Assembly (NCBI GenBank): GCA_020053735.1
Contig: JAGVMP010000011.1
Span: forward strand, 62,001-126,000
Reading direction: 5' to 3'
DNA from: Pseudomonadota bacterium
Lineage (GTDB): Bacteria; Pseudomonadota; Gammaproteobacteria; Burkholderiales; Methylophilaceae
DNA: 64,000 nucleotides
Position 1 is the first letter of the stretch, and the number at the start of each line of letters is the position of its first letter. Shown here piece after piece: positions 1 to 64,000 of this stretch. Position numbers and translations under genes: made by a program. A model generated the notes under the pieces. That model worked only from the letters and a program-made list of their open reading frames with translations, ran no database searches and was not told the origin of the DNA.

Positions 1-161
1 AAAGTAGGTTCATTTAAAACAGCTGTTTTAACTTTGGCAGTAATCAAACTGTCATCAATGTATTCACCAGTGCTCTCTTTTTTAGTGGTTGATGAACAAC
101 CGATTAATGTTGCTAAAGCCGCAGCTGCTAAAAGACCAGAAATAGTTTTAAAATTTTTCAT
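1..161 (-). CDS. BON-domain lipoprotein (partial, C-terminus outside window)
   Basis: This reading frame runs off the left edge. The visible 53 residues begin MKNFKTISGLLAAAALATL and carry a lipobox (LIGC) followed by a Ser/Thr-rich linker, so the product should be an outer-membrane or periplasmic lipoprotein. After the linker, IDDSLITAKVKTAVL resembles the first helix of a BON domain, as in OsmY-type proteins that bind the envelope or phospholipid. The ATG at 161 is preceded by a good AAGGAG ribosome site seven bases upstream. The gene is divergent from the phospholipase D gene at 489. The missing C-terminus prevents counting BON repeats, so the function stays at family level. Confidence 0.7.
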   Translation of the reverse strand, partial: MKNFKTISGLLAAAALATLIGCSSTTKKESTGEYIDDSLITAKVKTAVLNEPT

Positions 162-488
162 ACGTTTACTCCTTAGTTAAGTTTCGTTATTTATGTCACT
201 TGAATCTTTAATATTTGCTCAATCTTCTATCAATTAACTTATTAATCATTTATTAGTGAATTAATTATGCTAGATTCGCACACACACTCGATTTTCAGCA
301 AAATGCTCTAACAAAGATGTCTTTCGACATTCAATTAAAGTAAATCGCGATAGACGAATCGTGTACTGGTTTTCCAAAAAGTTCTGTGCGATAGCGCACT
401 TAAATATCTGCTCCTTTCTGATATGTTTGCGGTAATGGCAAATCATGTTTAAAACTCCATTGAATTAAGCTTAAGGCGGCTGAAGGTA
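162..488. other. Divergent intergenic region with small hairpin
   Basis: This AT-rich spacer separates two divergent lipoprotein genes and must carry both promoters. The only clear structure is a short inverted repeat GTGCG-ATAG-CGCAC at 386-399, about 90 bases upstream of the phospholipase D start. I could not assign a -35/-10 pair with confidence and see no further gene. Confidence 0.4.
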
Positions 489-1997
489 ATGCAAAAGACT
501 AATCTAATAAAACTGGCAATAGCGCTTTGTACTACATTTATTGTAGGTTGTTCGTCTATTCCGCTCATGGTGCCAGATATGGCGCTGTCATCGAAAAAGG
601 TAAAGCTTGAAGGTGCGAATGGCAGTTTGAGTCATGCTCAAAGCAAAGCCATATTAACCAAGCTTAAAAAAGATGGCGATGACACTAATATATTTGATCG
701 CCATCTAGCACTTGAGTCAGAAATTGTTGGTAGCCCGTTGATAGTTGGCAACAAAGTGGATTTACTCATTGATGGTCCTTCCACTTATAGCGCGATGATA
801 CAGGCGATTGAAGGTGCGAAAGATCATATCAATATGGAAACTTACATTATTGAAGATGATGAAATCGGTCAAAAATTCGCTGAGTTATTTATAAAAAAAC
901 AACTAAACGGCGTGCAGGTGAATCTTATTTATGACAGTGTCGGCTGTAGTAGCACCCCTAAAGAGTTTTTCAAAAAACTGTCCGATGCCGGCATCAATGT
1001 GTTGGAATATAACCCCATCAACCCTTTAGATACTCGAAAAGGCTGGGACGTTAATCAACGCGATCATCGCAAATTATTAATTGTGGATGGTGAAATTGCG
1101 TTTGTTGGCGGTATCAATATTAGCAGCGTGTATTCCAGCGGCTCTTTCGGTGGTAGCGCTTCTGGCAAGAAAAACAGTAAACCTAAAAAAACAGAAGCAA
1201 ACATTGAAAGTACAAATACGCTCTATCCAAATATCGGCAATTCAAATTTGGGTCCTGTTCCATCGAACAACCCTGCGCAAGTACAAGCTGTATCAGAGCT
1301 AGAAGGTACGCCTTGGCGCGACACGCATATGCAAATGACTGGGCCAGTGGTGGCTGAGTTTCAAAAATTATTTTTTGAAACTTGGGCAGCACAAAAGGGG
1401 CAGGCATACGCACAAAAGAATTACTTCCCAGCATTAACCAACCAAGGCAATGAAATCGTGCGCGCCATTGGCAGCAGTCCAGATGAGCCTTACAGCCAAA
1501 TTTACTCCACACTAATCTCTGCGATTAATAGTGCAGAAACGCAGGTTTTTTTAACCAACGCATATTTTGTACCTGATCCACAATTACTGGCATCGCTAAA
1601 AGAAGCGGTTGCACGCGGCGCCGATGTGCGACTGTTGTTACCCGAAAAAACGGATTCCCTCTTGGTATTTTATGCATCTCGCTCTTTCTATGATGAGTTA
1701 CTGAGTTCGGGTGTAAAAATTTATGAAAGGCAAGGCGCTTTGCTGCATGCTAAAACGGCATTAATTGATGGCGTATGGTCAACCATAGGCTCTACCAATT
1801 TAGATTGGCGCAGCTTTGTAAACAATCAAGAAATTAATGCCGTCATGTTGGGTCAGGATTTTGGCGGGAAAATGCAGGCAATGTTTGAGAAAGATTTAGC
1901 ATCTTCCAAGCTAATAACACTGGAGGCTTGGCGAGCTCGTTCAGTTGCAGCGCGATTAAAAGAAAAGGCCGCACGAGTATGGGCAAGATTGCTCTAG
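489..1997 (+). CDS. Phospholipase D/cardiolipin synthase-family lipoprotein
   Basis: The 502-residue protein has a lipoprotein signal (lipobox IVGC, Cys about 21) and two HKD phosphodiesterase motifs: HRKLLIVD near residue 192 and HAKTALID near 419, each followed by the G/S-rich tail typical of the PLD superfamily. Two HKD motifs in one chain are the layout of cardiolipin synthases and related transphosphatidylases. The lipid anchor suggests action on phospholipids in the periplasm or at the outer membrane rather than in the cytoplasm. A Ser/Lys-rich, probably disordered insert lies at about residues 215-265, just after the first HKD motif. The gene is followed six bases later by a secreted protein gene, so the two are probably co-transcribed. 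Cardiolipin synthase, phospholipase or another phosphodiesterase activity cannot be told apart from sequence alone. Confidence 0.82.
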   Translation: MQKTNLIKLAIALCTTFIVGCSSIPLMVPDMALSSKKVKLEGANGSLSHAQSKAILTKLKKDGDDTNIFDRHLALESEIVGSPLIVGNKVDLLIDGPSTYSAMIQAIEGAKDHINMETYIIEDDEIGQKFAELFIKKQLNGVQVNLIYDSVGCSSTPKEFFKKLSDAGINVLEYNPINPLDTRKGWDVNQRDHRKLLIVDGEIAFVGGINISSVYSSGSFGGSASGKKNSKPKKTEANIESTNTLYPNIGNSNLGPVPSNNPAQVQAVSELEGTPWRDTHMQMTGPVVAEFQKLFFETWAAQKGQAYAQKNYFPALTNQGNEIVRAIGSSPDEPYSQIYSTLISAINSAETQVFLTNAYFVPDPQLLASLKEAVARGADVRLLLPEKTDSLLVFYASRSFYDELLSSGVKIYERQGALLHAKTALIDGVWSTIGSTNLDWRSFVNNQEINAVMLGQDFGGKMQAMFEKDLASSKLITLEAWRARSVAARLKEKAARVWARLL

Positions 1998-2003
1998 CTT
2001 AAT

Positions 2004-2918
2004 ATGAGGATACAATCAATGTTAACAATAAAATCATTACAACCAATACTCTTAGTTTGCAGTATGTGTTTGGCTTCTATGGCTTTAGCCATACCGTCTA
2101 CCACGCCAGAAAACAATGCTAAAACCTTGAACGAGAAATATATAGAATTAGCCGACCAATTGAAGAACAATCAATTTAAACGCCCGCTCTATCTTAATTC
2201 TGAAGAGTCATCAGACAATTTAAAAGGTGAGATTTATGCGGTAGTTAACCACTCGTTTGCCAAAGTAAATGCCGCACTAAATAGCCCAGCGAATTGGTGC
2301 GATGTGTTGATATTGCACATTAATATTAAATACTGCCAAGCATCTGGCGACAAAAATGGCACGATGCTGAATGTTAATCTGGGGAAGAAACATGACCAGC
2401 CTTTAGAAGACACCTCTCGCGTCGAATTTAATTATCGTGAAATGATGAACAATTCTGATTACTTCGCAATACAGTTGAATGCAGAGAAAGGCCCGTTGGG
2501 CACATCTGATTACCGCATTTGGATTGAGTCGATACCCCTAACAAACGGTCAAACTTTTCTGCATTTTACTTATACGTATTCATTTGGCTTAAGCGGTAGC
2601 ATTGCTATGAAAACCTATTTAGCAACCATTGGCAGAGACAAAGTTGGATTTACCACCACCGACAAAATGGTGAAGGGCGAACCTGACTATATACAAGGCG
2701 TGAGAGGCGTGGTTGAGCGTAATACCATGCGCTATTATTTAGCAATTGATGCCTATCTTGCAGCCTTGACTGTTCCACGCGATAGCCGGACAGAAAAGCG
2801 ATTCCAACTTTGGTATTCCAGTAACGAAAGTTATCCACGGCAGCTACATGAAGTGGAGAGAGAAGACTATATGACCATGAAACGCAAAGAATATAAGCGC
2901 CAACAAGCGATACTATAG
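2004..2918 (+). CDS. Secreted protein of unknown function, possibly START-like
   Basis: The protein has 304 residues and a cleavable signal peptide (cleavage probably after SMALA). The mature part has a mixed alpha/beta character: a helical start (LNEKYIELADQLKNN), then a domain with NSPANWCDVLILHINIKYC and later strands such as FLHFTYTYSFG. This pattern reminds me of START/SRPBCC lipid-binding folds, but I recognise no diagnostic motif. Two Cys about 11 residues apart (WCD and KYC) could form a disulfide. It lies 6 bases after the phospholipase D lipoprotein gene, so a role in envelope lipid handling is a context guess only. Confidence 0.6.
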   Translation: MRIQSMLTIKSLQPILLVCSMCLASMALAIPSTTPENNAKTLNEKYIELADQLKNNQFKRPLYLNSEESSDNLKGEIYAVVNHSFAKVNAALNSPANWCDVLILHINIKYCQASGDKNGTMLNVNLGKKHDQPLEDTSRVEFNYREMMNNSDYFAIQLNAEKGPLGTSDYRIWIESIPLTNGQTFLHFTYTYSFGLSGSIAMKTYLATIGRDKVGFTTTDKMVKGEPDYIQGVRGVVERNTMRYYLAIDAYLAALTVPRDSRTEKRFQLWYSSNESYPRQLHEVEREDYMTMKRKEYKRQQAIL

Positions 2919-2924
2919 TCAAAA

Positions 2925-2956
2925 TTCCCTACATATTTGGGTATTGGGCTAGGGAA
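2925..2956 (+). terminator. Possible hairpin terminator
   Basis: A perfect seven-base inverted repeat (TTCCCTA/TAGGGAA, 2925-2931 and 2950-2956) starts seven bases after the stop of the preceding gene. The loop is long (18 bases) and no T-run follows, so it is at best a weak terminator. The rest of the spacer up to 3128 should contain the promoter of the polyene operon, but no clear -35/-10 pair with standard spacing is visible. Confidence 0.3.
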
Positions 2957-3128
2957 GCTAGAGAGCGGAAAAAGTGTTGAGGCTTTATGCGACATAAATA
3001 TAATATTAGAACTGTTAAGTTGTAGTTGATTGCTTAGTCAGCTCACAATGCTGTTAGAATGCGCTCGTTCAACCTAGACAAGTTTTCATTTAAAACCACT
3101 ATTAAAACACTACAATTAAAAGAACGCT

Positions 3129-3398
3129 ATGATAGAAAATAACACTGCTTTACAACTTGAAATTGCCGAACTGATGGTACAGGCATTGAATCTAGATGTC
3201 GCTGCCGCTGAAATAGAACCTGATGCCCCACTGTATGGTAGCGGGCTAGGTTTGGATTCGATTGATATACTGGAAGTCGCACTAGTCATTTCCAAGCAAT
3301 ATGGCTTGCAACTTAAATCGGATAACGAAAATAATCACCAGATTTTCAGTTCGCTGCGTAGCCTTGCAGAGTATGTTGCCACCCATAAAACCAAATAA
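3129..3398 (+). CDS. Acyl carrier protein of aryl-polyene cluster
   Basis: This 89-residue acyl carrier protein has the phosphopantetheine attachment site GLDSIDILEV, with Ser44 as the modified residue. It should carry the growing polyene acyl chain and be loaded by the acyl ligase two genes downstream. Aryl-polyene clusters often encode two ACPs; this is the only one I can see here, as in xanthomonadin clusters with a single XanC-type ACP. It is the first gene of the long plus-strand operon and is preceded by a 210-base spacer that should contain the operon promoter. The next gene begins 18 bases after its stop. Confidence 0.88.
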   Translation: MIENNTALQLEIAELMVQALNLDVAAAEIEPDAPLYGSGLGLDSIDILEVALVISKQYGLQLKSDNENNHQIFSSLRSLAEYVATHKTK

Positions 3399-3416
3399 CA
3401 TTGTAATCGCCGCTCC

Positions 3417-4061
3417 ATGTTAAAAGCGTTGAAAGTCATGCGTGGCATTGGCATCGTATCGATCATCGTGACATATGCGACACTCGTTCATCACGTCAAC
3501 ACATCAAGGCAGTCAAGCATGCTCGGCGCCCTGTTAGCGTTAGCACCGCTACTATTAATTACGCTAACTTTTGCGTTGAGGGTGACTTCAAAATTTTTAG
3601 GCATAAGCCTCATCCTGCTTTTCTTGATCGCAAGCTGGTTGACATTACCGCTGATTCAACAACATACCGCATCAATATTCTGGTTGCTGGATATCGGCCT
3701 TATGTTAATGCTACTCCTGACTTTTAGCAGAACTCTGTTGTCTGGCCGTAAGGCTTTATGTGTACATTTTGCTGAACTCATCAATGGTGGTGCATTGCCT
3801 GTTGTCCATGAGCGTTATGCGTATAAAGTGACCATTGCTTGGGTCATATTCTTTGCCATGATGATATTGGTCTCAAGCTTGTTGTTTTTTCTCGCGCCAC
3901 TAGCCAACTGGTCATTCTTTGTGAATTTTTTGACACTGCCTTTAGTGGCACTGATGTTCATCGCAGAATTTATGGTACGTCGACACGTGCTTACCGACCT
4001 GCCTGAGGGCAATGTACTGGACGCGGTGCGCGCCTATCTGAACTCCAAGCGCGCTCATTAA
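3417..4061 (+). CDS. Integral membrane protein of aryl-polyene cluster (COG4648-like)
   Basis: The 214-residue protein is almost entirely hydrophobic with about six predicted membrane segments and a conserved-looking block AELINGGALPVVHERYAYKVTIAW near residues 119-142. Proteins of this type (COG4648) sit next to the acyl ligase in aryl-polyene clusters, but their exact role is not established to my knowledge. Its position between ACP and ligase, with 11 bases to the ligase start, supports a role in the pigment pathway, perhaps tethering synthesis to the inner membrane. Confidence 0.75.
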   Translation: MLKALKVMRGIGIVSIIVTYATLVHHVNTSRQSSMLGALLALAPLLLITLTFALRVTSKFLGISLILLFLIASWLTLPLIQQHTASIFWLLDIGLMLMLLLTFSRTLLSGRKALCVHFAELINGGALPVVHERYAYKVTIAWVIFFAMMILVSSLLFFLAPLANWSFFVNFLTLPLVALMFIAEFMVRRHVLTDLPEGNVLDAVRAYLNSKRAH

Positions 4062-4072
4062 GTTAGTCGTTC

Positions 4073-5470
4073 ATGCAAAAACTACCTCTAATCACCCATT
4101 CTGCACTGAATAAAACCATCTCCTGGCGCAAAGGTGCGCCTATTTTGGTTGAACGGTTTTTAGCCGATGTGGCTTATCTGGCCGCCACATTACCAGCGGG
4201 TAAACACGTATTGAATGTATGCCGCGACCGTTATCACTTTGCCGTCGGTTTCGCCGCGGCAATGGTCAGCAACAAAGTGAGTCTGCTGCCCCCTACCCAC
4301 ACACCAGAGATGGTGCAACAACTGCAGGCATTTGCTGCTGATGTGTTTTGCCTACACGATAATAAAGAATGTGATATCGCATTACCTAAGTTGAGCTACC
4401 CTGTAATACCCGACATTTCCGCACAACCGCAAGTCTCACACCCTAAAGCCCAGCAACTGGAAATCCCGCTGCAGGAAATCCCACAGATAGATGCTGAACA
4501 GCTTGCCGCCATTGTTTTTACTTCAGGCTCTACTGGCACACCTGTGCCGCATAAAAAAAGCTGGGGGTCGCTGGTAAGCAATGTCCTAGCACAGTCGGAG
4601 CGACTCGAACTTGATAGCGGCACTGACTATACGATAGTAGGCACCATCCCACCACAGCATATGTATGGTTTCGAATCCACTGTATTGCTACCTCTGCAAA
4701 GTGGTAATGCCTTAAGCAGCGAACAACCTTTTTACCCAGCAGATATCGCAGCCGCATTAACTGACATCGTGGGCGAACACATATTGGTCTCTACGCCACT
4801 GCATTTGCGATTGTTGTTAGACGCGGATATTGAGTTGCCCAAACTATCTATGGTCTTATCCGCCACGGCGCCTTTATCCAACGCGCTGGCGCATAAAGTA
4901 GAAGCGTCGCTAAAAGCCCCTTTAATCGAAATATATGGCAGCACCGAAACCGGCCAGATTGCTACTCGCCAGACTACCAAGACTGAGGAATGGCAGCTCT
5001 TGCCCAATGTGCGCCTAAGTGCACGTGATGGGCGATTCTGGGCTGATGGTGGACATGTGGAAATTGCCGTACCGCTGAATGATGTGATTGAACCCCTTGA
5101 AAATGACCGCTTTTTGTTACTGGGTCGCATGCAAGACATGATCAATATCGGCGGTAAGCGCAGTTCACTAGCTAACCTTAACCATCACTTGAATAACATC
5201 ACTAGCGTTATCGATGGTGCTTTTTTCATGCCAGATGAGCTCTCACACGACCATGTTACGCGCCTGTGCGCCTGTGTAGTGGCCCCCAATCTAACTGCCG
5301 CTCAAATATTGGCTGAATTACGCACCCGCATAGATCCGGTATTTTTGCCGCGGCCATTGCTGTTTGTGCAATCATTACCGCGCAACAGCACTGGGAAATT
5401 ACCGCGCAATGCGCTACAAAAACTGATTATCCAGCATATGCTTGCTAATCAAGAAGAATGCAGCACTTGA
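4073..5470 (+). CDS. AMP-dependent acyl ligase (starter-unit activation)
   Basis: The 465-residue protein belongs to the ANL adenylate-forming superfamily. The P-loop-like A3 motif TSGSTGTP is near residue 150, the A5 motif IYGSTETGQ near 287, and the C-terminal lysine motif NSTGKLPRNAL near 445. It should activate an aromatic acid, most plausibly 3- or 4-hydroxybenzoate made by the chorismatase encoded at 16247-17323, and load it on the ACP to prime the polyene. It follows the membrane protein gene by 11 bases and is shorter than typical acyl-CoA synthetases (about 550), as expected for the ligases of these clusters. Confidence 0.88.
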   Translation: MQKLPLITHSALNKTISWRKGAPILVERFLADVAYLAATLPAGKHVLNVCRDRYHFAVGFAAAMVSNKVSLLPPTHTPEMVQQLQAFAADVFCLHDNKECDIALPKLSYPVIPDISAQPQVSHPKAQQLEIPLQEIPQIDAEQLAAIVFTSGSTGTPVPHKKSWGSLVSNVLAQSERLELDSGTDYTIVGTIPPQHMYGFESTVLLPLQSGNALSSEQPFYPADIAAALTDIVGEHILVSTPLHLRLLLDADIELPKLSMVLSATAPLSNALAHKVEASLKAPLIEIYGSTETGQIATRQTTKTEEWQLLPNVRLSARDGRFWADGGHVEIAVPLNDVIEPLENDRFLLLGRMQDMINIGGKRSSLANLNHHLNNITSVIDGAFFMPDELSHDHVTRLCACVVAPNLTAAQILAELRTRIDPVFLPRPLLFVQSLPRNSTGKLPRNALQKLIIQHMLANQEECST

Positions 5471-5480
5471 AAATACAGCC

Positions 5481-5816
5481 ATGAAAAAGCAAAAGGCTCT
5501 CAGTATCTCGGCGGACCATCCCACGTTTGCTGGGCATTTTCCTGACATGCCCATCTTGCCAGGCGTGTTGCTATTGGATGAAGTGATGCATGCCATTGTT
5601 ACCGAGACTGGACTGCCTGCTACAACTTGGCAAGTGAGCACCGTTAAATTCCTCAGCCCATTAAAGCCGGGCGAATCGATTATCATCGAGCATGAACAAT
5701 CAGCCAATGGCAGCATTAAATTTGAAGTGCAATGTGCAGGGTTAGCAAGTAACAGCCGCAAAATTTTAATGGGCAATTTAGTATTAAAATCCAAACCTTC
5801 AGAGAGCGGCGTATGA
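5481..5816 (+). CDS. Hot-dog 3-hydroxyacyl-ACP dehydratase (ApeI-like)
   Basis: This small FabZ/ApeI-like hot-dog protein has the catalytic region DHPTFAGHFPDMPILPGVL, which matches the FabA/FabZ loop with an active-site His followed by PxxPG. It should dehydrate 3-hydroxyacyl-ACP during polyene extension, probably with the second hot-dog protein at 13373-13825, since ApeI and ApeP of other clusters act as a pair. I prefer the ATG at 5481 (111 residues), just after the ligase stop. An upstream TTG at 5442 would add 13 residues and overlap the ligase. Its stop overlaps the next start by ATGA. Confidence 0.82.
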   Translation: MKKQKALSISADHPTFAGHFPDMPILPGVLLLDEVMHAIVTETGLPATTWQVSTVKFLSPLKPGESIIIEHEQSANGSIKFEVQCAGLASNSRKILMGNLVLKSKPSESGV

Positions 5817-6775
5817 CCCAGCCCAAGGAAAGCACTTACCAGAAATCTGCACCTTGGCTCAAGCAAAAAGAGCGTAGCAACACGCTGATGTTGCGTATCA
5901 TGAGCTGGATATCGCTACGTCTAGGTCGTCGCGCTGGCCGTTTGGTGCTACATTTGATTGCGCTGTATTTCGTATTGTTTGCCCCCGCCAGTCGCCGTGC
6001 ATCTTTAGGCTATTTGCCGCGCGCCTTAGGCAGACCTGCAAATTTGATAGACCTGTATAAACATTTTTTCTGTTTTGCCTCCACCATCCATGATCGTATT
6101 TATCTTATTAACCGCCGTTACGATTTATTTGATATCGATATTCAGGGTAAAAACGTCATTCGTCCATTAATCGACGCAAAAAAAGGGGTGCTGCTTATGG
6201 GCGCGCACTTGGGTAGCTTCGAAGTGATGCGTGCTATAGGTCGAAAAGTGCCTGGTCTAAGCGTGGCTATGGTCATGCACAAAGATAATGCGCAGAAAAT
6301 CAACGCCATGCTTTCCGCTATCAACCCAGAAGCCTCTATGGACGTTATCCCCTTGGGGCATATTGATTCTATGTTGCAAGTGCAACAACGCTTAGATGAA
6401 GGTATGCTAGTCGGGATGTTGGCGGATCGCACACTAGGTGATGAGCCTATGGCACAACTAGAGTTACTTGGTGCGCCGGCGGCGATACCGACTGGGCCAT
6501 TTCGCATGGCAGCTTTACTGCGGCGTCAGGTGGTATTCATGGTGGGGCTGTATATGGGGGATAATCGTTACCAAGTGCATTTTGAAACGTTAGCAGACTT
6601 TGCTGAGGTTCCGCGTGGAGAGCGCGATCAGGCAGTGGATAAAGCGATTGCCCGCTATGTCGAGTTACTGAATCGTTATACACGTTTAGCCCCTTACAAT
6701 TGGTTTAATTTTTTCGATTACTGGCAATCAGTACCAGCATCATTAACTGAAAAGAGTCACAATATCCATGAATAA
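5813..6775 (+). CDS. LpxL/HtrB-like lysophospholipid acyltransferase
   Basis: The 320-residue protein has the acyltransferase signature GAHLGSFEV (HX4E, near residue 130) and a downstream GMLADRTLGDEPM block typical of the LpxL/HtrB family. A basic, hydrophobic N-terminus should hold it at the inner membrane. In aryl-polyene clusters enzymes of this family are thought to transfer the polyene acyl group onto a lipid acceptor. It overlaps the dehydratase gene by four bases and the LolA-like gene by eight, so it is translationally coupled to both. Confidence 0.83.
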   Translation: MTQPKESTYQKSAPWLKQKERSNTLMLRIMSWISLRLGRRAGRLVLHLIALYFVLFAPASRRASLGYLPRALGRPANLIDLYKHFFCFASTIHDRIYLINRRYDLFDIDIQGKNVIRPLIDAKKGVLLMGAHLGSFEVMRAIGRKVPGLSVAMVMHKDNAQKINAMLSAINPEASMDVIPLGHIDSMLQVQQRLDEGMLVGMLADRTLGDEPMAQLELLGAPAAIPTGPFRMAALLRRQVVFMVGLYMGDNRYQVHFETLADFAEVPRGERDQAVDKAIARYVELLNRYTRLAPYNWFNFFDYWQSVPASLTEKSHNIHE

Positions 6776-7355
6776 TCTTCTTCTACGTCTTTGCTTACTT
6801 GTATGTAGCATATGGGCTATTACCCCCTCCAGCCATGCACAAGCGACTTGGGATTTGGACCAGCTGATGCAATCATTGGCAACCACACGGACAGGCCATG
6901 CCAGCTTTATCGAGAAAAAATTCATCGCGATTCTAAATAAACCTGTGGAATCATCAGGCGAGTTATTTTATACCGCACCTGATCGCTTAGAAAAACGCAC
7001 GCTGCAACCAAAAGCCGAGACCATGGTGCTGGATAAGGATAAGCTGATTGTGGAACAGCGCGGTAAAAAGCATGTGCTGTCATTGCAAAGTTATCCCGAA
7101 ATAGCCGCGTTTATTGATAGCATACGCGGCACGCTGGCAGGTGACCGCAAAGCCTTGGAACGCAGTTATAAATTAGGTATGGTCGGCACTGAGCAGAGCT
7201 GGAACTTAAGCCTGTTGCCGCTAGCAGATAAAATGAAAAAAGTCGTCACAAGCATCGATATCAGCGGTTCTGGTAATACACTGGAAACCATAGAAATTAA
7301 GCAGGCGGATGGTGACAGTTCAGTCATGACGATTACACCTTTACCTGCACTCTGA
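6768..7355 (+). CDS. LolA-like outer-membrane lipid carrier
   Basis: The 195-residue protein starts with a signal peptide ending near SSHAQA and continues with a LolA-type fold (FIEKKFIAILNKPVESSGELFYTAPDRLEKRT), in which strands form an incomplete barrel for lipid cargo. It is therefore a periplasmic carrier (COG2834-like), presumably shuttling the polyene-lipid from the inner to the outer membrane. It lies directly before the MMPL exporter gene and after the acyltransferase, which matches a transport role. It is not the general LolA of the cell, judged by its cluster location. Confidence 0.82.
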   Translation: MNNLLLRLCLLVCSIWAITPSSHAQATWDLDQLMQSLATTRTGHASFIEKKFIAILNKPVESSGELFYTAPDRLEKRTLQPKAETMVLDKDKLIVEQRGKKHVLSLQSYPEIAAFIDSIRGTLAGDRKALERSYKLGMVGTEQSWNLSLLPLADKMKKVVTSIDISGSGNTLETIEIKQADGDSSVMTITPLPAL

Positions 7356-7384
7356 TATCTTAGCCCTGCCAGACCAGTTTACTC

Positions 7385-9781
7385 GTGCAGCCAAGTAACC
7401 CACATTTATCTAAGCTACTATCCAAGCTACGGCGTTGCAACACTGCAATCGCTATATGGCTATTGATGATCGTCGTCAGCTTGGTCATTATTAGCCGTAG
7501 CCAGTTTACTGCAGACTTATCCGCATTCTTGCCTAGCAATCCTACGGCGGAACAGCAATTACTGATGGATCAGCTCAAGGACGGTTTAGCCTCACGCCTG
7601 ATATTAGTCGGCATAGAAGGCGCAGACCTGGCCACCCGCGCTACGCTTTCTAAAACAATAGCAAAAAACCTGCGTAGCAATCCAGCTTTCGTCAGTGTGA
7701 ATAATGGCGAGGCGATTACTACAGAACGTGACCGCAGCTATCTGTTCAATCACCGTTACCTGTTAAGCCCAGCAGTTACACCTCAACACTTTACTGTAGA
7801 TGGCTTGCATACCGCCATTAGCGACAGCATTGACCAGCTTGCCTCCCCTGCCGGTTTACTCACCAAATCCCTACTACCGCATGACCCTACCGGTGAAATG
7901 TTACAGCTGTTAGACGCAATGAATGCCAGTAATAAACCCGAACTCGTAGAAGGGGCATGGGCCTCACGCGATGGCGATACAGCCTTACTGCTGTTACAGA
8001 CTAGCGCTGTAGGCTCGGACACCGATGCACAAAAACAAGCAATGCAATTTATTCAGCATGAATTCGACCAGGCAACGGAATCTATAGCTGTCAAAGCACA
8101 GCCTACCTTACTGATGACTGGTCCTGGCATGTTTTCAGTCGTTGCACGTGACACCATCAAAAGCCAAGTGCGTGTCATATTTGTTATCAGCACTGTGTTA
8201 ATTGCGCTGTTGCTGTTCGCGGTTTATAGGTCACTCTCCGCATTAGCATTGGGTTTCCTCCCTGTAGCCACTGGTATCCTAGCTGGCATCGCCTCCGTCA
8301 GTCTATGGTTTGGCGTGGTGCATGGCATCACACTAGGCTTTGGCACTGCATTGATAGGCGAAGCAGTCGACTACTCCATCTACCTATTTATGCAATCGGA
8401 CCAAACTGGCGATAGGGAACAGAGTCGCAAAAAGTGGGTTCAACTGGTTTGGCCTACGGTGAGGCTAGGCGTACTGACGTCAGTATTTGGGTTTGCCGCG
8501 CTTCTGTTGTCGGGCTTTCCAGGCTTGGCGCAGCTAGGTTTGTATTCAGTGGCGGGCTTGGTTGCTGCGGCTATCATGACACGCTATGTTTTGCCTTCTC
8601 TGCTGCCTGCCGATTTTCGTATCCGTGATGTCAGCAATGCTGGGATAACGCTATCGCATTACGCGCAACGCGCTCGACGCTTACGCTGGCCAGTCGTTAT
8701 ATTGGTGGCTGTTTCCAGCATCATCGTATACCAGCACCACCATCGTTTATGGAATACTGAACTTGCCGCACTAAGTCCAGTATCTGCGGCTGACCAAGCA
8801 CTAGACACTAGGCTGCGTGCAGGCATGGGCGCACCAGATGTTCGTTATGTCGTCGTTGTATCGGGCGACAGTCAGGAAACGGTACTCAGTGATACAGAAA
8901 AAGTATCAGCAGCTTTAGATGGATTGGTGGGGAAAGGATTACTGAGCAGTTTCGATAGCGCCAGCCACTACCTACCTAGTCTGAAGACACAACAAGCAAG
9001 GTTAGCCAGCTTGCCAACGGCAACCGAGCTAAAACTTAGGCTAACCGCTGCATTAAAAGATTTACCTGTGCAACCTTCGGTACTCGCTCCTTTTTTAACA
9101 GAGGTGGAAGCTGCACGCACCAAGCCATTGTTACAACGTACCGATTTACAAGGCACTTCAATGGCGATGGCGGTTGATGCAATGCTACTACAACAAGGCC
9201 AGCATTGGAGTTCACTGATTCCACTCACAGCACCAGAAAGTGGCAATATCGATGCAGCACAAGTACAGACTGCGCTTGACCAAGCACAGATTGAAAATAC
9301 CTTATTTGTAGATATAAAAGCTGAATCCAACCGCCTATATTCTGGCTACATGCAAGAAGCTATTTTATTATCGCTCACTGGCATCGCAGCGATTATCGTA
9401 CTGTTATTGTTTGTGCTGCGTTCGCCGTCGCGTGTCATGGCGGTTATTGTGCCACTGGCAGCTGCTGTACTCACGGTGATGGCCGGACTGACCTTGTTTG
9501 GCCAACAGCTTATTATTCTGCATTTAATAGGCTTGCTTCTGATTGTGGCTATTGGCTCTAACTACGCTTTATTCTTTAACCCAGTCAATAAGCAGGGTAT
9601 ACCAGATATTTCACCGCGCACTTACGCCTCATTGGTATTTGCGAATGTAGCGACCGTGCTGGGGTTCGGCTTACTGGCTTTTTCAAGTGTGCCAGTGTTA
9701 CAGGCGATGGGTGTCACCGTTGCCCCAGGAGTGATTCTGGCATTGGTTTTCTCAGCCGTTTTTGCACGTAACAAAGATTAA
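7385..9781 (+). CDS. MMPL/RND-family exporter
   Basis: The 798-residue protein has the twin layout of MMPL/RND permeases: an N-terminal membrane helix near residue 22, a large periplasmic loop, a group of about five helices from residue 262, a second helix near 435, a second loop and a final helix bundle from about 660. It should use the proton gradient to move the polyene-lipid out of the inner membrane. MMPL proteins are constant members of aryl-polyene and xanthomonadin clusters. The only plausible start is a GTG at 7385, 29 bases after the LolA-like stop. Confidence 0.87.
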   Translation: MQPSNPHLSKLLSKLRRCNTAIAIWLLMIVVSLVIISRSQFTADLSAFLPSNPTAEQQLLMDQLKDGLASRLILVGIEGADLATRATLSKTIAKNLRSNPAFVSVNNGEAITTERDRSYLFNHRYLLSPAVTPQHFTVDGLHTAISDSIDQLASPAGLLTKSLLPHDPTGEMLQLLDAMNASNKPELVEGAWASRDGDTALLLLQTSAVGSDTDAQKQAMQFIQHEFDQATESIAVKAQPTLLMTGPGMFSVVARDTIKSQVRVIFVISTVLIALLLFAVYRSLSALALGFLPVATGILAGIASVSLWFGVVHGITLGFGTALIGEAVDYSIYLFMQSDQTGDREQSRKKWVQLVWPTVRLGVLTSVFGFAALLLSGFPGLAQLGLYSVAGLVAAAIMTRYVLPSLLPADFRIRDVSNAGITLSHYAQRARRLRWPVVILVAVSSIIVYQHHHRLWNTELAALSPVSAADQALDTRLRAGMGAPDVRYVVVVSGDSQETVLSDTEKVSAALDGLVGKGLLSSFDSASHYLPSLKTQQARLASLPTATELKLRLTAALKDLPVQPSVLAPFLTEVEAARTKPLLQRTDLQGTSMAMAVDAMLLQQGQHWSSLIPLTAPESGNIDAAQVQTALDQAQIENTLFVDIKAESNRLYSGYMQEAILLSLTGIAAIIVLLLFVLRSPSRVMAVIVPLAAAVLTVMAGLTLFGQQLIILHLIGLLLIVAIGSNYALFFNPVNKQGIPDISPRTYASLVFANVATVLGFGLLAFSSVPVLQAMGVTVAPGVILALVFSAVFARNKD

Positions 9782-9786
9782 ACGCA

Positions 9787-10461
9787 ATGCGACACCTGAT
9801 TGATTTAGCAAATGCTGGCAAAAAAGCCAATACGCTGATCATTCTGCTACCTGGCGCCAACCACCTGCCAGAGGATTTTGTCACTCAAGGTTTTGTAAGC
9901 GCGGTCAGGCAACGTCAGCTAAATATCGATCTGGTCATGCCTGAATTGGCGTTTGACCAGATTGCTGATCAAACTGTATTGCGGAAAATCCACGATAACG
10001 TGATGCAACCTTATACCAGCTTGGGCTATCCTACCATCTGGATTGCGGGTATTTCCATAGGCGCTTATGTGGCAATCGCCTATGCACATCGCCATCCCGG
10101 GCAAGTGAATGGTTTGCTGCTGTTAGCACCGTACCTAGGCAACCGCATCACAACTGGTGAAATTGCATTAGCCGGAGGCGTTAAGGCATGGGCACCTAAT
10201 GCCATCCCTGATGACGATACAGAACGCGGTAATTGGTATTGGCTAAAAAACCATGCAAATACTGCACATACGCACACTACACATACGAATACTACAGAAG
10301 TACATTTAGGCTATGGAGAAGAAGATCGGTTTGCCGATGATATTGCAATGATGGCGCAAGTATTACCTGACGAATATGTAGATAAGATTCCAGGTGATCA
10401 CGTCTGGCCTGTGTGGCAACAGTTGTGGCACAACTTTCTAGACAAAAGATTTAGTACCTGA
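9787..10461 (+). CDS. Alpha/beta hydrolase
   Basis: This 224-residue protein resembles alpha/beta hydrolases: an early strand (TLIILLPGANHL), a nucleophile elbow GISIGAY (Ser near residue 94), a DRFADD segment in the place of the acid residue, and a late GDHVWPVW that supplies a likely catalytic His. It could be an editing thioesterase or an esterase acting on the polyene product. The run HTHTTHTNTT near residues 160-168 looks like a variable loop. It starts five bases after the MMPL gene and its TGA overlaps the next ATG. The role in the pathway is inferred only from position. Confidence 0.72.
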   Translation: MRHLIDLANAGKKANTLIILLPGANHLPEDFVTQGFVSAVRQRQLNIDLVMPELAFDQIADQTVLRKIHDNVMQPYTSLGYPTIWIAGISIGAYVAIAYAHRHPGQVNGLLLLAPYLGNRITTGEIALAGGVKAWAPNAIPDDDTERGNWYWLKNHANTAHTHTTHTNTTEVHLGYGEEDRFADDIAMMAQVLPDEYVDKIPGDHVWPVWQQLWHNFLDKRFST

Positions 10462-11291
10462 TGATGGCAAACCTTCAAGGTAACAGCGCTCAATCAAAAA
10501 ATTGGCAACCTAGTTTACTCATTAAAATCTCGGTTATCCTGCACGCTATATTGTTGGTCGTTCTACTCTTAGCACCCAAGTACTGGCCTTGGTTGTTGGC
10601 TATCTTTATTACCAATCATTTAATAATCACCGCTGTGGGTTTGTTACCCCGCTGCGACTGGCTAGGCCCGAATTGGACGAAACTGCCGCAAGCTGCGACG
10701 CGACGTAATGAAATTGCGCTTACTATTGATGACGGCCCAGACCCGCTGACAACCCGCGCTGTACTAGAGATTTTGGATTGTTACCGAGTCAAAGCCACAT
10801 TTTTTCAGATTGGTGACCATGCATTGCAGCAGCCTGAGCTATGCCGCGAGATTATTGCGCGTGGCCATGCGATTGAGAACCATAGTCAGCGACATAAGCT
10901 GTATTTTTCGCTATTGGGTCTAGGCGGCATCATGCGCGAAATCACCGATGGCCAAGAAACTTTAAGCGGCATAACTGGCATACGCCCACAGTTCTTTCGT
11001 GCGCCTGCCGGTTTGCGCAACCCCTTCCTAGAGCCAGTGTTGAGCCGTTTAGGTTTAAGGCTTGTAAGCTGGTCTGTACGTGCTTTTGATACCAAAAACA
11101 GAAATGCGGAAAAAGTTAAAAATAAACTAATCGCAGGCTTGAAGCCAGGCGCTATTATCCTACTACATGACGGCAACGCTGCTCGCACCAAAGCCGACGT
11201 GCCTATTATATTGGCTGTTCTGCCTGCCATACTAGAAGCTGCGCGCGAAAAAAATTTGCATTTTGTGACTTTAGCTGAAGCCGCCGCTTGA
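10461..11291 (+). CDS. Polysaccharide deacetylase (NodB homology domain)
   Basis: The 276-residue protein has two N-terminal membrane segments (residues 20-65) followed by a NodB-type domain. The metal-binding motif TIDDGPDP is near residue 91, HSQRH near 137, the FRAPAG motif near 178, and the late LLHDG near 234. All key carbohydrate esterase family 4 residues appear present. It should remove an N- or O-acetyl group from a sugar, perhaps one attached to the polyene-lipid by the glycosyltransferase encoded at 14653-15414. That link is inferred. The start overlaps the hydrolase stop (TGATG). Confidence 0.8.
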   Translation: MMANLQGNSAQSKNWQPSLLIKISVILHAILLVVLLLAPKYWPWLLAIFITNHLIITAVGLLPRCDWLGPNWTKLPQAATRRNEIALTIDDGPDPLTTRAVLEILDCYRVKATFFQIGDHALQQPELCREIIARGHAIENHSQRHKLYFSLLGLGGIMREITDGQETLSGITGIRPQFFRAPAGLRNPFLEPVLSRLGLRLVSWSVRAFDTKNRNAEKVKNKLIAGLKPGAIILLHDGNAARTKADVPIILAVLPAILEAAREKNLHFVTLAEAAA

Positions 11292-11370
11292 TACTACTTA
11301 CAATAATTTTGCAGTCAGTTATACTCAAACCATGTCGCATATTCCACGGTTAAAGAAAGCATAGATTTTT

Positions 11371-12582
11371 TTGAAACCATTATTACTTTCACACTTCACT
11401 GTTACCAGTTGTATCGGCATCGGGTTGCAACAAACATTGGATGCACTATTGCAAGCACGGCAAGCGCTTAAACCTTGTGATTTTGAAACCGTTGACTTAC
11501 CTACTTTCATCGGCGAGGTTGAAGGCTTGAATGATGTGAATATGCGTGACGACATGGCTGATTATGACTGCCGCAATAACCGCTTGGCACAACTTGGGTT
11601 AGAACAGGATGGATTCAATGACGCCGTGAATGCCGCCGCTGCGAAATATGGGCAAGACCGTATCGGTGTCTTTCTGGGTACTAGCACAGCTGGAATTCTA
11701 GAAACTGAGTTGGCCTTCCGTAATCGGGACAAGCTCACTGGAACGTTACCCGAGGATTTTATATACAGTAAAACCCAGAACACTTATTCAGTCGCAGATT
11801 TCACCCGTCACTATTTCAAGCTGGCAGGGCCGGCAGCGGTCGTATCCTCCGCCTGCTCTTCTAGCGCTAAGGTATTCAGCGTGGCACGGCGTATGATTGA
11901 AGCTGGCCTAATCGATGCCGCTGTCGTAGGCGGTGTCGATACCTTATGTTTAACGACGTTATATGGATTCAATTCGTTGGGGCTGCTATCAACTCAAGCC
12001 TGCCGCCCATATGACATCGCACGAGACGGCATCTCTATTGGTGAGGCCGCCGCTTTTGCCTTGCTGGAGCGCCCATCCCATGCTATGGATGACAGCGCAG
12101 TATTATTGCTGGGCATCGGTGAATCAAGTGATGCCTATCATATGTCATCCCCGCACCCCGACGGGCTGGGCGCAAAAATGGCCATGCAGCAAGCTTTACA
12201 AAGCGCCAGTATGACTCCCACTGATATCGACTATATCAACCTACATGGCACTGCTACACCCAGCAATGATGCAGCAGAAGCCAAAGCGGTTACTGCAGTA
12301 TTCACACAAGCCGTTCCATGCAGCTCTAGCAAGGGTGCTACTGGGCATACGCTTGGCGCAGCCGGTGCGGTAGAAGCTGTGATTTGTGCTCTGGCGTTGC
12401 AGCATGGATTCATTCCTAGCGGGCTCAACACAACAGAAGTGGATGCTGAACTAAAACTAGATTATCGATTAGAGAATCAACTCCAACCTTTGAAGCGCGT
12501 CATGAGTAATTCCTTTGGATTTGGCGGCACCAATTGCAGCCTGATTTTTGGCCTAGCAGGGACTAAAGGAGACGCTGGATGA
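11371..12582 (+). CDS. Beta-ketoacyl-ACP synthase (condensing enzyme)
   Basis: The 403-residue FabF/FabB-type ketosynthase has a complete Cys-His-His triad: Cys162 in SSACSSSA, His292 in NLHGTATPSND and His326 in KGATGHTLG. It should extend the polyene chain with malonyl-ACP units. The next gene encodes a ketosynthase-like protein without the active Cys, so the two probably form a heterodimer like ApeO/ApeC. The best start is a TTG at 11371; the ATG at 11332 upstream leads to a stop after ten codons. Canonical aryl-polyene clusters have an additional ketosynthase (ApeR), which I do not find here. Confidence 0.88.
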   Translation: MKPLLLSHFTVTSCIGIGLQQTLDALLQARQALKPCDFETVDLPTFIGEVEGLNDVNMRDDMADYDCRNNRLAQLGLEQDGFNDAVNAAAAKYGQDRIGVFLGTSTAGILETELAFRNRDKLTGTLPEDFIYSKTQNTYSVADFTRHYFKLAGPAAVVSSACSSSAKVFSVARRMIEAGLIDAAVVGGVDTLCLTTLYGFNSLGLLSTQACRPYDIARDGISIGEAAAFALLERPSHAMDDSAVLLLGIGESSDAYHMSSPHPDGLGAKMAMQQALQSASMTPTDIDYINLHGTATPSNDAAEAKAVTAVFTQAVPCSSSKGATGHTLGAAGAVEAVICALALQHGFIPSGLNTTEVDAELKLDYRLENQLQPLKRVMSNSFGFGGTNCSLIFGLAGTKGDAG

Positions 12583-13379
12583 CTCCCAAGCTCACCGCCT
12601 ACATTGAGGGCATCGGCCTAATCGGTCCCGGCTTTAACGACTGGGCCAGCGGCCGCCAGATACTTGCTGGTCAACAGCCTTACCAATCAGCTAAAACAGT
12701 CATCCCGATGCCTGAGCTATTGCCTGCAGCTGAACGCAGGCGCGCCAGCGATATCGTCAAGTTGACATTAGCCACTTCGCTACAAGCGATTATCGAAGCA
12801 GGCTTACAAGGTGAAAACTTGCCTAGTGTATTTTCTTTCTCGAATGGAGATGGCCTTAATTGCCACAGCATCTGTGAAATGCTGGCTTCGGATGATAGGG
12901 AGATATCACCGACGCGATTTCATAATTCCGTACATAACGCCGCAGCAGGCTACTGGAGCATTGCCACCAAAACTATGGCAACGTCCTCGGTGCTATGCGC
13001 CTTTGATGCCAGCTTTGGCGCAGGCTTACTTGATGCACTAACGCAAGTAACGGTAGATGACACGCGTTGCATCTTAATGGCCAGTGACACCCCTTATCCT
13101 GAGCCCATGTTCAGCAAGCGACCTATACCCGATAATTGTGGTATAGCGCTACTACTTGCGCCGCGGCAAGGTGGTAATAGCATCGCACAAATTCAGGTAA
13201 GTTTTACGCATGACGAAGCTTTTAAATTTTCAGACACTGCCCTAGAAGCTTTGCGCATCGCCATCCCTTCTGCACGCGGCTTACCACTATTACAATTGAT
13301 TGCCAAAGGACAGGCTAACAGCGTTGTACTGGATTATCTGGATGATTTACGTTTATTAGTAGAGGTGAAACTTTGCTAA
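12579..13379 (+). CDS. Ketosynthase-like chain-length-factor protein
   Basis: This 266-residue protein corresponds to the N-terminal ketosynthase-like domain family (PF13723 type). It retains the thiolase-fold segment FHNSVHNAAAGYWSIA but has no Cys in the nucleophile context of a ketosynthase; the nearest is SSVLCAFDASFG. It is therefore likely inactive and serves as chain-length factor or partner for the ketosynthase, as ApeC does for ApeO. Its ATG overlaps the ketosynthase stop (ATGA), consistent with equal production of the two subunits. Confidence 0.8.
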   Translation: MTPKLTAYIEGIGLIGPGFNDWASGRQILAGQQPYQSAKTVIPMPELLPAAERRRASDIVKLTLATSLQAIIEAGLQGENLPSVFSFSNGDGLNCHSICEMLASDDREISPTRFHNSVHNAAAGYWSIATKTMATSSVLCAFDASFGAGLLDALTQVTVDDTRCILMASDTPYPEPMFSKRPIPDNCGIALLLAPRQGGNSIAQIQVSFTHDEAFKFSDTALEALRIAIPSARGLPLLQLIAKGQANSVVLDYLDDLRLLVEVKLC

Positions 13380-13825
13380 ATCAGCAGTTGGATAAAGTAT
13401 GGATTGCCAACCATATCCCACATCAAGGTGATATGTGCCTGTTGGATAGCGTGCAAACGTGGGACCATGCAAATATTAGCTGTGTTGCCACCAGCCACCG
13501 TAACGCTGACAACCCCTTGCGCGCGCATGACCAGCTAGGCATCGCCAGCGGTATAGAATATGCCGCCCAGGCAATGGCGATCCATGGAGCATTATCCGCG
13601 CCTGCAGATAGTCCACGCCCAAAAGTAGGTTATCTGGTAAGTGTGCGTGGCGTAAATATGTACACAACACGCCTAGACAACATCGCTGCAGATTTATGCA
13701 TAAATGCAACATGTATGATGGCGAACGAAAGTAATATGCTATACGAATTTAGCGTGAGCGCGAATGACCGAGTACTACTAGAAGGTAGAGCGACTGTAGT
13801 GTTAAACGCCGATTCATTCCAATAG
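13373..13825 (+). CDS. Hot-dog dehydratase (ApeP-like)
   Basis: The 150-residue protein has an ApeP/FabZ-like hot-dog sequence (WIANHIPHQGDMCLLDSV), in which PHQGDMxLLD occupies the place of the dehydratase active loop, and a following helix GIASGIEYAAQAMAIH. It probably partners the smaller dehydratase at 5481-5816. A GAGGTGA ribosome site lies five bases before the TTG start at 13373, and the frame overlaps the upstream stop by seven bases. TTG appears to be the true start because the next Met lies beyond the conserved loop. Confidence 0.8.
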   Translation: MLNQQLDKVWIANHIPHQGDMCLLDSVQTWDHANISCVATSHRNADNPLRAHDQLGIASGIEYAAQAMAIHGALSAPADSPRPKVGYLVSVRGVNMYTTRLDNIAADLCINATCMMANESNMLYEFSVSANDRVLLEGRATVVLNADSFQ

Positions 13826-13879
13826 CCACTGCAATAGCGCCACTGCATTTGAGCCATTAAAATTGATTCAGGAACACAT

Positions 13880-14599
13880 ATGAAAAGAGCTTTAGTAACT
13901 GGGGGCAGCGGTGGAATCGGCGCTGCCATTTGCCGACGGCTTGCCACAGATGGTTGCCACGTTTATATTCACGCAAACAATGGCATCCAAAATGCAACCC
14001 AGCTTGCAGCAGAGATTCATGCTGCGGGTGGCAGTGCTTCCGTTTTGCAATTCGATGTAACTGACCCGGCTGCCGTGAGCGCTGCTCTTAGCCCATTGGT
14101 AGAAAATGAACCCATCCAGATTTTGGTCAATAATGCGGGCATACACGATGATGGGGTATTTCCGGGGATGAGTTCAGCACAATGGCATCGCGTCATAGAC
14201 GTATCTGTACACGGCTTCTTTAACGTCACCCAGCCTTTAATGATGCCCATGATACGCAGCCGCTGGGGTCGTATAATCAATGTGTCGTCCATCTCTGGCA
14301 TTACTGGCAACCGAGGCCAAACTAACTATTCCGCAGCCAAGGGTGCATTGAACGCAGCGACTAAATCCTTATCCCAAGAAGTCGCCAGCCGAGGCATAAC
14401 TGTCAATGCAGTGGCGCCAGGCATCATTGAAACTAATATGAGCGAGAGCACATTTGATGCACAGGCCATTGCCAATATGGTACCGATGAAACGTGCCGGC
14501 ACGGCCAAAGAAGTGGCGGATCTGGTAAGTTTCCTTGCCTCTGACCAAGCGACTTACATTACTGGACAGATAATCTCCATCAATGGTGGGATGATCTAA
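13880..14599 (+). CDS. 3-ketoacyl-ACP reductase (FabG/ApeQ-like SDR)
   Basis: This is a classical 239-residue short-chain dehydrogenase with the nucleotide motif TGGSGGIG (7-14), the NNAG motif (84-87) and the catalytic Ser137-Tyr150-Lys154 set. It should reduce 3-ketoacyl-ACP with NADPH in each polyene cycle. An AGGA ribosome site lies seven bases before ATG 13880. It is the last gene of the plus-strand cluster and faces the glycosyltransferase gene across 53 bases; no strong terminator hairpin is visible there. Confidence 0.88.
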   Translation: MKRALVTGGSGGIGAAICRRLATDGCHVYIHANNGIQNATQLAAEIHAAGGSASVLQFDVTDPAAVSAALSPLVENEPIQILVNNAGIHDDGVFPGMSSAQWHRVIDVSVHGFFNVTQPLMMPMIRSRWGRIINVSSISGITGNRGQTNYSAAKGALNAATKSLSQEVASRGITVNAVAPGIIETNMSESTFDAQAIANMVPMKRAGTAKEVADLVSFLASDQATYITGQIISINGGMI

Positions 14600-14652
14600 T
14601 TCTCAAATATTGTTGCTGACGCGTTAATCACGTTGACTTGTTAAACACGAAG

Positions 14653-15414
14653 TTAAACCTGCGATAAACGCCGCATCAATAGCATTGGCAATCGCAAGAC
14701 AAACCCCACAAACAGTCGCGTGTACATCCAAGTCAGCAATATATTGTCACGTAGGTAGCGAAAATGCGAAACGCCACCTTCCTCAATACTAAAATAACGC
14801 ACTGGTGCAGGCAGATTCACCACTCTAACACCCCGCCAGCTTAACCGTACGGCAGCCTCTGGATCAAAATCAAAATGCCGCATCCATGGATTAAAGCGCA
14901 TCACTTTTCTGAGCGGCTCTATAGGATAAATACGAAATCCAAATAGCGAATCACCGATACCACCTCCCAGTGTTTCGAGATTCGCCCACCAGTTTGAGAT
15001 TTTGCGACCCTGCACACGAATATTGGGCGCACTGGCATCAAAAATCGGTTTTCCTAGAATCATTGCATCAGGATTTTTCATGGATTCATCCATAAACTGT
15101 GGGATTAAATCTGCGGGATGCTGCCCATCGGAATCCATAGTAAGTACATGTGTAAAACCTTCGGCAGAGGCAATATGAAGCCCGTGCAAAACAGCAGCGC
15201 CCTTACCTTTGTTGCGCGATAAATGAATCACTCGCAAACCACTATCTGATTTCGCCATATCATGCAAAGTGATTTCCGACCCATCGCTACTGCCGTCAAT
15301 GATGACCCAAACCGGGTTCCAGACTTGGCGGGCGGTACGCACGGATTCATATACTTTGACGCCCGGATTGTAACTGGGAATAAGGACGATATGCGTTTTC
15401 GAAGGGCTACTCAT
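14653..15414 (-). CDS. Family 2 glycosyltransferase of aryl-polyene cluster
   Basis: The 253-residue protein is a DPM1-like GT-A glycosyltransferase: HIVLIPSYNPG at the start, TMDSDGQHPAD (the DXD-type metal site) near residue 94, and an amphipathic or membrane-embedded C-terminus (LPMLLMRRL). It should transfer a sugar to a lipid or polyene acceptor at the inner membrane. Glycosyltransferase plus acyltransferase pairs are typical of aryl-polyene clusters. The start overlaps the upstream acyltransferase stop by four bases, and the operon is convergent with the main pigment operon. Confidence 0.82.
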   Translation of the reverse strand: MSSPSKTHIVLIPSYNPGVKVYESVRTARQVWNPVWVIIDGSSDGSEITLHDMAKSDSGLRVIHLSRNKGKGAAVLHGLHIASAEGFTHVLTMDSDGQHPADLIPQFMDESMKNPDAMILGKPIFDASAPNIRVQGRKISNWWANLETLGGGIGDSLFGFRIYPIEPLRKVMRFNPWMRHFDFDPEAAVRLSWRGVRVVNLPAPVRYFSIEEGGVSHFRYLRDNILLTWMYTRLFVGFVLRLPMLLMRRLSQV

Positions 15415-16250
15415 GGCAATGTTGTCCCATGTGAATTGAGATTGGCACTCAGTTTAGGATAATCAAATCCAGAAAGTAATGACTGCTTGGCGCAAGGCCG
15501 TAAAGTCTCAGTAAAATACTCTTCTAGTTCTGCCATAAAATGGTGAGGATTGTCTGGCGGCGGGAAACGTTTACCTAATTTTATTTTATAAATCACGGGC
15601 ATGGTCGGCTTGCGAAACAGCGACCAGCCTTTGCTTAAATAGGGTGAGTTAGTTTCTATGATGAGTGTTTGCACAGGTACTTTTGCCTGCTGTGCAATCA
15701 AGGCTACACTACCCTTCAACGTATTTATGGGTTGCCGCACAGTGCGGGTGCCTTCGGGAAACAAAAGCAAATGGCTACCGGTTTTAAAGTCTTCAGTAGC
15801 CTGCATTACCATTTGCCGTATCGGTTCATTACGTATATATCGCGCTAGCCGGGCTCCTGCGCCTAGGAAAATATTGTTCATCAGCTCTGCTTTCATCACA
15901 CACGCAACATTGGGTAAGCGTGAGATCACCATGACGGCATCCAATAAACATGGATGGTTAGGGGCAATAATCATTGGGTTGTCGTTCCGCAGCACATCCA
16001 ATTCGGTTAAATCAAAGCTGCAACGCTGTGAAAGGCTCAAACTGGCTAAATAAGCACGGAATGAGATCATGATGACATAACGGCCTAGGTAGATGGCATA
16101 ACGCTCGGGTAGCAACGGATAAAGCATACAGGCAATCAATGTCCAGCATAAACTCAAGAAACCCAGCCAGATTAATCCCAAATATAAGACAAGATAATCA
16201 TAAAGTTGTAAGAACAAACCCAAAACAAAATTTGTCTTTATTCCGTTCAT
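15411..16250 (-). CDS. PlsC-type 1-acyl-glycerol-3-phosphate acyltransferase homologue
   Basis: The 279-residue protein has an N-terminal membrane hairpin (residues 8-45) and the LPLAT motifs PNHPCLLDAV (HX4D, near residue 96) and LFPEGTR (near 165). It should move an acyl group between a carrier and a glycerolipid acceptor. Placed between chorismatase and glycosyltransferase genes and overlapping both by ATGA, it probably builds the lipid part of the pigment rather than bulk phospholipid. General PlsC activity is not excluded. Confidence 0.82.
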   Translation of the reverse strand: MNGIKTNFVLGLFLQLYDYLVLYLGLIWLGFLSLCWTLIACMLYPLLPERYAIYLGRYVIMISFRAYLASLSLSQRCSFDLTELDVLRNDNPMIIAPNHPCLLDAVMVISRLPNVACVMKAELMNNIFLGAGARLARYIRNEPIRQMVMQATEDFKTGSHLLLFPEGTRTVRQPINTLKGSVALIAQQAKVPVQTLIIETNSPYLSKGWSLFRKPTMPVIYKIKLGKRFPPPDNPHHFMAELEEYFTETLRPCAKQSLLSGFDYPKLSANLNSHGTTLP

Positions 16251-17323
16251 GCCACTTTTGCCATATCAAATTCCGCTACCGATTGAATGCTGGCTTCAAT
16301 CTCAACTAATAAATCGTGGCGGCAGATATCCGCTTGTATAAACATGGCGTTGATCTGGCCTTCCAAATGATTTTGCAGCTCTGCACGCACTACATCCAAG
16401 TCTTCAGACCTGCGGATATATACTCTTAAAAAAGTATCATGCAAGCTAAATCTCGGCTCGTCTAACATACGATTGGCTTCTGCAATGACAGCCTCAAGAT
16501 TCAATATGGATTCCCTGGTTTGCGCCGCAACATCTGATGCATGCTGTGTCTGGTGGCCGACGATGCTGGCCGTACCGGAGATGAATAAAGTGACCTTATT
16601 GCCACTGTGCAATAAAGTAGCACGCGAGAAACTCGGTGTAAGTGGCCCATATTGCCTAGGATAGTCATAAGCCTTGATTTGGCGCGGATTCTCAATAGCA
16701 ACTGCTTTATTCTTGCCTGCCAGAAATGCAATGCTTAACGGACCATTTGCCAAGCCCAGTGCGCAGGCGGCCGGCAACTCACTCCCTGCCTCCCTGCCGC
16801 TCTGCATCAAAACGCGTTTACGACCCACGTTAAACTGGTGGTATCGCTCTAAATCATGGCTAGCACCATTAATATGCGCCATGTAATTCCAGAAGCGGTA
16901 AACATGGGAATAGCCTAGATCATCAATCAATGCGAATATCTGACGATAAGCAGATTCGGTAGCCTGCTGTAATAAAGAAACCGCATTTTCATTTTGCTGA
17001 GACTGCCCTTGTGAAAATTCCAGCTCATCCAAACGGATGACGCCGAACAGTAGCTCACCATTCAATCGATATTGAATCGCCTCTTTGTTACCGCTAACGA
17101 GAGGGTTGCTACTGGTGTTTTCTGAAGATAAATCGCTCAGCCATATTTCGCAGGCAATATTTTCACCCGCTAGAACTGGCGTATTTAAATGGATTTTAGG
17201 TACTTCGTTTAGGCCATCTGAATTAGATTCGTTAAAACACACAATTCCTAAAACCCGGTCTTGCCACGTCTGCACTTGTCGCTGTGCGTCCGGAAAAGGC
17301 ATGTACTCTATTTTTATGCCCAT
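16247..17323 (-). CDS. xanB2: XanB2-type chorismatase (hydroxybenzoate synthase)
   Basis: The 358-residue protein resembles the FkbO/Hyg5/XanB2 chorismatase family, whose C-terminal half is RidA-like. Recognisable blocks are GYSHVYRFWNYMAHIN, the following RYHQFNVGRKRVL, and the late FLRVYIRR with VVRAEL. XanB2 of Xanthomonas converts chorismate to 3- and 4-hydroxybenzoate; the former starts xanthomonadin and the latter can feed ubiquinone. Here it should supply the aryl head group to the acyl ligase. I prefer ATG 17323 over the in-frame TTG at 17329. The gene leads a three-gene minus-strand operon with ATGA overlaps. Which hydroxybenzoate isomer is made cannot be read from the sequence. Confidence 0.8.
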   Translation of the reverse strand: MGIKIEYMPFPDAQRQVQTWQDRVLGIVCFNESNSDGLNEVPKIHLNTPVLAGENIACEIWLSDLSSENTSSNPLVSGNKEAIQYRLNGELLFGVIRLDELEFSQGQSQQNENAVSLLQQATESAYRQIFALIDDLGYSHVYRFWNYMAHINGASHDLERYHQFNVGRKRVLMQSGREAGSELPAACALGLANGPLSIAFLAGKNKAVAIENPRQIKAYDYPRQYGPLTPSFSRATLLHSGNKVTLFISGTASIVGHQTQHASDVAAQTRESILNLEAVIAEANRMLDEPRFSLHDTFLRVYIRRSEDLDVVRAELQNHLEGQINAMFIQADICRHDLLVEIEASIQSVAEFDMAKVA

Positions 17324-17478
17324 TTTCAATAACTCACTAGGTCAATATCATACGAAAATTAGGGGATTGGACTTTATAGAAGGATTTCACAAATGATTAC
17401 TTTCGCTATTAAGCGGATGATTATAGCGCATGGTTTTTATATGAACGCAGCTTTTTTATTTTCTCATCTGAAAGCTAC

Positions 17479-17506
17479 AAATCGTAGTCATCTCTGACTA
17501 CGATTT
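17479..17506. terminator. Perfect 12-bp hairpin with TCTC loop
   Basis: Two 12-base arms (17479-17490 and 17495-17506) form a perfect hairpin with loop TCTC. A-rich and T-rich ends make it a plausible bidirectional terminator between the chorismatase promoter region and the island. The loop and the adjoining GTCA/TGAC bases are the same as in the hairpin at 37265-37292, which also abuts a tRNA-Lys fragment. The remaining spacer (17324-17478) should contain the chorismatase promoter. Confidence 0.6.
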
Positions 17507-17510
17507 ATAT

Positions 17511-17554
17511 TGGGTAGGGCGGGCGGCATCAAGCCCACGATAAACGGATTAAAA
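17511..17554 (-). repeat. Degraded tRNA-Lys 3' fragment (att-like), copy 1
   Basis: Read on the minus strand this segment matches the anticodon-to-acceptor half of tRNA-Lys with several changes: the T-arm is damaged and the expected CCA end reads CCCA. It aligns with better copies at 21583 and 37298 and lies five bases from a hairpin. It looks like an old integration scar at the left edge of the island. No D-arm or 5' acceptor half is present, so it is not a working tRNA. Confidence 0.6.
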
Positions 17555-17588
17555 AAATTAGACTGTATTGACCAAGTTTAATTAAATT

Positions 17589-18143
17589 TTACCAGCTAGC
17601 TTTTATTGGCACCACGTGCACATTCGCTCGAGTTAGGTTTCGATAGACATTCCTCTTTCTAACAATCGGCCACCACCCATATAAAAAAGTCTGGATTGGT
17701 CGCCACATCGCAACCCAACCACCAATGAGCAAACTTTCCTTTAGTAACTTTAGAAATGTATTGCTAGAAAAATTAGCGTCAAGCACATCTGCCATAAGTA
17801 GACACGCACCCAAAAAACTAAGGCCTATCAAAAGGCTAACGCGGCCTTCAAGCAGGTATTGACGCAAGTTATGATTAGACCGTTCTGCTTTATCTGCAAA
17901 GTGGTTTTGGATTGCCTCTTTGACTAGCTTGCTAGGATCTTCTAGTGGCATTTTTTCAATATGTACAATAATTTTGAAATGACTATTTTGTGGAAAGTCT
18001 AGCGCCCAACTTTCTAGGAACTCCTCAGCATCTGTATCAAGATTGCGATGATGAAATGGCGTTGGATCCATTGAGTTAAAAAGCTCCGAGAGCTCGGTAA
18101 TACGCAACTCAATTTGATGAACGGGATGAAGATTCTTTTTCAT
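17589..18143 (-). CDS. Conserved membrane protein, unknown function
   Basis: The 184-residue protein has a soluble N-terminal half with HFKIIVHIEKMP and a C-terminal half with two membrane segments (about residues 105-122 and 137-150), then TFLYGWWPIVRKRNVYRNL. I recall similar unnamed two-helix proteins in many bacteria but know no function. It is a single gene just inside the first tRNA-like scar, so it may be island cargo. The start ATG at 18143 has no strong ribosome site. Confidence 0.55.
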   Translation of the reverse strand: MKKNLHPVHQIELRITELSELFNSMDPTPFHHRNLDTDAEEFLESWALDFPQNSHFKIIVHIEKMPLEDPSKLVKEAIQNHFADKAERSNHNLRQYLLEGRVSLLIGLSFLGACLLMADVLDANFSSNTFLKLLKESLLIGGWVAMWRPIQTFLYGWWPIVRKRNVYRNLTRANVHVVPIKASW

Positions 18144-18445
18144 AGTATATAGAGTCTATAATAAATCATCTATCTAATCTATTTGTCCCAAGTAATGACA
18201 CTGATCATTTTGTGATTGATGTTAAGAAAGCTCCTTTTGGTAAGCTTCAAGAAAACTCTCAGTAATTTCCAGTAATCCTATAAGCGCTGTACGTATTTAT
18301 GGAGATAGTAGATTGGTATCCAAATATACACTCTTGAAGTCTAGATATCTGACTTAGAGGTATTAAAATATCTGAATGGGATAATGCTGAAAGTCATAAA
18401 CTGACCCAAAAACACAATGAAATTTTTATTGAGGTAAAAGCTCAG
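18144..18445. other. Intergenic region without recognisable gene
   Basis: This AT-rich spacer lies between two minus-strand genes. The longest frames are short and interrupted, and no hairpin or promoter stands out. The 3' part may include remnants of coding sequence, but I cannot assign any. Confidence 0.4.
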
Positions 18446-20479
18446 CTAAGAAATGACGATATCGTCGAATGGCTTGGGTTTACTATAAAGAAAACCCTGA
18501 ACTGTTTGGCATCCCAGTTTTAATAAGTACTCCGATTGATCGGCTGTTTCAACGCCTTCAGCCACTAGATCCTTACCTAGACTTTTCGCCATCGAAATAA
18601 TCGCTTGTATCACAAGCCCGTGGTCGGGATTATCTACAATTCCTTGCACAAAAGATTTATCGATTTTAATTTCACTTACTGGAAATTTGTTTAAATAACT
18701 GAGTGCTGAATAACCCGTACCGAAATCATCAAGAGAAATTCTAAAACCCATTTTATCTAGGCTTTTTAAGATTTTTCTAATTTCCTCACTATCATTAAGT
18801 AACAAGCTCTCGGTAATTTCTAACGTAATCCAACGGGGGTTACATTTGGTTTGCACTATAGCAAGTTTGATGGCATTTAATAGATCGTTATGGATGAATT
18901 GGCGGCTCGACAAATTGATTGCAACAGTAATAGGTGTTCCTAGCCTGGTGTTCCATTTTACTGCAGCATTAAATGCGGTGAGCAAAGCCCATTGCCCAAT
19001 GTCGATAATGATTCCAGAATCTTCAGCAATACCGATAAATCTATCAGGAGATATCATCTCGCTATGATTTCTATTCCAACGTAATAATGCTTCTACGCCA
19101 ATGGTTTTACCCGTATGCAAATTAATTTGTGGTTGATAATGAAGCAAGAACTCATCGTTCTGAAGCGCGCGCCGAAGAGAGCTCTCAATATCATTACGCT
19201 CAACTACTTTTTGGGTCATTTCGGAAGAGTAAAATTGAAAATTATTTCTTTGTTTCTTTGCTTGGTACATCGCGATGTCAGAAAATTTTACAAGGTCACT
19301 CGCTTGCCTGCTATGGTAGGGACAAATGACTATTCCAATACTAGCGGTAATAAACAATTCTGAACCATCAATCAAAATCGGTTGTTTTAAAGACTCAAGA
19401 ATTTTGCTCGCTATTTTGCCTGCATTTTCGTTTTCTTGAATATTCGATAGTAAGATAGCAAACTCATCGCCACCAAGACGAGCAACGGCATCTGTAGACC
19501 TAACACAACTTTCCAAGCGCCTTGCAGACTCACGTAATAGCAAGTCCCCTCCCGCATGCCCATGCAAATCATTCACCGCTTTGAACCCGTCTAAATCAAG
19601 CATTAAAACTGCAAATGAGAAACTTTTTTGACTCGTTTTTAATATAGTAGCCTCAAGTTTTTCGAGAAATAATATACGATTTGGTAATTTAGTGAGGGGG
19701 TCGAAATATGCTAAGTTATTAATGCGCTTTTGACTTTCGTACGACTCCGTAACGTCTTGCCCCACTGCAATGACTGCTTTTACCTGATTGACAACATTAA
19801 ACTCTGGCGCAAGCACAATATGCATAATTTTCTGCCTACCGTCTTTTATGGTCACTTCTAAAGCTACGTTCTGGTTCAGCCCATTCTGAAACACTTCCCT
19901 GATTTTTTCTTCAAGCACAATAGCTGAACCTCCTCCAGGAATCTCAGTAGGCGTTGTACCTAACAGAGATTCTGAATCCAATTCAAAAAATTGAGAATTT
20001 TTACTATTCAGGAAGACGCGTTTACAGTCGCTATCAAATCTCGTCACAGTATTGGGTGAGCTTTCTACTAGCGATTGATACTCTTTTTCTTTTTGTATAC
20101 TTTCAGTGATGTCTCTGGCATATCCAAGGGAGCCAACTACCTTACCATCTGTGACCAATGCGGATTTATAAGACTCAATCCAACGATAGTTTCCTTCTGA
20201 GTCTTTGATTGGAATGATTACTCCAATCGGAGTATTACTGTGCATGGCTTCTTGATCGCCATCCACATATTGCTGCGCTAAATCAGCAGGGAAAAAATCA
20301 AAATCTGTCTTTCCTATGAGCTCCTCACTTGAGGAAACGCCTACCATATTTGCGTAGGCTGTGTTTGCAGCTAATAACCGACTGTTAACATCTTTCAGCC
20401 AAACCATAAATGGAAAGTTATCAATTAATGTTCGAAGATATTGTTCGCTTTCTAAAAGCTGAGGATTGATTTTTTTCAT
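18446..20479 (-). CDS. PAS-PAS-GGDEF-EAL cyclic-di-GMP signalling protein
   Basis: The 677-residue cytoplasmic protein has two PAS domains (about 10-125 and 135-245), a GGDEF domain with intact RLGGDEF motif (near residue 330), and an EAL domain with the key motifs EALLRWN, the metal-binding DDFGTGYS, the lysine site EIKIDKSFV and AEGVETADQ. Both diguanylate cyclase and c-di-GMP phosphodiesterase sites look complete, so net activity depends on the signal sensed by the PAS domains. No membrane segment is present. It stands alone between spacers and could affect biofilm or motility. Confidence 0.9.
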   Translation of the reverse strand: MKKINPQLLESEQYLRTLIDNFPFMVWLKDVNSRLLAANTAYANMVGVSSSEELIGKTDFDFFPADLAQQYVDGDQEAMHSNTPIGVIIPIKDSEGNYRWIESYKSALVTDGKVVGSLGYARDITESIQKEKEYQSLVESSPNTVTRFDSDCKRVFLNSKNSQFFELDSESLLGTTPTEIPGGGSAIVLEEKIREVFQNGLNQNVALEVTIKDGRQKIMHIVLAPEFNVVNQVKAVIAVGQDVTESYESQKRINNLAYFDPLTKLPNRILFLEKLEATILKTSQKSFSFAVLMLDLDGFKAVNDLHGHAGGDLLLRESARRLESCVRSTDAVARLGGDEFAILLSNIQENENAGKIASKILESLKQPILIDGSELFITASIGIVICPYHSRQASDLVKFSDIAMYQAKKQRNNFQFYSSEMTQKVVERNDIESSLRRALQNDEFLLHYQPQINLHTGKTIGVEALLRWNRNHSEMISPDRFIGIAEDSGIIIDIGQWALLTAFNAAVKWNTRLGTPITVAINLSSRQFIHNDLLNAIKLAIVQTKCNPRWITLEITESLLLNDSEEIRKILKSLDKMGFRISLDDFGTGYSALSYLNKFPVSEIKIDKSFVQGIVDNPDHGLVIQAIISMAKSLGKDLVAEGVETADQSEYLLKLGCQTVQGFLYSKPKPFDDIVIS

Positions 20480-20815
20480 AGATGGATTTTGTTGGTGTTA
20501 TTTATATCCAATTCCACATTAAATAAAAATATTACCTTAAAACTATAAAAAATACTTCTATTGCTTTTCTTAATATAATCCTACTAACTACTGAATCATC
20601 AATTCTGTTGCTTCCTTTTTATGAGGCTAAAAAATTTACGAAACTGTTTTTGCTCATACTCCATGTATTTCTCGAAGGTTTGCGTGTCGTCAGTTAAACG
20701 TGGTTAGCCAGTTTTGGTAGATTATTAAAATTTAATACCACAATTTTAACTTTCTAGACTAGATGTTTCAAATAGCTGGCGGTAAGCTAATCGCCAGCAT
20801 TCAAGGGGAAATACA
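20480..20815. promoter_or_regulatory. Divergent spacer with 7-bp inverted repeat
   Basis: This spacer separates the GGDEF-EAL gene from the plus-strand oxidase-family gene. An inverted repeat GCTGGCG/CGCCAGC (20775-20781 and 20792-20798) lies 18 bases upstream of ATG 20816 and could be an operator or 5' leader hairpin. AAGGGG at 20803-20808 is a good ribosome site. Nothing else is recognisable. Confidence 0.45.
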
Positions 20816-21442
20816 ATGCCAAACGCATTTGCAACCATAAGCTTTACTGATAGCGTAAAAGCAGCCCAAATTCGCTATGGAAGTCGTGAAAATAATAAAC
20901 ACTTTGAGTTATCAGACGATCCACGTAATGAAATCGGTGCGTTTGAAAAAGAGTACATTGAAGCGCGTGATAGTTTTTATATGGCGACCATTTCAGAAAA
21001 CGGCTGGCCTTATGTACAGCATCGCGGCGGTCCAGGTGGTTTCATCAAGGTACTGGATGCACGTACAATTGGTTTTGCCGATTTTAAAGGCAACAGGCAA
21101 TACATCAGTGTTGGTAATTTAAATGCTAACTCGCGCACTTCACTCATATTGATGGATTACCCTAACCGTCGCCGTCTTAAATTGTGGGGGACGACACAAA
21201 TTATTCATGAAACCGACGAACCTGAATTGATTAAACGCTTAGAAATACCCAGTTACAAGGCGCGGGTTGAGCGTGGCATGGTGATTCGAATTGAGGCAAT
21301 TGAGTGGAATTGCCCACAGCACATAACACCACGATACACCGAAGCCGAAGTAGATAAACTAATAGAACCTGTGCTTGAGGAAAATAAACGACTACGTGAT
21401 TTGCTGGCAGCGCGCTTATCTGATGGAGACGGTACTTCCTAA
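20816..21442 (+). CDS. Pyridoxamine 5'-phosphate oxidase-family flavin-binding protein
   Basis: The 208-residue protein contains the split-barrel core of the pyridoxamine-phosphate-oxidase-like family: FYMATISENGWPYVQHRGG (about 57-75), GFADFKGNRQY and SLILMDYPNRRRLKLWG. Such proteins bind FMN or related flavins and often reduce small molecules; the true substrate is unknown. The C-terminus (VDKLIEPVLEENKRLRDLL) looks like a short coiled coil. It is a single plus-strand gene with its own spacer, and the second tRNA-Lys scar follows. Confidence 0.8.
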   Translation: MPNAFATISFTDSVKAAQIRYGSRENNKHFELSDDPRNEIGAFEKEYIEARDSFYMATISENGWPYVQHRGGPGGFIKVLDARTIGFADFKGNRQYISVGNLNANSRTSLILMDYPNRRRLKLWGTTQIIHETDEPELIKRLEIPSYKARVERGMVIRIEAIEWNCPQHITPRYTEAEVDKLIEPVLEENKRLRDLLAARLSDGDGTS

Positions 21443-21549
21443 CAAACGACTTGAAAGATTTACTCCAGCTCTTTCTCTTTCAATCTACCAATTATTCGAA
21501 AACATTACGATGGCTTAGACTACTATACGGCTACTAATAAATGAACAGG

Positions 21550-21571
21550 GGGTTACGTTTTATCGTAACCC
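21550..21571. terminator. Hairpin next to second tRNA-Lys scar
   Basis: GGGTTACG and CGTAACCC (21550-21557, 21564-21571) form an eight-base stem with a six-base loop. It lies about 110 bases after the preceding gene and 12 bases from the tRNA-like fragment, the same placement as the hairpins at 17479 and 37265, although the stem sequence differs. Confidence 0.5.
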
Positions 21572-21582
21572 ATTGATTTATA

Positions 21583-21626
21583 TGGTAGTGCTGGGATCGA
21601 ACCCACGACTAACGGATTAAAAGTTC
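21583..21626 (-). repeat. tRNA-Lys 3' fragment (att-like), copy 2
   Basis: On the minus strand this reads as the anticodon loop CTTTTAA, the variable region, a well preserved T-arm (GTGGGTTCGATCCCAGC) and the CCA end of tRNA-Lys, without the 5' half. The CCA end faces left and the anticodon side faces right, so the inserted DNA should lie to the right, towards the first regulator copy. The neighbouring sequence to about 21760 matches the sequence next to copy 3. Confidence 0.7.
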
Positions 21627-21887
21627 ACCCAATATCTAGCGTCGGATTAGCTTAAAAGGCCATATCAGTTCCGCAAAGTCTTACTCATAAAGCGATTTAC
21701 ACCTAGCATATATGCGACTCTTTTTATTTTTGCGGATCAAAAAATCTCTATTATTTAATATATCTTTCTCCAAAAATTAGGAAGGGAACTTCCATCACCT
21801 ATGTTAGTGTTTACACAAAAATTTTGGACACGTCCAAGCAATCAGTATATTAAATTTAAAATGAATTATTACTACATATAATTGGAT
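21627..21887. other. Spacer between tRNA-Lys scar and regulator gene, shared with copy B
   Basis: This region matches 37346-37579, including the stretch from TTCCGCAAAGTCTTACTCAT to TTTTGCGGA, which in copy B forms a perfect 10-bp inverted repeat. No gene is visible. It lies downstream of the regulator gene on the minus strand, so it may hold its terminator or the element end. Confidence 0.5.
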
Positions 21888-23237
21888 TTATTTTTTAAGT
21901 TGATACAAATCTAGCTTGTTCCAGAGGCTTCTCTCACTAATTTCTAGTAACCTAGCCGCTTTAGCTTTATTACCGTGACACTCCAAAAGTGCCTCGGAAA
22001 TTAACTTCTTCTCGATTAATGCAACCGTTTCTGGTATTGAAAGATTGTTTAAAACTGAGCCTACTGCACTATATAAGCTTAGGTTCCTAGCATCAATAAT
22101 ATCTTTAGGTAAATCTGCTAACTCAATCTGTTTATTTTTGCAAATGATAGCTGCGCGTTCCATCACGTTTTGCAACTCACGCACGTTGCCAGCCCATTGA
22201 TATTGCTTCAATGCTGACAGCGCAACTTCTGTCACATCAGCTTTATGGAGCTGAGCAAAGTGTTTTGCCAACAAAGAAATATCACCAGTACGTTCGCGTA
22301 GTGGCGAAACATTAAGCTGAAAAACATTCAGGCGATAATACAAATCCTCTCGCAATTTACCTGCTTGAACCGCTTCTAAAGGGTTTCTGTTGGTAGCAGC
22401 CACAATACGTAAATCTAATGAAATTTGCCGGTTATCACCAACCTTTTCAATCACACCTTCTTGCAATGCCCTCAGCAATTTTGCTTGTAAATGCATTGGC
22501 ATTTCAGTGATTTCGTCTAAAAATAATGTGCCCCCGTTTGCCAGTTCAAACTTACCGGTACGAGATTTTAAAGCTCCTGTAAATGCCCCTTTTTCATGCC
22601 CAAACAACTCTGATTCTACTAGGTCTGCTGGGATAGCCGCACAGTTAATCGCTACAAATAATTGATTTTTACGTGGGGATTGCTGATGTAACATTTGAGC
22701 AACCAACTCTTTTCCGGTGCCTGTCTCACCGGTAATTAATACAGTAGCTTTACTTGGGGCTACTTGCTCAATCAAATGTTTAATTTCTTGCACTTGCGAA
22801 CTGTTGCCAATCAATAGTTCTGTAGGCTGCTTTTCCTCACGAAAATAAGTATTCTCAACTTGCAGCCTCTTATGATCTAACGCTTTTGCAATAGCAATTT
22901 CTAACGTTTCCAGCTCAAATGGGCGCAATATATAATCTGATGCGCCTAACTTCATTGCTTCAACTGCTGTTTTAATTTCCCCCTGCGCTGTCACCATAAT
23001 AAATGGCAGGCTTTCTGATTGCTGACGTATAGCCTCTAATAATGCTAGGCCATTCATACTCGGCATATGAAAATCACTGACAATTAAATCAATGTGCTCT
23101 GTTTTTATTATTTCTAAGGCAGCTTTACCATTGTTCGCTATTAAAGGTTTATAACCAGCTTGGCGTAAGCTAATTTCTAGCAATCTACGCATATTAGGTT
23201 CATCATCTACCGCTAAAATAGTTTTCAGTGTTTGCAT
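21888..23237 (-). CDS. Sigma54-dependent NtrC-family response regulator, copy A
   Basis: The 449-residue activator has a receiver domain (acidic pocket Asp11/Asp12, phospho-acceptor Asp55 in IVSDFHMP), a central AAA+ domain with Walker A GETGTGKE (170-177), the sigma54-contact motif GAFTGA (217-222) and Walker B GGTLFLDE, and a C-terminal Fis-type helix-turn-helix (AKAARLLEISERSLWNKL). When phosphorylated by the partner kinase it should bind distant sites and open sigma54 promoters; candidates lie upstream of the sulfatase and metallophosphoesterase genes in the same block. It starts 12 bases after the kinase stop. A close copy is at 37580-38929. Confidence 0.92.
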   Translation of the reverse strand: MQTLKTILAVDDEPNMRRLLEISLRQAGYKPLIANNGKAALEIIKTEHIDLIVSDFHMPSMNGLALLEAIRQQSESLPFIMVTAQGEIKTAVEAMKLGASDYILRPFELETLEIAIAKALDHKRLQVENTYFREEKQPTELLIGNSSQVQEIKHLIEQVAPSKATVLITGETGTGKELVAQMLHQQSPRKNQLFVAINCAAIPADLVESELFGHEKGAFTGALKSRTGKFELANGGTLFLDEITEMPMHLQAKLLRALQEGVIEKVGDNRQISLDLRIVAATNRNPLEAVQAGKLREDLYYRLNVFQLNVSPLRERTGDISLLAKHFAQLHKADVTEVALSALKQYQWAGNVRELQNVMERAAIICKNKQIELADLPKDIIDARNLSLYSAVGSVLNNLSIPETVALIEKKLISEALLECHGNKAKAARLLEISERSLWNKLDLYQLKK

Positions 23238-23249
23238 TTTTATCTTAAA

Positions 23250-24908
23250 TTATTTCACTTCAAAAGGTAGAGTAATTGTAAAGAGTGCGCCGCCATATTG
23301 ACTGTTTGAACAAGTAATTTCACCTAAGTGCGACAGTACAATCTGTCGAACAATCGCCAAACCTAACCCTACCCCGCCTGCACGTTGAGTAAAGAAAGGT
23401 TCAAAAATTTGCGCTTGAATCTCCGCTGCCATCCCAGGCCCATCATCAGATATTTCAACTTTTGCAGTGTCTTCTAATGTATATAACCTTATATTTACTT
23501 TGCCGCCAGTTGGCAAAATTTGAATCGCATTCATTAAAATATTCATAAAAACTTGAGTCATTTGATCTGTATCTATTTCCAAAAACACAGGTTCTGCCAA
23601 TTCAGCATTCAATACAATACCATTTGACTCTGCCTGGGTTCGCAATAAGGCAATGGAATTGCTAATCACTTTTGCAATATCCACTCTAGCAAACACAGGT
23701 GGACGTGGTCGCGCTGCATCAATTAAAGTAGAAACTAATTTATTTAAACGTTCTGTTTCAGAAATAATAAACCCCAGCACCTCTTTACCATCGTTGGTGA
23801 GCGTTGGCTCGCGTAATAGTAAATCGGCAGATGATCTTAATATGCCAAGTGGTGTACGGATTTCATGGCTCATGGCGGCAGCTAACTCCCCTACTACCGC
23901 TAATTTAGCAGCTCTAGTGAGATTAGTTTGAGTTTTAGCCAAATCATCAATCAATCCTTCGAATGCCAACCCTAATTCCTGAACTTCTGGTGGACCTGAT
24001 TTTGGTGTTTCACTGAGTTGTCCTTGTTTAAAGCTACGGACAAAAATGGTAAGTTTAGCTAAAGGTTGCGTAATTGCTTGCGCTATGGGGGTGACTAAGA
24101 ACGCTGCAAGTAAAAGTGTACTTGCCAGCAAGGCAAGGAATATGTAGCCCAAACGATGTACGGGTGCGACTACTAATGAATGCAACTTTTCTACACGCAC
24201 CTCCCATTTTGAGACTGCTGACTGGCTAGGAAATTGACTAACTGCACGCATTTCATAGCCGTCTTGTGTGTTCCAATTACTGGTGGATGCTAATACATGA
24301 CCTTGTTCATCAAATAAGGCTGCAGCAGTAGGTTTACGCACGGCTGTTTTAAGAAAATCCTGTATTTGCTGCCAATTGAATTCAGCAACAAGTTTTCCAA
24401 TCACTTGGTTAGAGTTGTCGTCTCTAATTTCTTGAGAAATAGCCAATACATTATTTTTAATCACATAGAAATCAATCCGTTTTTCAACTGCGCCATGACT
24501 AAACCAATAAGTGTGTAAATTTGCTACCTTATTTAACAGCTTAGCATCGCTGGAAGCAACCACCTTATTGTTAATATCCACCACATAAATTGTTTTATAT
24601 ACACCATCATAGCTGCGGTTTAACTCTTCTAAAAATATAGATAAGCGTTTATCTACATCTTCAAGCAGTAGCTCTTGCATAATGGCAAGTTGACTCCAGG
24701 AAGCAACATTTTTTACTCGTTCAAACATCATGCGAGTCACATCATTTGCTACAGTGTGGCTAAGTGTCTCTATATCTCGCGTGAGCTCTTTTTTAAGCAC
24801 CACTCTTGCTTGATAAAAACTTAAAAAGCTGACTAGCATTGCTGGTAACAATCCAGCCAAAAGAAATGCTACTAACAAAAGCTTGGGAATAGTTAGGCGT
24901 CTAATCAA
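23250..24908 (-). CDS. Membrane sensor histidine kinase, copy A
   Basis: The 552-residue kinase has an N-terminal membrane helix (about 10-32), a periplasmic sensing region of roughly 220 residues that looks like a Cache-type domain (IYVVDINNKVVASSD), a second helix near 265-285, a HAMP linker, a dimerisation domain with AAMSHEIRTPLG (phospho-His near 346) and an ATPase domain with DDGPGM and GGVGLGLAIV. It should sense a periplasmic ligand and phosphorylate the adjacent NtrC-type regulator. It is divergent from the barrel gene at 24999, and the barrel and binding protein may shape its signal. Confidence 0.9.
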   Translation of the reverse strand: MIRRLTIPKLLLVAFLLAGLLPAMLVSFLSFYQARVVLKKELTRDIETLSHTVANDVTRMMFERVKNVASWSQLAIMQELLLEDVDKRLSIFLEELNRSYDGVYKTIYVVDINNKVVASSDAKLLNKVANLHTYWFSHGAVEKRIDFYVIKNNVLAISQEIRDDNSNQVIGKLVAEFNWQQIQDFLKTAVRKPTAAALFDEQGHVLASTSNWNTQDGYEMRAVSQFPSQSAVSKWEVRVEKLHSLVVAPVHRLGYIFLALLASTLLLAAFLVTPIAQAITQPLAKLTIFVRSFKQGQLSETPKSGPPEVQELGLAFEGLIDDLAKTQTNLTRAAKLAVVGELAAAMSHEIRTPLGILRSSADLLLREPTLTNDGKEVLGFIISETERLNKLVSTLIDAARPRPPVFARVDIAKVISNSIALLRTQAESNGIVLNAELAEPVFLEIDTDQMTQVFMNILMNAIQILPTGGKVNIRLYTLEDTAKVEISDDGPGMAAEIQAQIFEPFFTQRAGGVGLGLAIVRQIVLSHLGEITCSNSQYGGALFTITLPFEVK

Positions 24909-24998
24909 AACGGTTAATACGCTTACGTTTTATCAATTATGAGATAATAATGATTGGTCAGATAGCATCGCAAATTAATTGCGAACTTGAGGTTATTC

Positions 24999-26003
24999 AT
25001 GCGAATTTGTAGTATTTTCATTATTAGTAGTCTAGCCTTGAGTATTGGGCTATGCAAGCCCGTATTTGCTGAAGAAATACCTAATTGGAGAGAAAATTTT
25101 AAGCTGGGTGGATTTAGTAGCGCAGGCATCACAATCAATCGCGATGAAAGCCCAGAAGCAGCAATAAATGAAGTTAGCTTACTGCTCACATGGGCTAACG
25201 ATTCACGTTTAAGTTTCTTTAGTGAACTAGAGCTGGAGCGGCCGTTGAGTTGGGGAGATGATGAAGAATTTAGCCGAAAAGAAGGTAGATTGGATTTAGA
25301 ACGTTTTTACTTTGATTACAATATTTCAGAAAAAATGAATTTCCGTGCAGGTCGTTTTTTAACACCCAACAGCCGCTGGAATCTTTTGCGTGCGCCTCCA
25401 CTGGTATGGACAAGTTCACGCCCACTTGCCACCTCAAGGCTATTCCCTACCAGAACAGATGGTTTAATGGTGCATGGCGCCGTACCTTTTAAAAACAGTG
25501 CCTTTGAGTACAGGCTATTCGCAGAACTTTTAGAAGATCAAGAGCAAGATAATAATGAATTGCAATTTGAGCGGGTGCGTGGCGCTCGTTTCAGTTTAAA
25601 AAGTGATTCGGACATAGGTATTTCGCTGGTTTCCTTCACTGAAAAAGGTGTCAATGAAGGTAATTACCGCATGTTAGGCCTGGATTATCTGACACATTTT
25701 AAAGAGATAGAAGTCAGTGCTGAAGGCTTTCAAAGGTTTGATACTGATAATAAAGATGGCGGCAGTGGTGCATATGTACAGACTGCTGTGCCACTCAGTT
25801 CAGTAGGTTTTCAAGATTGGTATTGGATTACACGGCTGGAGACATTTCAACGCCCAAATGAAGGATCTTTTGAGCGTTGGCTGTTGGGGGCAACTTGGCG
25901 GATTAAACCTACACAACTGCTAAAACTAGAGTTTATAGGTGGCAGTGGCGACCAGCCTGAATCCCCTCGTGGGTTTACTGCTTCATTTGCACTGTTTTTT
26001 TAA
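24999..26003 (+). CDS. Outer-membrane beta-barrel (porin-like) protein, copy A
   Basis: The protein has a signal peptide ending near KPVFAEE and a mature region rich in alternating amphipathic strands ending in FTASFALFF, the terminal Phe typical of outer-membrane barrels. Segments such as FYFDYNISEKMNFRAGRFLTP and DWYWITRLETFQRP suggest a 12-16-stranded porin-like channel, about 334 residues. I chose ATG 24999 because GAGG lies seven bases upstream; an in-frame TTG at 24987 is less likely. It is divergent from the kinase and is followed by a binding-protein gene after 12 bases. The solute is unknown. Confidence 0.75.
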   Translation: MRICSIFIISSLALSIGLCKPVFAEEIPNWRENFKLGGFSSAGITINRDESPEAAINEVSLLLTWANDSRLSFFSELELERPLSWGDDEEFSRKEGRLDLERFYFDYNISEKMNFRAGRFLTPNSRWNLLRAPPLVWTSSRPLATSRLFPTRTDGLMVHGAVPFKNSAFEYRLFAELLEDQEQDNNELQFERVRGARFSLKSDSDIGISLVSFTEKGVNEGNYRMLGLDYLTHFKEIEVSAEGFQRFDTDNKDGGSGAYVQTAVPLSSVGFQDWYWITRLETFQRPNEGSFERWLLGATWRIKPTQLLKLEFIGGSGDQPESPRGFTASFALFF

Positions 26004-26015
26004 CGGTGTAATGTC

Positions 26016-26504
26016 GTGCATTATTTAACGACCATTGTCTTAATGCTCTCAATAATGGCATCATTTAATGCCTTTGCTAATGAACGCCAGCCAGTTATTG
26101 CAGTTGTGGTGGATGGTAAGGAAAATGTGGCAGAGTTAAAATTTACCAGTAACGAGCTACGTTTATTTTATTGGCGCAAACAATTGTTCTGGCCTATGGG
26201 TCGCAGGATTAAGCCTGTTAATCTGACTGCTGAACATTCGTTGCGCCTGCAGTTCTCTCAAATTGTATTAGGTAGCACTCCAAAAAAGCAGATTGATTAT
26301 TGGAATGGTTTGTACTTTGACGGCATATCTCCACCCTACTCGGTTAATTCCGAAGAGGCAGTTTTACGTTACGTATCACAAACTGACGGCGCTATTGGTT
26401 ACTTGAATGCCTGCAAAATAGACCATCGTGTAAAACCTTTAGCTTGGATCATAAATAATCAAATTAGTATGAGTGAACCAGCTACAAATAACTGTGATAA
26501 ATAG
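26016..26504 (+). CDS. Small phosphate-binding-protein-like periplasmic protein, copy A
   Basis: The 162-residue protein has a signal peptide (ending near NAFA) and a short PstS-like region: FTSNELRLFYWRKQLFWPMG, the YWNGLYFDGISPP segment and a final VSQTDGAIGYLNA. These resemble the short PstS-like substrate-binding domains in which a glycine-rich IGY segment closes the ligand site. The two small lobes should bind a phosphate-like anion or report it to the adjacent kinase. The start is GTG at 26016; the duplicate at 41720 has ATG. No ABC permease is nearby, so sensing is more likely than uptake. Confidence 0.68.
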   Translation: MHYLTTIVLMLSIMASFNAFANERQPVIAVVVDGKENVAELKFTSNELRLFYWRKQLFWPMGRRIKPVNLTAEHSLRLQFSQIVLGSTPKKQIDYWNGLYFDGISPPYSVNSEEAVLRYVSQTDGAIGYLNACKIDHRVKPLAWIINNQISMSEPATNNCDK

Positions 26505-26510
26505 TGAGAG

Positions 26511-26933
26511 TTACTTTTTAGAAATAACCACAATTCCAGCAAGAATTAATAGGGATCCGCAAGCAATGCGCCAAGTAATTGCTTCTTTGAGTAGCCACCA
26601 AGCCAGTAGTATGGCTATCACCACACTGCCCTTGTCTATTAAAGCAACTGTTGCTACATCGCCTAATTTAAGTGCTTTGTAATAAAAAATCCAAGACCCC
26701 GCTGTGGTTAATGCCGATAAACCAAGCCAAATATAATTGACTTTTTGTAATGCTTTGAAGTCCATTGATGTTGAAGAGAAAAATGCAAATACCAATATAA
26801 ACCCACACACAAAAAGTGTGCGAATCATTAAACCCAGTTCAGCTGAAATACCAACTAAACCCTGCTTTGCAATCACAGAAGTAAAGCCTGCAAAGCACGC
26901 CGAAATAATTGCGTAAATAACCCAATGCTTCAT
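26511..26933 (-). CDS. EamA/DMT-family membrane transporter (single-domain)
   Basis: The 140-residue protein has about five membrane segments and one EamA repeat (NYIWLGLSALTTAGSWIFYY, then AWWLLKEAITWRIACGSLLI). Such half-size transporters usually dimerise in opposite orientation. The substrate is unknown. It is convergent with the binding-protein gene, only six bases away. The corresponding gene in copy B (42213-42450) is a pseudogene with three in-frame stops, so this is probably the only working copy in the window. Confidence 0.8.
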   Translation of the reverse strand: MKHWVIYAIISACFAGFTSVIAKQGLVGISAELGLMIRTLFVCGFILVFAFFSSTSMDFKALQKVNYIWLGLSALTTAGSWIFYYKALKLGDVATVALIDKGSVVIAILLAWWLLKEAITWRIACGSLLILAGIVVISKK

Positions 26934-26992
26934 TTTAATTCAGCTACTTTTTTTAATTTTTAATTGCATTATCTAGGTACTAATTATTGTAT

Positions 26993-27385
26993 TTACTCAA
27001 CATAGATTTTATAACTTTCATAGCATAATACCCACAGAGAATAAACCGTGATTCTCCCCCAAAAATCAACAAATACAATAGTGTTTGGTGTGTTACTAAT
27101 TTGATTGAAGTATGCTAGTAGCAGAAACAATGGAATGTTTAGGCTGACTATAATCAACACTAAATTCCTTAACGGCCTTGATGAAGAAATGTATTTTATA
27201 TACAACGCAAAGCCAATAAACCACATCGAATAAACAGTAAACCTGCCCCAAAAATCAATAAACACAGCTGCATTAGCAGAGGTGCTCAGCAAATGCAAAT
27301 ATGCCATTGCGAGAAACATTATTGTGTTTGTTACAACCAATAAACCGAAAAAGTTTTTTAAATAATCGTTTTTCTTAATAATCAT
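26993..27385 (-). CDS. Four-helix membrane protein with internal repeat
   Basis: The protein has about 130 residues and four membrane helices in two similar halves: VFIDFWGRFTVYSMWFI in the first and VFVDFWGRITVYSLWVL in the second. The repeat suggests an internal duplication. I do not recognise a family. AGGAA lies just upstream of ATG 27385, so I prefer this start to the one at 27403. It sits between the EamA gene and the COG4705-type gene in the same orientation. Confidence 0.6.
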   Translation of the reverse strand: MIIKKNDYLKNFFGLLVVTNTIMFLAMAYLHLLSTSANAAVFIDFWGRFTVYSMWFIGFALYIKYISSSRPLRNLVLIIVSLNIPLFLLLAYFNQISNTPNTIVFVDFWGRITVYSLWVLCYESYKIYVE

Positions 27386-27433
27386 TGAATTTCCTAAAAG
27401 CATAAAAATTTATTTAAACAATTCATTATAAAG

Positions 27434-28195
27434 TTAATGCGCACCTGCTTTAGCTGCACGTTGTGGGAAAAAGAGTATGCAAACTACAATCACAAATAAT
27501 AAAGCAGCTGAAGCCGAAAAACGACTTAGATCTAGACCGCCTTTGGCAATTGGCTTATCAAGAAAATCGCCTACCACCGCACCCAGTGGGCGGGTTAAAA
27601 TAAACGCTGCCCAAAACAAAGCTGTTTTGGATACGCTTGTAAAATAATACGCTAACGCAATTGCCACCAGTAGCCCACCAAAAATAAGCGCAGCGCCTAT
27701 ATAACCCAGCCCAGCCGTATCGGCCGTCCAATCACCTAGCGCGGTGCCGAGCGTTTGCGAAAACATGATAGTCACCCAATAAAACATCTCTGCCTTTGGA
27801 GTGCTCACAGTGTTAACTGATACTGAGCCTAGCGTTTTGTACCAAACCATTAAAGAGGCCAATAGCAAACCGAACAGAAGTGTAGACCCGCCTGTATAGC
27901 CAATCCCTAAAGAGCGTGTTGCAAAGTCGGCCAAAGTTGTACCCACCGTTGTAGTTGCAATAATAGTTAACCAATATAAATAGGGGTGGAATTGCTTGGC
28001 TTTAATTTGCGCCGTTACTGCAATTATAAAAATGGCTGCAAAAATAAATGTACTAACTAAGTAGCCCAAATTTAGCGACATAGACATCGCATCACCCGCT
28101 GTTTCACCTAAAGTAGTGGCAAAAATCTTAATTACCCAAAAAATTAGTGTTAGCTCAGGTACTTTGCTTAAAGCATATTTGCTTGCATTATCCAT
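27434..28195 (-). CDS. COG4705-like membrane protein with repeated TLGxxxGD motif
   Basis: The 253-residue membrane protein has about eight helices. The repeated helix-end motif TLGETAGD, TLADFATR, TLGALGDW and PLGAVVGDF occurs four times, which is typical of COG4705 membrane proteins. In other bacteria this family is often found with PepSY proteins and QseBC-type two-component genes, as here. The function is not known to me. AAGGA precedes ATG 28195. Confidence 0.75.
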   Translation of the reverse strand: MDNASKYALSKVPELTLIFWVIKIFATTLGETAGDAMSMSLNLGYLVSTFIFAAIFIIAVTAQIKAKQFHPYLYWLTIIATTTVGTTLADFATRSLGIGYTGGSTLLFGLLLASLMVWYKTLGSVSVNTVSTPKAEMFYWVTIMFSQTLGTALGDWTADTAGLGYIGAALIFGGLLVAIALAYYFTSVSKTALFWAAFILTRPLGAVVGDFLDKPIAKGGLDLSRFSASAALLFVIVVCILFFPQRAAKAGAH

Positions 28196-28281
28196 GATCA
28201 AATCCTTGCAATTAATTAACTTGATTGTCTGAAAAATAATTAAGCATAACCTTCTCGCATGAGAAAGTTATGCTGCCTTGC

Positions 28282-28623
28282 TTAGCTAGGTCTTACTTTT
28301 TTGCCATCATTGCCGTCTTTTTCATCACTCTCATTTTCGACTGTATTTTCTAAAACTTTACCAGTCTGAGCATCAATACTCACTTCATGCGAAGCCTTGC
28401 CTACTTCTATCTCAAAAGAATAGCGAAGACTACCACTTTCTTGCTCTAACTCTTCTTCTGTGATTTTTCCAGGCTGGGTTTTCAATGCGATAGCACGCGC
28501 TTCAGCAATAGTTACCTTAGCATCTTTCGCCAATTTTTCACCTTCATAAGCATGTGCGCTTAAAATACCCGCCATAAGCATTATGCCCAAACCAGCTTTA
28601 ACAACTTTTTGATTTTTAAACAT
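28282..28623 (-). CDS. Secreted PepSY-domain protein
   Basis: The 113-residue protein has a signal peptide (to about ALSAHA) and one PepSY domain: ITEEELEQESGSLRYSFEIEV followed by the VSIDAQTGKVLENTVENE hairpin. PepSY proteins are periplasmic and often inhibit proteases or sense envelope conditions. AGGAG lies upstream of its ATG. It is located between the two-component genes and the COG4705 gene, all minus strand, with a candidate regulator site 69-87 bases upstream. Confidence 0.83.
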   Translation of the reverse strand: MFKNQKVVKAGLGIMLMAGILSAHAYEGEKLAKDAKVTIAEARAIALKTQPGKITEEELEQESGSLRYSFEIEVGKASHEVSIDAQTGKVLENTVENESDEKDGNDGKKVRPS

Positions 28624-28691
28624 CTTAAAATCTCCTAATATTAAAATAACATCACAAAATGTAATGCCATGGAGACATATTAAATGACCAA

Positions 28692-28710
28692 GACTTAACA
28701 GATACTTACA
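28692..28710 (-). promoter_or_regulatory. Candidate OmpR-family operator upstream of PepSY gene
   Basis: On the minus strand TGTAAGTATC is followed directly by TGTTAAGTC, two similar half-sites with a 10-base period, as expected for OmpR/QseB-type regulators. It lies 69-87 bases upstream of the PepSY start and just downstream of the QseBC-like pair, which suggests regulation by that pair. Sequence match only. Confidence 0.35.
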
Positions 28711-28741
28711 AACAAAGTCTTATAGAAAAATTAATATTAAA

Positions 28742-30070
28742 CTATTTGCCTAGTACGGTGTTTTCTGGAAATGTAATTGTCACGACCAAGCCTGTGCAGG
28801 TTAAATTATCAGAAAGTTCTAACTTGGCATCATGTGTTTGCGCAATATTGTGCACAATCGCTAGGCCAAGTCCGCTACCTGTAGTTTCAGTACCTTCACG
28901 CCTATAAAAACGAGTTAACACGCGCTCATGTTCCTCAGGCGGAATACCATGGCCATTGTCAGCAACGCATAAAACGATATCTTGTGCCTTACTCTTAACG
29001 CTCACGTTAATTTGACCAAAACTAGGGGTGTAACGGATGGCGTTATCAATCAGATTGCTAATCAAAATGCGTAAATTCTCTTGTTGACCTAATATCAAGA
29101 TATCGGGGCTTGCTTCTAATCTTAATTCGATATGCTTTATCGTCGCAAATGCCATAAAGTCTTGTACGGCTTTATGTGCTAAAGCACTTAAATTAACCGA
29201 TTCAAATTGCGAGGTTGCCGCTTGCACTTCGCTTCTGGCAAGGTTAAGCAATTGCCCAACCAAGTGAATACATCTATTTAAACGATTATTGAGTTTACTA
29301 AAGCCTATTTCCAACTGAGTGTCTTTATTGGCGCGCGCTGTTAATTGCAATTGCAGTTTAAGTGCAGTTAATGGCGTGCGTAACTCGTGTGCAGCATCGG
29401 CAATAAAGGCGCGTTGCGTCTGTATGGCTTGGTTTAAACGCTGCAATAGCTGATTAATCGCTGCTACCATAGGTTGCACTTCAATTGGCAAGTCAATTTC
29501 ATCTATGGGCTGCATAGCATCTTGGTGACGTTTAGCCACTGCCGATGCCACAGCTTGTAAAGGCCTTAAACTGCGCCCTACCACTAGCCAAATAAGCCCC
29601 GCTAATAGTGGAATAAGCATTAAAAAAGGCAGCAACATACGTGCCGCTAAGCTTGCTGCTAATTCATTACGTTCTTCTATAAGCTGCGCTACCTGTATAT
29701 GTTGCGCGTTGCGCTGCAAAATAAATATTCGCCATGCCTTATTTTGATAAGAAACCGTCTGTAAGCCAGCCAACTTGTAACGCGGCAAGGCACGTGCTGG
29801 TTTTGGGTTGTAAATAAGCCTTGATTGGGCATTCCATATTTGAATCAGGTTATCTTCTTCCAGCTCTTTATCGGTAGATTCTAAGGTGATGACATCATTT
29901 TGCACCTGTATCGACAAAGCAACTTGCTTGAGCTGATAATCAAACAACTCATTAATTTCTTCTTGCGCAATCCAATACAAACTTAGGCCAGCAATGCTAA
30001 TGGCGATTAACATGCCAAGGATTAACCAAAGCAACAAGCTACGCCGAATAGATTTGATATTGGATTTCAT
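28742..30070 (-). CDS. QseC/PmrB-like sensor histidine kinase
   Basis: The 442-residue kinase has two membrane helices (about 10-30 and 150-170) flanking a periplasmic region of about 120 residues, a HAMP region (LRPLQAVASAVAKRH), the phospho-His motif ADAAHELRTPLTAL, and ATPase motifs NLIDNAIRYTP, DNGHGIP and GSGLGLAIV. I chose ATG 30070, eight bases after the regulator stop; the longer frame to 30115 would overlap the regulator. It should act with the regulator encoded upstream and may control the PepSY/COG4705 genes. Confidence 0.88.
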   Translation of the reverse strand: MKSNIKSIRRSLLLWLILGMLIAISIAGLSLYWIAQEEINELFDYQLKQVALSIQVQNDVITLESTDKELEEDNLIQIWNAQSRLIYNPKPARALPRYKLAGLQTVSYQNKAWRIFILQRNAQHIQVAQLIEERNELAASLAARMLLPFLMLIPLLAGLIWLVVGRSLRPLQAVASAVAKRHQDAMQPIDEIDLPIEVQPMVAAINQLLQRLNQAIQTQRAFIADAAHELRTPLTALKLQLQLTARANKDTQLEIGFSKLNNRLNRCIHLVGQLLNLARSEVQAATSQFESVNLSALAHKAVQDFMAFATIKHIELRLEASPDILILGQQENLRILISNLIDNAIRYTPSFGQINVSVKSKAQDIVLCVADNGHGIPPEEHERVLTRFYRREGTETTGSGLGLAIVHNIAQTHDAKLELSDNLTCTGLVVTITFPENTVLGK

Positions 30071-30077
30071 GGTAGAT

Positions 30078-30740
30078 TTAATGGTGCTGCCACCTATAAC
30101 CAACACCGCGCACATTCACTATAAATTCTGCGCCTAGTTTTTTGCGCAATCGATGAATATGTACTTCCACACTATTGCTGGCAACCTCGTTTTGCCAACT
30201 ATAGAGTTTTTCTTCTAGCGCGGATAACGACATCACACGCCCTGGTGGATCAAGCAAAGCCAGCAACAATGCAAATTCGCGTGCTGATAAATTGATGAGT
30301 TGTTCATCAATAGTTACTTCAAAGGTGGCGGGGTTGCAACTAAGTGCCCCTACGGTAATAATAGGCTGTATGCGGCCACTATGGCGGCGTAACAGGGCGC
30401 GTAACCTTGCAAATAGCTCATCTAATTCAAACGGTTTAACTAAATAATCATCCGCGCCCGCATCTAAACCAGCAACCTTGTCTGCCAATCCATCACGTGC
30501 TGTTAAAATTAGTACGGGTTGAATGCCGCCTTGTTTCCGGTAATCTTTAAGTACTTGTAAACCCTGTTTTTTTGGCAAGCCTAAATCTAACAACAGCAAG
30601 TCATAAACACCGTTAGCTAAAGCCAACTCTGCACCAAGGCCATCTTTAACCCAATCTAGCGCATAATGTTCACTGGTAAGTGCTTCACTAATACTTTCAC
30701 CAATCATCGTATCGTCCTCTACCAACAGCAAACGCATCAA
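30078..30740 (-). CDS. OmpR-family response regulator (QseB/PmrA-like)
   Basis: The 220-residue regulator has a receiver domain (LLVEDDTMIG; phospho-Asp in LLLDLGLPKK near residue 51; Lys in LVKPFELDEL) and a winged-helix DNA-binding domain (SAREFALLLALL, then VEVHIHRLRKKL). It belongs to the QseB/PmrA/TctD group, which often controls envelope and LPS modification genes. It is transcribed with the kinase gene. Its spacer to the LtaS-like gene (30741-30925) is AT-rich without a clear promoter. Confidence 0.9.
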   Translation of the reverse strand: MMRLLLVEDDTMIGESISEALTSEHYALDWVKDGLGAELALANGVYDLLLLDLGLPKKQGLQVLKDYRKQGGIQPVLILTARDGLADKVAGLDAGADDYLVKPFELDELFARLRALLRRHSGRIQPIITVGALSCNPATFEVTIDEQLINLSAREFALLLALLDPPGRVMSLSALEEKLYSWQNEVASNSVEVHIHRLRKKLGAEFIVNVRGVGYRWQHH

Positions 30741-30925
30741 TTAATCCTATCACATTAAATTAGGCACAAAATTGACTAATCATTTCGATTCTTGCATAAA
30801 AGCAATGTTCTACTTCGATTTTGACAACTTTGACTTCATTTCTTGCTCTTTTTTTCCAATTTTATCATTAGCTTTGGACTCTAAATTTAAGAAGCAAGAT
30901 CGCACATTTGAGCCGAGGTCTTAAA

Positions 30926-32866
30926 TTACGGGTTTAAATTCTTCGATATTTTTAGTGCGCCAGTTTTAAATGCGTAATTAGCCGTTTGATAATAAGCAAT
31001 TGCTTCATTCAACAATAACTTATCCATTATTGTTGGTGTAGACTCCATAGTGATGGGATCAACCTTGTAAGCCTCTATTTTTTGTTTGGGGCTCAATACA
31101 ACCAGAGTATCATTTTTGTAATAGCCTAGCTCTTGATAATTGCTGATGAAAGCACGTGAAGCAATTTGCTCGGATTGATCTTCAAACAGCGACTGACCAA
31201 AAAAATGCTCGTCACCTTTCTTGCCCAACACATCTAGTAATGTTGGCACAATATCGATTTGGCTAGCCATACGGCTGTAATGACCTGCAGGCAACATATC
31301 TGGCGCGTAAAAAATTAGGGGAATATGATATTTAGCGACTGGCAGTTTGGTTTTACCAGCCACAGATGAACAATGGTCTGCCACAATCACAAATATGGTA
31401 TCTTTAAACCAAGGTTTTGTTTTGGCTTTTGCAATAAGCTGACCAATAGCGTAGTCAGTATATTTGACCGCACCTGCTCGATTGCCTTGTGGCAAATCAA
31501 TTCTACCTGTGGGATAAGTAAACGGGCGGTGGTTACTCGTCGTCATAATTTGTGCAAAAAATGGCTTACCTGTTTTGGATGTGGTATCTAGTTGCAATAT
31601 TGCATTATCAAATAGACTCTCATCATCTACGCCCCAAACATTTTCATGCCGTATGGTTTTTTTATCGAAATCAGTACGGTCTACCACTTTGTAGTTATTA
31701 CCTCTGTAATAAGCATTCATGTTATCAAAGTAGCCATAGCCACCGTAGATAAAGAATGTGTTGAAGCCTTGCGCTCCTAGCATTTCGCCAATCGTGGCCA
31801 AATGCTCATTATTAGGCCTGCGCACGATGGCTTGACCAGGAATAGGTGGAATTGCAATAGTGAGTGCGTCTAAGCCTCGTACCGTGCGCGTGCCAGTAGC
31901 AAAAATCTTGTCAAACATTAGCCCTTCTTTGGCTAATTTATCCATATTAGGTGTTAGGTTTTCTGTATTCCCATATGCGCCAACATAAGATGCTGAAAAA
32001 CTTTCTACAGACACTAATACAACATTTTTTGGACGGCGTTTAAAGTTTCCCATTTCGAACGTTTCAGCTTCGTCAACATCTTCTTTAAGTACGTTAGTCG
32101 TTAACTTTCTTTCAACTTCAAGGCCACGTAGAACTTTATCGGCTTTGGCTTGCGGAATCGTTTTATAAAACTGGTCGTAATCTAATTCATTGCGGCGCAT
32201 GGCGGAGGCCAAAGTAAACAAACCATTACCTGATAATTCATTGGCATAGGCGTTTTTACTAAATGCCATTTGATCAGCATTGGCAAATTGGTAGCTTAAT
32301 AGTGGCAAACCTAACAGCGCCAACAGGGTAATTGTTTTCTGTTTAGCCTGCATAGGATTATGTTTAAACGCAATAAATTTGTGCGCCAATAGCATCATGC
32401 CGACTGCTAACACAGCGATTGTTAGCACTATTAAAGGCACAGGATAAGACTCACGAATATTACCAACCACTTCATGGGTATAAATCAGATAATCGACAGC
32501 GATAAAATTGAATCTTGTAGTAAACTCTTGCCAAAATATGACTTCCGATATCACGCCAAATAACAGGCAAAAAGTAACGAACCAAGCAATTACCCATTTA
32601 AATAGGTTAAGCCAACGCTTGGTTCGCCAACGATTTGGCAAGACAATAGAGAGTAATAACCAAGGTACGATTAAATAAGCCAGTGTGCTTAGGTCGAACC
32701 ATAAACCACGACTCAACATTTTAATAGTTTGGCCAAGCGATAGCTGTGCTGGACCAACATCTACCCAAAGCGCTAGCCTCAGTAATAGCCATACGCTCAA
32801 AGCAATTAAGCCCAGAAAGACAGTGAAAGGTAACTCAATACGTGCGGATTTTAGTGTTTTTTGCAT
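30926..32866 (-). CDS. LtaS-like membrane sulfatase/phosphoglycerol transferase
   Basis: The 646-residue protein has five N-terminal membrane helices (to about residue 200) and a periplasmic alkaline-phosphatase-fold domain. Key parts are LVSVESFSASYVG (metal site), GTRTVRGLDAL with the likely nucleophile Thr, and VADHCSSVAG (metal His). It belongs to the LtaS/MdoB/OpgB-like group that transfers phosphoglycerol or phosphoethanolamine to glycans or lipids. In a Gram-negative the likely target is an envelope glucan or lipid A. It is the last gene of the sulfatase-PAP2 operon of copy A and is replaced by GtrA/GT2/GT39 genes in copy B. Confidence 0.85.
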   Translation of the reverse strand: MQKTLKSARIELPFTVFLGLIALSVWLLLRLALWVDVGPAQLSLGQTIKMLSRGLWFDLSTLAYLIVPWLLLSIVLPNRWRTKRWLNLFKWVIAWFVTFCLLFGVISEVIFWQEFTTRFNFIAVDYLIYTHEVVGNIRESYPVPLIVLTIAVLAVGMMLLAHKFIAFKHNPMQAKQKTITLLALLGLPLLSYQFANADQMAFSKNAYANELSGNGLFTLASAMRRNELDYDQFYKTIPQAKADKVLRGLEVERKLTTNVLKEDVDEAETFEMGNFKRRPKNVVLVSVESFSASYVGAYGNTENLTPNMDKLAKEGLMFDKIFATGTRTVRGLDALTIAIPPIPGQAIVRRPNNEHLATIGEMLGAQGFNTFFIYGGYGYFDNMNAYYRGNNYKVVDRTDFDKKTIRHENVWGVDDESLFDNAILQLDTTSKTGKPFFAQIMTTSNHRPFTYPTGRIDLPQGNRAGAVKYTDYAIGQLIAKAKTKPWFKDTIFVIVADHCSSVAGKTKLPVAKYHIPLIFYAPDMLPAGHYSRMASQIDIVPTLLDVLGKKGDEHFFGQSLFEDQSEQIASRAFISNYQELGYYKNDTLVVLSPKQKIEAYKVDPITMESTPTIMDKLLLNEAIAYYQTANYAFKTGALKISKNLNP

Positions 32867-32898
32867 AAGATACTTATCGATAAAGTTAATTAGGTAAA

Positions 32899-33639
32899 TT
32901 AATAGGTGAAATCAAGCGATCTATACTCAGTTTGTTTCTTTATGACGAGATTAGGCATGCAGCAAGCACTAAGGATTAATAAAACCAACCAAACCACCCA
33001 AGCCGACCAAAGACTGTGCGATAAAAAATGAGCACCACGTAGCATTTGTGTCCACCCCATTACAAAACCCAGCATGAGAGAAATTACTAAACTGACATAG
33101 GCAAATATCGGATGAGTACGTCTGAATGCAAAAAAGAATGCCATCAATGCAAAACCACCGCTGGCATGCCCTCCTGGCCAGCAATGCCCTGCCATTTCCC
33201 CTTTTGGCAAGTTAGCGAACAATGGATAAAATGGAAAGTTGCCACCAAACTGGATTAAATCCCATGGGCATGCATGCATGCTTTGGCTTTTGAGAATGGA
33301 GACTGCAAGCGTGCTCAACATCATGCCTGCAAAAGACCAAATTAATTGACGCCGGACCAAAGCAGATAATTTTAATTTGTGGCCAAATGTGGCTAAAAAA
33401 AGCGTCATTAATGCAATAAAAATTACAAAATTGCGCAATCCTACATGCATGACTTGTGTTAAAAACGCATCATTCTTCAAACTGAAAATTTTATTGTCTA
33501 CATCGTAGTAAGGGCTGATTAAATCAAAATCTAAGTTGGTTTTTGGATAAACCCACAGTAGCAATACTGCACAAGCAATCAAATAAAACACTTGCTTAAT
33601 GTGCCAAGTAGCGAAAGGTGATAACTTGTTGATAAACAT
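32899..33639 (-). CDS. PAP2-family membrane phosphatase, copy A
   Basis: The 246-residue protein has six membrane helices and PAP2 motifs: CPWDLIQFGG, PGGHASGG (the PSGH signature with Gly for Ser) and RGAHFLSHSLWSA (catalytic His). PAP2 enzymes of this LpxE/LpxT-like type remove or move phosphate on lipid A, undecaprenyl phosphate or phosphatidyl lipids in the periplasm. It is two bases downstream of the sulfatase gene and 32 bases upstream of the LtaS-like gene, so the three form one operon. A near copy is at 45344. Confidence 0.85.
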   Translation of the reverse strand: MFINKLSPFATWHIKQVFYLIACAVLLLWVYPKTNLDFDLISPYYDVDNKIFSLKNDAFLTQVMHVGLRNFVIFIALMTLFLATFGHKLKLSALVRRQLIWSFAGMMLSTLAVSILKSQSMHACPWDLIQFGGNFPFYPLFANLPKGEMAGHCWPGGHASGGFALMAFFFAFRRTHPIFAYVSLVISLMLGFVMGWTQMLRGAHFLSHSLWSAWVVWLVLLILSACCMPNLVIKKQTEYRSLDFTY

Positions 33640-33641
33640 GA

Positions 33642-35573
33642 TTATTGAACGCCCGATTTAGCCGATTTTTTAGTAAAGTGGCTTAAATCTCGCATGATTT
33701 GCATATTGCTGTTACTTTTCTTAAGCAACATAGCGCTTGCTTCAGCTCCATTGAGCGCAACATCTTTTCTTGTGCTTACTTTTTGCATAAAGAAAGCTTT
33801 ACTGTTTACTGGCTGAACAATTTTCACGTCTTGATCCACATAGGCCAATTTATCCCAGTCTGCGATATAGGTATGATCACGTGCTTCATCACCCAATAAG
33901 TTGAAGCCAATACTGTAATCAGTGTCTGGATTAGTTACACCTAACATTGGCATTAGGGTTGGCACAATGTCGCTGTGGCTGGTTAATCTCGCCACAATTT
34001 TTGCGGCTTGTTTTGGGGCATAAATTACTAATGGTGTACGTACTTGCTCATCGACAAATGTTGAGTTATGTCCCCAAAAACCATGCTCCATAAATTCTTC
34101 GCCATGGTCACCGACTAAAATCACAATGGTGTTATCAAGCAAGTTTTTCTCTTTAAGGTAATCAAACACGCGCTGATATTGACTATCCAGATGATGTACT
34201 GCATTGATATAGCGATTTTTAATTGGCACAATATCTTGACGTAGCGCTTCTTTGCTTAAGGTGGCATAGTTCAAATCATCACGATACGGATTTGCAATCA
34301 CACTTTCAGGCGGGAAAAAGTAGCGCGCGTGTGGAGACTCAAAAAACATAAAAGTAAAGAAGGGCTTGCTGGTATCGCGATTGTCTATAAATTGAAGCAA
34401 ATCAGTTACATTTTGCTGATCGTTTTGCCAGGTAATTTTACCGTTACGTTGTAAGGCCTGCATTTTGGTCTCTGGTACTTGTGCAAAAATAGTTCTATCA
34501 AATTCGGGATAACTAAATAAGGCACTGGTAAAAAAGCGCATCTGGTAATCTTGCTTCTGCATCACATCAATGATTGCTGCACCCCGCTGCTCTTGTAAAA
34601 ACTGAAACCAGTAGCTGGCGGGCATGCCCATAAACATACTAAAGACACCAGCGCGCGTGCCATTGCCCCCACTATAATTTTGCGTAAAACGCGTGGCCTG
34701 TTTGGCAAACTGCCAAGTATTGGGCATAACCTCTTCATTCAAAGTATCAGCTCGCCAAGATTCAGCCGCCAGCCAAATAATGTTGTAAGGCTGTGCAGGT
34801 TTGCTGAATTGAATAGGGTTTAAGGGATAGTTAAGCTTGCCTTTGATTTTAAGAGAGGTGTCTCGTCTACCTGTAATTCCCATCGCTCTGAATAAGCTGC
34901 GTGAGGATACTGTTTGGTAAAAAGGTACCGCCTGAGCAACTGAAGCAAGACCATTAGAAGTAAAACGATCAAATGCGAATGTCATGTGTAGCGCAATAAC
35001 CGCAATTAATGCGATTAAAATAGCGCGCCAATTAGAGATAAATTTGAATGAATTTAGTTGGGTTGCTGTATTTGTTTTGCTTAAACGAATCGCAACATAA
35101 AGCAAGCCGATTTGCAGCAAGAAAAAGCCTATTGCTATCGCTACAAAGCTAGCATCAGTTGCTGCACTACCACCTAAAGACTCTATTCCACCTGGGGTGA
35201 ATACTAAGTTGAGAACAAATCCATTGATGTACATGCCATATAGTGCGTAAAGCTTGGCATTTGCATAAAACAGTAAGGTAGTTACACCTGTGGTAACGAT
35301 GGCAGTGGCATAAACAATTGTTTGATAATTATTACTTGGTGAATCAGCTTGCTCAATTTTGGCTTTGAGAAGTTTTTTCGTGAGATGTGTAATGGCATAA
35401 GCTGGTATTAAATAAAACACCCCGTACATTAAAAAGGCAACTATTAAAAATACAAATGTGAGATTGTTTTCTAAATAAATAGACTGGAACTCAATCGAAC
35501 CAGAAACTAGAAATAAGATGAGTAAATAGCTGAAGGCAAAAAATAGTCGTAGAGCAGTGTTGAGTAATGACAT
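33642..35573 (-). CDS. DUF3413-like membrane sulfatase/phosphotransferase, copy A
   Basis: The 643-residue protein has an N-terminal membrane part of five helices like DUF3413/YejM and a C-terminal sulfatase-fold domain: IIWLAAESWRAD (metal site), YSGGNGTRAGVFSMF (Thr nucleophile), VGDHGEEFMEHG (Asp/His metal ligands). YejM/PbgA-like proteins regulate LPS amounts or transfer lipid head groups; since the nucleophile and metal residues are present here, enzyme activity is plausible. It is first in the operon with PAP2 and LtaS-like genes, behind a sigma54-type promoter 38 bases upstream. The duplicate is at 46096-48039. Confidence 0.85.
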   Translation of the reverse strand: MSLLNTALRLFFAFSYLLILFLVSGSIEFQSIYLENNLTFVFLIVAFLMYGVFYLIPAYAITHLTKKLLKAKIEQADSPSNNYQTIVYATAIVTTGVTTLLFYANAKLYALYGMYINGFVLNLVFTPGGIESLGGSAATDASFVAIAIGFFLLQIGLLYVAIRLSKTNTATQLNSFKFISNWRAILIALIAVIALHMTFAFDRFTSNGLASVAQAVPFYQTVSSRSLFRAMGITGRRDTSLKIKGKLNYPLNPIQFSKPAQPYNIIWLAAESWRADTLNEEVMPNTWQFAKQATRFTQNYSGGNGTRAGVFSMFMGMPASYWFQFLQEQRGAAIIDVMQKQDYQMRFFTSALFSYPEFDRTIFAQVPETKMQALQRNGKITWQNDQQNVTDLLQFIDNRDTSKPFFTFMFFESPHARYFFPPESVIANPYRDDLNYATLSKEALRQDIVPIKNRYINAVHHLDSQYQRVFDYLKEKNLLDNTIVILVGDHGEEFMEHGFWGHNSTFVDEQVRTPLVIYAPKQAAKIVARLTSHSDIVPTLMPMLGVTNPDTDYSIGFNLLGDEARDHTYIADWDKLAYVDQDVKIVQPVNSKAFFMQKVSTRKDVALNGAEASAMLLKKSNSNMQIMRDLSHFTKKSAKSGVQ

Positions 35574-35610
35574 TTGAATTATTGATAGTAATTAAGTTAT
35601 GCCATTAGTA

Positions 35611-35628
35611 TTGCAAACACCAAGCCAA
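35611..35628 (-). promoter_or_regulatory. Sigma54-type promoter of sulfatase operon A
   Basis: On the minus strand TTGGCTTGGTGTTTGCAA gives the invariant GG-N10-GC of a -24/-12 promoter, with GG at 35625-35626 and GC at 35613-35614, close to the TGGCAC-N5-TTGCA consensus. It lies 38 bases upstream of the sulfatase ATG and the same 18 bases are conserved at 48077-48094, although flanking spacer has diverged. No better sigma70 promoter is apparent. Confidence 0.7.
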
Positions 35629-35711
35629 CAATCTAACCAAGCAACAAAATATATAAGATATTGTTTTTAAATGTAATTTAATATTAAAACAAATCGGAAA
35701 AAGCACAAACA

Positions 35712-35726
35712 CTGCATTACTTGCAT
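35712..35726. promoter_or_regulatory. Candidate upstream activator site (sulfatase operon A)
   Basis: The near-palindrome ATGCA-AGTAA-TGCAG (minus strand) lies about 86-100 bases upstream of the -24 element, a usual distance for an NtrC-type activator. It matches the sites at 36879, 36921, 48181 and 49353. The regulator encoded in the same block is the obvious candidate to bind it. Confidence 0.5.
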
Positions 35727-35737
35727 GAAGTCATAAA

Positions 35738-36763
35738 TTAACCTGCAAAATTTGCAAGAGTAATTTGCTTAGGTTGGTTGATTGATAAACACTGAGCTGG
35801 CTGGCCTAAGCAGCCTTGTTGTAAATGGTAACTTTTAAGTACCAAACCATGTGCATCATATTGCTGTAAATGCATAGCGGATTTATTTAGGCGTACACTT
35901 AAAAAGCCATGCACAGACTCACCATATTTCAACTGACTATCTCGATATTTGATAGGATATAAATCAGCCCCACCCCCCCCAGAAATAAAATATAGGGGTT
36001 CGTTTTGGTTAACGATAGCTTGTTGATTGTGATCATGCCCGCTGATATAAGCATCAATTTTCGCTACTTTAAATGCTGGCAATAAAAATTGTTGCATCAG
36101 CGCGGTTTCATCCGCATGTTTGCCATAGTTACGAACTGGGTGATGTCCGATCACTATGCGCCAAACAGGTTGTTTAGTGTTTTCTGCAAAGCTTTTCTGA
36201 ATAAAGTCAGCTTGTGTTTTTAATGATTCAGCATTTGGTTGGGTATCCAAAAATACGACTCTTAATAGTGGCCTGCCCCCAATATTTCCCATATCTCTTG
36301 CATAAAATCTGGCTGGCATGCGCCAACGATTAGAGCCACTATTGTGTTCAGAATAGGCTAATTCATCTTTGATTTTTTTCAACTTGTCATGATTGCCCAG
36401 TACTGCGTAAAAAGGTACCGCATCTAAAAATCTACCAGAATAGACATTTTCAAAATATGCGTTCCACACTTTACTCTTCAAACCCAAATCTCTGCCCGTA
36501 TAAAAGTTATCCCCTAGGATAGCGACAAAATCTAATTTCTTATTTTGTTCTGCAACCTGTTCCATCGCTTTAGCTACACGCCATTGTACAAAATTACCTT
36601 TGCCCGCATCGCCCAAAGCAAAAAAAGTAATCTCTTTGGATTCGTTGATGTCAGAAGGAATGCGCTGGTTTGGTTCTTTAATAATAAACAGAAAACATGC
36701 AACTAAGAACAATATAAGCACAGATGCAAATAGTAAATATTTGGTTCGAAGTGAATTTGACAT
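35738..36763 (-). CDS. Secreted metallophosphoesterase, copy A
   Basis: The 341-residue protein has an N-terminal membrane anchor or signal (residues 10-28) and a calcineurin-like phosphatase domain: ALGDAGKGN, GDNFYTGRD, GNHDK, GHHPVRNYG and SGHDHNQ, the full set of metal ligands of purple acid phosphatase-like enzymes. It should cleave phosphate esters in the periplasm or outside the cell. A run of eight G on the coding strand (C8 at 35973-35980) encodes part of SGGGGADLYP and could slip. It has its own sigma54-type promoter. The copy B gene is broken. Confidence 0.87.
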   Translation of the reverse strand: MSNSLRTKYLLFASVLILFLVACFLFIIKEPNQRIPSDINESKEITFFALGDAGKGNFVQWRVAKAMEQVAEQNKKLDFVAILGDNFYTGRDLGLKSKVWNAYFENVYSGRFLDAVPFYAVLGNHDKLKKIKDELAYSEHNSGSNRWRMPARFYARDMGNIGGRPLLRVVFLDTQPNAESLKTQADFIQKSFAENTKQPVWRIVIGHHPVRNYGKHADETALMQQFLLPAFKVAKIDAYISGHDHNQQAIVNQNEPLYFISGGGGADLYPIKYRDSQLKYGESVHGFLSVRLNKSAMHLQQYDAHGLVLKSYHLQQGCLGQPAQCLSINQPKQITLANFAG

Positions 36764-36800
36764 AAGTATAGATTCATCAAAGTTAATTTTTTATATTTAT

Positions 36801-36814
36801 GCAACAAATATGCC
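36801..36814 (-). promoter_or_regulatory. Sigma54-type promoter of metallophosphoesterase A
   Basis: On the minus strand GGCATATTTGTTGC gives GG-N10-GC with a consensus TTGCA at -12. The start codon lies 37 bases downstream. Two palindromic sites lie 65-121 bases upstream. The equivalent promoter in copy B is at 49275-49288. Confidence 0.65.
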
Positions 36815-36878
36815 TTCAATACAACCTTATGATTTTTATAATAAAAATTAAAATCACCGCTAATTATTAGCAATTTTC

Positions 36879-36935
36879 ATGCAAAATATGCATAAAATTA
36901 TTTGTTTGTATGTAGGTTTCATGCAATATATGCAT
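36879..36935. promoter_or_regulatory. Pair of palindromic activator sites
   Basis: Two near-identical palindromes, ATGCAAAATATGCAT (36879-36893) and ATGCAATATATGCAT (36921-36935), have centres 42 bp apart, about four helical turns, so they face the same side of the DNA. Paired sites upstream of a -24/-12 promoter are the classic arrangement for an NtrC-type dimer-of-dimers. Confidence 0.6.
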
Positions 36936-36987
36936 ACTCGATCAGTAAACTCATCACCAATATCAAATAGGTAAGCACTAAACTAGA

Positions 36988-37210
36988 GTGTTTACTTATG
37001 TAGGAAAACCGCTAAAGGCTGTGAATACTAAAGCATGGGGCAATACATTAAGGCGTGCTGGTATTACAGATTTCCGCTGGCATGATTTAAGACATACTTG
37101 GACAAGGTGGCAACGACAGGCTGGCACACAGACGCATGAGTTACAACGCTTAGGGGCTGGTGGAGCGGTATGCCCATCTTGCACCTGAAAGCATGGCAAT
37201 TGCTGCGTAA
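36988..37210 (+). pseudogene. Tyrosine integrase remnant (C-terminal fragment, frameshifted)
   Basis: The first part encodes VFTYVGKPLKAVNTKAW and FRWHDLRHTW, the HxLR box of phage-type tyrosine recombinases. A frame change near 37155 then leads to VERYAHLAPESMAIAA, which contains the catalytic Tyr region, ending at a TAA at 37208-37210. The piece between the LGGW-like and VERYA segments is missing, as is the N-terminal three quarters. It therefore cannot be active. It ends 55 bases before a hairpin and 88 bases before the third tRNA-Lys fragment, the usual place for an integrase beside its attachment site. Confidence 0.85.
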
Positions 37211-37264
37211 CGACTAGATTCGAAGTTTGATGGTTACATTCTGCTAAACAAGCCACCAATAAAA

Positions 37265-37292
37265 AAAGTCTAGTCATCTCTGACTAGACTTT
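37265..37292. terminator. Perfect 12-bp hairpin with TCTC loop (third scar)
   Basis: AAAGTCTAGTCA and TGACTAGACTTT (37265-37276, 37281-37292) form a perfect hairpin with loop TCTC, the same loop and inner stem as at 17479-17506. A terminal T-rich arm fits a terminator for the integrase remnant, or for a tRNA transcript read from the other strand. Confidence 0.65.
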
Positions 37293-37297
37293 ATATT

Positions 37298-37345
37298 TGG
37301 TAGGGCGTGCGGGGATCGAACCCACGACAAACGGATTAAAAGTCC
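37298..37345 (-). repeat. tRNA-Lys 3' half (att-like), copy 3
   Basis: This is the best preserved copy. On the minus strand it contains part of the anticodon stem, loop CTTTTAA (anticodon TTT), variable loop, T-arm GTGGGTTCGATCCCCGC, acceptor strand ACGCCCT-A and CCA. The D-arm and 5' acceptor are absent, so it is an attachment-site duplicate, not a tRNA gene. The adjoining integrase remnant supports this reading. Confidence 0.82.
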
Positions 37346-37388
37346 ACCCCCAACATTGAGTACTGGATTGCACTACATGGTAGTATTT

Positions 37389-37459
37389 GTTCCGCAAAGT
37401 CTTACTCATGAAGCGATTTACACCTAGCATATATGTGGTTCTTTTTATTTTTGCGGAAC
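37389..37459. repeat. 10-bp inverted repeat bounding a 51-bp spacer
   Basis: GTTCCGCAAA (37389-37398) and TTTGCGGAAC (37450-37459) are perfect inverted repeats. Copy A has the same arms with two changes near 21670-21740. The location just inside the tRNA-Lys fragment fits an integrase arm or excision-factor site of the old element. The stem could also be a terminator for the regulator gene. Confidence 0.5.
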
Positions 37460-37579
37460 AGAAAATCTCTATTATTTAATAACATCCCCTCAAAAACCTA
37501 TTGACGATTACACTAAAACTTTGGGCACGCACTCGCAGTCAATTTATTAACTTTAAGATGAATATAACTGTTGTTGGAT

Positions 37580-38929
37580 TTATTTTTTAAGTTGATACAA
37601 ATCTAGCTTATTCCAAAGACTTCGCTCACTAATATCCAGCAGCCTGGCTGCTTTAGCTTTATTACCTTGACACTCAAGAAGTGCTTCGGAAATTAATTTC
37701 TTTTCTATTAATGCAACCGTTTCTGGTATTGAAAGATTGTTTAAAACTGGATCTGCTACACTATGTAAACTTATGTTCCTAGCATCAATAATATCTTTAG
37801 GTAAATCCACTAATTCGATGTTTCTATTTTTACAAATGATAGCTGCGCGTTCTATAATGTTTTGCAACTCACGCACGTTGCCAGTCCATTGATATTGCAT
37901 TAGTGCTGACAGCGCAAGGTCTGTTATTTCAACTTTGTGGCGCTGAGCAAAGTGTTTTGCCAACACAGTTATATCATCAGCACGTTCACGCAATGGCGGC
38001 ACATTAAGTTGAAAAACATTTAGGCGATAATACAAATCCTCTCGTAATTTACCTGCTTGAACAGCTTCTAACGGGTTTCTATTGGTGGCCGCCACTATGC
38101 GTAAATCTAATGCTATTTGACGGTTATCACCCACTTTTTCAATCACACCTTCTTGTAATGCCCTGAGTAATTTTGCTTGTAAACGCATGGGCATTTCAGT
38201 GATTTCATCTAAAAATAATGTGCCGCCGTTTGCCAGTTCAAACTTACCAGTGCGTGATTTTATTGCGCCTGTAAATGCCCCTTTTTCATGCCCAAACAAT
38301 TCTGATTCCATTAGATCTGCTGGAATAGCCGCACAGTTAATTGCTACAAATAATTGATTTTTACGTGGAGATTGCTGATGTAACATTTGAGCAACCAGTT
38401 CTTTACCCGTGCCTGTCTCACCAGTAATTAATACAGTGGCTTTACTTGGGGCTACTTGCTCAATTAGGTGCTTGATTTCTTGTATCTGTGTGCTGTTGCC
38501 AATCAATAGTTCTGTAGTCTGCTTTTCCTCACGAAAATAAGTATTCTCAATTTGCAGCCGCTTGTTATTTAACACTTTTGAAATGGCAATTTCTAATGTT
38601 TCAAGCTCAAAAGGTCGCAATATATAGTCTGAAGCGCCTAATTTCATTGCTTCAACTGCAGTTTTAATCTCCCCCTGCGCTGTCACCATAATAAACGGCA
38701 GGCTTTCTGATTGCTGACGTATGGCTTCTAATAATGCTAAGCCATTCATACTCGGCATATGAAAATCACTAACAATTAAATCAATGTGCTCTGTTTTTAT
38801 TATTTCTAGGGCAGCTTTACCATTGTTCGCTATTAAAGGTTTATAACCCGCTTGGCGCAAGCTAATTTCTAGCAATCTACGCATATTAGGTTCATCATCT
38901 ACTGCTAAAATTGTTTTCTGAATTTGCAT
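37580..38929 (-). CDS. Sigma54-dependent NtrC-family response regulator, copy B
   Basis: The 449-residue protein has the same layout as the regulator at 21888-23237: Asp55 receiver, GETGTGKE Walker A, GAFTGA and a Fis-like C-terminus. The two differ at scattered positions; for example AIAKALDHKRLQV is AISKVLNNKRLQI here. The DNA-recognition helix (AKAARLLDISERSLWNKL) has one conservative change, so both copies probably recognise the same sites. It is co-transcribed with the kinase at 38942 (12-base gap). Confidence 0.92.
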   Translation of the reverse strand: MQIQKTILAVDDEPNMRRLLEISLRQAGYKPLIANNGKAALEIIKTEHIDLIVSDFHMPSMNGLALLEAIRQQSESLPFIMVTAQGEIKTAVEAMKLGASDYILRPFELETLEIAISKVLNNKRLQIENTYFREEKQTTELLIGNSTQIQEIKHLIEQVAPSKATVLITGETGTGKELVAQMLHQQSPRKNQLFVAINCAAIPADLMESELFGHEKGAFTGAIKSRTGKFELANGGTLFLDEITEMPMRLQAKLLRALQEGVIEKVGDNRQIALDLRIVAATNRNPLEAVQAGKLREDLYYRLNVFQLNVPPLRERADDITVLAKHFAQRHKVEITDLALSALMQYQWTGNVRELQNIIERAAIICKNRNIELVDLPKDIIDARNISLHSVADPVLNNLSIPETVALIEKKLISEALLECQGNKAKAARLLDISERSLWNKLDLYQLKK

Positions 38930-38941
38930 TTTTATCTTAAG

Positions 38942-40612
38942 TTATTGTGATTTAACTAACTGGCTAAGTGGCAGGCTGATTGTAAAAAGTGCACCACCAA
39001 ACTGACTATTTGAACAAGTAATTTCACCATGGTGTGACAGTATAATCTGACGCACAATTGCTAAACCTAAACCCACCCCACCTGCACGTTGGGTAAAAAA
39101 AGGCTCAAAGATTTGTGCTTGAATCTCCTCTGTCATTCCAGGCCCATCATCAGATATTTCAACTTTTGCAGTGTCTTCAACTGTATGTAACCTTATATTT
39201 ACAACGCCGCCTGTTGGCAAAATTTGAATTGCATTCATTAAAATATTCATAAAAACTTGAGTCATTTGATCTGTATCTACTTCCAAAAATACAGGTCCTG
39301 CAAATTCGGAATTTAATACAATGCCATTAGATTCTGCCTGACCTCGCAATAATGCAATGGAATTTTTAATTACCTGTGCAATATCCACTTTAACAAACAC
39401 AGGTGCACGTGGTCGTGCTGCATCAATTAAACTAGAAACCAATTTATTTAAACGTTCTGTTTCAGAAATAATAAACCCCAACACCTCTTTGCCATCGTTG
39501 GTTAGTTTAGGCTCACGCAACAATAAATCAGCAGATGATCTTAAAATCCCTAGCGGTGTACGTATTTCGTGGCTCATGGCGGCAGCCAACTCCCCTACTA
39601 CTGCTAATTTAGCAGCCCTAGAGAGATTGGCTTGGGTTTTAACCAAATCGCCAATTAATCCTTCAAATGCCAACGCTAACTCTTGCACTTCTGGGGGACC
39701 TGATTTTGGCGTTTCTGACAATTGTCCTTGCTTAAAACTACGCACAAATATGGTAAGTTTAGCTAAAGGTTGAGTAATTGCTTGCGCTATTGGGGTAACT
39801 AAAAATGCTGCTAATAGAAGTGTAGTTGCCAATAACGCAAGGAAGATATATCCGAGACGATGTACAGGCGCGATTGCAACTGAATGCAACTTTTCTACTC
39901 GTAACTGCCATTTTGAGACGACTGACTGACTAGAAAATTGGCTAACTGCACGCATTTCATAGCCATTTTGTGTGTTCCAGTTGGTAGTTGATGCTAATAA
40001 ATTTCCTTGTTCATCTAATAATGCTGCAGCAGTAGGCTTACGTACGGCAGTTTTGAGAAAATCTTGTATTTGCTGCCAGTTGAATTCAGCAACAAGTTTC
40101 CCAATAACTATATTAGAGTTATCGTCTTTAATCTCTTGAGAAATTGATAGTGCATTACTTTTGATTTTATAAAAATCAATCCTTTTTTCAGCTTCACCAT
40201 GACTAAACCAATAATTGGGTAAATTTGCTGTCTGATTTAACAACTTAGCATTGCTAGAGGCAATAACCTTATTGTTAATATCGACAACATAAATCGTTTT
40301 ATATACACCATCATAGCTACTATTCAACTCCTCTAAAAATATAGACAACCGTTTATCCACATCCTCAAGCAGTAGTTCCTGCATAATGGCCAGTTGACTC
40401 CACGAGGCCACATTTTTAACCCGCTCGAACATCATGCGCGAGACATCATTGCTTACAGTCTGACTCAGGGTTACGATGTCTCGCGTGAGTTCCTTTTTAA
40501 GCACTACTCTTGCTTGATAAAAGCTTAAAAAGCTGACTAGCATTGCTGGGAGCAGCCCAGCTAAAAGAAATGCCACTAACAAAAGCTTGGGAATAGATAA
40601 ACGTTTAATCAA
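38942..40612 (-). CDS. Membrane sensor histidine kinase, copy B
   Basis: The 556-residue kinase is a full-length copy of that at 23250-24908, with intact AAMSHEIRTPLG, DDGPGM and GGVGLGLAIV motifs and a C-terminal extension of four residues. The periplasmic sensor region is largely conserved (VYKTIYVVDINNKVIASSN), with several changes around the middle (FYKIKSNALSISQEIKDDNSN in part). It may sense the same or a related ligand. Cross-talk with regulator copy A is expected from the conserved dimerisation helices. Confidence 0.9.
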   Translation of the reverse strand: MIKRLSIPKLLLVAFLLAGLLPAMLVSFLSFYQARVVLKKELTRDIVTLSQTVSNDVSRMMFERVKNVASWSQLAIMQELLLEDVDKRLSIFLEELNSSYDGVYKTIYVVDINNKVIASSNAKLLNQTANLPNYWFSHGEAEKRIDFYKIKSNALSISQEIKDDNSNIVIGKLVAEFNWQQIQDFLKTAVRKPTAAALLDEQGNLLASTTNWNTQNGYEMRAVSQFSSQSVVSKWQLRVEKLHSVAIAPVHRLGYIFLALLATTLLLAAFLVTPIAQAITQPLAKLTIFVRSFKQGQLSETPKSGPPEVQELALAFEGLIGDLVKTQANLSRAAKLAVVGELAAAMSHEIRTPLGILRSSADLLLREPKLTNDGKEVLGFIISETERLNKLVSSLIDAARPRAPVFVKVDIAQVIKNSIALLRGQAESNGIVLNSEFAGPVFLEVDTDQMTQVFMNILMNAIQILPTGGVVNIRLHTVEDTAKVEISDDGPGMTEEIQAQIFEPFFTQRAGGVGLGLAIVRQIILSHHGEITCSNSQFGGALFTISLPLSQLVKSQ

Positions 40613-40702
40613 AACCGTAAACTCGCTTACGTTTTATCAATTATGAGATAATAATTATTAGTCATATAGGATTGCAAAATGATTGCAAACTTGAGGTTAT
40701 TC

Positions 40703-41707
40703 ATGCGGATTAGTTGTGTTTTCATTGTTGGTAGTCTAGCCTTGAGCATTGGGCTATGCAAGCCTGCATTTGCTGAAGAATCGCCTAATTGGAGAGAAAA
40801 TTTTAAGTTAGGTGGATTTAGCAGTGCGGGTATCACAATCAATCGCGATGAAAGTCCAGAAGCGGCGATAAACGAAATTAGTTTGTTGTTTAGTTGGGCT
40901 AATGACTCACGTTTAAGTTTTTTTAGTGAGCTAGAACTTGAAAGGCCGTTAAGCGTAGGCGACGATGAAGAGTTTAGCCGTAAAGAAGGCAGGCTAGATT
41001 TAGAGCGTTTTTACTTTGACTACAATATTTCAGAAAAAGTAAATTTTCGTGCAGGTCGTTTTTTAACACCCAACAGTCGCTGGAATCTTTTACGTGCGCC
41101 TCCTTTATTGTGGACAAGCTCGCGTCCTCTTGCCACCGCAAGGCTTTTCCCCACCAGAACAGATGGTTTAATGGTGCATGGCGCAGTGCCATTTAAAAAC
41201 AGTGCATTTGAATATAAGCTGTTCGCAGAACTAATAAAAGACCAAGAACAAGAAAATAACGAGTTAGCCTTTGAACAAGTGCGTGGTGCGAGATTTAGTC
41301 TAAAAAACGAGTCCGATCTTGGAGTTTCACTATTATCGTTTACCGAAAAGGGCATTAATGCAGGCAGTTTTAGAATGCTGGGTTTAGATTATCTGACGTA
41401 TTTTAAAGATATCGAAGTGAGTGCCGAAGGTTTTAAAAGGTTTAATACTGATAATAAAGACGGTGGTAGCGGTGCATATATACAAACTGCAGTGCCACTT
41501 AACACAATAGGTTTTCAAGACTGGTATTGGATCACTCGGCTGGAGACATTTCAACGTCCGAATGAAGGGTCTTTTGAACGTTGGTTATTAGGTGCTACCT
41601 TGCGGGTTAAACCTACACAGTTGCTCAAGCTAGAGCTTATCGGTGGCAGTGGCGACCAACCTCAATCCCCTCGCGGGTTAACAGCTTCATTCGCACTGTT
41701 TTTTTAA
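40703..41707 (+). CDS. Outer-membrane beta-barrel (porin-like) protein, copy B
   Basis: This intact barrel has 334 residues and corresponds to the gene at 24999, with the same signal peptide type and terminal FTASFALFF-like end (LTASFALFF). I prefer ATG 40703, which has GAGG seven bases upstream, as in copy A. A further in-frame ATG at 40679 would add eight residues but has no counterpart start codon in copy A (TTA there). Divergent from the kinase gene and followed 12 bases later by the binding-protein gene. Confidence 0.75.
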   Translation: MRISCVFIVGSLALSIGLCKPAFAEESPNWRENFKLGGFSSAGITINRDESPEAAINEISLLFSWANDSRLSFFSELELERPLSVGDDEEFSRKEGRLDLERFYFDYNISEKVNFRAGRFLTPNSRWNLLRAPPLLWTSSRPLATARLFPTRTDGLMVHGAVPFKNSAFEYKLFAELIKDQEQENNELAFEQVRGARFSLKNESDLGVSLLSFTEKGINAGSFRMLGLDYLTYFKDIEVSAEGFKRFNTDNKDGGSGAYIQTAVPLNTIGFQDWYWITRLETFQRPNEGSFERWLLGATLRVKPTQLLKLELIGGSGDQPQSPRGLTASFALFF

Positions 41708-41719
41708 CGGTGTGATGGC

Positions 41720-42208
41720 ATGCATTATTTAACAATTATTGTATTATTCATTTCAATGACGGCATCATTAAATGCTTTTTCTAATGGGCGCCAGCCAATA
41801 ATCGCAGTGGTGGTGGATACTAAAGAAAATGTAGCAGACTTAAAGTTTACCAGTAACGAATTGCGTTTAATTTTTTTGCGCAAACAATTGTATTGGCCAA
41901 TGGGGCGCAGAATTAAGCCTGTAAATCTGACTGCAGAACATCCGTTGCGCTTGCTGTTTTCTCAAACAGTATTAGGTAGTCCGCCTAAAAAGCAAGTTGA
42001 TTATTGGAATGGTTTATACTTTAACGGAATATCTCCGCCGTACTCGGTTAATTCCGAAGAAGCAGTTTTACGCTATATATCACAAACCGACGGTGCAATT
42101 GGTTATATAAACGCCTGCAAATTAGATGATCGTGTAAATCCATTAGCCTGGATTGTGAATAATCAAATTAGCATGAGTGAACCAGCTACGAGTAACTGTG
42201 ATGACTAA
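41720..42208 (+). CDS. Small phosphate-binding-protein-like periplasmic protein, copy B
   Basis: The 162-residue protein is the partner of that at 26016-26504. The pattern FTSNELRLIFLRKQLYWPMG, YWNGLYFNGISPP and SQTDGAIGYINA is retained. The start is ATG here and GTG in copy A. As in copy A it has no permease genes. It probably works with the barrel and kinase as a sensing group. Confidence 0.68.
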   Translation: MHYLTIIVLFISMTASLNAFSNGRQPIIAVVVDTKENVADLKFTSNELRLIFLRKQLYWPMGRRIKPVNLTAEHPLRLLFSQTVLGSPPKKQVDYWNGLYFNGISPPYSVNSEEAVLRYISQTDGAIGYINACKLDDRVNPLAWIVNNQISMSEPATSNCDD

Positions 42209-42212
42209 GTAA

Positions 42213-42450
42213 GGCTTACTTGTTAGAAATAACCAAAAGTCCAGCAACAATCAGTGGTGTCCCACAAGCAATTCGTCATGTAATCGCCTCCTTAAGTAAC
42301 TACCAAGCCAGCAATATGGCTATCACCACACTGCCCTTATCAATTAAAGCAATGGTTGCTACATCGCCTAATTTAAGTCCTCTATAATAAAAAATCTAAG
42401 ACCCCGCTGTGGTCAGCGCCGATAAACCAAGCCAAATATAATTGACTTTT
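42213..42450 (-). pseudogene. EamA transporter pseudogene, copy B
   Basis: The segment aligns with the 3' half of the EamA gene at 26511-26933. Three codons for Trp in copy A have become stops: TGA at 42276-42278, TAG at 42300-42302 and TAG at 42396-42398 (minus strand). Similarity ends near 42440, where the sequence changes to unrelated DNA. It therefore marks the inner left border of the shared part of the duplication. The spacer from here to 42546 holds nothing else that I recognise. Confidence 0.8.
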
Positions 42451-42546
42451 TCCAAATGCGCCAACTCGCTTGCAGTTAACATCGCATAGAGAACGAAATA
42501 AAGTGCTAACCGCCTGCCAGGCAAAATTTAAACACTTGCTTGTATA

Positions 42547-43995
42547 TTATTTTAAAAATAAACGATAACTCCCGCTGTCACCAATCACTTTAAAGTTAAT
42601 TAACTGGTTATTTAAACTGGATAACTGTTTCTTTTTTACAGCAATATAAATAGGTTTATTTTTTGCTATTGCATCAAGCTCTTGTAATGTTTTAATATTT
42701 AACGATTTTCCATTACTATAAAAGCTTGCTGAAAAAGGTCGATCATTTAAAAATACGATTGGTTGCAAACTATTTTGCATTTTATAAAGTGAGATGATTG
42801 ATTTTGCGGATTTACTATCTGCCCTGTGACCTAACGTTAAAGCACTCAATATACCCAACATTATAAGCAGGCTAATTACGCTACCGAAATAGATAATTTT
42901 CTTTATCAATAAATGATCAAATTTATTTAACCAAAGCGCTAAGTACATTGCTAAAGGCGGCAACCCAGGCAGTACATACGTCCACAAAATATTGCCTGAC
43001 ATGGTAAAGAACAAACAAGGTGCAAGGCCAGCTAATAATAAAAAGTGATTTTCTTTACATTGATTGGCTACGTTATTTTTATGAATTTGTTTTTTATAAA
43101 TCCAAGCTGTTAAAGGAAGCATAAAGCTCCATGGTAATGCGCCGTAAATTAGGTATAGCCAAATGACACCGTGTTTAGTTGCATGAGCACTGCCATACAT
43201 ATCTCCTTTCCACCCTGAAACTGTAAAACGTTGCCAATGCTCGCCAACAAAAAAATAATTTAAAAAACCAGGTGTATGCTGTTCAGCAATTAAATACCAA
43301 GGCAACGCGGCAGCAATAGCCAGAATTGAACCTGTTATCCAAGGTAGCCCTTGCCAAGTTTTTTTTATTGATCCTGTAGTAAGTGCCCACAAACTAATAG
43401 GAAGCAATACTAACACCCAGCCAATGGGGCCTTTAGCAAGTAACATTAAAGTTAAACCAATAAAAAAAATCCATTGCTCACGTTTTTTTTCATTTTCGAG
43501 ACCAAATAAACTCAGCCAAAAACCGCGCAACGATAAAGTACTGCCTAAACAAAGTGCCATATCAGTCATTACCGCCCCTGAAGACACCATAAACAAAAAT
43601 GATGTACTTAATATTGCGATTACATAGAAGGGATTGATCAGGCTACGTTTTGCCCAATCATAACTAATGATTACAATTAATAAAGCGGCAAAAAAATGAG
43701 GAATTCGAACAGCGAATTCATTAACACCAAATAATTTAATTCCAAAAGAAGACATCCAAAATGATAAAGGTGGCTTCCCCCAAAACGGCACTCCAGTATC
43801 AAACCATGGCGTTATCCAATCATTCGTTTCAGCCATTTTGCGCGCAATTTCACCGTATCTACCTTCAGTAGTATCCATTAACGGGTATAGGCCAAGTGAA
43901 ATTAATCGAATTAAAATTAATACAATAAGCACATACATCGTGCTTTTGCCTAAATGTAATTCGCATTCATGCCAGAAGTTTGATAATTTTTTCAT
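42547..43995 (-). CDS. GT39-family membrane glycosyltransferase (ArnT-like)
   Basis: The protein has about 482 residues with 10-12 membrane helices and an early periplasmic loop with TTEGRYGEIARKM and PFWGKPPLSFW, the acidic pair region typical of ArnT/PMT-like GT-C enzymes. These take sugar from polyprenyl phosphate and attach it to lipid A or another acceptor outside the inner membrane. I prefer ATG 43995, ten bases after the GT2 stop; a TTG at 44031 would overlap the GT2 gene. It ends the operon sulfatase-PAP2-GtrA-GT2-GT39. Confidence 0.8.
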   Translation of the reverse strand: MKKLSNFWHECELHLGKSTMYVLIVLILIRLISLGLYPLMDTTEGRYGEIARKMAETNDWITPWFDTGVPFWGKPPLSFWMSSFGIKLFGVNEFAVRIPHFFAALLIVIISYDWAKRSLINPFYVIAILSTSFLFMVSSGAVMTDMALCLGSTLSLRGFWLSLFGLENEKKREQWIFFIGLTLMLLAKGPIGWVLVLLPISLWALTTGSIKKTWQGLPWITGSILAIAAALPWYLIAEQHTPGFLNYFFVGEHWQRFTVSGWKGDMYGSAHATKHGVIWLYLIYGALPWSFMLPLTAWIYKKQIHKNNVANQCKENHFLLLAGLAPCLFFTMSGNILWTYVLPGLPPLAMYLALWLNKFDHLLIKKIIYFGSVISLLIMLGILSALTLGHRADSKSAKSIISLYKMQNSLQPIVFLNDRPFSASFYSNGKSLNIKTLQELDAIAKNKPIYIAVKKKQLSSLNNQLINFKVIGDSGSYRLFLK

Positions 43996-44005
43996 GCGTT
44001 TATGC

Positions 44006-44944
44006 TTACTTTGAACTAAAATATTTTTCAATCAGGTAAATTGGTCGTTGTTTAATTTCGGTATAAATAAGGGCGATATACTCCCCCAAAATACCAATAC
44101 AAAATAACTGAATACCGCCAATAAATAGGATAGTAATAATTAAAGTTGGGAACCCTTGCACAGTTTCATCTGTGACAAGAGTTTTTAAAATAAAATAAGA
44201 GGCATATATAAAAGTACCTCCAGCACTTATTAAACCTAACCAAGTCGCTATTTTTAATGGCATTGTTGAAAATGCTGTTATCCCTTGCCATGCTAACCTA
44301 ACTAATTTCAAAAACGGCCACTTTGAATATCCAGCTACTCGCCCATTACGCACATACTCTATGGTTGCTTGTGGGTAGCCAACCCACGCATACAAACCCT
44401 TCATAAAACGGCTACGCTCGGGAAGTTGATTCATCGCATCAATCGCTAAACGGCTAAATAACCTAAAATCCCCTACATTGTGTGGAATAGCTACTTCACC
44501 GATTTTGCCTATTAAGTCATAAAATAAACTTGCTGTTGTTTTCTTCCAATAAGTATCACTTTCCCGTGAAGCACGCTTCATATTCACTATATCGGCGCCA
44601 TTACGCCAAGCTTTTAACATGGCAGGTATAAGTGTTGGTGGGTCTTGCAAATCCGCATCGATTATAATGGCTGCTTCGCCACGACATAATTTAAAACCTG
44701 CCGTCATAGCCGCTTCTTTGCCAAAATTACGACTAAATTTTGTGTAAGCAATCTCAGGATATTGATTTCTTAAATTTAATATGATGGCCTCCGTGTTATC
44801 TGCACTTCCATCATTAATGTAAATAATTTCATAGGTGATATTTAGTGGGTTTATCACTTTAATTAACTGTTCATTAAATAAAGGCAGAGCTATTTCTTCA
44901 TTGTAAACGGGGACTATGATGCTTAGTAAAACTGACGTTGTCAT
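44006..44944 (-). CDS. GT2-family polyprenyl-phosphate glycosyltransferase (GtrB/ArnC-like)
   Basis: The 312-residue protein has a GT-A domain with LSIIVPVYNEE, INDGSADNT and IIDADLQDPP (DXD) and two C-terminal membrane helices (about 230-250 and 265-290), the layout of GtrB, ArnC and DPM1. It should load a sugar onto undecaprenyl phosphate for the GT39 enzyme. I prefer ATG 44944, which overlaps the GtrA stop (ATGA); the longer start at 44956 overlaps more. Confidence 0.87.
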   Translation of the reverse strand: MTTSVLLSIIVPVYNEEIALPLFNEQLIKVINPLNITYEIIYINDGSADNTEAIILNLRNQYPEIAYTKFSRNFGKEAAMTAGFKLCRGEAAIIIDADLQDPPTLIPAMLKAWRNGADIVNMKRASRESDTYWKKTTASLFYDLIGKIGEVAIPHNVGDFRLFSRLAIDAMNQLPERSRFMKGLYAWVGYPQATIEYVRNGRVAGYSKWPFLKLVRLAWQGITAFSTMPLKIATWLGLISAGGTFIYASYFILKTLVTDETVQGFPTLIITILFIGGIQLFCIGILGEYIALIYTEIKQRPIYLIEKYFSSK

Positions 44945-45315
44945 GTAAATGTCCAAAAACGGTTGATGGTAAAAGTTAAAATTAATGCAGCTACCGTAGC
45001 CATTAATTGCGCTAACAGATAATGTAAATGGATGCTAAAAACTGCCACTATGATTGTCTGAACAAATATACCAAGACAAGCAACCAATAAAAATTTAGGA
45101 AACACCAGTGAATGTTTGGTTTGGCTTGAAAAAGTATGATGATAATTTAGGAAGTAGGCGGTAAATGCACCATATGTACTTCCAAGTAAAGTACTTTTCC
45201 AAGGTGCTAATAAAAAATAATAAATGCAGATTAAAAATATTGCATAGTGCAACATCGTTGCAATTGCGCCAACCAAGCTGTAATGAATAAAGGATTTTGT
45301 TAACGATTTAAACAT
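44941..45315 (-). CDS. GtrA-family membrane protein (flippase-like)
   Basis: The 124-residue protein has four membrane helices and the GtrA ends FIHYSLVGAIATMLHYAIF and INRFWTFT. GtrA proteins are thought to flip polyprenyl-phosphate sugars across the inner membrane. The gene precedes GT2 and GT39, forming a complete three-step lipid-linked sugar transfer set. It starts 28 bases downstream of the PAP2 stop. Confidence 0.87.
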   Translation of the reverse strand: MFKSLTKSFIHYSLVGAIATMLHYAIFLICIYYFLLAPWKSTLLGSTYGAFTAYFLNYHHTFSSQTKHSLVFPKFLLVACLGIFVQTIIVAVFSIHLHYLLAQLMATVAALILTFTINRFWTFT

Positions 45316-45343
45316 GCTTAAAAATGGCTTGATTGTTAGTTAA

Positions 45344-46096
45344 CTAAGGTAAATTAATAGGCGAAATCAAGCGATCTAAATTCAGCTTGTTTTTTGTAAC
45401 TGGCTTGGGCATGCAGCAAGCGCTAAGGATTAATAAAACCAACCACATTGCCCATGCAGACCAAAGACTATGTGATAAGAAATGTGCACCGCGTATCATT
45501 TGAGCCCAGCCCATCACAAAACCCAACATGAGAGATATAACTAAACTGACATAGGCGAATATTGGATGAGTGCGTCTAAATGCAAAGAAGAATGCCATCA
45601 ACGCAAACCCGCCGCTTGCATGACCACCTGGCCAGCAATGACCTGCCAATTCACCTTTTGGTAAATTAGTGAACAACGGATAAAATGAAAAGGTGCCACC
45701 AAATTGGGTTAAATCCCACGGGCATGCATGCATACTTTGGCTTTTTAGAATGGAGACTGCAAGCGTGCTTAACATCATGCCCGCGAAAGCCCAACTCAAT
45801 TGACGGCGCACCAGAGCAGATAATTTTAATTCCTTGCCAAACACTGCTAGCAGAAGTGTTATTAAGGCAATAGAAATTACGAAATACCGTAATCCCAGAT
45901 GCATATATTGTGTTAAAAATAAATCATTCTTTAAACTAAAAATTTTAATTTCTACGTCGTAATAAGGCTTGATTAAATCAAAATCTAAGTTGGTTTTTGG
46001 GTAAATCCAAAGTAAAAATACCGCACAAATAATCAAATAAACTACTTGTTTGATGTGCCATGATGCGAGCGGAGATAGCTTGTCAATAACCATCAT
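45344..46096 (-). CDS. PAP2-family membrane phosphatase, copy B
   Basis: The 250-residue protein is the counterpart of that at 32899-33639, with motifs CPWDLTQFGG, PGGHASGG and RGAHFLSHSLWSA intact. The start overlaps the sulfatase stop by one base (TAATG), tighter than the two-base gap in copy A. It should act on a periplasmic lipid phosphate. Two ATG codons in tandem (46096 and 46093) serve equally well. Confidence 0.85.
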   Translation of the reverse strand: MMVIDKLSPLASWHIKQVVYLIICAVFLLWIYPKTNLDFDLIKPYYDVEIKIFSLKNDLFLTQYMHLGLRYFVISIALITLLLAVFGKELKLSALVRRQLSWAFAGMMLSTLAVSILKSQSMHACPWDLTQFGGTFSFYPLFTNLPKGELAGHCWPGGHASGGFALMAFFFAFRRTHPIFAYVSLVISLMLGFVMGWAQMIRGAHFLSHSLWSAWAMWLVLLILSACCMPKPVTKNKLNLDRLISPINLP

Positions 46097-48039
46097 TAAT
46101 GCGTGCTTGATTTAGTTGGTTTTCTTGTAAAGTGACTTAAATCACGCATTATTTGCATGTTGGTGTTAGTTTTCTTATGCAACATGGCGCTGGCTTCAGC
46201 ACCATTAAGTGCAACATCCTTTCTTGTACTCACTTTTTGCATAAAGAAGGCTTGGCTGTTTACTGGCTGAACAATTTTCACGTCTTGATCTACATAAGCC
46301 AACTTATCCCAGTCTGCGATATAGGCATGATTACGTGCTTTATCGCTCAATAAGTTGAGGCCAATACTGTAATCACTATTTGGATTTGTTACGCCTAGCA
46401 TTGGCATTAGCATTGGCATTAGGGTTGGCACAATATCGCTATGGCTGGTTAATCTAGTCACAACCTTTGCTGCTTGTTTGGGGGCATAGATTACAAGAGG
46501 CGTGCGCACTTGTTCATCGACAAATGTTGAGTTGTGGCCCCAAAAACCATGCTCCATAAATTCTTCACCATGGTCGCCTACTAAAATCACAATGGTATTG
46601 TTTGTTAAGTTTTTCTCTTTTAGATAATCAAACACACGCTTATATTGACTATCCAAATGATGCACTGCATTTATGTAGCGGTTTTTAATCGGCACAATGT
46701 CTTGACGAAGTGCCTCTTTGCTTAACGTTGCGTAGTTCAAATCATCACGATATGGCTTTGCAATCACACTTTCAGGCGGGAAAAAGTAGCGCGCGTGAGG
46801 AGACTCAAAAAACATAAAGGTAAAAAAAGGCTTTCTGGTATCGCGTTTGTCTATAAATTGAATTAGATCACTTACATTCTGCTGATCGTTTTGCCAAGAA
46901 ATTTTGCCGTTACGTTGTAAGGCCTGCATTTTGGTCTCTGGTACTTGTGCAAAAATAGTTCTATCAAACTCTGGATAACTAAATAAGGCACTAGTAAAAA
47001 AGCGCATCTGGTAATCTTGCTTCTGCATCACGTCGATGATTGCTGCACCGCGCTGCTCTTGTAAGAATTGAAACCAGTAACTGGCAGGCATACCCATAAA
47101 CATGCTAAAGACGCCTGCGCGTGTGCCATTGCCACCACTGTAATTTTGCGTAAAACGTGTGGCTTGTTTGGCAAATTGCCAGGTATTCGGCATTACTTCT
47201 TCGTTTAAAGTGTCTGCTCGCCAAGATTCTGCCGCCAGCCAAATTATGTTGTAAGGCTTTGCAGGTTTGTTAAATTGAATGGGGCTTAAAGGATAATTAA
47301 GCTTCCCTTTGATTTTCAAAGATGTGTCTCGCCTACCTGTGATTCCCATTGCTCTAAATAAGCTGCGTGAGGAAACTGTTTGGTAAAAAGGCACCGCTTG
47401 AGCCACTGATGCAAGGCCATTAGAGGTAAAACGATCAAATGCGAATGTCATGTGAAGCGCAATAACCGCAATTAATGCGATTGAAATAGCGCGCCAATTA
47501 GAGATAAATTTGAATAAATTTAGTTGGGTTACTATCTGTGTTTTGCTTAAGCGAATTGCAAAATAAAGCAAACTAATTTGCATCAAGAAAAATCCTATTG
47601 CAATCGCAGCAAAACTAGCATCAGTTGCTGAACTGCCACCCAAAGATTCTATCCCGCCCGGTGTGAATACTAGATTGAGAACAAATCCATTGATATACAT
47701 GCCATATAATGCATAAAGCTTGGCATTTGCATAAAACAGTAAGGTACTTATACCTGTGGTAATAATTGCAGTGACATAAACAGTTGTTTGATATTTATTA
47801 TTTGGTGAATCAGCTTGTTGGATTTTGACTCTGAGAAGTTTTTTTGCGAGATGTGTAATGACATAAGCTGGTATTAAATAAAATACCCCATACATCAAAA
47901 AAGCAGCAATTAAAAATGCAAATGTGAGAATGTTTTCTGTATAAATAGACTGAAACTCAATCGAGCCAGAAACTAAAAATAAGATGAGTAAATAGCTAAG
48001 AATGAAAAATAGTCTTAAAGAAGTGTTGAGCAATGGCAT
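46096..48039 (-). CDS. DUF3413-like membrane sulfatase/phosphotransferase, copy B
   Basis: The 647-residue protein corresponds to 33642-35573. Metal and nucleophile motifs (AAESWRAD, GNGTRAGVF, VGDHGEEF) are intact. A short in-frame duplication gives LMPMLMPMLGV where copy A has LMPMLGV; the DNA there repeats GCATTGGCATTA, a typical slippage event. It is first in the operon with PAP2, GtrA, GT2 and GT39 and is preceded by the conserved sigma54-type promoter. Confidence 0.86.
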   Translation of the reverse strand: MPLLNTSLRLFFILSYLLILFLVSGSIEFQSIYTENILTFAFLIAAFLMYGVFYLIPAYVITHLAKKLLRVKIQQADSPNNKYQTTVYVTAIITTGISTLLFYANAKLYALYGMYINGFVLNLVFTPGGIESLGGSSATDASFAAIAIGFFLMQISLLYFAIRLSKTQIVTQLNLFKFISNWRAISIALIAVIALHMTFAFDRFTSNGLASVAQAVPFYQTVSSRSLFRAMGITGRRDTSLKIKGKLNYPLSPIQFNKPAKPYNIIWLAAESWRADTLNEEVMPNTWQFAKQATRFTQNYSGGNGTRAGVFSMFMGMPASYWFQFLQEQRGAAIIDVMQKQDYQMRFFTSALFSYPEFDRTIFAQVPETKMQALQRNGKISWQNDQQNVSDLIQFIDKRDTRKPFFTFMFFESPHARYFFPPESVIAKPYRDDLNYATLSKEALRQDIVPIKNRYINAVHHLDSQYKRVFDYLKEKNLTNNTIVILVGDHGEEFMEHGFWGHNSTFVDEQVRTPLVIYAPKQAAKVVTRLTSHSDIVPTLMPMLMPMLGVTNPNSDYSIGLNLLSDKARNHAYIADWDKLAYVDQDVKIVQPVNSQAFFMQKVSTRKDVALNGAEASAMLHKKTNTNMQIMRDLSHFTRKPTKSSTH

Positions 48040-48076
48040 GTGAATTATTTATAGTAATTAAGTTATACCATTACTA

Positions 48077-48094
48077 TTGCAAACACCAAGCCAA
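48077..48094 (-). promoter_or_regulatory. Sigma54-type promoter of sulfatase operon B
   Basis: The 18-base -24/-12 element is identical to that at 35611-35628, 38 bases upstream of the sulfatase ATG. Conservation of this block while surrounding spacer has diverged is evidence for function. Confidence 0.7.
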
Positions 48095-48180
48095 CAACTC
48101 AAACCAATCGAAAAATCAATTAACTTATTGTTTTAATTATATATTTTATATATGCCAATAAATTAAACAATGCACAAACA

Positions 48181-48195
48181 CCGCATTATTTGCAT
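48181..48195. promoter_or_regulatory. Candidate upstream activator site (sulfatase operon B)
   Basis: Minus-strand ATGCA-AATAA-TGCGG is the equivalent of the site at 35712-35726 with one more mismatch. It lies about 89-103 bases upstream of the -24 element. Confidence 0.4.
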
Positions 48196-48206
48196 AAAAT
48201 CATTAT

Positions 48207-49233
48207 TTAACCTGCAAAATTTGCAAGAGTTAAATGCTTTGGAGAATTCATGGATAGGCACTCAGCTGGTTGACCTGCGCAGCCTTGCTTGATCTGGTAA
48301 TTATTGAGCACTGCACCACTTGCATCATATTGTTGTATCTGTAGCGCATATTGATTCATGCGCACACTCAAAAAACCATGCACAGATTCACCATATTTCA
48401 ATTGACTATCTCGATACTTAATAGGGTACAAACCAGCACCACCCCCGCCAGAAATAAAATAAAGAGGTTAGTTTTGGTTAACGATTGCTTGTTGGTTGTG
48501 GTCGTGGCCACTGATGTAAGTGTCGATTTTCGCTTCTTTGAGCGCAGGCAATATATATTGCTGCATTAGCGCAGTTTCATCGGCATGTTTGCCATAGTTG
48601 CGAACGGGGTGATGTCCTATCACTATGCGCCAAACAGGCTGTTTAGTGTTTTCTGCAAAGCTTTTCTGAATAAAGTCAGCTTGTATTTTTAATGACTCTA
48701 CATTTGGTTGAGTATCCAAAAATACAACTCGTAGTAGTGGCCTACCCCCAATACTTCCCATATCTCTTGCATAAAACTTAGCCGGCATACGCCAGCGGTT
48801 AGAACCACCATTGTGCTCAGAATAGGCTAATTCATCTTTAATTTTATTAAGCTTATCGTGATTGCCCAGTACCGCATAAAAAGGTATTGCATCTAAAAAT
48901 CTACCCGAATAAACATTTTCAAAATATGCGTTCCATACTTTGCTCTTTAAGCCCAAGTCACCGCTTGTATAAAAGTTATCTCCTAGTACAGCTATAAAAT
49001 CTAATTTCTTATTTTTTTCTGCAACCTCTTCCATTGCTTTGGCAACGCGCCATTGTGCAAAATTACCTTTACCTGCATCCCCCAAAGCAAAAAAAGTAAT
49101 GTTCTTAGATTCATTAATGTCAGATGGAATGCTTTGGTTTGGGTCTTTAATAACTAACAAAAGAAATGCGAATATAAGCGATGCTAGTATGATGATAATT
49201 AAGTAATATTTTTTTTTTTAGTAATTTTGACAT
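48207..49233 (-). pseudogene. Metallophosphoesterase pseudogene, copy B
   Basis: This is the counterpart of the gene at 35738-36763. Two defects are visible. A run of eleven A after the start (minus strand, T11 at 49209-49219) shifts the frame, whereas ten A would restore the anchor and join it to the main frame. Further on, the Glu codon of NQNEPLY is changed to TAA at 48468-48470, in frame with the C-terminal part. All metal-binding motifs upstream of the stop, including GDNFYTS, GNHDK, GHHPVRNYG and SGHDHNQ, are still recognisable, so inactivation is recent. The 230-residue piece that can still be translated lacks the anchor and C-terminus. Confidence 0.82.
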
Positions 49234-49274
49234 ATAAGACTAAGCGCTCAAATTATTGAAGTATCTGAGATACT

Positions 49275-49288
49275 GCAAATTACACGCC
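49275..49288 (-). promoter_or_regulatory. Sigma54-type promoter of metallophosphoesterase pseudogene
   Basis: Minus-strand GGCGTGTAATTTGC gives GG-N10-GC, 41 bases upstream of the original start. The core matches the copy A element at 36801-36814 in position and consensus though not base by base. Confidence 0.6.
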
Positions 49289-49352
49289 CATATTGCATAT
49301 TATTGATTTATATAGAAATAATTATTTTTCAGGTTTTTTTATACAAAAATTC

Positions 49353-49398
49353 ATGCAAACTATGCATGAGATAACTACAATTTTTGCAGGGTTTGCAG
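49353..49398. promoter_or_regulatory. Activator sites upstream of metallophosphoesterase pseudogene
   Basis: ATGCAAACTATGCAT (49353-49367) is a clear match to the copy A palindromes. A weaker TTGCAGGGTTTGCAG follows at 49384-49398, with centres about 31 bp apart. It marks the last sequence recognisably shared with copy A. Confidence 0.5.
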
Positions 49399-49678
49399 GC
49401 TTAATGTAAATACTGGGTAATGTTATCAGTAAAAATTTAGTTTGAATTGAATGACCAATAACATGATGCTGTTTTGCATATTATGTGATGATCGGTTTCA
49501 AAAAATACTTTTTAGTACTAATAATCAATACAGCAACTGTGCAACCAAATTTAGAAAGCTACGATGTTTCACACTGATCATCCTGAGCAATAAGCTTGAT
49601 AGCTATTTCGACTGGCACATCACAACACATCACCTAATTTAACCACTTGAGTTGGTTATACTCAACTTAACTAGATAA

Positions 49679-49694
49679 TTTTTTACGTAAAAAA
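49679..49694. repeat. 16-bp palindrome around ACGT, copy 1
   Basis: T6-ACGT-A6 is a perfect palindrome, identical to 63386-63401 at the other side of the conjugation genes. It lies 13 bases from the candidate nic site and could be an operator for a regulator of transfer genes or part of oriT. Confidence 0.5.
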
Positions 49695-49699
49695 CTAAC

Positions 49700-49745
49700 C
49701 TCCTAATGCAGGATAGGCAAGTTGCCGAGATTTGTCAGACAAAAT
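49700..49745 (-). other. Candidate origin of transfer (oriT) with P-type nic site
   Basis: On the minus strand CCTATCCTGCA (49707-49717) matches the nic region of RP4-type origins (CCTATCCTG-C). It directly follows the inverted repeat GGCAA-C-TTGCC (49716-49726), and a second one, TTTGTC-T-GACAAA, lies at 49731-49743. A MOB-P-type relaxase and MobC are encoded in the same element. Nicking would be expected between G and C of ATCCTG-C. Pattern match only. Confidence 0.55.
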
Positions 49746-50057
49746 GAGTAAACTGCGTCTTTTAACGATATTTTTATGCAAGCTGACATATCAATATAAA
49801 CAGTTGGTTTCACCATTCAAATTCCTTGTTCTATGAATCTTGGTTTCGTCTAGTCAGTGGGCGCGTTACAACCGCACGCTTCAATCGACTTTCGCGGCAT
49901 AAACGGTGTTTCTTATCATTTTTGGTGTGCCTATCTGCCATTTATTCCACGTTCAATTGACCGCTGAATAGCCTCGCCCTTCATTTCGCCGAACGCGGCA
50001 GTTGAGTGGTGCTGTACAAGTGCTTCGTTCATTTATCAATATGAATGGAGCATCAAA

Positions 50058-50738
50058 ATGACGATTAGCAACCCAATTTACGATTTAATCTTAGGCAACA
50101 ATCTAGAAATCATGGCAACCTTGCCAGACAATTATGTGGACTTTATTTTAACTGACCCACCCTATTTAGTGAATTATATTGACCGCACGCAACGTAGCAT
50201 TGCAAATGACATTAATGCCGATTGGTTAATGCCTACATTTAGCGAGCTGTATCGGGTGTTAAAACCGAATAGCATGATGGTTTCATTCTATGGCTGGACT
50301 AAAGTAGATTTATTTTTTGCGGCGTGGAAAGCAGCTGGCTTTCGCGTCGTGGGTCATATCGTCTATCCGAAACGTTATGCATCCAGTGCTGGCTTTTTAG
50401 CCTATCAACATGAAAGTGCGTTTTTGCTGGCTAAAGGACAACCTGAGAAGCCAAGTAAACCATTAAGCGATGTCGGCATTTGGCAATACTCAGGGAATAA
50501 ACTGCACCCGACACAGAAGCCCTTATCGGCACTCACGCCTTTGATTCAAAGTTTTACACCTGAGAATGGTTTGGTACTAGACCCGTTTGCAGGTTCAGGT
50601 TCTACTTGCGAAGCCGCAAAGCTTTGTGGTCGTCAATATATTGGTATTGAAATTGATCAACAGTACTTTGGTTTGGCCAAAGCGCGATTAGATGGCATTT
50701 CAGCTAGCATCCACAATAAATTAGCCATTAGCGCTTAA
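50058..50738 (+). CDS. Orphan adenine-type DNA methyltransferase
   Basis: The 226-residue protein has the catalytic motif TDPPYLVNY (DPPY at 33-36) and the SAM-binding motif LDPFAGSGST near residue 175, followed by GIEIDQQY. DPPY before FxGxG is the beta-group order of N6-adenine or N4-cytosine methyltransferases; DPPY favours adenine. No restriction endonuclease gene is next to it, so it may protect the element or regulate transfer. A hairpin terminator follows its stop by ten bases. Confidence 0.88.
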   Translation: MTISNPIYDLILGNNLEIMATLPDNYVDFILTDPPYLVNYIDRTQRSIANDINADWLMPTFSELYRVLKPNSMMVSFYGWTKVDLFFAAWKAAGFRVVGHIVYPKRYASSAGFLAYQHESAFLLAKGQPEKPSKPLSDVGIWQYSGNKLHPTQKPLSALTPLIQSFTPENGLVLDPFAGSGSTCEAAKLCGRQYIGIEIDQQYFGLAKARLDGISASIHNKLAISA

Positions 50739-50748
50739 TAGCATTCAA

Positions 50749-50773
50749 CAGCCCAGCAATGGGCTGATTTTTT
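50749..50773 (+). terminator. Rho-independent terminator after methyltransferase
   Basis: CAGCCCA-GCAA-TGGGCTG followed by A and six T. The stem is seven bases with a four-base loop. Confidence 0.8.
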
Positions 50774-50792
50774 ATTACGAAAGGAAATTTAA

Positions 50793-51005
50793 ATGACAAT
50801 TAGTAACGATATAATTTTAGAATTATTAACGAAAGCCAATGCTGATGCGCAGTCAGTCGTTATCAATTTACGTGAAGTTTATGGTCTCTCAGCACCATTA
50901 CTTAACTTGCTTATCGAGCGAGAATTAGCGGCTGCAGTGCATTTAAGCCAGCATCTCCATTCAATTTTAGAGTGTGCTAGATTAGAAAAAACTCTAAACC
51001 AATAA
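50793..51005 (+). CDS. Small hypothetical protein
   Basis: The 70-residue, mainly helical protein is not recognised. A good AAAGGAAA ribosome site lies upstream of ATG 50793. Its first five residues (MTISN) and their DNA resemble the start of the methyltransferase, which may reflect a small duplication of the leader. The gene is bounded by its own terminator and is thus very likely real. Confidence 0.6.
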   Translation: MTISNDIILELLTKANADAQSVVINLREVYGLSAPLLNLLIERELAAAVHLSQHLHSILECARLEKTLNQ

Positions 51006-51017
51006 ACTTCAAGCTAC

Positions 51018-51044
51018 AGCCCCACTTTACCGTGGGGCTTTTTT
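51018..51044 (+). terminator. Rho-independent terminator
   Basis: AGCCCCAC-TTTACC-GTGGGGCT followed by a T-run (51039-51044). It ends the transcript of the 70-residue protein gene and separates it from the convergent transfer operon. Confidence 0.88.
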
Positions 51045-51088
51045 GTTTACTGGCAGCTGGTGTGTATGCGTAAGTACCTGGCTATCAA

Positions 51089-51832
51089 TCACACAACATC
51101 ACAACAGCGTTGAATACCTATCAAGATGGCCAAGTGCAACGGGTAATACACATAAAATACCCACTTTAGCCTTGGTAATTTGAAGTGGATTTTTGAGACG
51201 ATAAAAACAATGGGGATGGCAGCAAACGCCCAATGATTGCCATTGATTAAAACCAAACTCGCCGTGGTTAGTATCCAAATCAATAATGTCCAAATTTTTT
51301 GCGTTTTGCAGTACGCCCAAACCACTAGCACGTAACCGACTGCGACGTAGTGACCTTCTACAAACAGGCTACCAAGCACAAATAATGCAACTGCCAACGC
51401 GCGAGTGACAATGATTGAATCAGCATTGTGATTGTGTATACTTTTATCGATTAAATACATGATGCAAGTAGCTAACCCTAAAGTGAACATGATATTCAGT
51501 GAGCCTAAACCACAATGATGAAATGCAAGGCTGTAAAATGGTGTGGCGACCAAACCTATGATAAACATGCGCATAATCACTCGGTGATAAATGTGACTTT
51601 CTAACGCATCGCATCTCGCTAGATTATAAGCCAGCACAAATCCAAACAATGGCATTGCTAGCCTACCCAAGTTATACATCCAAGCAAACTGTGCTTGAAA
51701 TAGAATTTTGTTGGCATGGTCTAAAGTCATGGCGATTAATGCCAGCCATTTCATCGCTTCAATTGATCCGCTTGATAGACTTAGCGTTGGTAAGTTGAAT
51801 GGAAGTTTTTCTGCTAGCTTGTGCGCCATCAT
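51089..51832 (-). CDS. traX: TraX-family membrane protein
   Basis: The 247-residue protein has about eight membrane helices. The blocks LIAMTLDHANKILFQ, NLGRLAMPLFGFVLAYN and FYVYYPLHLAIL match the TraX family. TraX of F acetylates pilin; in MOB-P elements the role is less clear. It overlaps the relaxase stop by four bases (ATGA) and ends the transfer operon. Confidence 0.85.
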   Translation of the reverse strand: MMAHKLAEKLPFNLPTLSLSSGSIEAMKWLALIAMTLDHANKILFQAQFAWMYNLGRLAMPLFGFVLAYNLARCDALESHIYHRVIMRMFIIGLVATPFYSLAFHHCGLGSLNIMFTLGLATCIMYLIDKSIHNHNADSIIVTRALAVALFVLGSLFVEGHYVAVGYVLVVWAYCKTQKIWTLLIWILTTASLVLINGNHWAFAAIPIVFIVSKIHFKLPRLKWVFYVYYPLHLAILIGIQRCCDVV

Positions 51833-52869
51833 TTTGTACGCGGTAATGACAACGCATCACCCTCAACGCTTTTATAGGTTTTAGGTGCATGCTGCGCGTT
51901 TTTATTCATGTTTGGTGCATTGACAAGCCTTATAGGCTGGTCTGACATAAATGCAATCACGTCTTTGGCTAATACACGGTCACTTTTAGCTTGCGAACTG
52001 GCCAGTGCATTCGCTATGTTCGCCCACGCTTGAATTTGTTGTGCATGATTGTTTAATCGTTTTTTTGCCTTAGCTATTTGTAGCTTACTTGGCTGAAGTA
52101 TGGAAGACTTGGACGGCATAATGCGTTGTGTCGCTTCAAGGTTTCTGGCTAATTGGTGTATTTGATATTGCTGCAAGGGCTGCTTCACAACTCCGCGCGT
52201 TTTACGTGGGGTAGCATTAGCGTCAACGCCTAGCTTGCGCAGATTTTCTGCAAAGCCTTCGCGCCAACGTTGTAAATCATTTTTGCGCGGGTTCAGCCGT
52301 TTGTCTTTTTTATGGATGGGTGACATCTTAATCACCACATGCACATGTGGATTATCCGTATCGGTATGCAGCGCAAAAAGATATTCATGCTTGCCACCAA
52401 ACTCTTCTTTTAAATATTCACGTACCGCCTCGTTTACTACCTCTGGTGGCGTGCCTTTCTTCATGGAAAACATGACATTCATAGTTTCGCACCGATAGCT
52501 TATTTCAGGAATATCTGCTGCCCAATCTTTTTTTACATCATTCACATCTGCCCTAGCATTCAGCAGCCGACCTTCGTGGTCTTCAAGCATTACTTTGCCA
52601 TTGCGTGAAATATAGTCCAAGTGATTGCGTATAGTGGCCATACCTTTACCCGCATTCTTCTTGCTGGTGATTTTAACCATGACCTCAGGTGATCGTTTTG
52701 TGGTACGGACGATTTGGGCGCGAATTTCGCCCGATTTATTGGGCAAGCGGATGGTTGTCCAAGACAACGGCTTGACGACCAGTTTTTTAAATTGCCTGAC
52801 GGGCGGATAGAATAGCTTGTCACCCCAATTCAGTAAAAAACCATCAATAAATACTTTGGGTTTAGCCAT
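51829..52869 (-). CDS. MOB-P-type relaxase
   Basis: The 346-residue protein resembles TraI/VirD2-like relaxases: a probable catalytic Tyr86 in RNHLDYISRNG and the histidine triad HTDTDNPHVHVVIK with His168, Asp170, His175 and His177. It should nick oriT and pilot the DNA to VirD4. It is shorter than RP4 TraI because no long C-terminal primase or helicase part is present. The MobC gene precedes it by 36 bases. The N-terminal 35 residues are lysine-rich. Confidence 0.85.
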   Translation of the reverse strand: MAKPKVFIDGFLLNWGDKLFYPPVRQFKKLVVKPLSWTTIRLPNKSGEIRAQIVRTTKRSPEVMVKITSKKNAGKGMATIRNHLDYISRNGKVMLEDHEGRLLNARADVNDVKKDWAADIPEISYRCETMNVMFSMKKGTPPEVVNEAVREYLKEEFGGKHEYLFALHTDTDNPHVHVVIKMSPIHKKDKRLNPRKNDLQRWREGFAENLRKLGVDANATPRKTRGVVKQPLQQYQIHQLARNLEATQRIMPSKSSILQPSKLQIAKAKKRLNNHAQQIQAWANIANALASSQAKSDRVLAKDVIAFMSDQPIRLVNAPNMNKNAQHAPKTYKSVEGDALSLPRTK

Positions 52870-52905
52870 GCTTAAGACTTGGTCATACCTGAAATTTGAC
52901 CATGC

Positions 52906-53448
52906 TTACCAGCGCTCGATATTGTGGCTGGCAATCGCTCTGAGTGCTTGCTTCTCTGCATCCAGATTTTGCATTAGTAGCTGCAACGTTAGCATCAAAT
53001 CAACTTGAGTGGGATGTAGCTCATGGCTATTCAATGCGCGCGCCACTTGATTTAAGTTATGGCCTAGCATTCTGACTTGATACAAGCGTTCGTCCAGTTT
53101 ATCGAGTTCAAACACCGTCAGCGGTGTATGTTGAATAAACTGATAGCGCACCAAAGTCACCAACCATTTTGCGGGGCTAAACCCCGTCTGCTGAGCGTGT
53201 TCAATCAGCTTGTCATATTCTTGTGTGGTCAGCCGAATTTCGACACGATGTTTGGCTTGGCTGTTTTTTGGTGCCGGCAATACGCCTTTAGGTATATTTA
53301 ATAGGTGCGCTAAGTCTGTGCCACCTGTTAATAGTTTGCTGATGAGCTGGCGTAAAGCCTCGCTGGAACTCATGCCAGATTGCAAACAATACTGCTCCCA
53401 GTCCTGCTTTAATGCCGTTCTAAACATGATGCGACCAACTAAAGGCAT
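52906..53448 (-). CDS. mobC: MobC-like relaxosome accessory protein
   Basis: The 180-residue protein has a probable ribbon-helix-helix start (HRVEIRLTTQEYDKLIEHAQ, from residue 67) and the MobC signature RMLGHNLNQVARALN near residue 130. It should bind oriT and help the relaxase to open the strand. Its start overlaps the previous stop by one base. The N-terminal 60 residues are not recognised. Confidence 0.82.
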   Translation of the reverse strand: MPLVGRIMFRTALKQDWEQYCLQSGMSSSEALRQLISKLLTGGTDLAHLLNIPKGVLPAPKNSQAKHRVEIRLTTQEYDKLIEHAQQTGFSPAKWLVTLVRYQFIQHTPLTVFELDKLDERLYQVRMLGHNLNQVARALNSHELHPTQVDLMLTLQLLMQNLDAEKQALRAIASHNIERW

Positions 53449-53702
53449 TATCTACCACGCGACATTTGCGGCTGAGTATGGTCTTGACGACGCTGTGGTT
53501 GATTGATTGCTACCGATTGATCCTTTGACGTGGCTTTAGCGTCATACACTTTGGGATTGGGTACTTCAACACCCATGGTTTGTAGCTTTCTGACAGTAAG
53601 CGCGGAGCGCTGTTTTATGGCTTCAATGGTTTTGGGGTCAGCGCCTTTAGCTTTGGCGGTAGCAATCATCGCAACTTCTGCCGCTGTTGTTGGTAGAGCC
53701 AT
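53448..53702 (-). CDS. Small hypothetical conjugation-operon protein
   Basis: The 84-residue protein begins MALPTTAAEVAMIATAKAKG and ends in a polar Gln-rich tail. The AAGGAG site with proper spacing favours the third of three consecutive ATG codons (53702). No family recognised. Its place between the KfrB-like and MobC genes suggests a transfer-related role. Confidence 0.6.
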   Translation of the reverse strand: MALPTTAAEVAMIATAKAKGADPKTIEAIKQRSALTVRKLQTMGVEVPNPKVYDAKATSKDQSVAINQPQRRQDHTQPQMSRGR

Positions 53703-53788
53703 CATCATCTCCTTATTTATTGAATGAACAGCTGACCATGTTTGGTCATCAGCAAGGCCAGCTTGATGTATCATCATCGAAGCCATAA

Positions 53789-54331
53789 TTAACGCTTAGC
53801 CGATGGCTTAGGTTCGGGCTTGTTTTCAGGCGTTTTAGCGTCTTTTGCGGCGGCCTTCTCTGCCTTAATATTTTGGCGGATGTCTTGATTGCGCGTCCAT
53901 GAGCGCTCGGCTAACGCATCCAATGATTTTTCCATTTCAGGCATGCCTAACTCTTTGGCGGATTTTTTAAGTCCCGCCACCACACGCTCCAAGTCATCTT
54001 TGGCACGACTAAACGGAAATACTGTTGCATCGTCAGTGGCTTTGCCTTGTTTGTCTTGATAATAAATCGCGACATCGGGGCGGCGTAACTTCTCTACCGT
54101 TTGTTTAAACTCATCACTGATAAAATATAGTTTAGATTTATCATGCGCAATCACCGAATTTTTACCGATTTCTTGCAATACATGATTGTCGATAATCGCA
54201 ATATCGCCTTTATACACACCGCCTGCTTTGGGCGAATAGACCTGCGTGCCTTGCCCGTACACCAAAGCGGCATTCATTTTGACGCTTTCATTGATCGTAT
54301 TATTTGTAGATACTGCTGCCTTTGTCGCCAT
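53789..54331 (-). CDS. KfrB-domain-like protein
   Basis: The 180-residue protein has a segment GGVYKGDIAIIDNHVLQEIGKNSVIAHDKSKL that matches the KfrB fold of IncP plasmids in layout, followed by a polar coiled-coil-like C-terminus rich in Lys, Glu and Ala. KfrB-type proteins are linked to plasmid partition or stability. AGGAG eight bases before ATG 54331 decides the start; the longer frame to 54379 lacks a site. The gene is in the transfer operon upstream of MobC. Confidence 0.62.
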   Translation of the reverse strand: MATKAAVSTNNTINESVKMNAALVYGQGTQVYSPKAGGVYKGDIAIIDNHVLQEIGKNSVIAHDKSKLYFISDEFKQTVEKLRRPDVAIYYQDKQGKATDDATVFPFSRAKDDLERVVAGLKKSAKELGMPEMEKSLDALAERSWTRNQDIRQNIKAEKAAAKDAKTPENKPEPKPSAKR

Positions 54332-54427
54332 TTGATTTCTCCTGTTTTGTAAAAAATGTGCTGATTGATATTGCGCCATTGATGACCATCAGCTCTTAAG
54401 CCTTCAATTCGTGGGATACTTTATTTA

Positions 54428-56539
54428 TTACGCCTCACCATCCATGTCAGCAAACGCTGTTTCCATACGACGATATGCAGTTTGCGTATCTAAACCACCG
54501 TCGTTTTCTAAATAGCTAGCCTGGTCTAAGGTATCCAGCATCGATAGTTGCTCTCTGGTCACACCCATATTGACCAGCGCTGCATAGACATAATCTTGCA
54601 CTGCCTCCTCGTCCAATGGGTCTTTGGCAGGCGGCAATTCGATTTTGTCGTAAAGGTCTAAATATTCGGCAGTGATGGGCGGCTTGAGTGCGTAAGCATC
54701 CAAGTCCATTTCGTTCACATCGATTGCGCGTAATCGGCTGCTGACTTTACCCACAAACAGCGCAATATCAATCGGCTTCAGCATGGGTGCTGGTAACAGC
54801 CTGTGCACAAACTCAGGGTCGTCAAAATAACGAATTTTGTCGCAAAGGATGGGTTTCATGTTTTCTAGAAAGATGATTTCTTTCCATTGACCGATCTCTT
54901 TCACTTCTTGTGGCAAAAGCAAGGCACGACGTTGGTCGGAAGTGTTGTCAGAGCCTCCGCCATTTTTGCTAAAGCCTTTAGGACGGCTGTTACTGGTGCT
55001 TTTTTCTGTGAAATAGCCCAAACTTTCCGAAACTTCGTTGGCATCTTTTTGATCACGCGGCGCATACACAATATGCATGGCGTGGTTGGTAATTAATGTT
55101 CTCGCATCGTCTTTGCCATAACTGGTCGCAGATTCTAATTGCGCGGTGCTTTGTATAATCGGTAACAGACGCAAGTTGTAACCTGCAATATGGCCTACTG
55201 ACTTTGCAATAATGTTCACCACGCCAATACTGGTGAATTCATCCATGAGTAATAAACATTGATATTTCAGTACAGATGGATTTTTTTGTGGCAGTTCTTT
55301 GGTGTTGAGATTGACTAACTGGCTAAACAACAAATTAACAATGAGTTTGGCATCGTCTAATTTATTCGGCGTAATGCCAATGTAAATGGACATTTTCTGC
55401 TTGCGCACATCGCGCACATCAAAATCACAGGCACTGGTGGCCGCATCCACAATCGGGTTACGCCACGGCAATAGCGGCGCATTAAAGGTGCTTAAAATAT
55501 CCGACAACACATTGTCACTGGCATTGAGGAAGGTAGTGAATGCGCCACGGCATTCGCTGCTTAACCAGTCATACGGCATAATGCGCTCGGTGAAATATTT
55601 TTTAATCGGCAAGCCTGAATCACGTCCGGAGGTTTGGCGCAGTATTTCACCCATGGTGACAGGGTAATCGGGTAGCGCTGAATCAGCGCCATCCTCTTCA
55701 CGTTGGTCACGCAATTCGCATAAAAACAGCACCACCGCTAAAAACAAATTGCGCGCATTATCGTTCCAGAACGCCTCTTTGCCACCACTCGGCCAAATGG
55801 CATTGCTCATGGTGATGACATCGCCTACCCGAAATGCGCCCTTGCTAATGGCACTTAGAAAGTTGTAACGGTGTGAGCGTGGCGCAGGTTCGCCATTAGC
55901 ATCAACATCCTCAGCAAACGGGTTAAACAAATACACATTTTGCTTGAGGACATCTCGGCGATAGCCTGCCGTGATGTCAAAATTCTCTTGTTTGATGTCA
56001 AGTACGCATACCGATTCTTCGTAGCTAAGTAGATTGGGAATGACTACCCCTACGCCTTTACCACTACGTGTGGGTGCAGCCAGTAGCACAAATTGCTGCC
56101 CTGGAAAGCGTAAGGTCTTCCCACAGTACTTACCAACAACGATTCCTGTATTGCCAAACAGACCCGATTTGCTGACTTCGGCAAAATTTGCCCAGCGTGC
56201 GCTGCCATGCAAGGCTCTTTTTTCGTGTAGGGCTAAAGCAATCAATAGTGGCAACACCAAATAAACCATCCCCAAGCTGGTAATCGCTGCTAAGGCGATG
56301 CGCTTACCACCACCGACCAACTCACCATGTTGCCAAGCAGTAAAATAATCTGGCCATGCCCAAAAACACACTTTTATGCCATAAGTCATTGGGTTGTATT
56401 TAAAACTGAGCAATACCAATACACCACTCAGCAGCATCACGAGCGGGATTGCAGCCGCAACCAGCAGTAAAATGCCCATCACCTTAAACAAGGCTTGGTT
56501 TTGCTTGTAGGCAGATTGAAGAGGCTTCATCATGCTCAC
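54428..56539 (-). CDS. virD4: VirD4/TraG-type coupling protein
   Basis: The 703-residue protein has two N-terminal membrane segments (about 18-45 and 85-105), Walker A APTRSGKGVG near residue 163 and Walker B LLLMDEF near 425. It should link the relaxosome to the type IV channel and drive DNA transfer using ATP. A GTG at 56539 or ATG at 56533/56530 are possible starts with no clear ribosome site. Downstream of the VirB7-like lipoprotein gene by 14 bases. Confidence 0.9.
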   Translation of the reverse strand: MSMMKPLQSAYKQNQALFKVMGILLLVAAAIPLVMLLSGVLVLLSFKYNPMTYGIKVCFWAWPDYFTAWQHGELVGGGKRIALAAITSLGMVYLVLPLLIALALHEKRALHGSARWANFAEVSKSGLFGNTGIVVGKYCGKTLRFPGQQFVLLAAPTRSGKGVGVVIPNLLSYEESVCVLDIKQENFDITAGYRRDVLKQNVYLFNPFAEDVDANGEPAPRSHRYNFLSAISKGAFRVGDVITMSNAIWPSGGKEAFWNDNARNLFLAVVLFLCELRDQREEDGADSALPDYPVTMGEILRQTSGRDSGLPIKKYFTERIMPYDWLSSECRGAFTTFLNASDNVLSDILSTFNAPLLPWRNPIVDAATSACDFDVRDVRKQKMSIYIGITPNKLDDAKLIVNLLFSQLVNLNTKELPQKNPSVLKYQCLLLMDEFTSIGVVNIIAKSVGHIAGYNLRLLPIIQSTAQLESATSYGKDDARTLITNHAMHIVYAPRDQKDANEVSESLGYFTEKSTSNSRPKGFSKNGGGSDNTSDQRRALLLPQEVKEIGQWKEIIFLENMKPILCDKIRYFDDPEFVHRLLPAPMLKPIDIALFVGKVSSRLRAIDVNEMDLDAYALKPPITAEYLDLYDKIELPPAKDPLDEEAVQDYVYAALVNMGVTREQLSMLDTLDQASYLENDGGLDTQTAYRRMETAFADMDGEA

Positions 56540-56553
56540 AATTTAGTTGTGCT

Positions 56554-56715
56554 TTAGTGGTTCTTGATGAGAGCTGGTATCGTGGTCGTATCACGGTTAA
56601 TCGGCACACGCTTTGCGCCATCAGGCACAATCAATTTATTAGTATTGCTGCACCCTGCGAACATCAGCGCACTCATCAAGGCAATAGTGAATGGTTTTTT
56701 GTTGAAGTTGATCAT
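56554..56715 (-). CDS. VirB7-like small lipoprotein
   Basis: This 53-residue gene is short but well supported. It starts MINFNKKPFTIALMSALMF and has a lipobox FAGC (Cys 22), then a short polar mature part (KRVPINRDT). AAGGAA lies six bases upstream of ATG 56715. A small lipoprotein within a VirB operon is expected to be VirB7, which stabilises VirB9 and VirB10 in the outer-membrane core complex. The position between virB11 and virD4 is unusual. Confidence 0.7.
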   Translation of the reverse strand: MINFNKKPFTIALMSALMFAGCSNTNKLIVPDGAKRVPINRDTTTIPALIKNH

Positions 56716-56733
56716 ATAAATTCCTTGTTTGCT

Positions 56734-57885
56734 TTATGTTTCAAAGGCGAGGTTTAGTTTTTGGAAAGGGTTGTAGTAAATAGCGGTCATTTTGTATTCA
56801 GTACCGATTTGTACTTCGTTTTCTACTTGATCGTCATCGAGAATCGCTCTTTCCTCTAAATGCGCAATGACATCGACAGCACTTAACAATAAGCGTTTAA
56901 TCGCCACATCTTGATAAGCAATCGATTCGGGGTGTTCTTTGACCATAAAAACAAAGCGTGCGATGGCTTCTGTCGGCGAGCCTGCATGCCAACTGGTGAT
57001 GCTGCCACCATGGCCACTCAGCAACAATTTCAGGTAATCGTAACTTTCAGCGCCACGTAATTCAGCCAGCAACACACGGTCTGGATTCATGCGCATTGTG
57101 CTGTGAATTAAATCGGAAGGCGTGACTTTGGCTTGCCCTTGGCCGCCTTTGCTATAAGTTAAATGCACCACGTACTCATGATTCGGCAGAAACAATTCTC
57201 GCGCATCTTCAATGGTAATAATCGATTCGTGTTGCGGAATAAACTGGCATAGCATTTTAGAAAACGTGGTTTTACCTGAACCAGTTTCACCAACAATGCC
57301 GATGGTTTTGTCGGCTTTCACACTATCCATAAAAAACTGATCAAATAATTGATTCTCGAGCAGATTGATTAAGTGAATATCTTTTTTACTAAGCAATCGC
57401 ATCGCTTGCGCAACCTCCTCTTTAGCCAATGACAATTCACGCGGGCGTAGCCATACCGTTTCAGAAAACACCCCATCCGCTTTGTATTCGGTCATGGTTT
57501 TAGTCATCTGCATGGGCTTGCGGATCGATAAATTGACCAAGCCTTTTTGCACCACTGGTGGCAGCACCACTTGAATACGTTCATCGTTCGGTAAATTGGC
57601 CGATAATATGGGCGTAGCTTTGCTGACGCCTTGATTGCTATAGTTACCAACTGCCGCCGCAATTTGCTGTAAATATTCAAGGCTGAGTGCGGGAACGCTT
57701 ATTTTTTGACGACCTTTGTGATTTTTGAGAATAAGCTCATGAGGCTTGTTTACAAAAATATCGGTCACATGGTCTTGGTTTAAATAGCGTTCAATCGGCG
57801 CAAGCAGCAAACGCAGACTTTCGTCGCCTTTGATGTTGCTGGCATTAGTATTACTTTGTGCGGACAATGTGCTGTCATCAGGCAC
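56734..57885 (-). CDS. virB11: VirB11-type ATPase
   Basis: The 383-residue protein is a traffic ATPase with Walker A GIVGETGSGKTT near residue 195, an Asp box TIEDARELF, Walker B-like LLAELRGAES and a His box GHGGSITSWHAG. It should power pilus assembly and DNA passage at the inner face of the channel. Starts two bases after virB10. Confidence 0.92.
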   Translation of the reverse strand: MPDDSTLSAQSNTNASNIKGDESLRLLLAPIERYLNQDHVTDIFVNKPHELILKNHKGRQKISVPALSLEYLQQIAAAVGNYSNQGVSKATPILSANLPNDERIQVVLPPVVQKGLVNLSIRKPMQMTKTMTEYKADGVFSETVWLRPRELSLAKEEVAQAMRLLSKKDIHLINLLENQLFDQFFMDSVKADKTIGIVGETGSGKTTFSKMLCQFIPQHESIITIEDARELFLPNHEYVVHLTYSKGGQGQAKVTPSDLIHSTMRMNPDRVLLAELRGAESYDYLKLLLSGHGGSITSWHAGSPTEAIARFVFMVKEHPESIAYQDVAIKRLLLSAVDVIAHLEERAILDDDQVENEVQIGTEYKMTAIYYNPFQKLNLAFET

Positions 57886-57887
57886 GA

Positions 57888-59102
57888 TTATTTGCCCTCA
57901 TTGATTGTTAAGGCATACACATCAGAAAAATCTAAATCACGCGCCACCACAATGGCAATGCGTTCACCCTGATTTTTAGTGAGTGTGGGCGTCAGGTTAA
58001 TTGATTGTTTGAGTATTTGACTAGCCACATCCTCACCTGACCTTTGCGCACCCGGAAAAGCAATGGTTGTTCCACTTCCGCTGCTATTTTTTGCAGTTTC
58101 ATACGCGACTAAGTCTTTAAAAGTAGACAGCAAAATGGCTGCACCTACACGCTCCAGCCAATGCTTATCGACATCGCCATCAAAACCGCTACGGCCAAGC
58201 GCATCTGTTCCCAAGGAGTTAATATCAATGACCACGCCTTCAGGCGTTTTAATACGTTCCCACAATACGGCCAGCCGAGCATCACCTTGCTTTAAGCCAG
58301 TATATTCACCCGTCAGCAACGAACCACGCTCGACCAATACCACCTTGCCATTGTCAGAGTAGCTATTACTGCTGGTAGTACACGTCACTAAGCCTGGGTT
58401 CGATGAATTGATGGCTGACTCCAGTACACAATCAAATGTATTGCCTTTGGCCAAAATATAATTCCGATTACCGAGCAATCGCGCTTTAGCTTTAGGGGTT
58501 GCAGTTGGCACAAATTGCAGACCGTTAGCGCGCGTCTCGTTTAGTGCAGTTTTATTGGGCTGTGCATAGGCATCCGTATTACTGATTGAGCCAGTATTGC
58601 CTATAGATGTGTCATTAGTTAAAGAAGCGGCACCTTGTGTCATAACAATCGACGCATCGTAGCGACTGTTCTTGCGCGTAGCAGTGACAGCTGGCATACC
58701 AGTTTTAGCTGCGGCAGTTTGGTCACTGATAACAGGAATTGGCGTTGCGACCGAGCTTTCTGTGTCAGGGATTAGTGTTGCTGCAGGTATATTGGACTGT
58801 TGACCAACAGGTGCAATATGGATGGGATCACCCTCCGCACCTAATGATCGTGTCTTATTTTCGATCACTACTTTTTGCGATTTCTTGTCGTTTTTCTGTA
58901 CGGCTTGATGCGCTTTTAACTTGCTATAGCCTACATATAGTGTGCCAGTAAATATGAGCGGCACGACCAGTATCAGCAACATACCTAGCCAGTTTCGTTG
59001 AGGCTTGTAAATTGCCTGAATATCTGTTTTGTGCGAGGCAGCTTGTTCGGCTTCTACTGGCGGAATAGTGATTTTTGGCGCGTTGATTTGATTCGTTGTC
59101 AT
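57888..59102 (-). CDS. virB10: VirB10-type channel protein
   Basis: The 404-residue protein has a cytoplasmic N-terminus, one membrane helix (about 38-57), a long Ser/Thr/Pro/Ala linker and a C-terminal TrbI/VirB10 domain: LAKGNTFDCVLESAINSSNPG, ERGSLLTGEYT, GFDGDVDKHWLERVGAAIL. It spans both membranes and senses ATP use in the channel. It lies three bases after virB9. Confidence 0.92.
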   Translation of the reverse strand: MTTNQINAPKITIPPVEAEQAASHKTDIQAIYKPQRNWLGMLLILVVPLIFTGTLYVGYSKLKAHQAVQKNDKKSQKVVIENKTRSLGAEGDPIHIAPVGQQSNIPAATLIPDTESSVATPIPVISDQTAAAKTGMPAVTATRKNSRYDASIVMTQGAASLTNDTSIGNTGSISNTDAYAQPNKTALNETRANGLQFVPTATPKAKARLLGNRNYILAKGNTFDCVLESAINSSNPGLVTCTTSSNSYSDNGKVVLVERGSLLTGEYTGLKQGDARLAVLWERIKTPEGVVIDINSLGTDALGRSGFDGDVDKHWLERVGAAILLSTFKDLVAYETAKNSSGSGTTIAFPGAQRSGEDVASQILKQSINLTPTLTKNQGERIAIVVARDLDFSDVYALTINEGK

Positions 59103-59105
59103 GAC

Positions 59106-59993
59106 TTACTCCAACAGTTTGCGCGACACATTGGGAATAGCCGTGCCATGTAGCGGACTGCCTCCATCAATGTCGTAAGCGTCATTCCAAATACCCACCA
59201 CTTGCTGACTTAAGCGCAACACATACTGTTTAGCGACCCCATGAATGACGAGAATGTCTTTGTTATCGCCTTCCATATGCGTGTTGACCATGCTTTCTTG
59301 ACTAATTATTTCATGGCGAGTGATTCCATTACTGGTGATTTCATTATTAGTGCTTCCGTTACCAGCGACAGTCACTTTGAATACCGCAGGAATTTCACGA
59401 TGATTGGGGAGATACAAGTAAGTAAAATTGCCATCATCCCAAGCGGCTTTAGGCGCAATGCCTTCAGACTGTGGCATCACCTGCATGCTGTAATGGGTGT
59501 TTTTGACAGGTGGTGGTAGCGCTTGTAATACTTTAATTTGCGCAAGTTCCACTTGCGCCATTTGTTGCTTTATTTCAGTAGGTGTCAGTGGCTCATTTTC
59601 ATAGTTAAATGCGACATGCCATGTGCCTTTATCGGCAGCACGGTGACTTAAGACGCGTAAATCAAATACATAACTACGCTTATCCGTTTTAACGGTCAGA
59701 TTGCAGTTGTGGGCATTCTTTTTAGGCTTAAGCAGGATGAAATTGCTGCCCACATTGGCAGAAACAATCCAGTTGTCGCCGTCGCCACCTCCTACACCGT
59801 CTTTGACAATATGCTCATCTGCCGCTAAATCAATATGCGTCACAAAACCATGCTTTGCTTTAATCAGGGTGGTTGTATGTTTGTCATAAGCAATCCGCTG
59901 GACTGTTGTATCTGCTACTTCTGCAAAAACTGGCGCGTTTGCAATTAGCAAGCCAAAAGCAAGCACCCATGTTGAACGAACGATTAATTTCAT
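59106..59993 (-). CDS. virB9: VirB9-type outer-membrane core protein
   Basis: The 295-residue protein has a signal peptide (to about PVFAE), the N-terminal VirB9/CagX domain (ANVGSNFILLKPKKNAHNCN) and the C-terminal WDDGNFTYLYLPNHREIP region. It forms the outer-membrane complex with VirB7 and VirB10. The start overlaps virB8 by ATGA. Confidence 0.9.
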   Translation of the reverse strand: MKLIVRSTWVLAFGLLIANAPVFAEVADTTVQRIAYDKHTTTLIKAKHGFVTHIDLAADEHIVKDGVGGGDGDNWIVSANVGSNFILLKPKKNAHNCNLTVKTDKRSYVFDLRVLSHRAADKGTWHVAFNYENEPLTPTEIKQQMAQVELAQIKVLQALPPPVKNTHYSMQVMPQSEGIAPKAAWDDGNFTYLYLPNHREIPAVFKVTVAGNGSTNNEITSNGITRHEIISQESMVNTHMEGDNKDILVIHGVAKQYVLRLSQQVVGIWNDAYDIDGGSPLHGTAIPNVSRKLLE

Positions 59994-60772
59994 TGTGCAT
60001 GCCCCTCGCTATTGTTTGCCGCTTGCGCAGCTGGGTTAGCTACTACAGGGTTGCTGCTTTTATTGACTTTATCCACCACATAGCCAGTGACTTTGAATCC
60101 GCTAGGATTGGCTATTATGTTTTTTTCTAAAGTACGCAATGTTGGTTTTTGGTAGGTGTAACTCAGCGTGGCGATGTATTCCGCGCCAATTTCAACATCC
60201 AGTCCGCGCTCGCGTGTGCTGCGCTCAAAACGTACCACCGCCGTGCCTGAGTTGCTTGGTGGTAGCGTACTTGAAACAATATGAATACGGCGTTCGGTAT
60301 AATTACCCAGCTGCTTATCAATCGAGTTCGCCCCTTGATATAGCGCATCATACGCTTTTGCAATTTCATCCCCTGACAATGCCATGGTTTTATCATGGTC
60401 GTATTGCAACAGCATCCAGTTGTAACGTTCACGGCTATTGACGTATTCTTCCACCCAGTGCTTGTCCCATTGTTCTGAACTCATGGGTATGGCTGTACTG
60501 GTATCTACCAATTGCGCTTCGCCAGTTGCTTGGTCAACTAAAAAAGTCATGGGCACGACTTTATAAAATGGCAGCATTACCACCAAACCCGTGATGCTTA
60601 AAGCTGTAAACACCGTTGATACACCAGCGATTTTCCAAGCACGCGATTCAGATTGCATCAGCGCCAGCGTTTGCGAGGCTTCCCAATCTCTGGCCTGTTG
60701 GTGAATGTCTGTTTTGTCTTTGTTAAACGTTTGCTTAACCGAGCTCACTAATTTTTTAGCCAATTGAATCAT
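59990..60772 (-). CDS. virB8: VirB8-type inner-membrane protein
   Basis: The 260-residue protein has a short cytoplasmic N-terminus, one membrane helix (about 46-68) and a periplasmic NTF2-like VirB8 domain with WVEEYVNSRERYNW and TLSYTYQKPTLRTLEKNIIANPSGFKV in consecutive parts, the usual VirB8 end. It nucleates assembly of the channel. AAGGA precedes its ATG. Confidence 0.9.
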   Translation of the reverse strand: MIQLAKKLVSSVKQTFNKDKTDIHQQARDWEASQTLALMQSESRAWKIAGVSTVFTALSITGLVVMLPFYKVVPMTFLVDQATGEAQLVDTSTAIPMSSEQWDKHWVEEYVNSRERYNWMLLQYDHDKTMALSGDEIAKAYDALYQGANSIDKQLGNYTERRIHIVSSTLPPSNSGTAVVRFERSTRERGLDVEIGAEYIATLSYTYQKPTLRTLEKNIIANPSGFKVTGYVVDKVNKSSNPVVANPAAQAANNSEGHAQ

Positions 60773-60806
60773 TATTATCCTTGTGTCTGTCTATTTAAAA
60801 CTGTTC

Positions 60807-61964
60807 TTATCGACGCATACGACTAGCAATTTGATGAGCAACGTGTCTAGCAACATCTCTAGCACCTTGCCCCATGCTTTGACCCAGTGCTACAGCACCT
60901 GCGCCTTGCCCAGCAGCTTGCAGCCCTCGCCCGAATCCACCACTAACTCCGCCCCCTACTGGCGCGATTGTTCCGCCACCACCAGTTCCAGCACTAGAAC
61001 CGCCATTGCTGCTTAATGCTCTCCAAGCTTGTCTGCCCAATGCCGCAGTGGCTAGCATTAAACCCAGTCCACCTGAGTTATCACCGCCACCCACTAGGCT
61101 GTGGGCGATGTTGTCGAGTTTGGTGAACATATAGCCAAATAGCACCATAATGGCGGCTAGCTTTAATACTGATTTAATGGCTTCTACTTGCTGAACACCG
61201 ATAAAATCAGCGGAGCGATCTACGTTAAAACCCAAATGAATGATGAAACCATTCACGATAACGAACACCAGACCTAAGAAAATAACGATAAAAAGATTTA
61301 GAATCAGCACGTACACTATTTTATTTTTCCAGCCCTCAAAATAATTTTTAGTCGGCTCAAAAGCTAACGCAGTAATAAATAGTGGCCCGATGGCTAAAGC
61401 AAGGGACAAAGTGAGTTGGGTGGTAAATAAGGTGTAGGCGACTGCTAACACCAACACCATTAAACCTAGGGAATACAAGCCTGAAGACACTTCAAGCGAT
61501 AAGGCAGACGGAACGTCATACCAATCGATGCCTTTGGCGGCTGTTTTAATGCTGTCATAGGGGACAAGTAATTTCTCAAAATTACAATCAATCACCGACA
61601 ATACGGCTTGTGTGCCAGTGCCAGCGGGAATACATACTGTCGCGCCTGCATTAGCTGAGCTTGCATTTGAAACACTGGCCATTGCTTGTGCCATAATATC
61701 GCCTACATTAGTCGCAACAAATGTTTGATAAACGCCAGCCGATAAAGCGATGTATAAAATCAGGTTCATCTTGACTGATTTCCACACAAGCGTAATCAGC
61801 GGTGCATGCACTTCACCACGCATGACGGCATAACCTGCAAATAGGTAATATACCGTCAGCGCAGCTGTGACAACACCAATCAATGCGAGGCTAAGCGCAG
61901 CCGAGACGCTATTGACGTAGGCATCCACAAATGAGAAAAATGTACCGCCGATGTAGTTAAACAT
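60807..61964 (-). CDS. virB6: VirB6/TrbL-type polytopic membrane protein
   Basis: The 385-residue protein has about six membrane helices, a central loop with a CIPAGTGTQAV region, and a Gly/Ala-rich cytoplasmic tail (GGGGTIAPVGGGVSGGFG) with an Arg-rich end. It is the channel protein contacted by DNA in the inner membrane. Its start lies 70 bases from the divergent higB start; the antisense higBA pair separates it from virB5. Confidence 0.85.
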   Translation of the reverse strand: MFNYIGGTFFSFVDAYVNSVSAALSLALIGVVTAALTVYYLFAGYAVMRGEVHAPLITLVWKSVKMNLILYIALSAGVYQTFVATNVGDIMAQAMASVSNASSANAGATVCIPAGTGTQAVLSVIDCNFEKLLVPYDSIKTAAKGIDWYDVPSALSLEVSSGLYSLGLMVLVLAVAYTLFTTQLTLSLALAIGPLFITALAFEPTKNYFEGWKNKIVYVLILNLFIVIFLGLVFVIVNGFIIHLGFNVDRSADFIGVQQVEAIKSVLKLAAIMVLFGYMFTKLDNIAHSLVGGGDNSGGLGLMLATAALGRQAWRALSSNGGSSAGTGGGGTIAPVGGGVSGGFGRGLQAAGQGAGAVALGQSMGQGARDVARHVAHQIASRMRR

Positions 61965-61999
61965 GGTGTATCTTTGTCGTTAGTGGTCGATAAAATTGC

Positions 62000-62028
62000 T
62001 TGACAACTATACGGCTAAACCGTACATT
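62000..62028 (+). promoter_or_regulatory. Sigma70 promoter and operator of higBA
   Basis: TTGACA (62000-62005), 17 bases, then TACATT (62023-62028) is a near-consensus promoter. An inverted repeat TACGG-CTAAA-CCGTA lies in the spacer and touches the -10, a fitting operator for autorepression by the HigA antitoxin. The -10 ends six bases before the higB ATG, so transcription should begin at or next to the start codon and the mRNA is probably leaderless. Confidence 0.72.
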
Positions 62029-62034
62029 AATACT

Positions 62035-62346
62035 ATGCACACGGTGATTGAAACTGAAATTTTTACCAAATATGCGGCTGACGTTTGGAATGAAGCGACT
62101 TATAGCGAATTTGTGACTTACATTGCGGCCAACCCGTTGGTGGGCGATATTATTCCGCAAAGCGGTGGTTGTCGTAAGGTACGCTGGGCGCGACAAGGTA
62201 CGGGCAAAAGTGGCGGCGTAAGAGTGATTTACTTTTTCACCGTGCATGAATGTGTTGTTTTGCTGATTGTGTACGCTAAGTCTAAGTTTGAGAACTTGCC
62301 TGCACACATTCTTAAAAAACTGAAAGACGAGGTTGAAAATGAATAA
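62035..62346 (+). CDS. higB: RelE/HigB-family toxin
   Basis: The 103-residue toxin (MHTVIETEIFTKYAADVW at the start) has the HigB2/RelE pattern CRKVRWARQGTGKSGGVRVIYFF, with the basic residues used for ribosome-dependent mRNA cleavage, followed by VLLIVYAKS. ATG 62035 is chosen because the longer frame from TTG 61996 runs through its promoter. It overlaps higA by eight bases. The toxin-first order is typical of HigBA. Confidence 0.85.
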   Translation: MHTVIETEIFTKYAADVWNEATYSEFVTYIAANPLVGDIIPQSGGCRKVRWARQGTGKSGGVRVIYFFTVHECVVLLIVYAKSKFENLPAHILKKLKDEVENE

Positions 62347-62617
62347 AATTGAAGATCCAGAATTAGCGCAATTTTGTGAAGACTTAGTTACTTCTGCCAA
62401 GCAAATGAAGGCAGGTAATGTGCGTGTAGCGTTTTCGCCAATTGCTAATATCCGCAATAAAATGCACTTAAGCCAAAGTAAATTTTCTGATTTACTGGGT
62501 GTGTCTGTACGCACGTTGCAAGATTGGGAGCAAGGTCGCGCCAAACCATCTGGTGCAGCTAAAACGCTACTTAAAATAGCTGAGCGCAACCCGGAGGCAT
62601 TGATAGCAGTCGCTTGA
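62339..62617 (+). CDS. higA: HigA-family antitoxin (XRE helix-turn-helix)
   Basis: The 92-residue protein has a C-terminal XRE-type DNA-binding domain: MHLSQSKFSDLLGVSVRTL and QDWEQGRAKPSGAA. It should neutralise HigB and repress the shared promoter by binding the operator between -35 and -10. I use ATG 62339, which overlaps the toxin stop. A TTG two codons earlier is possible. The pair may stabilise the conjugative element. Confidence 0.85.
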   Translation: MNKIEDPELAQFCEDLVTSAKQMKAGNVRVAFSPIANIRNKMHLSQSKFSDLLGVSVRTLQDWEQGRAKPSGAAKTLLKIAERNPEALIAVA

Positions 62618-62648
62618 TTACTCATATGAGTGGTGTTTAGCATCGCTA

Positions 62649-63335
62649 TTAATGCCAATCCGTAATCGGAGCTGGATAAGTACCAACAGCACCAACTCTT
62701 GCTTTTGCAGCGGCATAGTTCGCTTCTTTTTGTTGCTGTATCACGAGCTTGTTTTTAACCTCCGCTAACTGCGTACTCAGTTGCATCTGCATCATGGCGT
62801 TCTGCACTTTGGTTTGCTCGCCTGCGATACGCGCTTGCAACTCTCCAATGGACTTAGGGTCGGTCGTGCTATTGATTTCGTTAATCAGACCTTGAATTTG
62901 ACTTTGCAATGCCACACTGGTGTTGTAAGCATTTTCAAAACCCTGTTGGTCTTGATAATGCTTTTTAGCTTGCGCTTCGCAACGCGTCAGCTCAACACCT
63001 GCAAATCCGACGCAAATGGCAGGATGCTCTAATACTGGACTTAACACTTGGTTGTAAACATTTTTCCAGTCATCAGGCAGGTATTTTTTTAAGGAAGGAT
63101 CATTGAGCAGATTGCCAAACCCTCTATTGCCTGTCAGTGCCGTGTATTGCTGCACTTGTTGGTTAAACTGGTCTTTCATGGCGGTGAGTTGTAGTTCCCA
63201 TTTTTTGATATTTTCTAGAGTGTTGATTAGATTGGCGGCATCAATCACAGGAATACCGCCTGCATAAGCTGCGCTAGCCATCAATACACTCATCGCCAGC
63301 ACAAAAGCTATCATTGATTTTCTAACTTGTTTCAT
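62649..63335 (-). CDS. virB5: VirB5/TrbJ-type minor pilin protein
   Basis: The 228-residue protein has a signal peptide (to about ASAAYAG), then a long helical region: NTLENIKKWELQLTAMKDQFNQQ and late MQMQLSTQLAEVKNKLVIQQQ, typical of VirB5/TrbJ pilus-tip proteins. The Cys pair (AICVGF and TRCEAQ) lies in the middle. A GGGAGG site lies just upstream of the start. In this element the gene is separated from virB6 by higBA. Confidence 0.82.
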   Translation of the reverse strand: MKQVRKSMIAFVLAMSVLMASAAYAGGIPVIDAANLINTLENIKKWELQLTAMKDQFNQQVQQYTALTGNRGFGNLLNDPSLKKYLPDDWKNVYNQVLSPVLEHPAICVGFAGVELTRCEAQAKKHYQDQQGFENAYNTSVALQSQIQGLINEINSTTDPKSIGELQARIAGEQTKVQNAMMQMQLSTQLAEVKNKLVIQQQKEANYAAAKARVGAVGTYPAPITDWH

Positions 63336-63385
63336 TTGAAACCTCCCTAGTAAAATATGAATATCCTAAAATTTAAATCTGTTGA

Positions 63386-63401
63386 TTTTTTACGTAAAAA
63401 A
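63386..63401. repeat. 16-bp palindrome around ACGT, copy 2
   Basis: Identical to 49679-49694: T6-ACGT-A6. It lies in the short spacer between the trbM-like and virB5 genes, 51-66 bases upstream of the virB5 start, where an operator would be expected. Confidence 0.55.
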
Positions 63402-63411
63402 TAATGGGCAT

Positions 63412-63993
63412 TCAATTGACCCAATGCCCGCAGGTTTTTGGGGTGTTGTAGTTCCCGCCAATACCTATACTGCCAATTCCCCCATACCCATTGCTTATGC
63501 CTTGAAATGGCCAAAAACCTGATTGTTGCGGCGGGTCTATCACATAATGTGCGCCCTGACCTAAATCGGTATATTCATGACCTTCATAGGCACTGCAATA
63601 GCTGGGTTTCGTGCTTGAGATGCAGCCCACACCAAACCCACCTATTATTCCACTGCCAGCCGTATAACTAAGCAGTGTGGCGTTAAGTGATGCTGCATCA
63701 CATCTGCCTGCACCATGCGCGATGGCTTGCACAAGTGACTGCATTTGTGGTGTCTGTGCCGACACTGGGCATAAATTCAAAAAGTTGATACGCGCGTCTA
63801 ACGTGTCGCTAAAATCATCAAAATCAATATCGAAGTAATGCGTGAGTGAAGGTGTGCATTCATTCGGTGGTGCGCCTGTTGATAGGCACAATATGGCTTC
63901 GCAGGACAGCTTCACCAAACCTGTCAGCACCCCATCCGCTTGTGCTAGGCTGATTTGTACTAGCAATGCTGCGGCAATCAACCACTTAATCAA
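63412..63993 (-). CDS. TrbM/KikA-family secreted protein
   Basis: The protein has a signal peptide (to SLAQA) and the TrbM signature: LSCEAILCLSTGAPPNECTPSL, then YFDI and FLNLCPVS, with several Cys likely forming disulfides. TrbM/KikA proteins belong to IncP-type and IncN-type transfer operons, and their exact function is unclear. The visible start is a TTG at 63993, but the frame is open to the window edge, so the true start may lie outside. The missing virB2, virB3 and virB4 genes should be further upstream. Confidence 0.78.
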   Translation of the reverse strand: MIKWLIAAALLVQISLAQADGVLTGLVKLSCEAILCLSTGAPPNECTPSLTHYFDIDFDDFSDTLDARINFLNLCPVSAQTPQMQSLVQAIAHGAGRCDAASLNATLLSYTAGSGIIGGFGVGCISSTKPSYCSAYEGHEYTDLGQGAHYVIDPPQQSGFWPFQGISNGYGGIGSIGIGGNYNTPKTCGHWVN

Positions 63994-64000
63994 TGTTAGT

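What the first reader, a model, noticed from the sequence alone, without database searches (positions are those of the whole stretch)
35611..49398. Candidate sigma54 regulon inside the duplication with a shared ATGCA-N5-TGCAT activator site
Four genes or operons (both sulfatases and both metallophosphoesterases) have GG-N10-GC elements 37-41 bases upstream of their starts, and each has ATGCA/TGCAT palindromes further upstream (35712, 36879, 36921, 48181, 49353). The same blocks encode two NtrC-type activators with GAFTGA. The 18-base sulfatase promoter is identical in both copies. The inference is a closed circuit: periplasmic signal, kinase, regulator, then lipid-modifying enzymes and a phosphatase.
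Basis: partly seen in the sequence, partly recalled or inferred. Interest (0 to 1): 0.85.

Follow-up and report, generated by a model that had tools for sequence, protein, structure and literature searches.

The report
Sigma-54 switch for lipid A remodelling
Four genes in this methylotroph are preceded by a precisely built bacterial "enhancer plus promoter", and the same switch sits in front of outer-membrane lipid-modifying genes in many related bacteria, so it looks like a real way of controlling the cell surface that still needs a bench test.

Summary
Each of the four promoters (SULF1, SULF2, MPE1, MPE2) has a -24/-12 element and, upstream, a pair of TGCA-N5-TGCA dyads 31 or 42 bp apart. 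With up to one mismatch, the 2.44 Mb genome holds four such pairs at those two spacings: these four promoters. The module recurs in Methylophilaceae: 66 copies in 37 of 94 loci, against 0-7 for ten controls, with distances in fixed classes and an IHF-like site between. In the Methylophilus genus 35 of 42 dyad pairs have a sigma54 element at the expected distance; at score >=9 it is 32 of 42, against 0 of 42 in each of six control intervals. Targets there: EptA- and CptA-type phosphoethanolamine transferases, ArnT-like, PAP2 and a T_hemolysin/acyl-ligase operon. The pairs track a kinase / NtrC-type regulator / porin / half-PstS locus duplicated in the window. Most likely this is a two-component, sigma54-driven envelope-remodelling regulon. 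Amendments: MPE2 is broken; the operator is TGCA-N5-TGCA; the signal is unknown; no such site lies at the kinase/porin promoters; fewer than half of the porin loci show the strict module.

The parts
35613..35626 (-). -24/-12 element of SULF1 (TTGGCTTGGTGTTTGCAATA)
   Evidence: score 10 on my scale
35654..35666 (-). IHF-like site (AAACAATATCTTA) between dyads and SULF1 promoter
   Evidence: 8 of 9 consensus positions; position derived from the offset printed there; consensus recalled
35713..35725 (-). UAS dyad 2 of SULF1 (TGCAAGTAATGCA)
35744..35756 (-). UAS dyad 1 of SULF1 (TGCAAATTTTGCA), inside the 3' end of MPE1
36801..36814 (-). -24/-12 element of MPE1 (AAGGCATATTTGTTGCATA)
   Evidence: score 7.5
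36822..36834 (-). IHF-like site (AATCATAAGGTTG), MPE1
   Evidence: 8 of 9; position derived from the printed offset
36880..36892 (-). UAS dyad 2 of MPE1 (TGCATATTTTGCA)
36922..36934 (-). UAS dyad 1 of MPE1 (TGCATATATTGCA)
48079..48092 (-). -24/-12 element of SULF2, identical to SULF1
48121..48133 (-). IHF-like site (AAACAATAAGTTA), SULF2
   Evidence: 8 of 9; position derived from the printed offset
48182..48194 (-). UAS dyad 2 of SULF2 (TGCAAATAATGCG, one mismatch)
48213..48225 (-). UAS dyad 1 of SULF2 (TGCAAATTTTGCA)
49275..49288 (-). -24/-12 element of MPE2 (TGGGCGTGTAATTTGCAGTA)
   Evidence: score 8
49296..49308 (-). IHF-like site (AATCAATAATATG), MPE2
   Evidence: 8 of 9; position derived from the printed offset
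49354..49366 (-). UAS dyad 2 of MPE2 (TGCATAGTTTGCA)
49385..49397 (-). UAS dyad 1 of MPE2 (TGCAAACCCTGCA)
33642..35573 (-). SULF1, sulfatase-fold membrane protein (YejM/LapC-like by score)
   Evidence: PF00884; NF038282 156 bits, below cut-off 825
32899..33639 (-). PAP2_1, PAP2 phosphatase family, 2-bp gap to SULF1
   Evidence: PF01569; lipid A phosphatase model 72 bits, below cut-off 275
30926..32866 (-). LtaS/phosphoglycerol-transferase-like sulfatase-fold protein, probably last gene of the SULF1 operon
   Evidence: below all cut-offs; operon inferred from spacing
35738..36763 (-). MPE1, calcineurin-like phosphoesterase
   Evidence: PF00149
46096..48039 (-). SULF2
   Evidence: duplicate of SULF1
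45344..46096 (-). PAP2_2
   Evidence: duplicate of PAP2_1
44941..45315 (-). GtrA-like
   Evidence: PF04138
44006..44956 (-). GT2 glycosyltransferase (PgfS/ArnC-like, below cut-offs)
42547..44031 (-). ArnT-like PMT glycosyltransferase, end of the SULF2 operon
   Evidence: 135 bits to ArnT, below cut-off 567; operon inferred from spacing
48468..49160 (-). MPE2 remnant (broken copy of MPE1)
   Evidence: two TAA stops in the matching frame
37580..38929 (-). RR2, NtrC-type regulator (REC, AAA+ with GAFTGA, HTH_8)
38942..40612 (-). HK2, sensor kinase with HisKA and HATPase_c, weak dCache match
   Evidence: dCache_1 37.8 bits, below cut-off 45
40679..41707 (+). porin2, outer-membrane barrel resembling Omp32/OmpU
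   Evidence: AF2 model and Foldseek
41720..42208 (+). PBP2, periplasmic half-PstS-like protein
21888..23237 (-). RR1, duplicate of RR2
23250..24908 (-). HK1, duplicate of HK2 (dCache_1 46.8 bits, above cut-off 45)
24987..26003 (+). porin1
   Evidence: 87% identical to porin2
26016..26504 (+). PBP1
   Evidence: 82% identical to PBP2

Best explanation
The window carries a duplicated two-component system whose NtrC-type response regulators (RR1/RR2) bind pairs of TGCA-N5-TGCA dyads about 80-100 bp above sigma54 promoters and, with DNA bending at an IHF-like site, open those promoters to transcribe envelope-modifying operons: SULF1-PAP2-LtaS-like, SULF2-PAP2-GtrA-GT2-ArnT-like, and MPE1. Steps shown by sequence: dyad pairs, -24/-12 elements, spacing, genome-wide uniqueness, recurrence in front of lipid A modification genes in relatives, sigma54 gene present, regulator domains and conserved recognition helix. 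Steps inferred: that RR1/RR2 (not another activator) occupy the dyads, that IHF binds, that the kinase reads a periplasmic ligand (perhaps an anion delivered by the porin and the half-PstS protein), and that the output changes lipid A charge.
For: Own genome: four dyad pairs at spacing 31 or 42 with <=1 mismatch, all at these promoters; 0 of 20,000 shuffles per region. Family: 66 modules in 37 of 94 loci, 60 modules at sigma54 score >=8; ten control motif/box combinations give 0-7, and 0-1 at >=8. Of 54 modules with score >=8 and a near start codon, the promoter lies 66-70 (28) or 112-116 bp (16) below dyad 2, and 46-57 bp above the start in 37. 18 divergent intergenic regions align with little conserved but both -24/-12 elements, the two dyads and a TAA-N5-TGATT element. 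IHF-like site scoring >=8 of 9 in 47 of 58, 12.5 expected, 4 of 4 in the window. Methylophilus genus: 35 of 42 dyad pairs have a -24/-12 element of score >=7 at 50-130 bp (control intervals 0-9 of 42); 32 of 42 at score >=9 (control intervals 0 of 42); of the 22 pairs that I had not seen before setting the limits, 15 have one. EptA-type targets lie mostly on other contigs or megabases from the regulator. Link to the regulator: exact dyad pairs in 49 of 82 genomes with the porin locus and 16 of 105 without (Fisher 2e-10); 82 of 82 porin-positive genomes have rpoN, 176 of 187 overall; recognition helix ISER(S/T/A)LWxK in 70 of 71 regulator orthologues.
Against: No expression or binding data. By the strict criteria only 27 of the 65 loci with porin, HK, RR and PBP have a module; by relaxed criteria 48 of 94 loci do (listing counted by eye), and the Methylovorus and Methylobacillus loci L145, L146, L148 and L159 do not, so either the site drifted or targets differ. 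33 of 82 porin-positive genomes have no exact pair. MPE1 lacks the T before GG (score 7.5). HK2's dCache match is below the Pfam cut-off. The genomes are related, so counts are not independent. Spacing limits were set after seeing the first loci; all 7 misses of the 42 Methylophilus pairs are among the 22 unseen ones. Two family loci were chosen or placed with knowledge of a dyad pair (L190, 2 modules; L163, shifted to include one). The IHF-like element was noticed before it was tested.
Confidence: 0.84

Rival explanations
1. The promoters are sigma54 promoters, but the dyads are bound by one of the other NtrC-type activators of the genome (for example NtrC, whose recalled site also contains TGCA), and the nearby HK/RR pair regulates something else.
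For: Seven full-length sigma54-activator matches (218-249 bits) in the genome, five of them not RR1/RR2; NtrC site TGCACC-N5-GGTGCA (recalled) shares TGCA; 16 of 105 genomes without the porin have an exact dyad pair.
Against: Dyad pairs are enriched in genomes with the porin/HK/RR locus (49/82 against 16/105) although rpoN is in 176 of 187 genomes; strict modules lie within the fetched regions (up to 20 kb) around porin, HK, RR and PBP in 27 of 65 loci; the regulator's recognition helix is nearly invariant (70 of 71).
Confidence: 0.1
2. The TGCA dyads are operators of an unrelated repressor or activator acting on sigma70 promoters; the GG-N10-GC matches are incidental.
For: Sigma70-like hexamers exist near some starts (for example 49279-49252 and 35605-35578, minus strand).
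Against: Sigma70-like matches in the region are fewer than in shuffles (36 against 48.6); GG-N10-GC of score >=9 sits at 50-130 bp from the dyads in 32 of 42 Methylophilus pairs against 0 of 42 in each control interval.
Confidence: 0.05
3. Chance or shared ancestry of a duplicated stretch: motifs kept only because the two blocks are recent copies.
For: The two blocks are a duplication, 77-88% identical over the 133- to 300-nt pieces compared.
Against: Same module in front of different gene families (THEM, EptA, ArnT, CptA, PAP2, LtaS-like) in relatives; MPE1 and SULF1 promoters are not copies of each other.
Confidence: 0.01

Closest known systems
AtoSC (E. coli) and its atoDAEB operator
   Same: Best NCBIfam match of RR2 is AtoC (436 bits); AtoC sites are also paired and contain TGCA half-sites (GCTATGCAGAAATTTGCACA and GCTATGCAGAAAATTGCGCA; passages of PMC3118216).
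   Different: Below AtoC cut-off 714; AtoC half-sites are TGCA-N6-TGCA (TGCG in the second site), here N5; targets are short-chain fatty acid catabolism there, envelope modification here.
PmrAB / PhoPQ / ColRS lipid A modification regulons (recalled)
   Same: Targets in relatives: EptA-type and CptA-type phosphoethanolamine transferases, ArnT-like, PAP2.
   Different: Those regulators are OmpR-type and use sigma70 promoters (recalled); here the sites are paired enhancers above sigma54 promoters.
PrsK/PrsR PEP-CTERM regulators
   Same: NtrC-type regulator, 386 bits to TIGR02915.
   Different: Below cut-off 502.6; I did not look for PEP-CTERM signals on the targets.
Sigma54 as controller of the bacterial exterior (Francke et al. 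2011)
   Same: General prediction that sigma54 controls LPS and other surface molecules, AtoC-like activators the most dominant subgroup (passages of PMC3162934).
   Different: The 12 of 20 places shown did not describe this regulator locus, this operator or EptA/ArnT targets; 'lipid a' and 'methylo' had 0 occurrences in the main text by that call.
Desulfovibrio vulgaris DVU2934
   Same: A response regulator with a lipid A gene (lpxC) as target (passages of PMC3333781).
   Different: Single target, biosynthesis rather than modification, different operon context (histidine kinase plus HD-GYP regulator).

Membership tests
Sigma54 (-24/-12) promoter | GG-N10-GC with TGGCA-N6-TTGCA-like context | tested here: met
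   54-module profile (all have TT before GC; these were selected for score >=8)
Sigma54 (-24/-12) promoter | enhancer sites upstream | tested here: met
   paired dyads
Sigma54 (-24/-12) promoter | rpoN in the genome | tested here: met
   PF04552 at C6:74786-75259, 225 bits
Sigma54 (-24/-12) promoter | IHF site between enhancer and promoter (common, not universal) | tested here: inconclusive
   47 of 58 with >=8/9 consensus positions against 12.5 expected; consensus recalled, no binding data
Sigma54 (-24/-12) promoter | transcription start about 12 bp below GC and rpoN dependence | not testable with these tools
   needs RNA data
NtrC-type two-component activator | receiver, AAA+ with GAFTGA, Fis-type HTH | tested here: met
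AtoC | curated equivalog score | tested here: not met
   436 of 714 bits
AtoC | operator spacing TGCA-N6-TGCA | tested here: not met
   N5 here; AtoC sites from PMC3118216
PrsR (PEP-CTERM regulator) | curated equivalog score | tested here: not met
   386 of 502.6 bits
PmrAB-type lipid A modification regulon | targets EptA/ArnT/PAP2 | tested here: inconclusive
   in relatives EptA-type (597-614 of 500 bits, but 441-470 of 660 for the narrower EptA model) and ArnT-like (124-200 of 567 bits) genes; in the window ArnT-like, PAP2 and YejM-like sulfatases only
PmrAB-type lipid A modification regulon | OmpR-type regulator and sigma70 promoter | tested here: not met
   NtrC-type regulator, sigma54 elements
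YejM/LapC (SULF1) | curated score | tested here: not met
   156 of 825 bits
EptA (SULF1) | EptA_B_N domain | tested here: not met
   PF00884, DUF229 and Phosphodiest only

The most novel reading that the evidence does not exclude
A dedicated outer-envelope sensing apparatus (a porin plus a half-PstS periplasmic protein feeding a sensor kinase) drives, through one enhancer that serves two divergent sigma54 promoters, both lipid A remodelling and synthesis of an unknown acyl-derived product by a T_hemolysin / acyl-ligase / haem-oxygenase-like / SDR operon. The same regulator-porin-PBP-operon layout occurs in Nitrotoga and (without a labelled haem-oxygenase-like gene) Uliginosibacterium, and in part in Thiobacillus, so the acyl product may be the ancestral output and lipid A remodelling a Methylophilaceae addition. 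The window genome itself shows no T_hemolysin gene, so it would have kept only the second output.
Probability: 0.35. Interest if true: 0.8.

Novelty: new variant of a known kind. Interest (0 to 1): 0.66.

Why it matters
Sigma54 has been proposed as a general controller of the bacterial surface, but lipid A modification is usually taught as the business of OmpR-type regulators (recalled). This gives a sharply defined, testable sigma54 regulon for EptA-, ArnT- and CptA-like enzymes in culturable methylotrophs, with an enhancer whose geometry (paired dyads, IHF-like site, two divergent promoters) is fixed enough to test looping directly. It also ties a T_hemolysin-type operon, on which my one dedicated search listed three papers, to envelope remodelling.

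Tried and rejected
Reading the single ATGCA-N5-TGCAT palindrome as the signal was rejected: with one mismatch it is not enriched in the window. AtoC and PrsR membership were rejected on score, AtoC also on spacing. Autoregulation through the same site was rejected: no dyad with up to one mismatch and no -24/-12 element of score >=7 at either HK/porin intergenic region. The GCAT control in the relaxed scan (19 hits) is the same motif shifted by one base and is not an independent control; the other eight controls there gave 0-1. The own genome has no T_hemolysin gene by PF12261, though that search rang in none of its control genomes. The porin found no sequence relative among solved structures. 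Literature: nine searches listed no paper on sigma54 control of EptA/ArnT-type genes by title or start of abstract; several listings were capped (15 of 18, 12 of 191, 15 of 465, 12 of 122), and the library holds only open PMC papers. Passages were read of PMC3118216, PMC3333781, PMC3162934 and PMC10469919; the word search of PMC12316311 found none of its terms.

In the Methylophilus test I first fetched the 14 unseen pairs with A/T-rich cores (two of them, in G060 and G075, lay in loci already held) and then the rest; the four pairs inside ORFs of more than 150 codons and the three others without a promoter (these overlap ORFs of 65-139 codons) are counted as misses of the 42.


Full report
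WHAT WAS CLAIMED AND WHAT IS THERE. All four elements exist: SULF1 and SULF2 share TTGTTGGCTTGGTGTTTGCAATA, MPE1 has AAGGCATATTTGTTGCATA, MPE2 TGGGCGTGTAATTTGCAGTA; the GC ends 38-42 bases before the ATG. Three of five palindromes are exact; those at 35712 and 48181 are not. Reading all upstream regions together shows that every promoter has two TGCA-N5-TGCA dyads, 31 bp apart (SULF1, SULF2, MPE2) or 42 bp apart (MPE1), and that dyad 2 begins 78 bp (MPE1, MPE2) or 99-102 bp (SULF1, SULF2) above the GG.

IS IT MORE THAN CHANCE? A single one-mismatch palindrome is not unusual in the window (10 found, 7.65 expected). The pair is. Exact pairs with spacing 21-51 occur three times in the 2.44 Mb genome, all here; the reversed control pattern none. 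With one mismatch at spacing 31 there are three and at spacing 42 one; these four are the four promoters. None of 20,000 dinucleotide shuffles of each region rebuilt the module.

GENES. SULF1 and SULF2 have the sulfatase fold with a membrane part; SULF1 is nearest YejM/LapC (156 bits, cut-off 825) and lacks EptA_B_N. They head probable operons SULF1-PAP2-LtaS-like and SULF2-PAP2-GtrA-GT2-ArnT-like (spacing, inferred). MPE1 is a calcineurin-like phosphoesterase; MPE2 is broken. In each block RR-HK faces porin-PBP. RR is NtrC-type with GAFTGA. HK has HisKA and HATPase_c and a dCache match (above cut-off in HK1, below in HK2). The porin models as a barrel like Omp32/OmpU (pLDDT 83.6; Foldseek E 7e-10). 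PBP models as about half of a PstS-type protein (pLDDT 90.9; Foldseek E 3e-7 to PstS 1).

RELATIVES. The porin was found in 82 of 187 genomes of the family, own genome included, and MPE1 in 6 of 187. Porin regions of the 81 other genomes, four MPE regions and one region fetched for its dyad pair (L190) gave 94 loci and 1.64 Mb; L163 was placed so as to include a second known pair. Named contigs (best 80 of 123 kept) include Methylotenera, Methylophilus, Methylovorus, Methylobacillus and Novimethylophilus, and outside the family Ca. Nitrotoga, Thiobacillus, Sulfuriferula and Uliginosibacterium. Scanning the 94 loci for dyad pairs plus a -24/-12 element found 66 modules in 37 loci, 60 with score >=8; ten control motif or box combinations gave 0-7, and 0-1 at score >=8. 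One dyad pair often serves two divergent promoters; 18 such regions aligned show the two promoters, the two dyads and a TAA-N5-TGATT element as nearly the only conserved parts. That element reads as an IHF-like site on the other strand; between dyads and promoter a site with >=8 of 9 consensus positions occurs in 47 of 58 regions, including the four of the window, against 12.5 expected (consensus recalled; the test followed the sighting).

TARGETS. With relaxed criteria 72 modules head genes labelled by best BLASTP: T_hemolysin operon 31, PAP2 16, CptA 8, LtaS-like 6, SULF1 3, methyltransferase 2, acyl-ligase 2, EptA 2, unlabelled 2. Examples were checked against curated models: EptA-type 597-614 bits, cut-off 500 (the narrower EptA model, 441-470 of 660, is not reached); CptA-type 656 of 404 (a second CptA model, 650 of 900, is not reached); ArnT-like 124-200 of 567; T_hemolysin 201 of 27. 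In the genus that holds Methylophilus (g15; G063 has the contig length of M. methylotrophus DSM 46235) all 42 distinct exact dyad pairs listed were examined wherever they lie: 35 have a -24/-12 element of score >=7 at 50-130 bp. Twenty pairs lay in loci already seen (20 of 20 with an element), 22 were new (15 of 22). Heads: T_hemolysin operon at 15 pairs (with CptA at 5 and PAP2 at 7 on the other side), EptA-type 11, ArnT-like 5, CptA alone 1, others 3 (one of them an unlabelled frame followed by GT2 and ArnT-like, one an OmpA-like barrel, one without a labelled gene). Control intervals 250-830 bp below the dyads: 0-9 of 42 at score >=7, 0-2 at >=8, and 0 at >=9, against 35, 32 and 32. Most EptA-type genes lie on other contigs than, or megabases from, the porin locus, so the regulon acts in trans; most ArnT-like ones are within about 15 kb of it.

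LINK TO THE REGULATOR. Exact dyad pairs occur in 49 of 82 porin-positive and 16 of 105 porin-negative genomes (Fisher 2e-10). All 82 porin-positive genomes have rpoN; 176 of 187 do overall. The own genome has seven strong sigma54-activator matches, two of them RR1 and RR2. The recognition helix ISER(S/T/A)LWxK is shared by 70 of 71 regulator orthologues in the family loci and by the 7 of 7 that one search lists from the named scan (six of them outside the family). Against: 33 of 82 porin-positive genomes have no exact pair; only 27 of 65 loci with porin, HK, RR and PBP have the strict module, and 48 of 94 loci a relaxed one (counted by eye).

MECHANISM. Kinase reads an unknown periplasmic cue, probably helped by porin and PBP (inferred); it phosphorylates RR (family knowledge); RR binds the dyad pair (inferred); IHF bends the DNA (inferred); RR's AAA+ domain opens sigma54 polymerase (family knowledge); envelope-modifying enzymes are made (targets shown by sequence). 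No dyad with up to one mismatch and no -24/-12 element of score >=7 lies at the HK/porin promoters, so autoregulation through this site is not supported.

KNOWN AND NEW. AtoC has paired TGCA sites with N6 spacing (passages of PMC3118216); the regulator falls short of the AtoC and PrsR cut-offs. Sigma54 as controller of the exterior was proposed in general terms (passages of PMC3162934). My searches (some listings capped) listed no paper on sigma54 control of EptA/ArnT-type genes. I rate it a new variant of a known kind.

Noticed in passing
window 36996-37350: Between the duplicate blocks the + strand reads like the C-terminal end of a tyrosine recombinase (WHDLRHTW), followed by what looks like the 3' part of a tRNA on the minus strand; ARAGORN finds no intact tRNA in the window. 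Possible attachment-site scar of the duplication. Identification by eye.
   Followed up: partly
window 48468-49233: MPE2 is a broken copy of MPE1 that still has a complete enhancer and promoter.
   Followed up: partly
L067:12909-15632: In Methylotenera sp. D1_Bin_51 one 907-codon ORF covers both MPE and SULF homologues.
   Followed up: no
window 28742-30740; L067:15904-17912; L083:14678-16671: An OmpR-type PmrAB-like pair (named by eye) recurs beside these envelope operons, a possible second regulator.
   Followed up: no
L257, L260, L262, L268: RR-HK facing porin-PBP-T_hemolysin-acyl-ligase, with haem-oxygenase-like and SDR genes in L257 and L262, in Nitrotoga, Uliginosibacterium, Novimethylophilus and another betaproteobacterium: probably the older layout.
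   Followed up: partly
PMC10469919 (passages): In Vibrio parahaemolyticus a two-component gene VP1735 is predicted to interact with a thermostable-hemolysin gene VP1729 and an iron-containing redox enzyme gene VP1731, recalling the operon seen here.
   Followed up: no
L083, L084, L085: Operon EptA-type, EamA, UDP-glucose dehydrogenase-like, epimerase-like, MPE, ArnT-like, GT2 below the same kind of dyad pair and a -24/-12 element (score 8, 8 and 7), suggesting a uronic-acid type decoration.
   Followed up: partly
window 50058-64000: DNA methylase gene followed by relaxase-, TraG- and VirB-like reading frames: an apparent conjugative element next to the blocks (read by eye; only the methylase was named by Pfam).
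   Followed up: no
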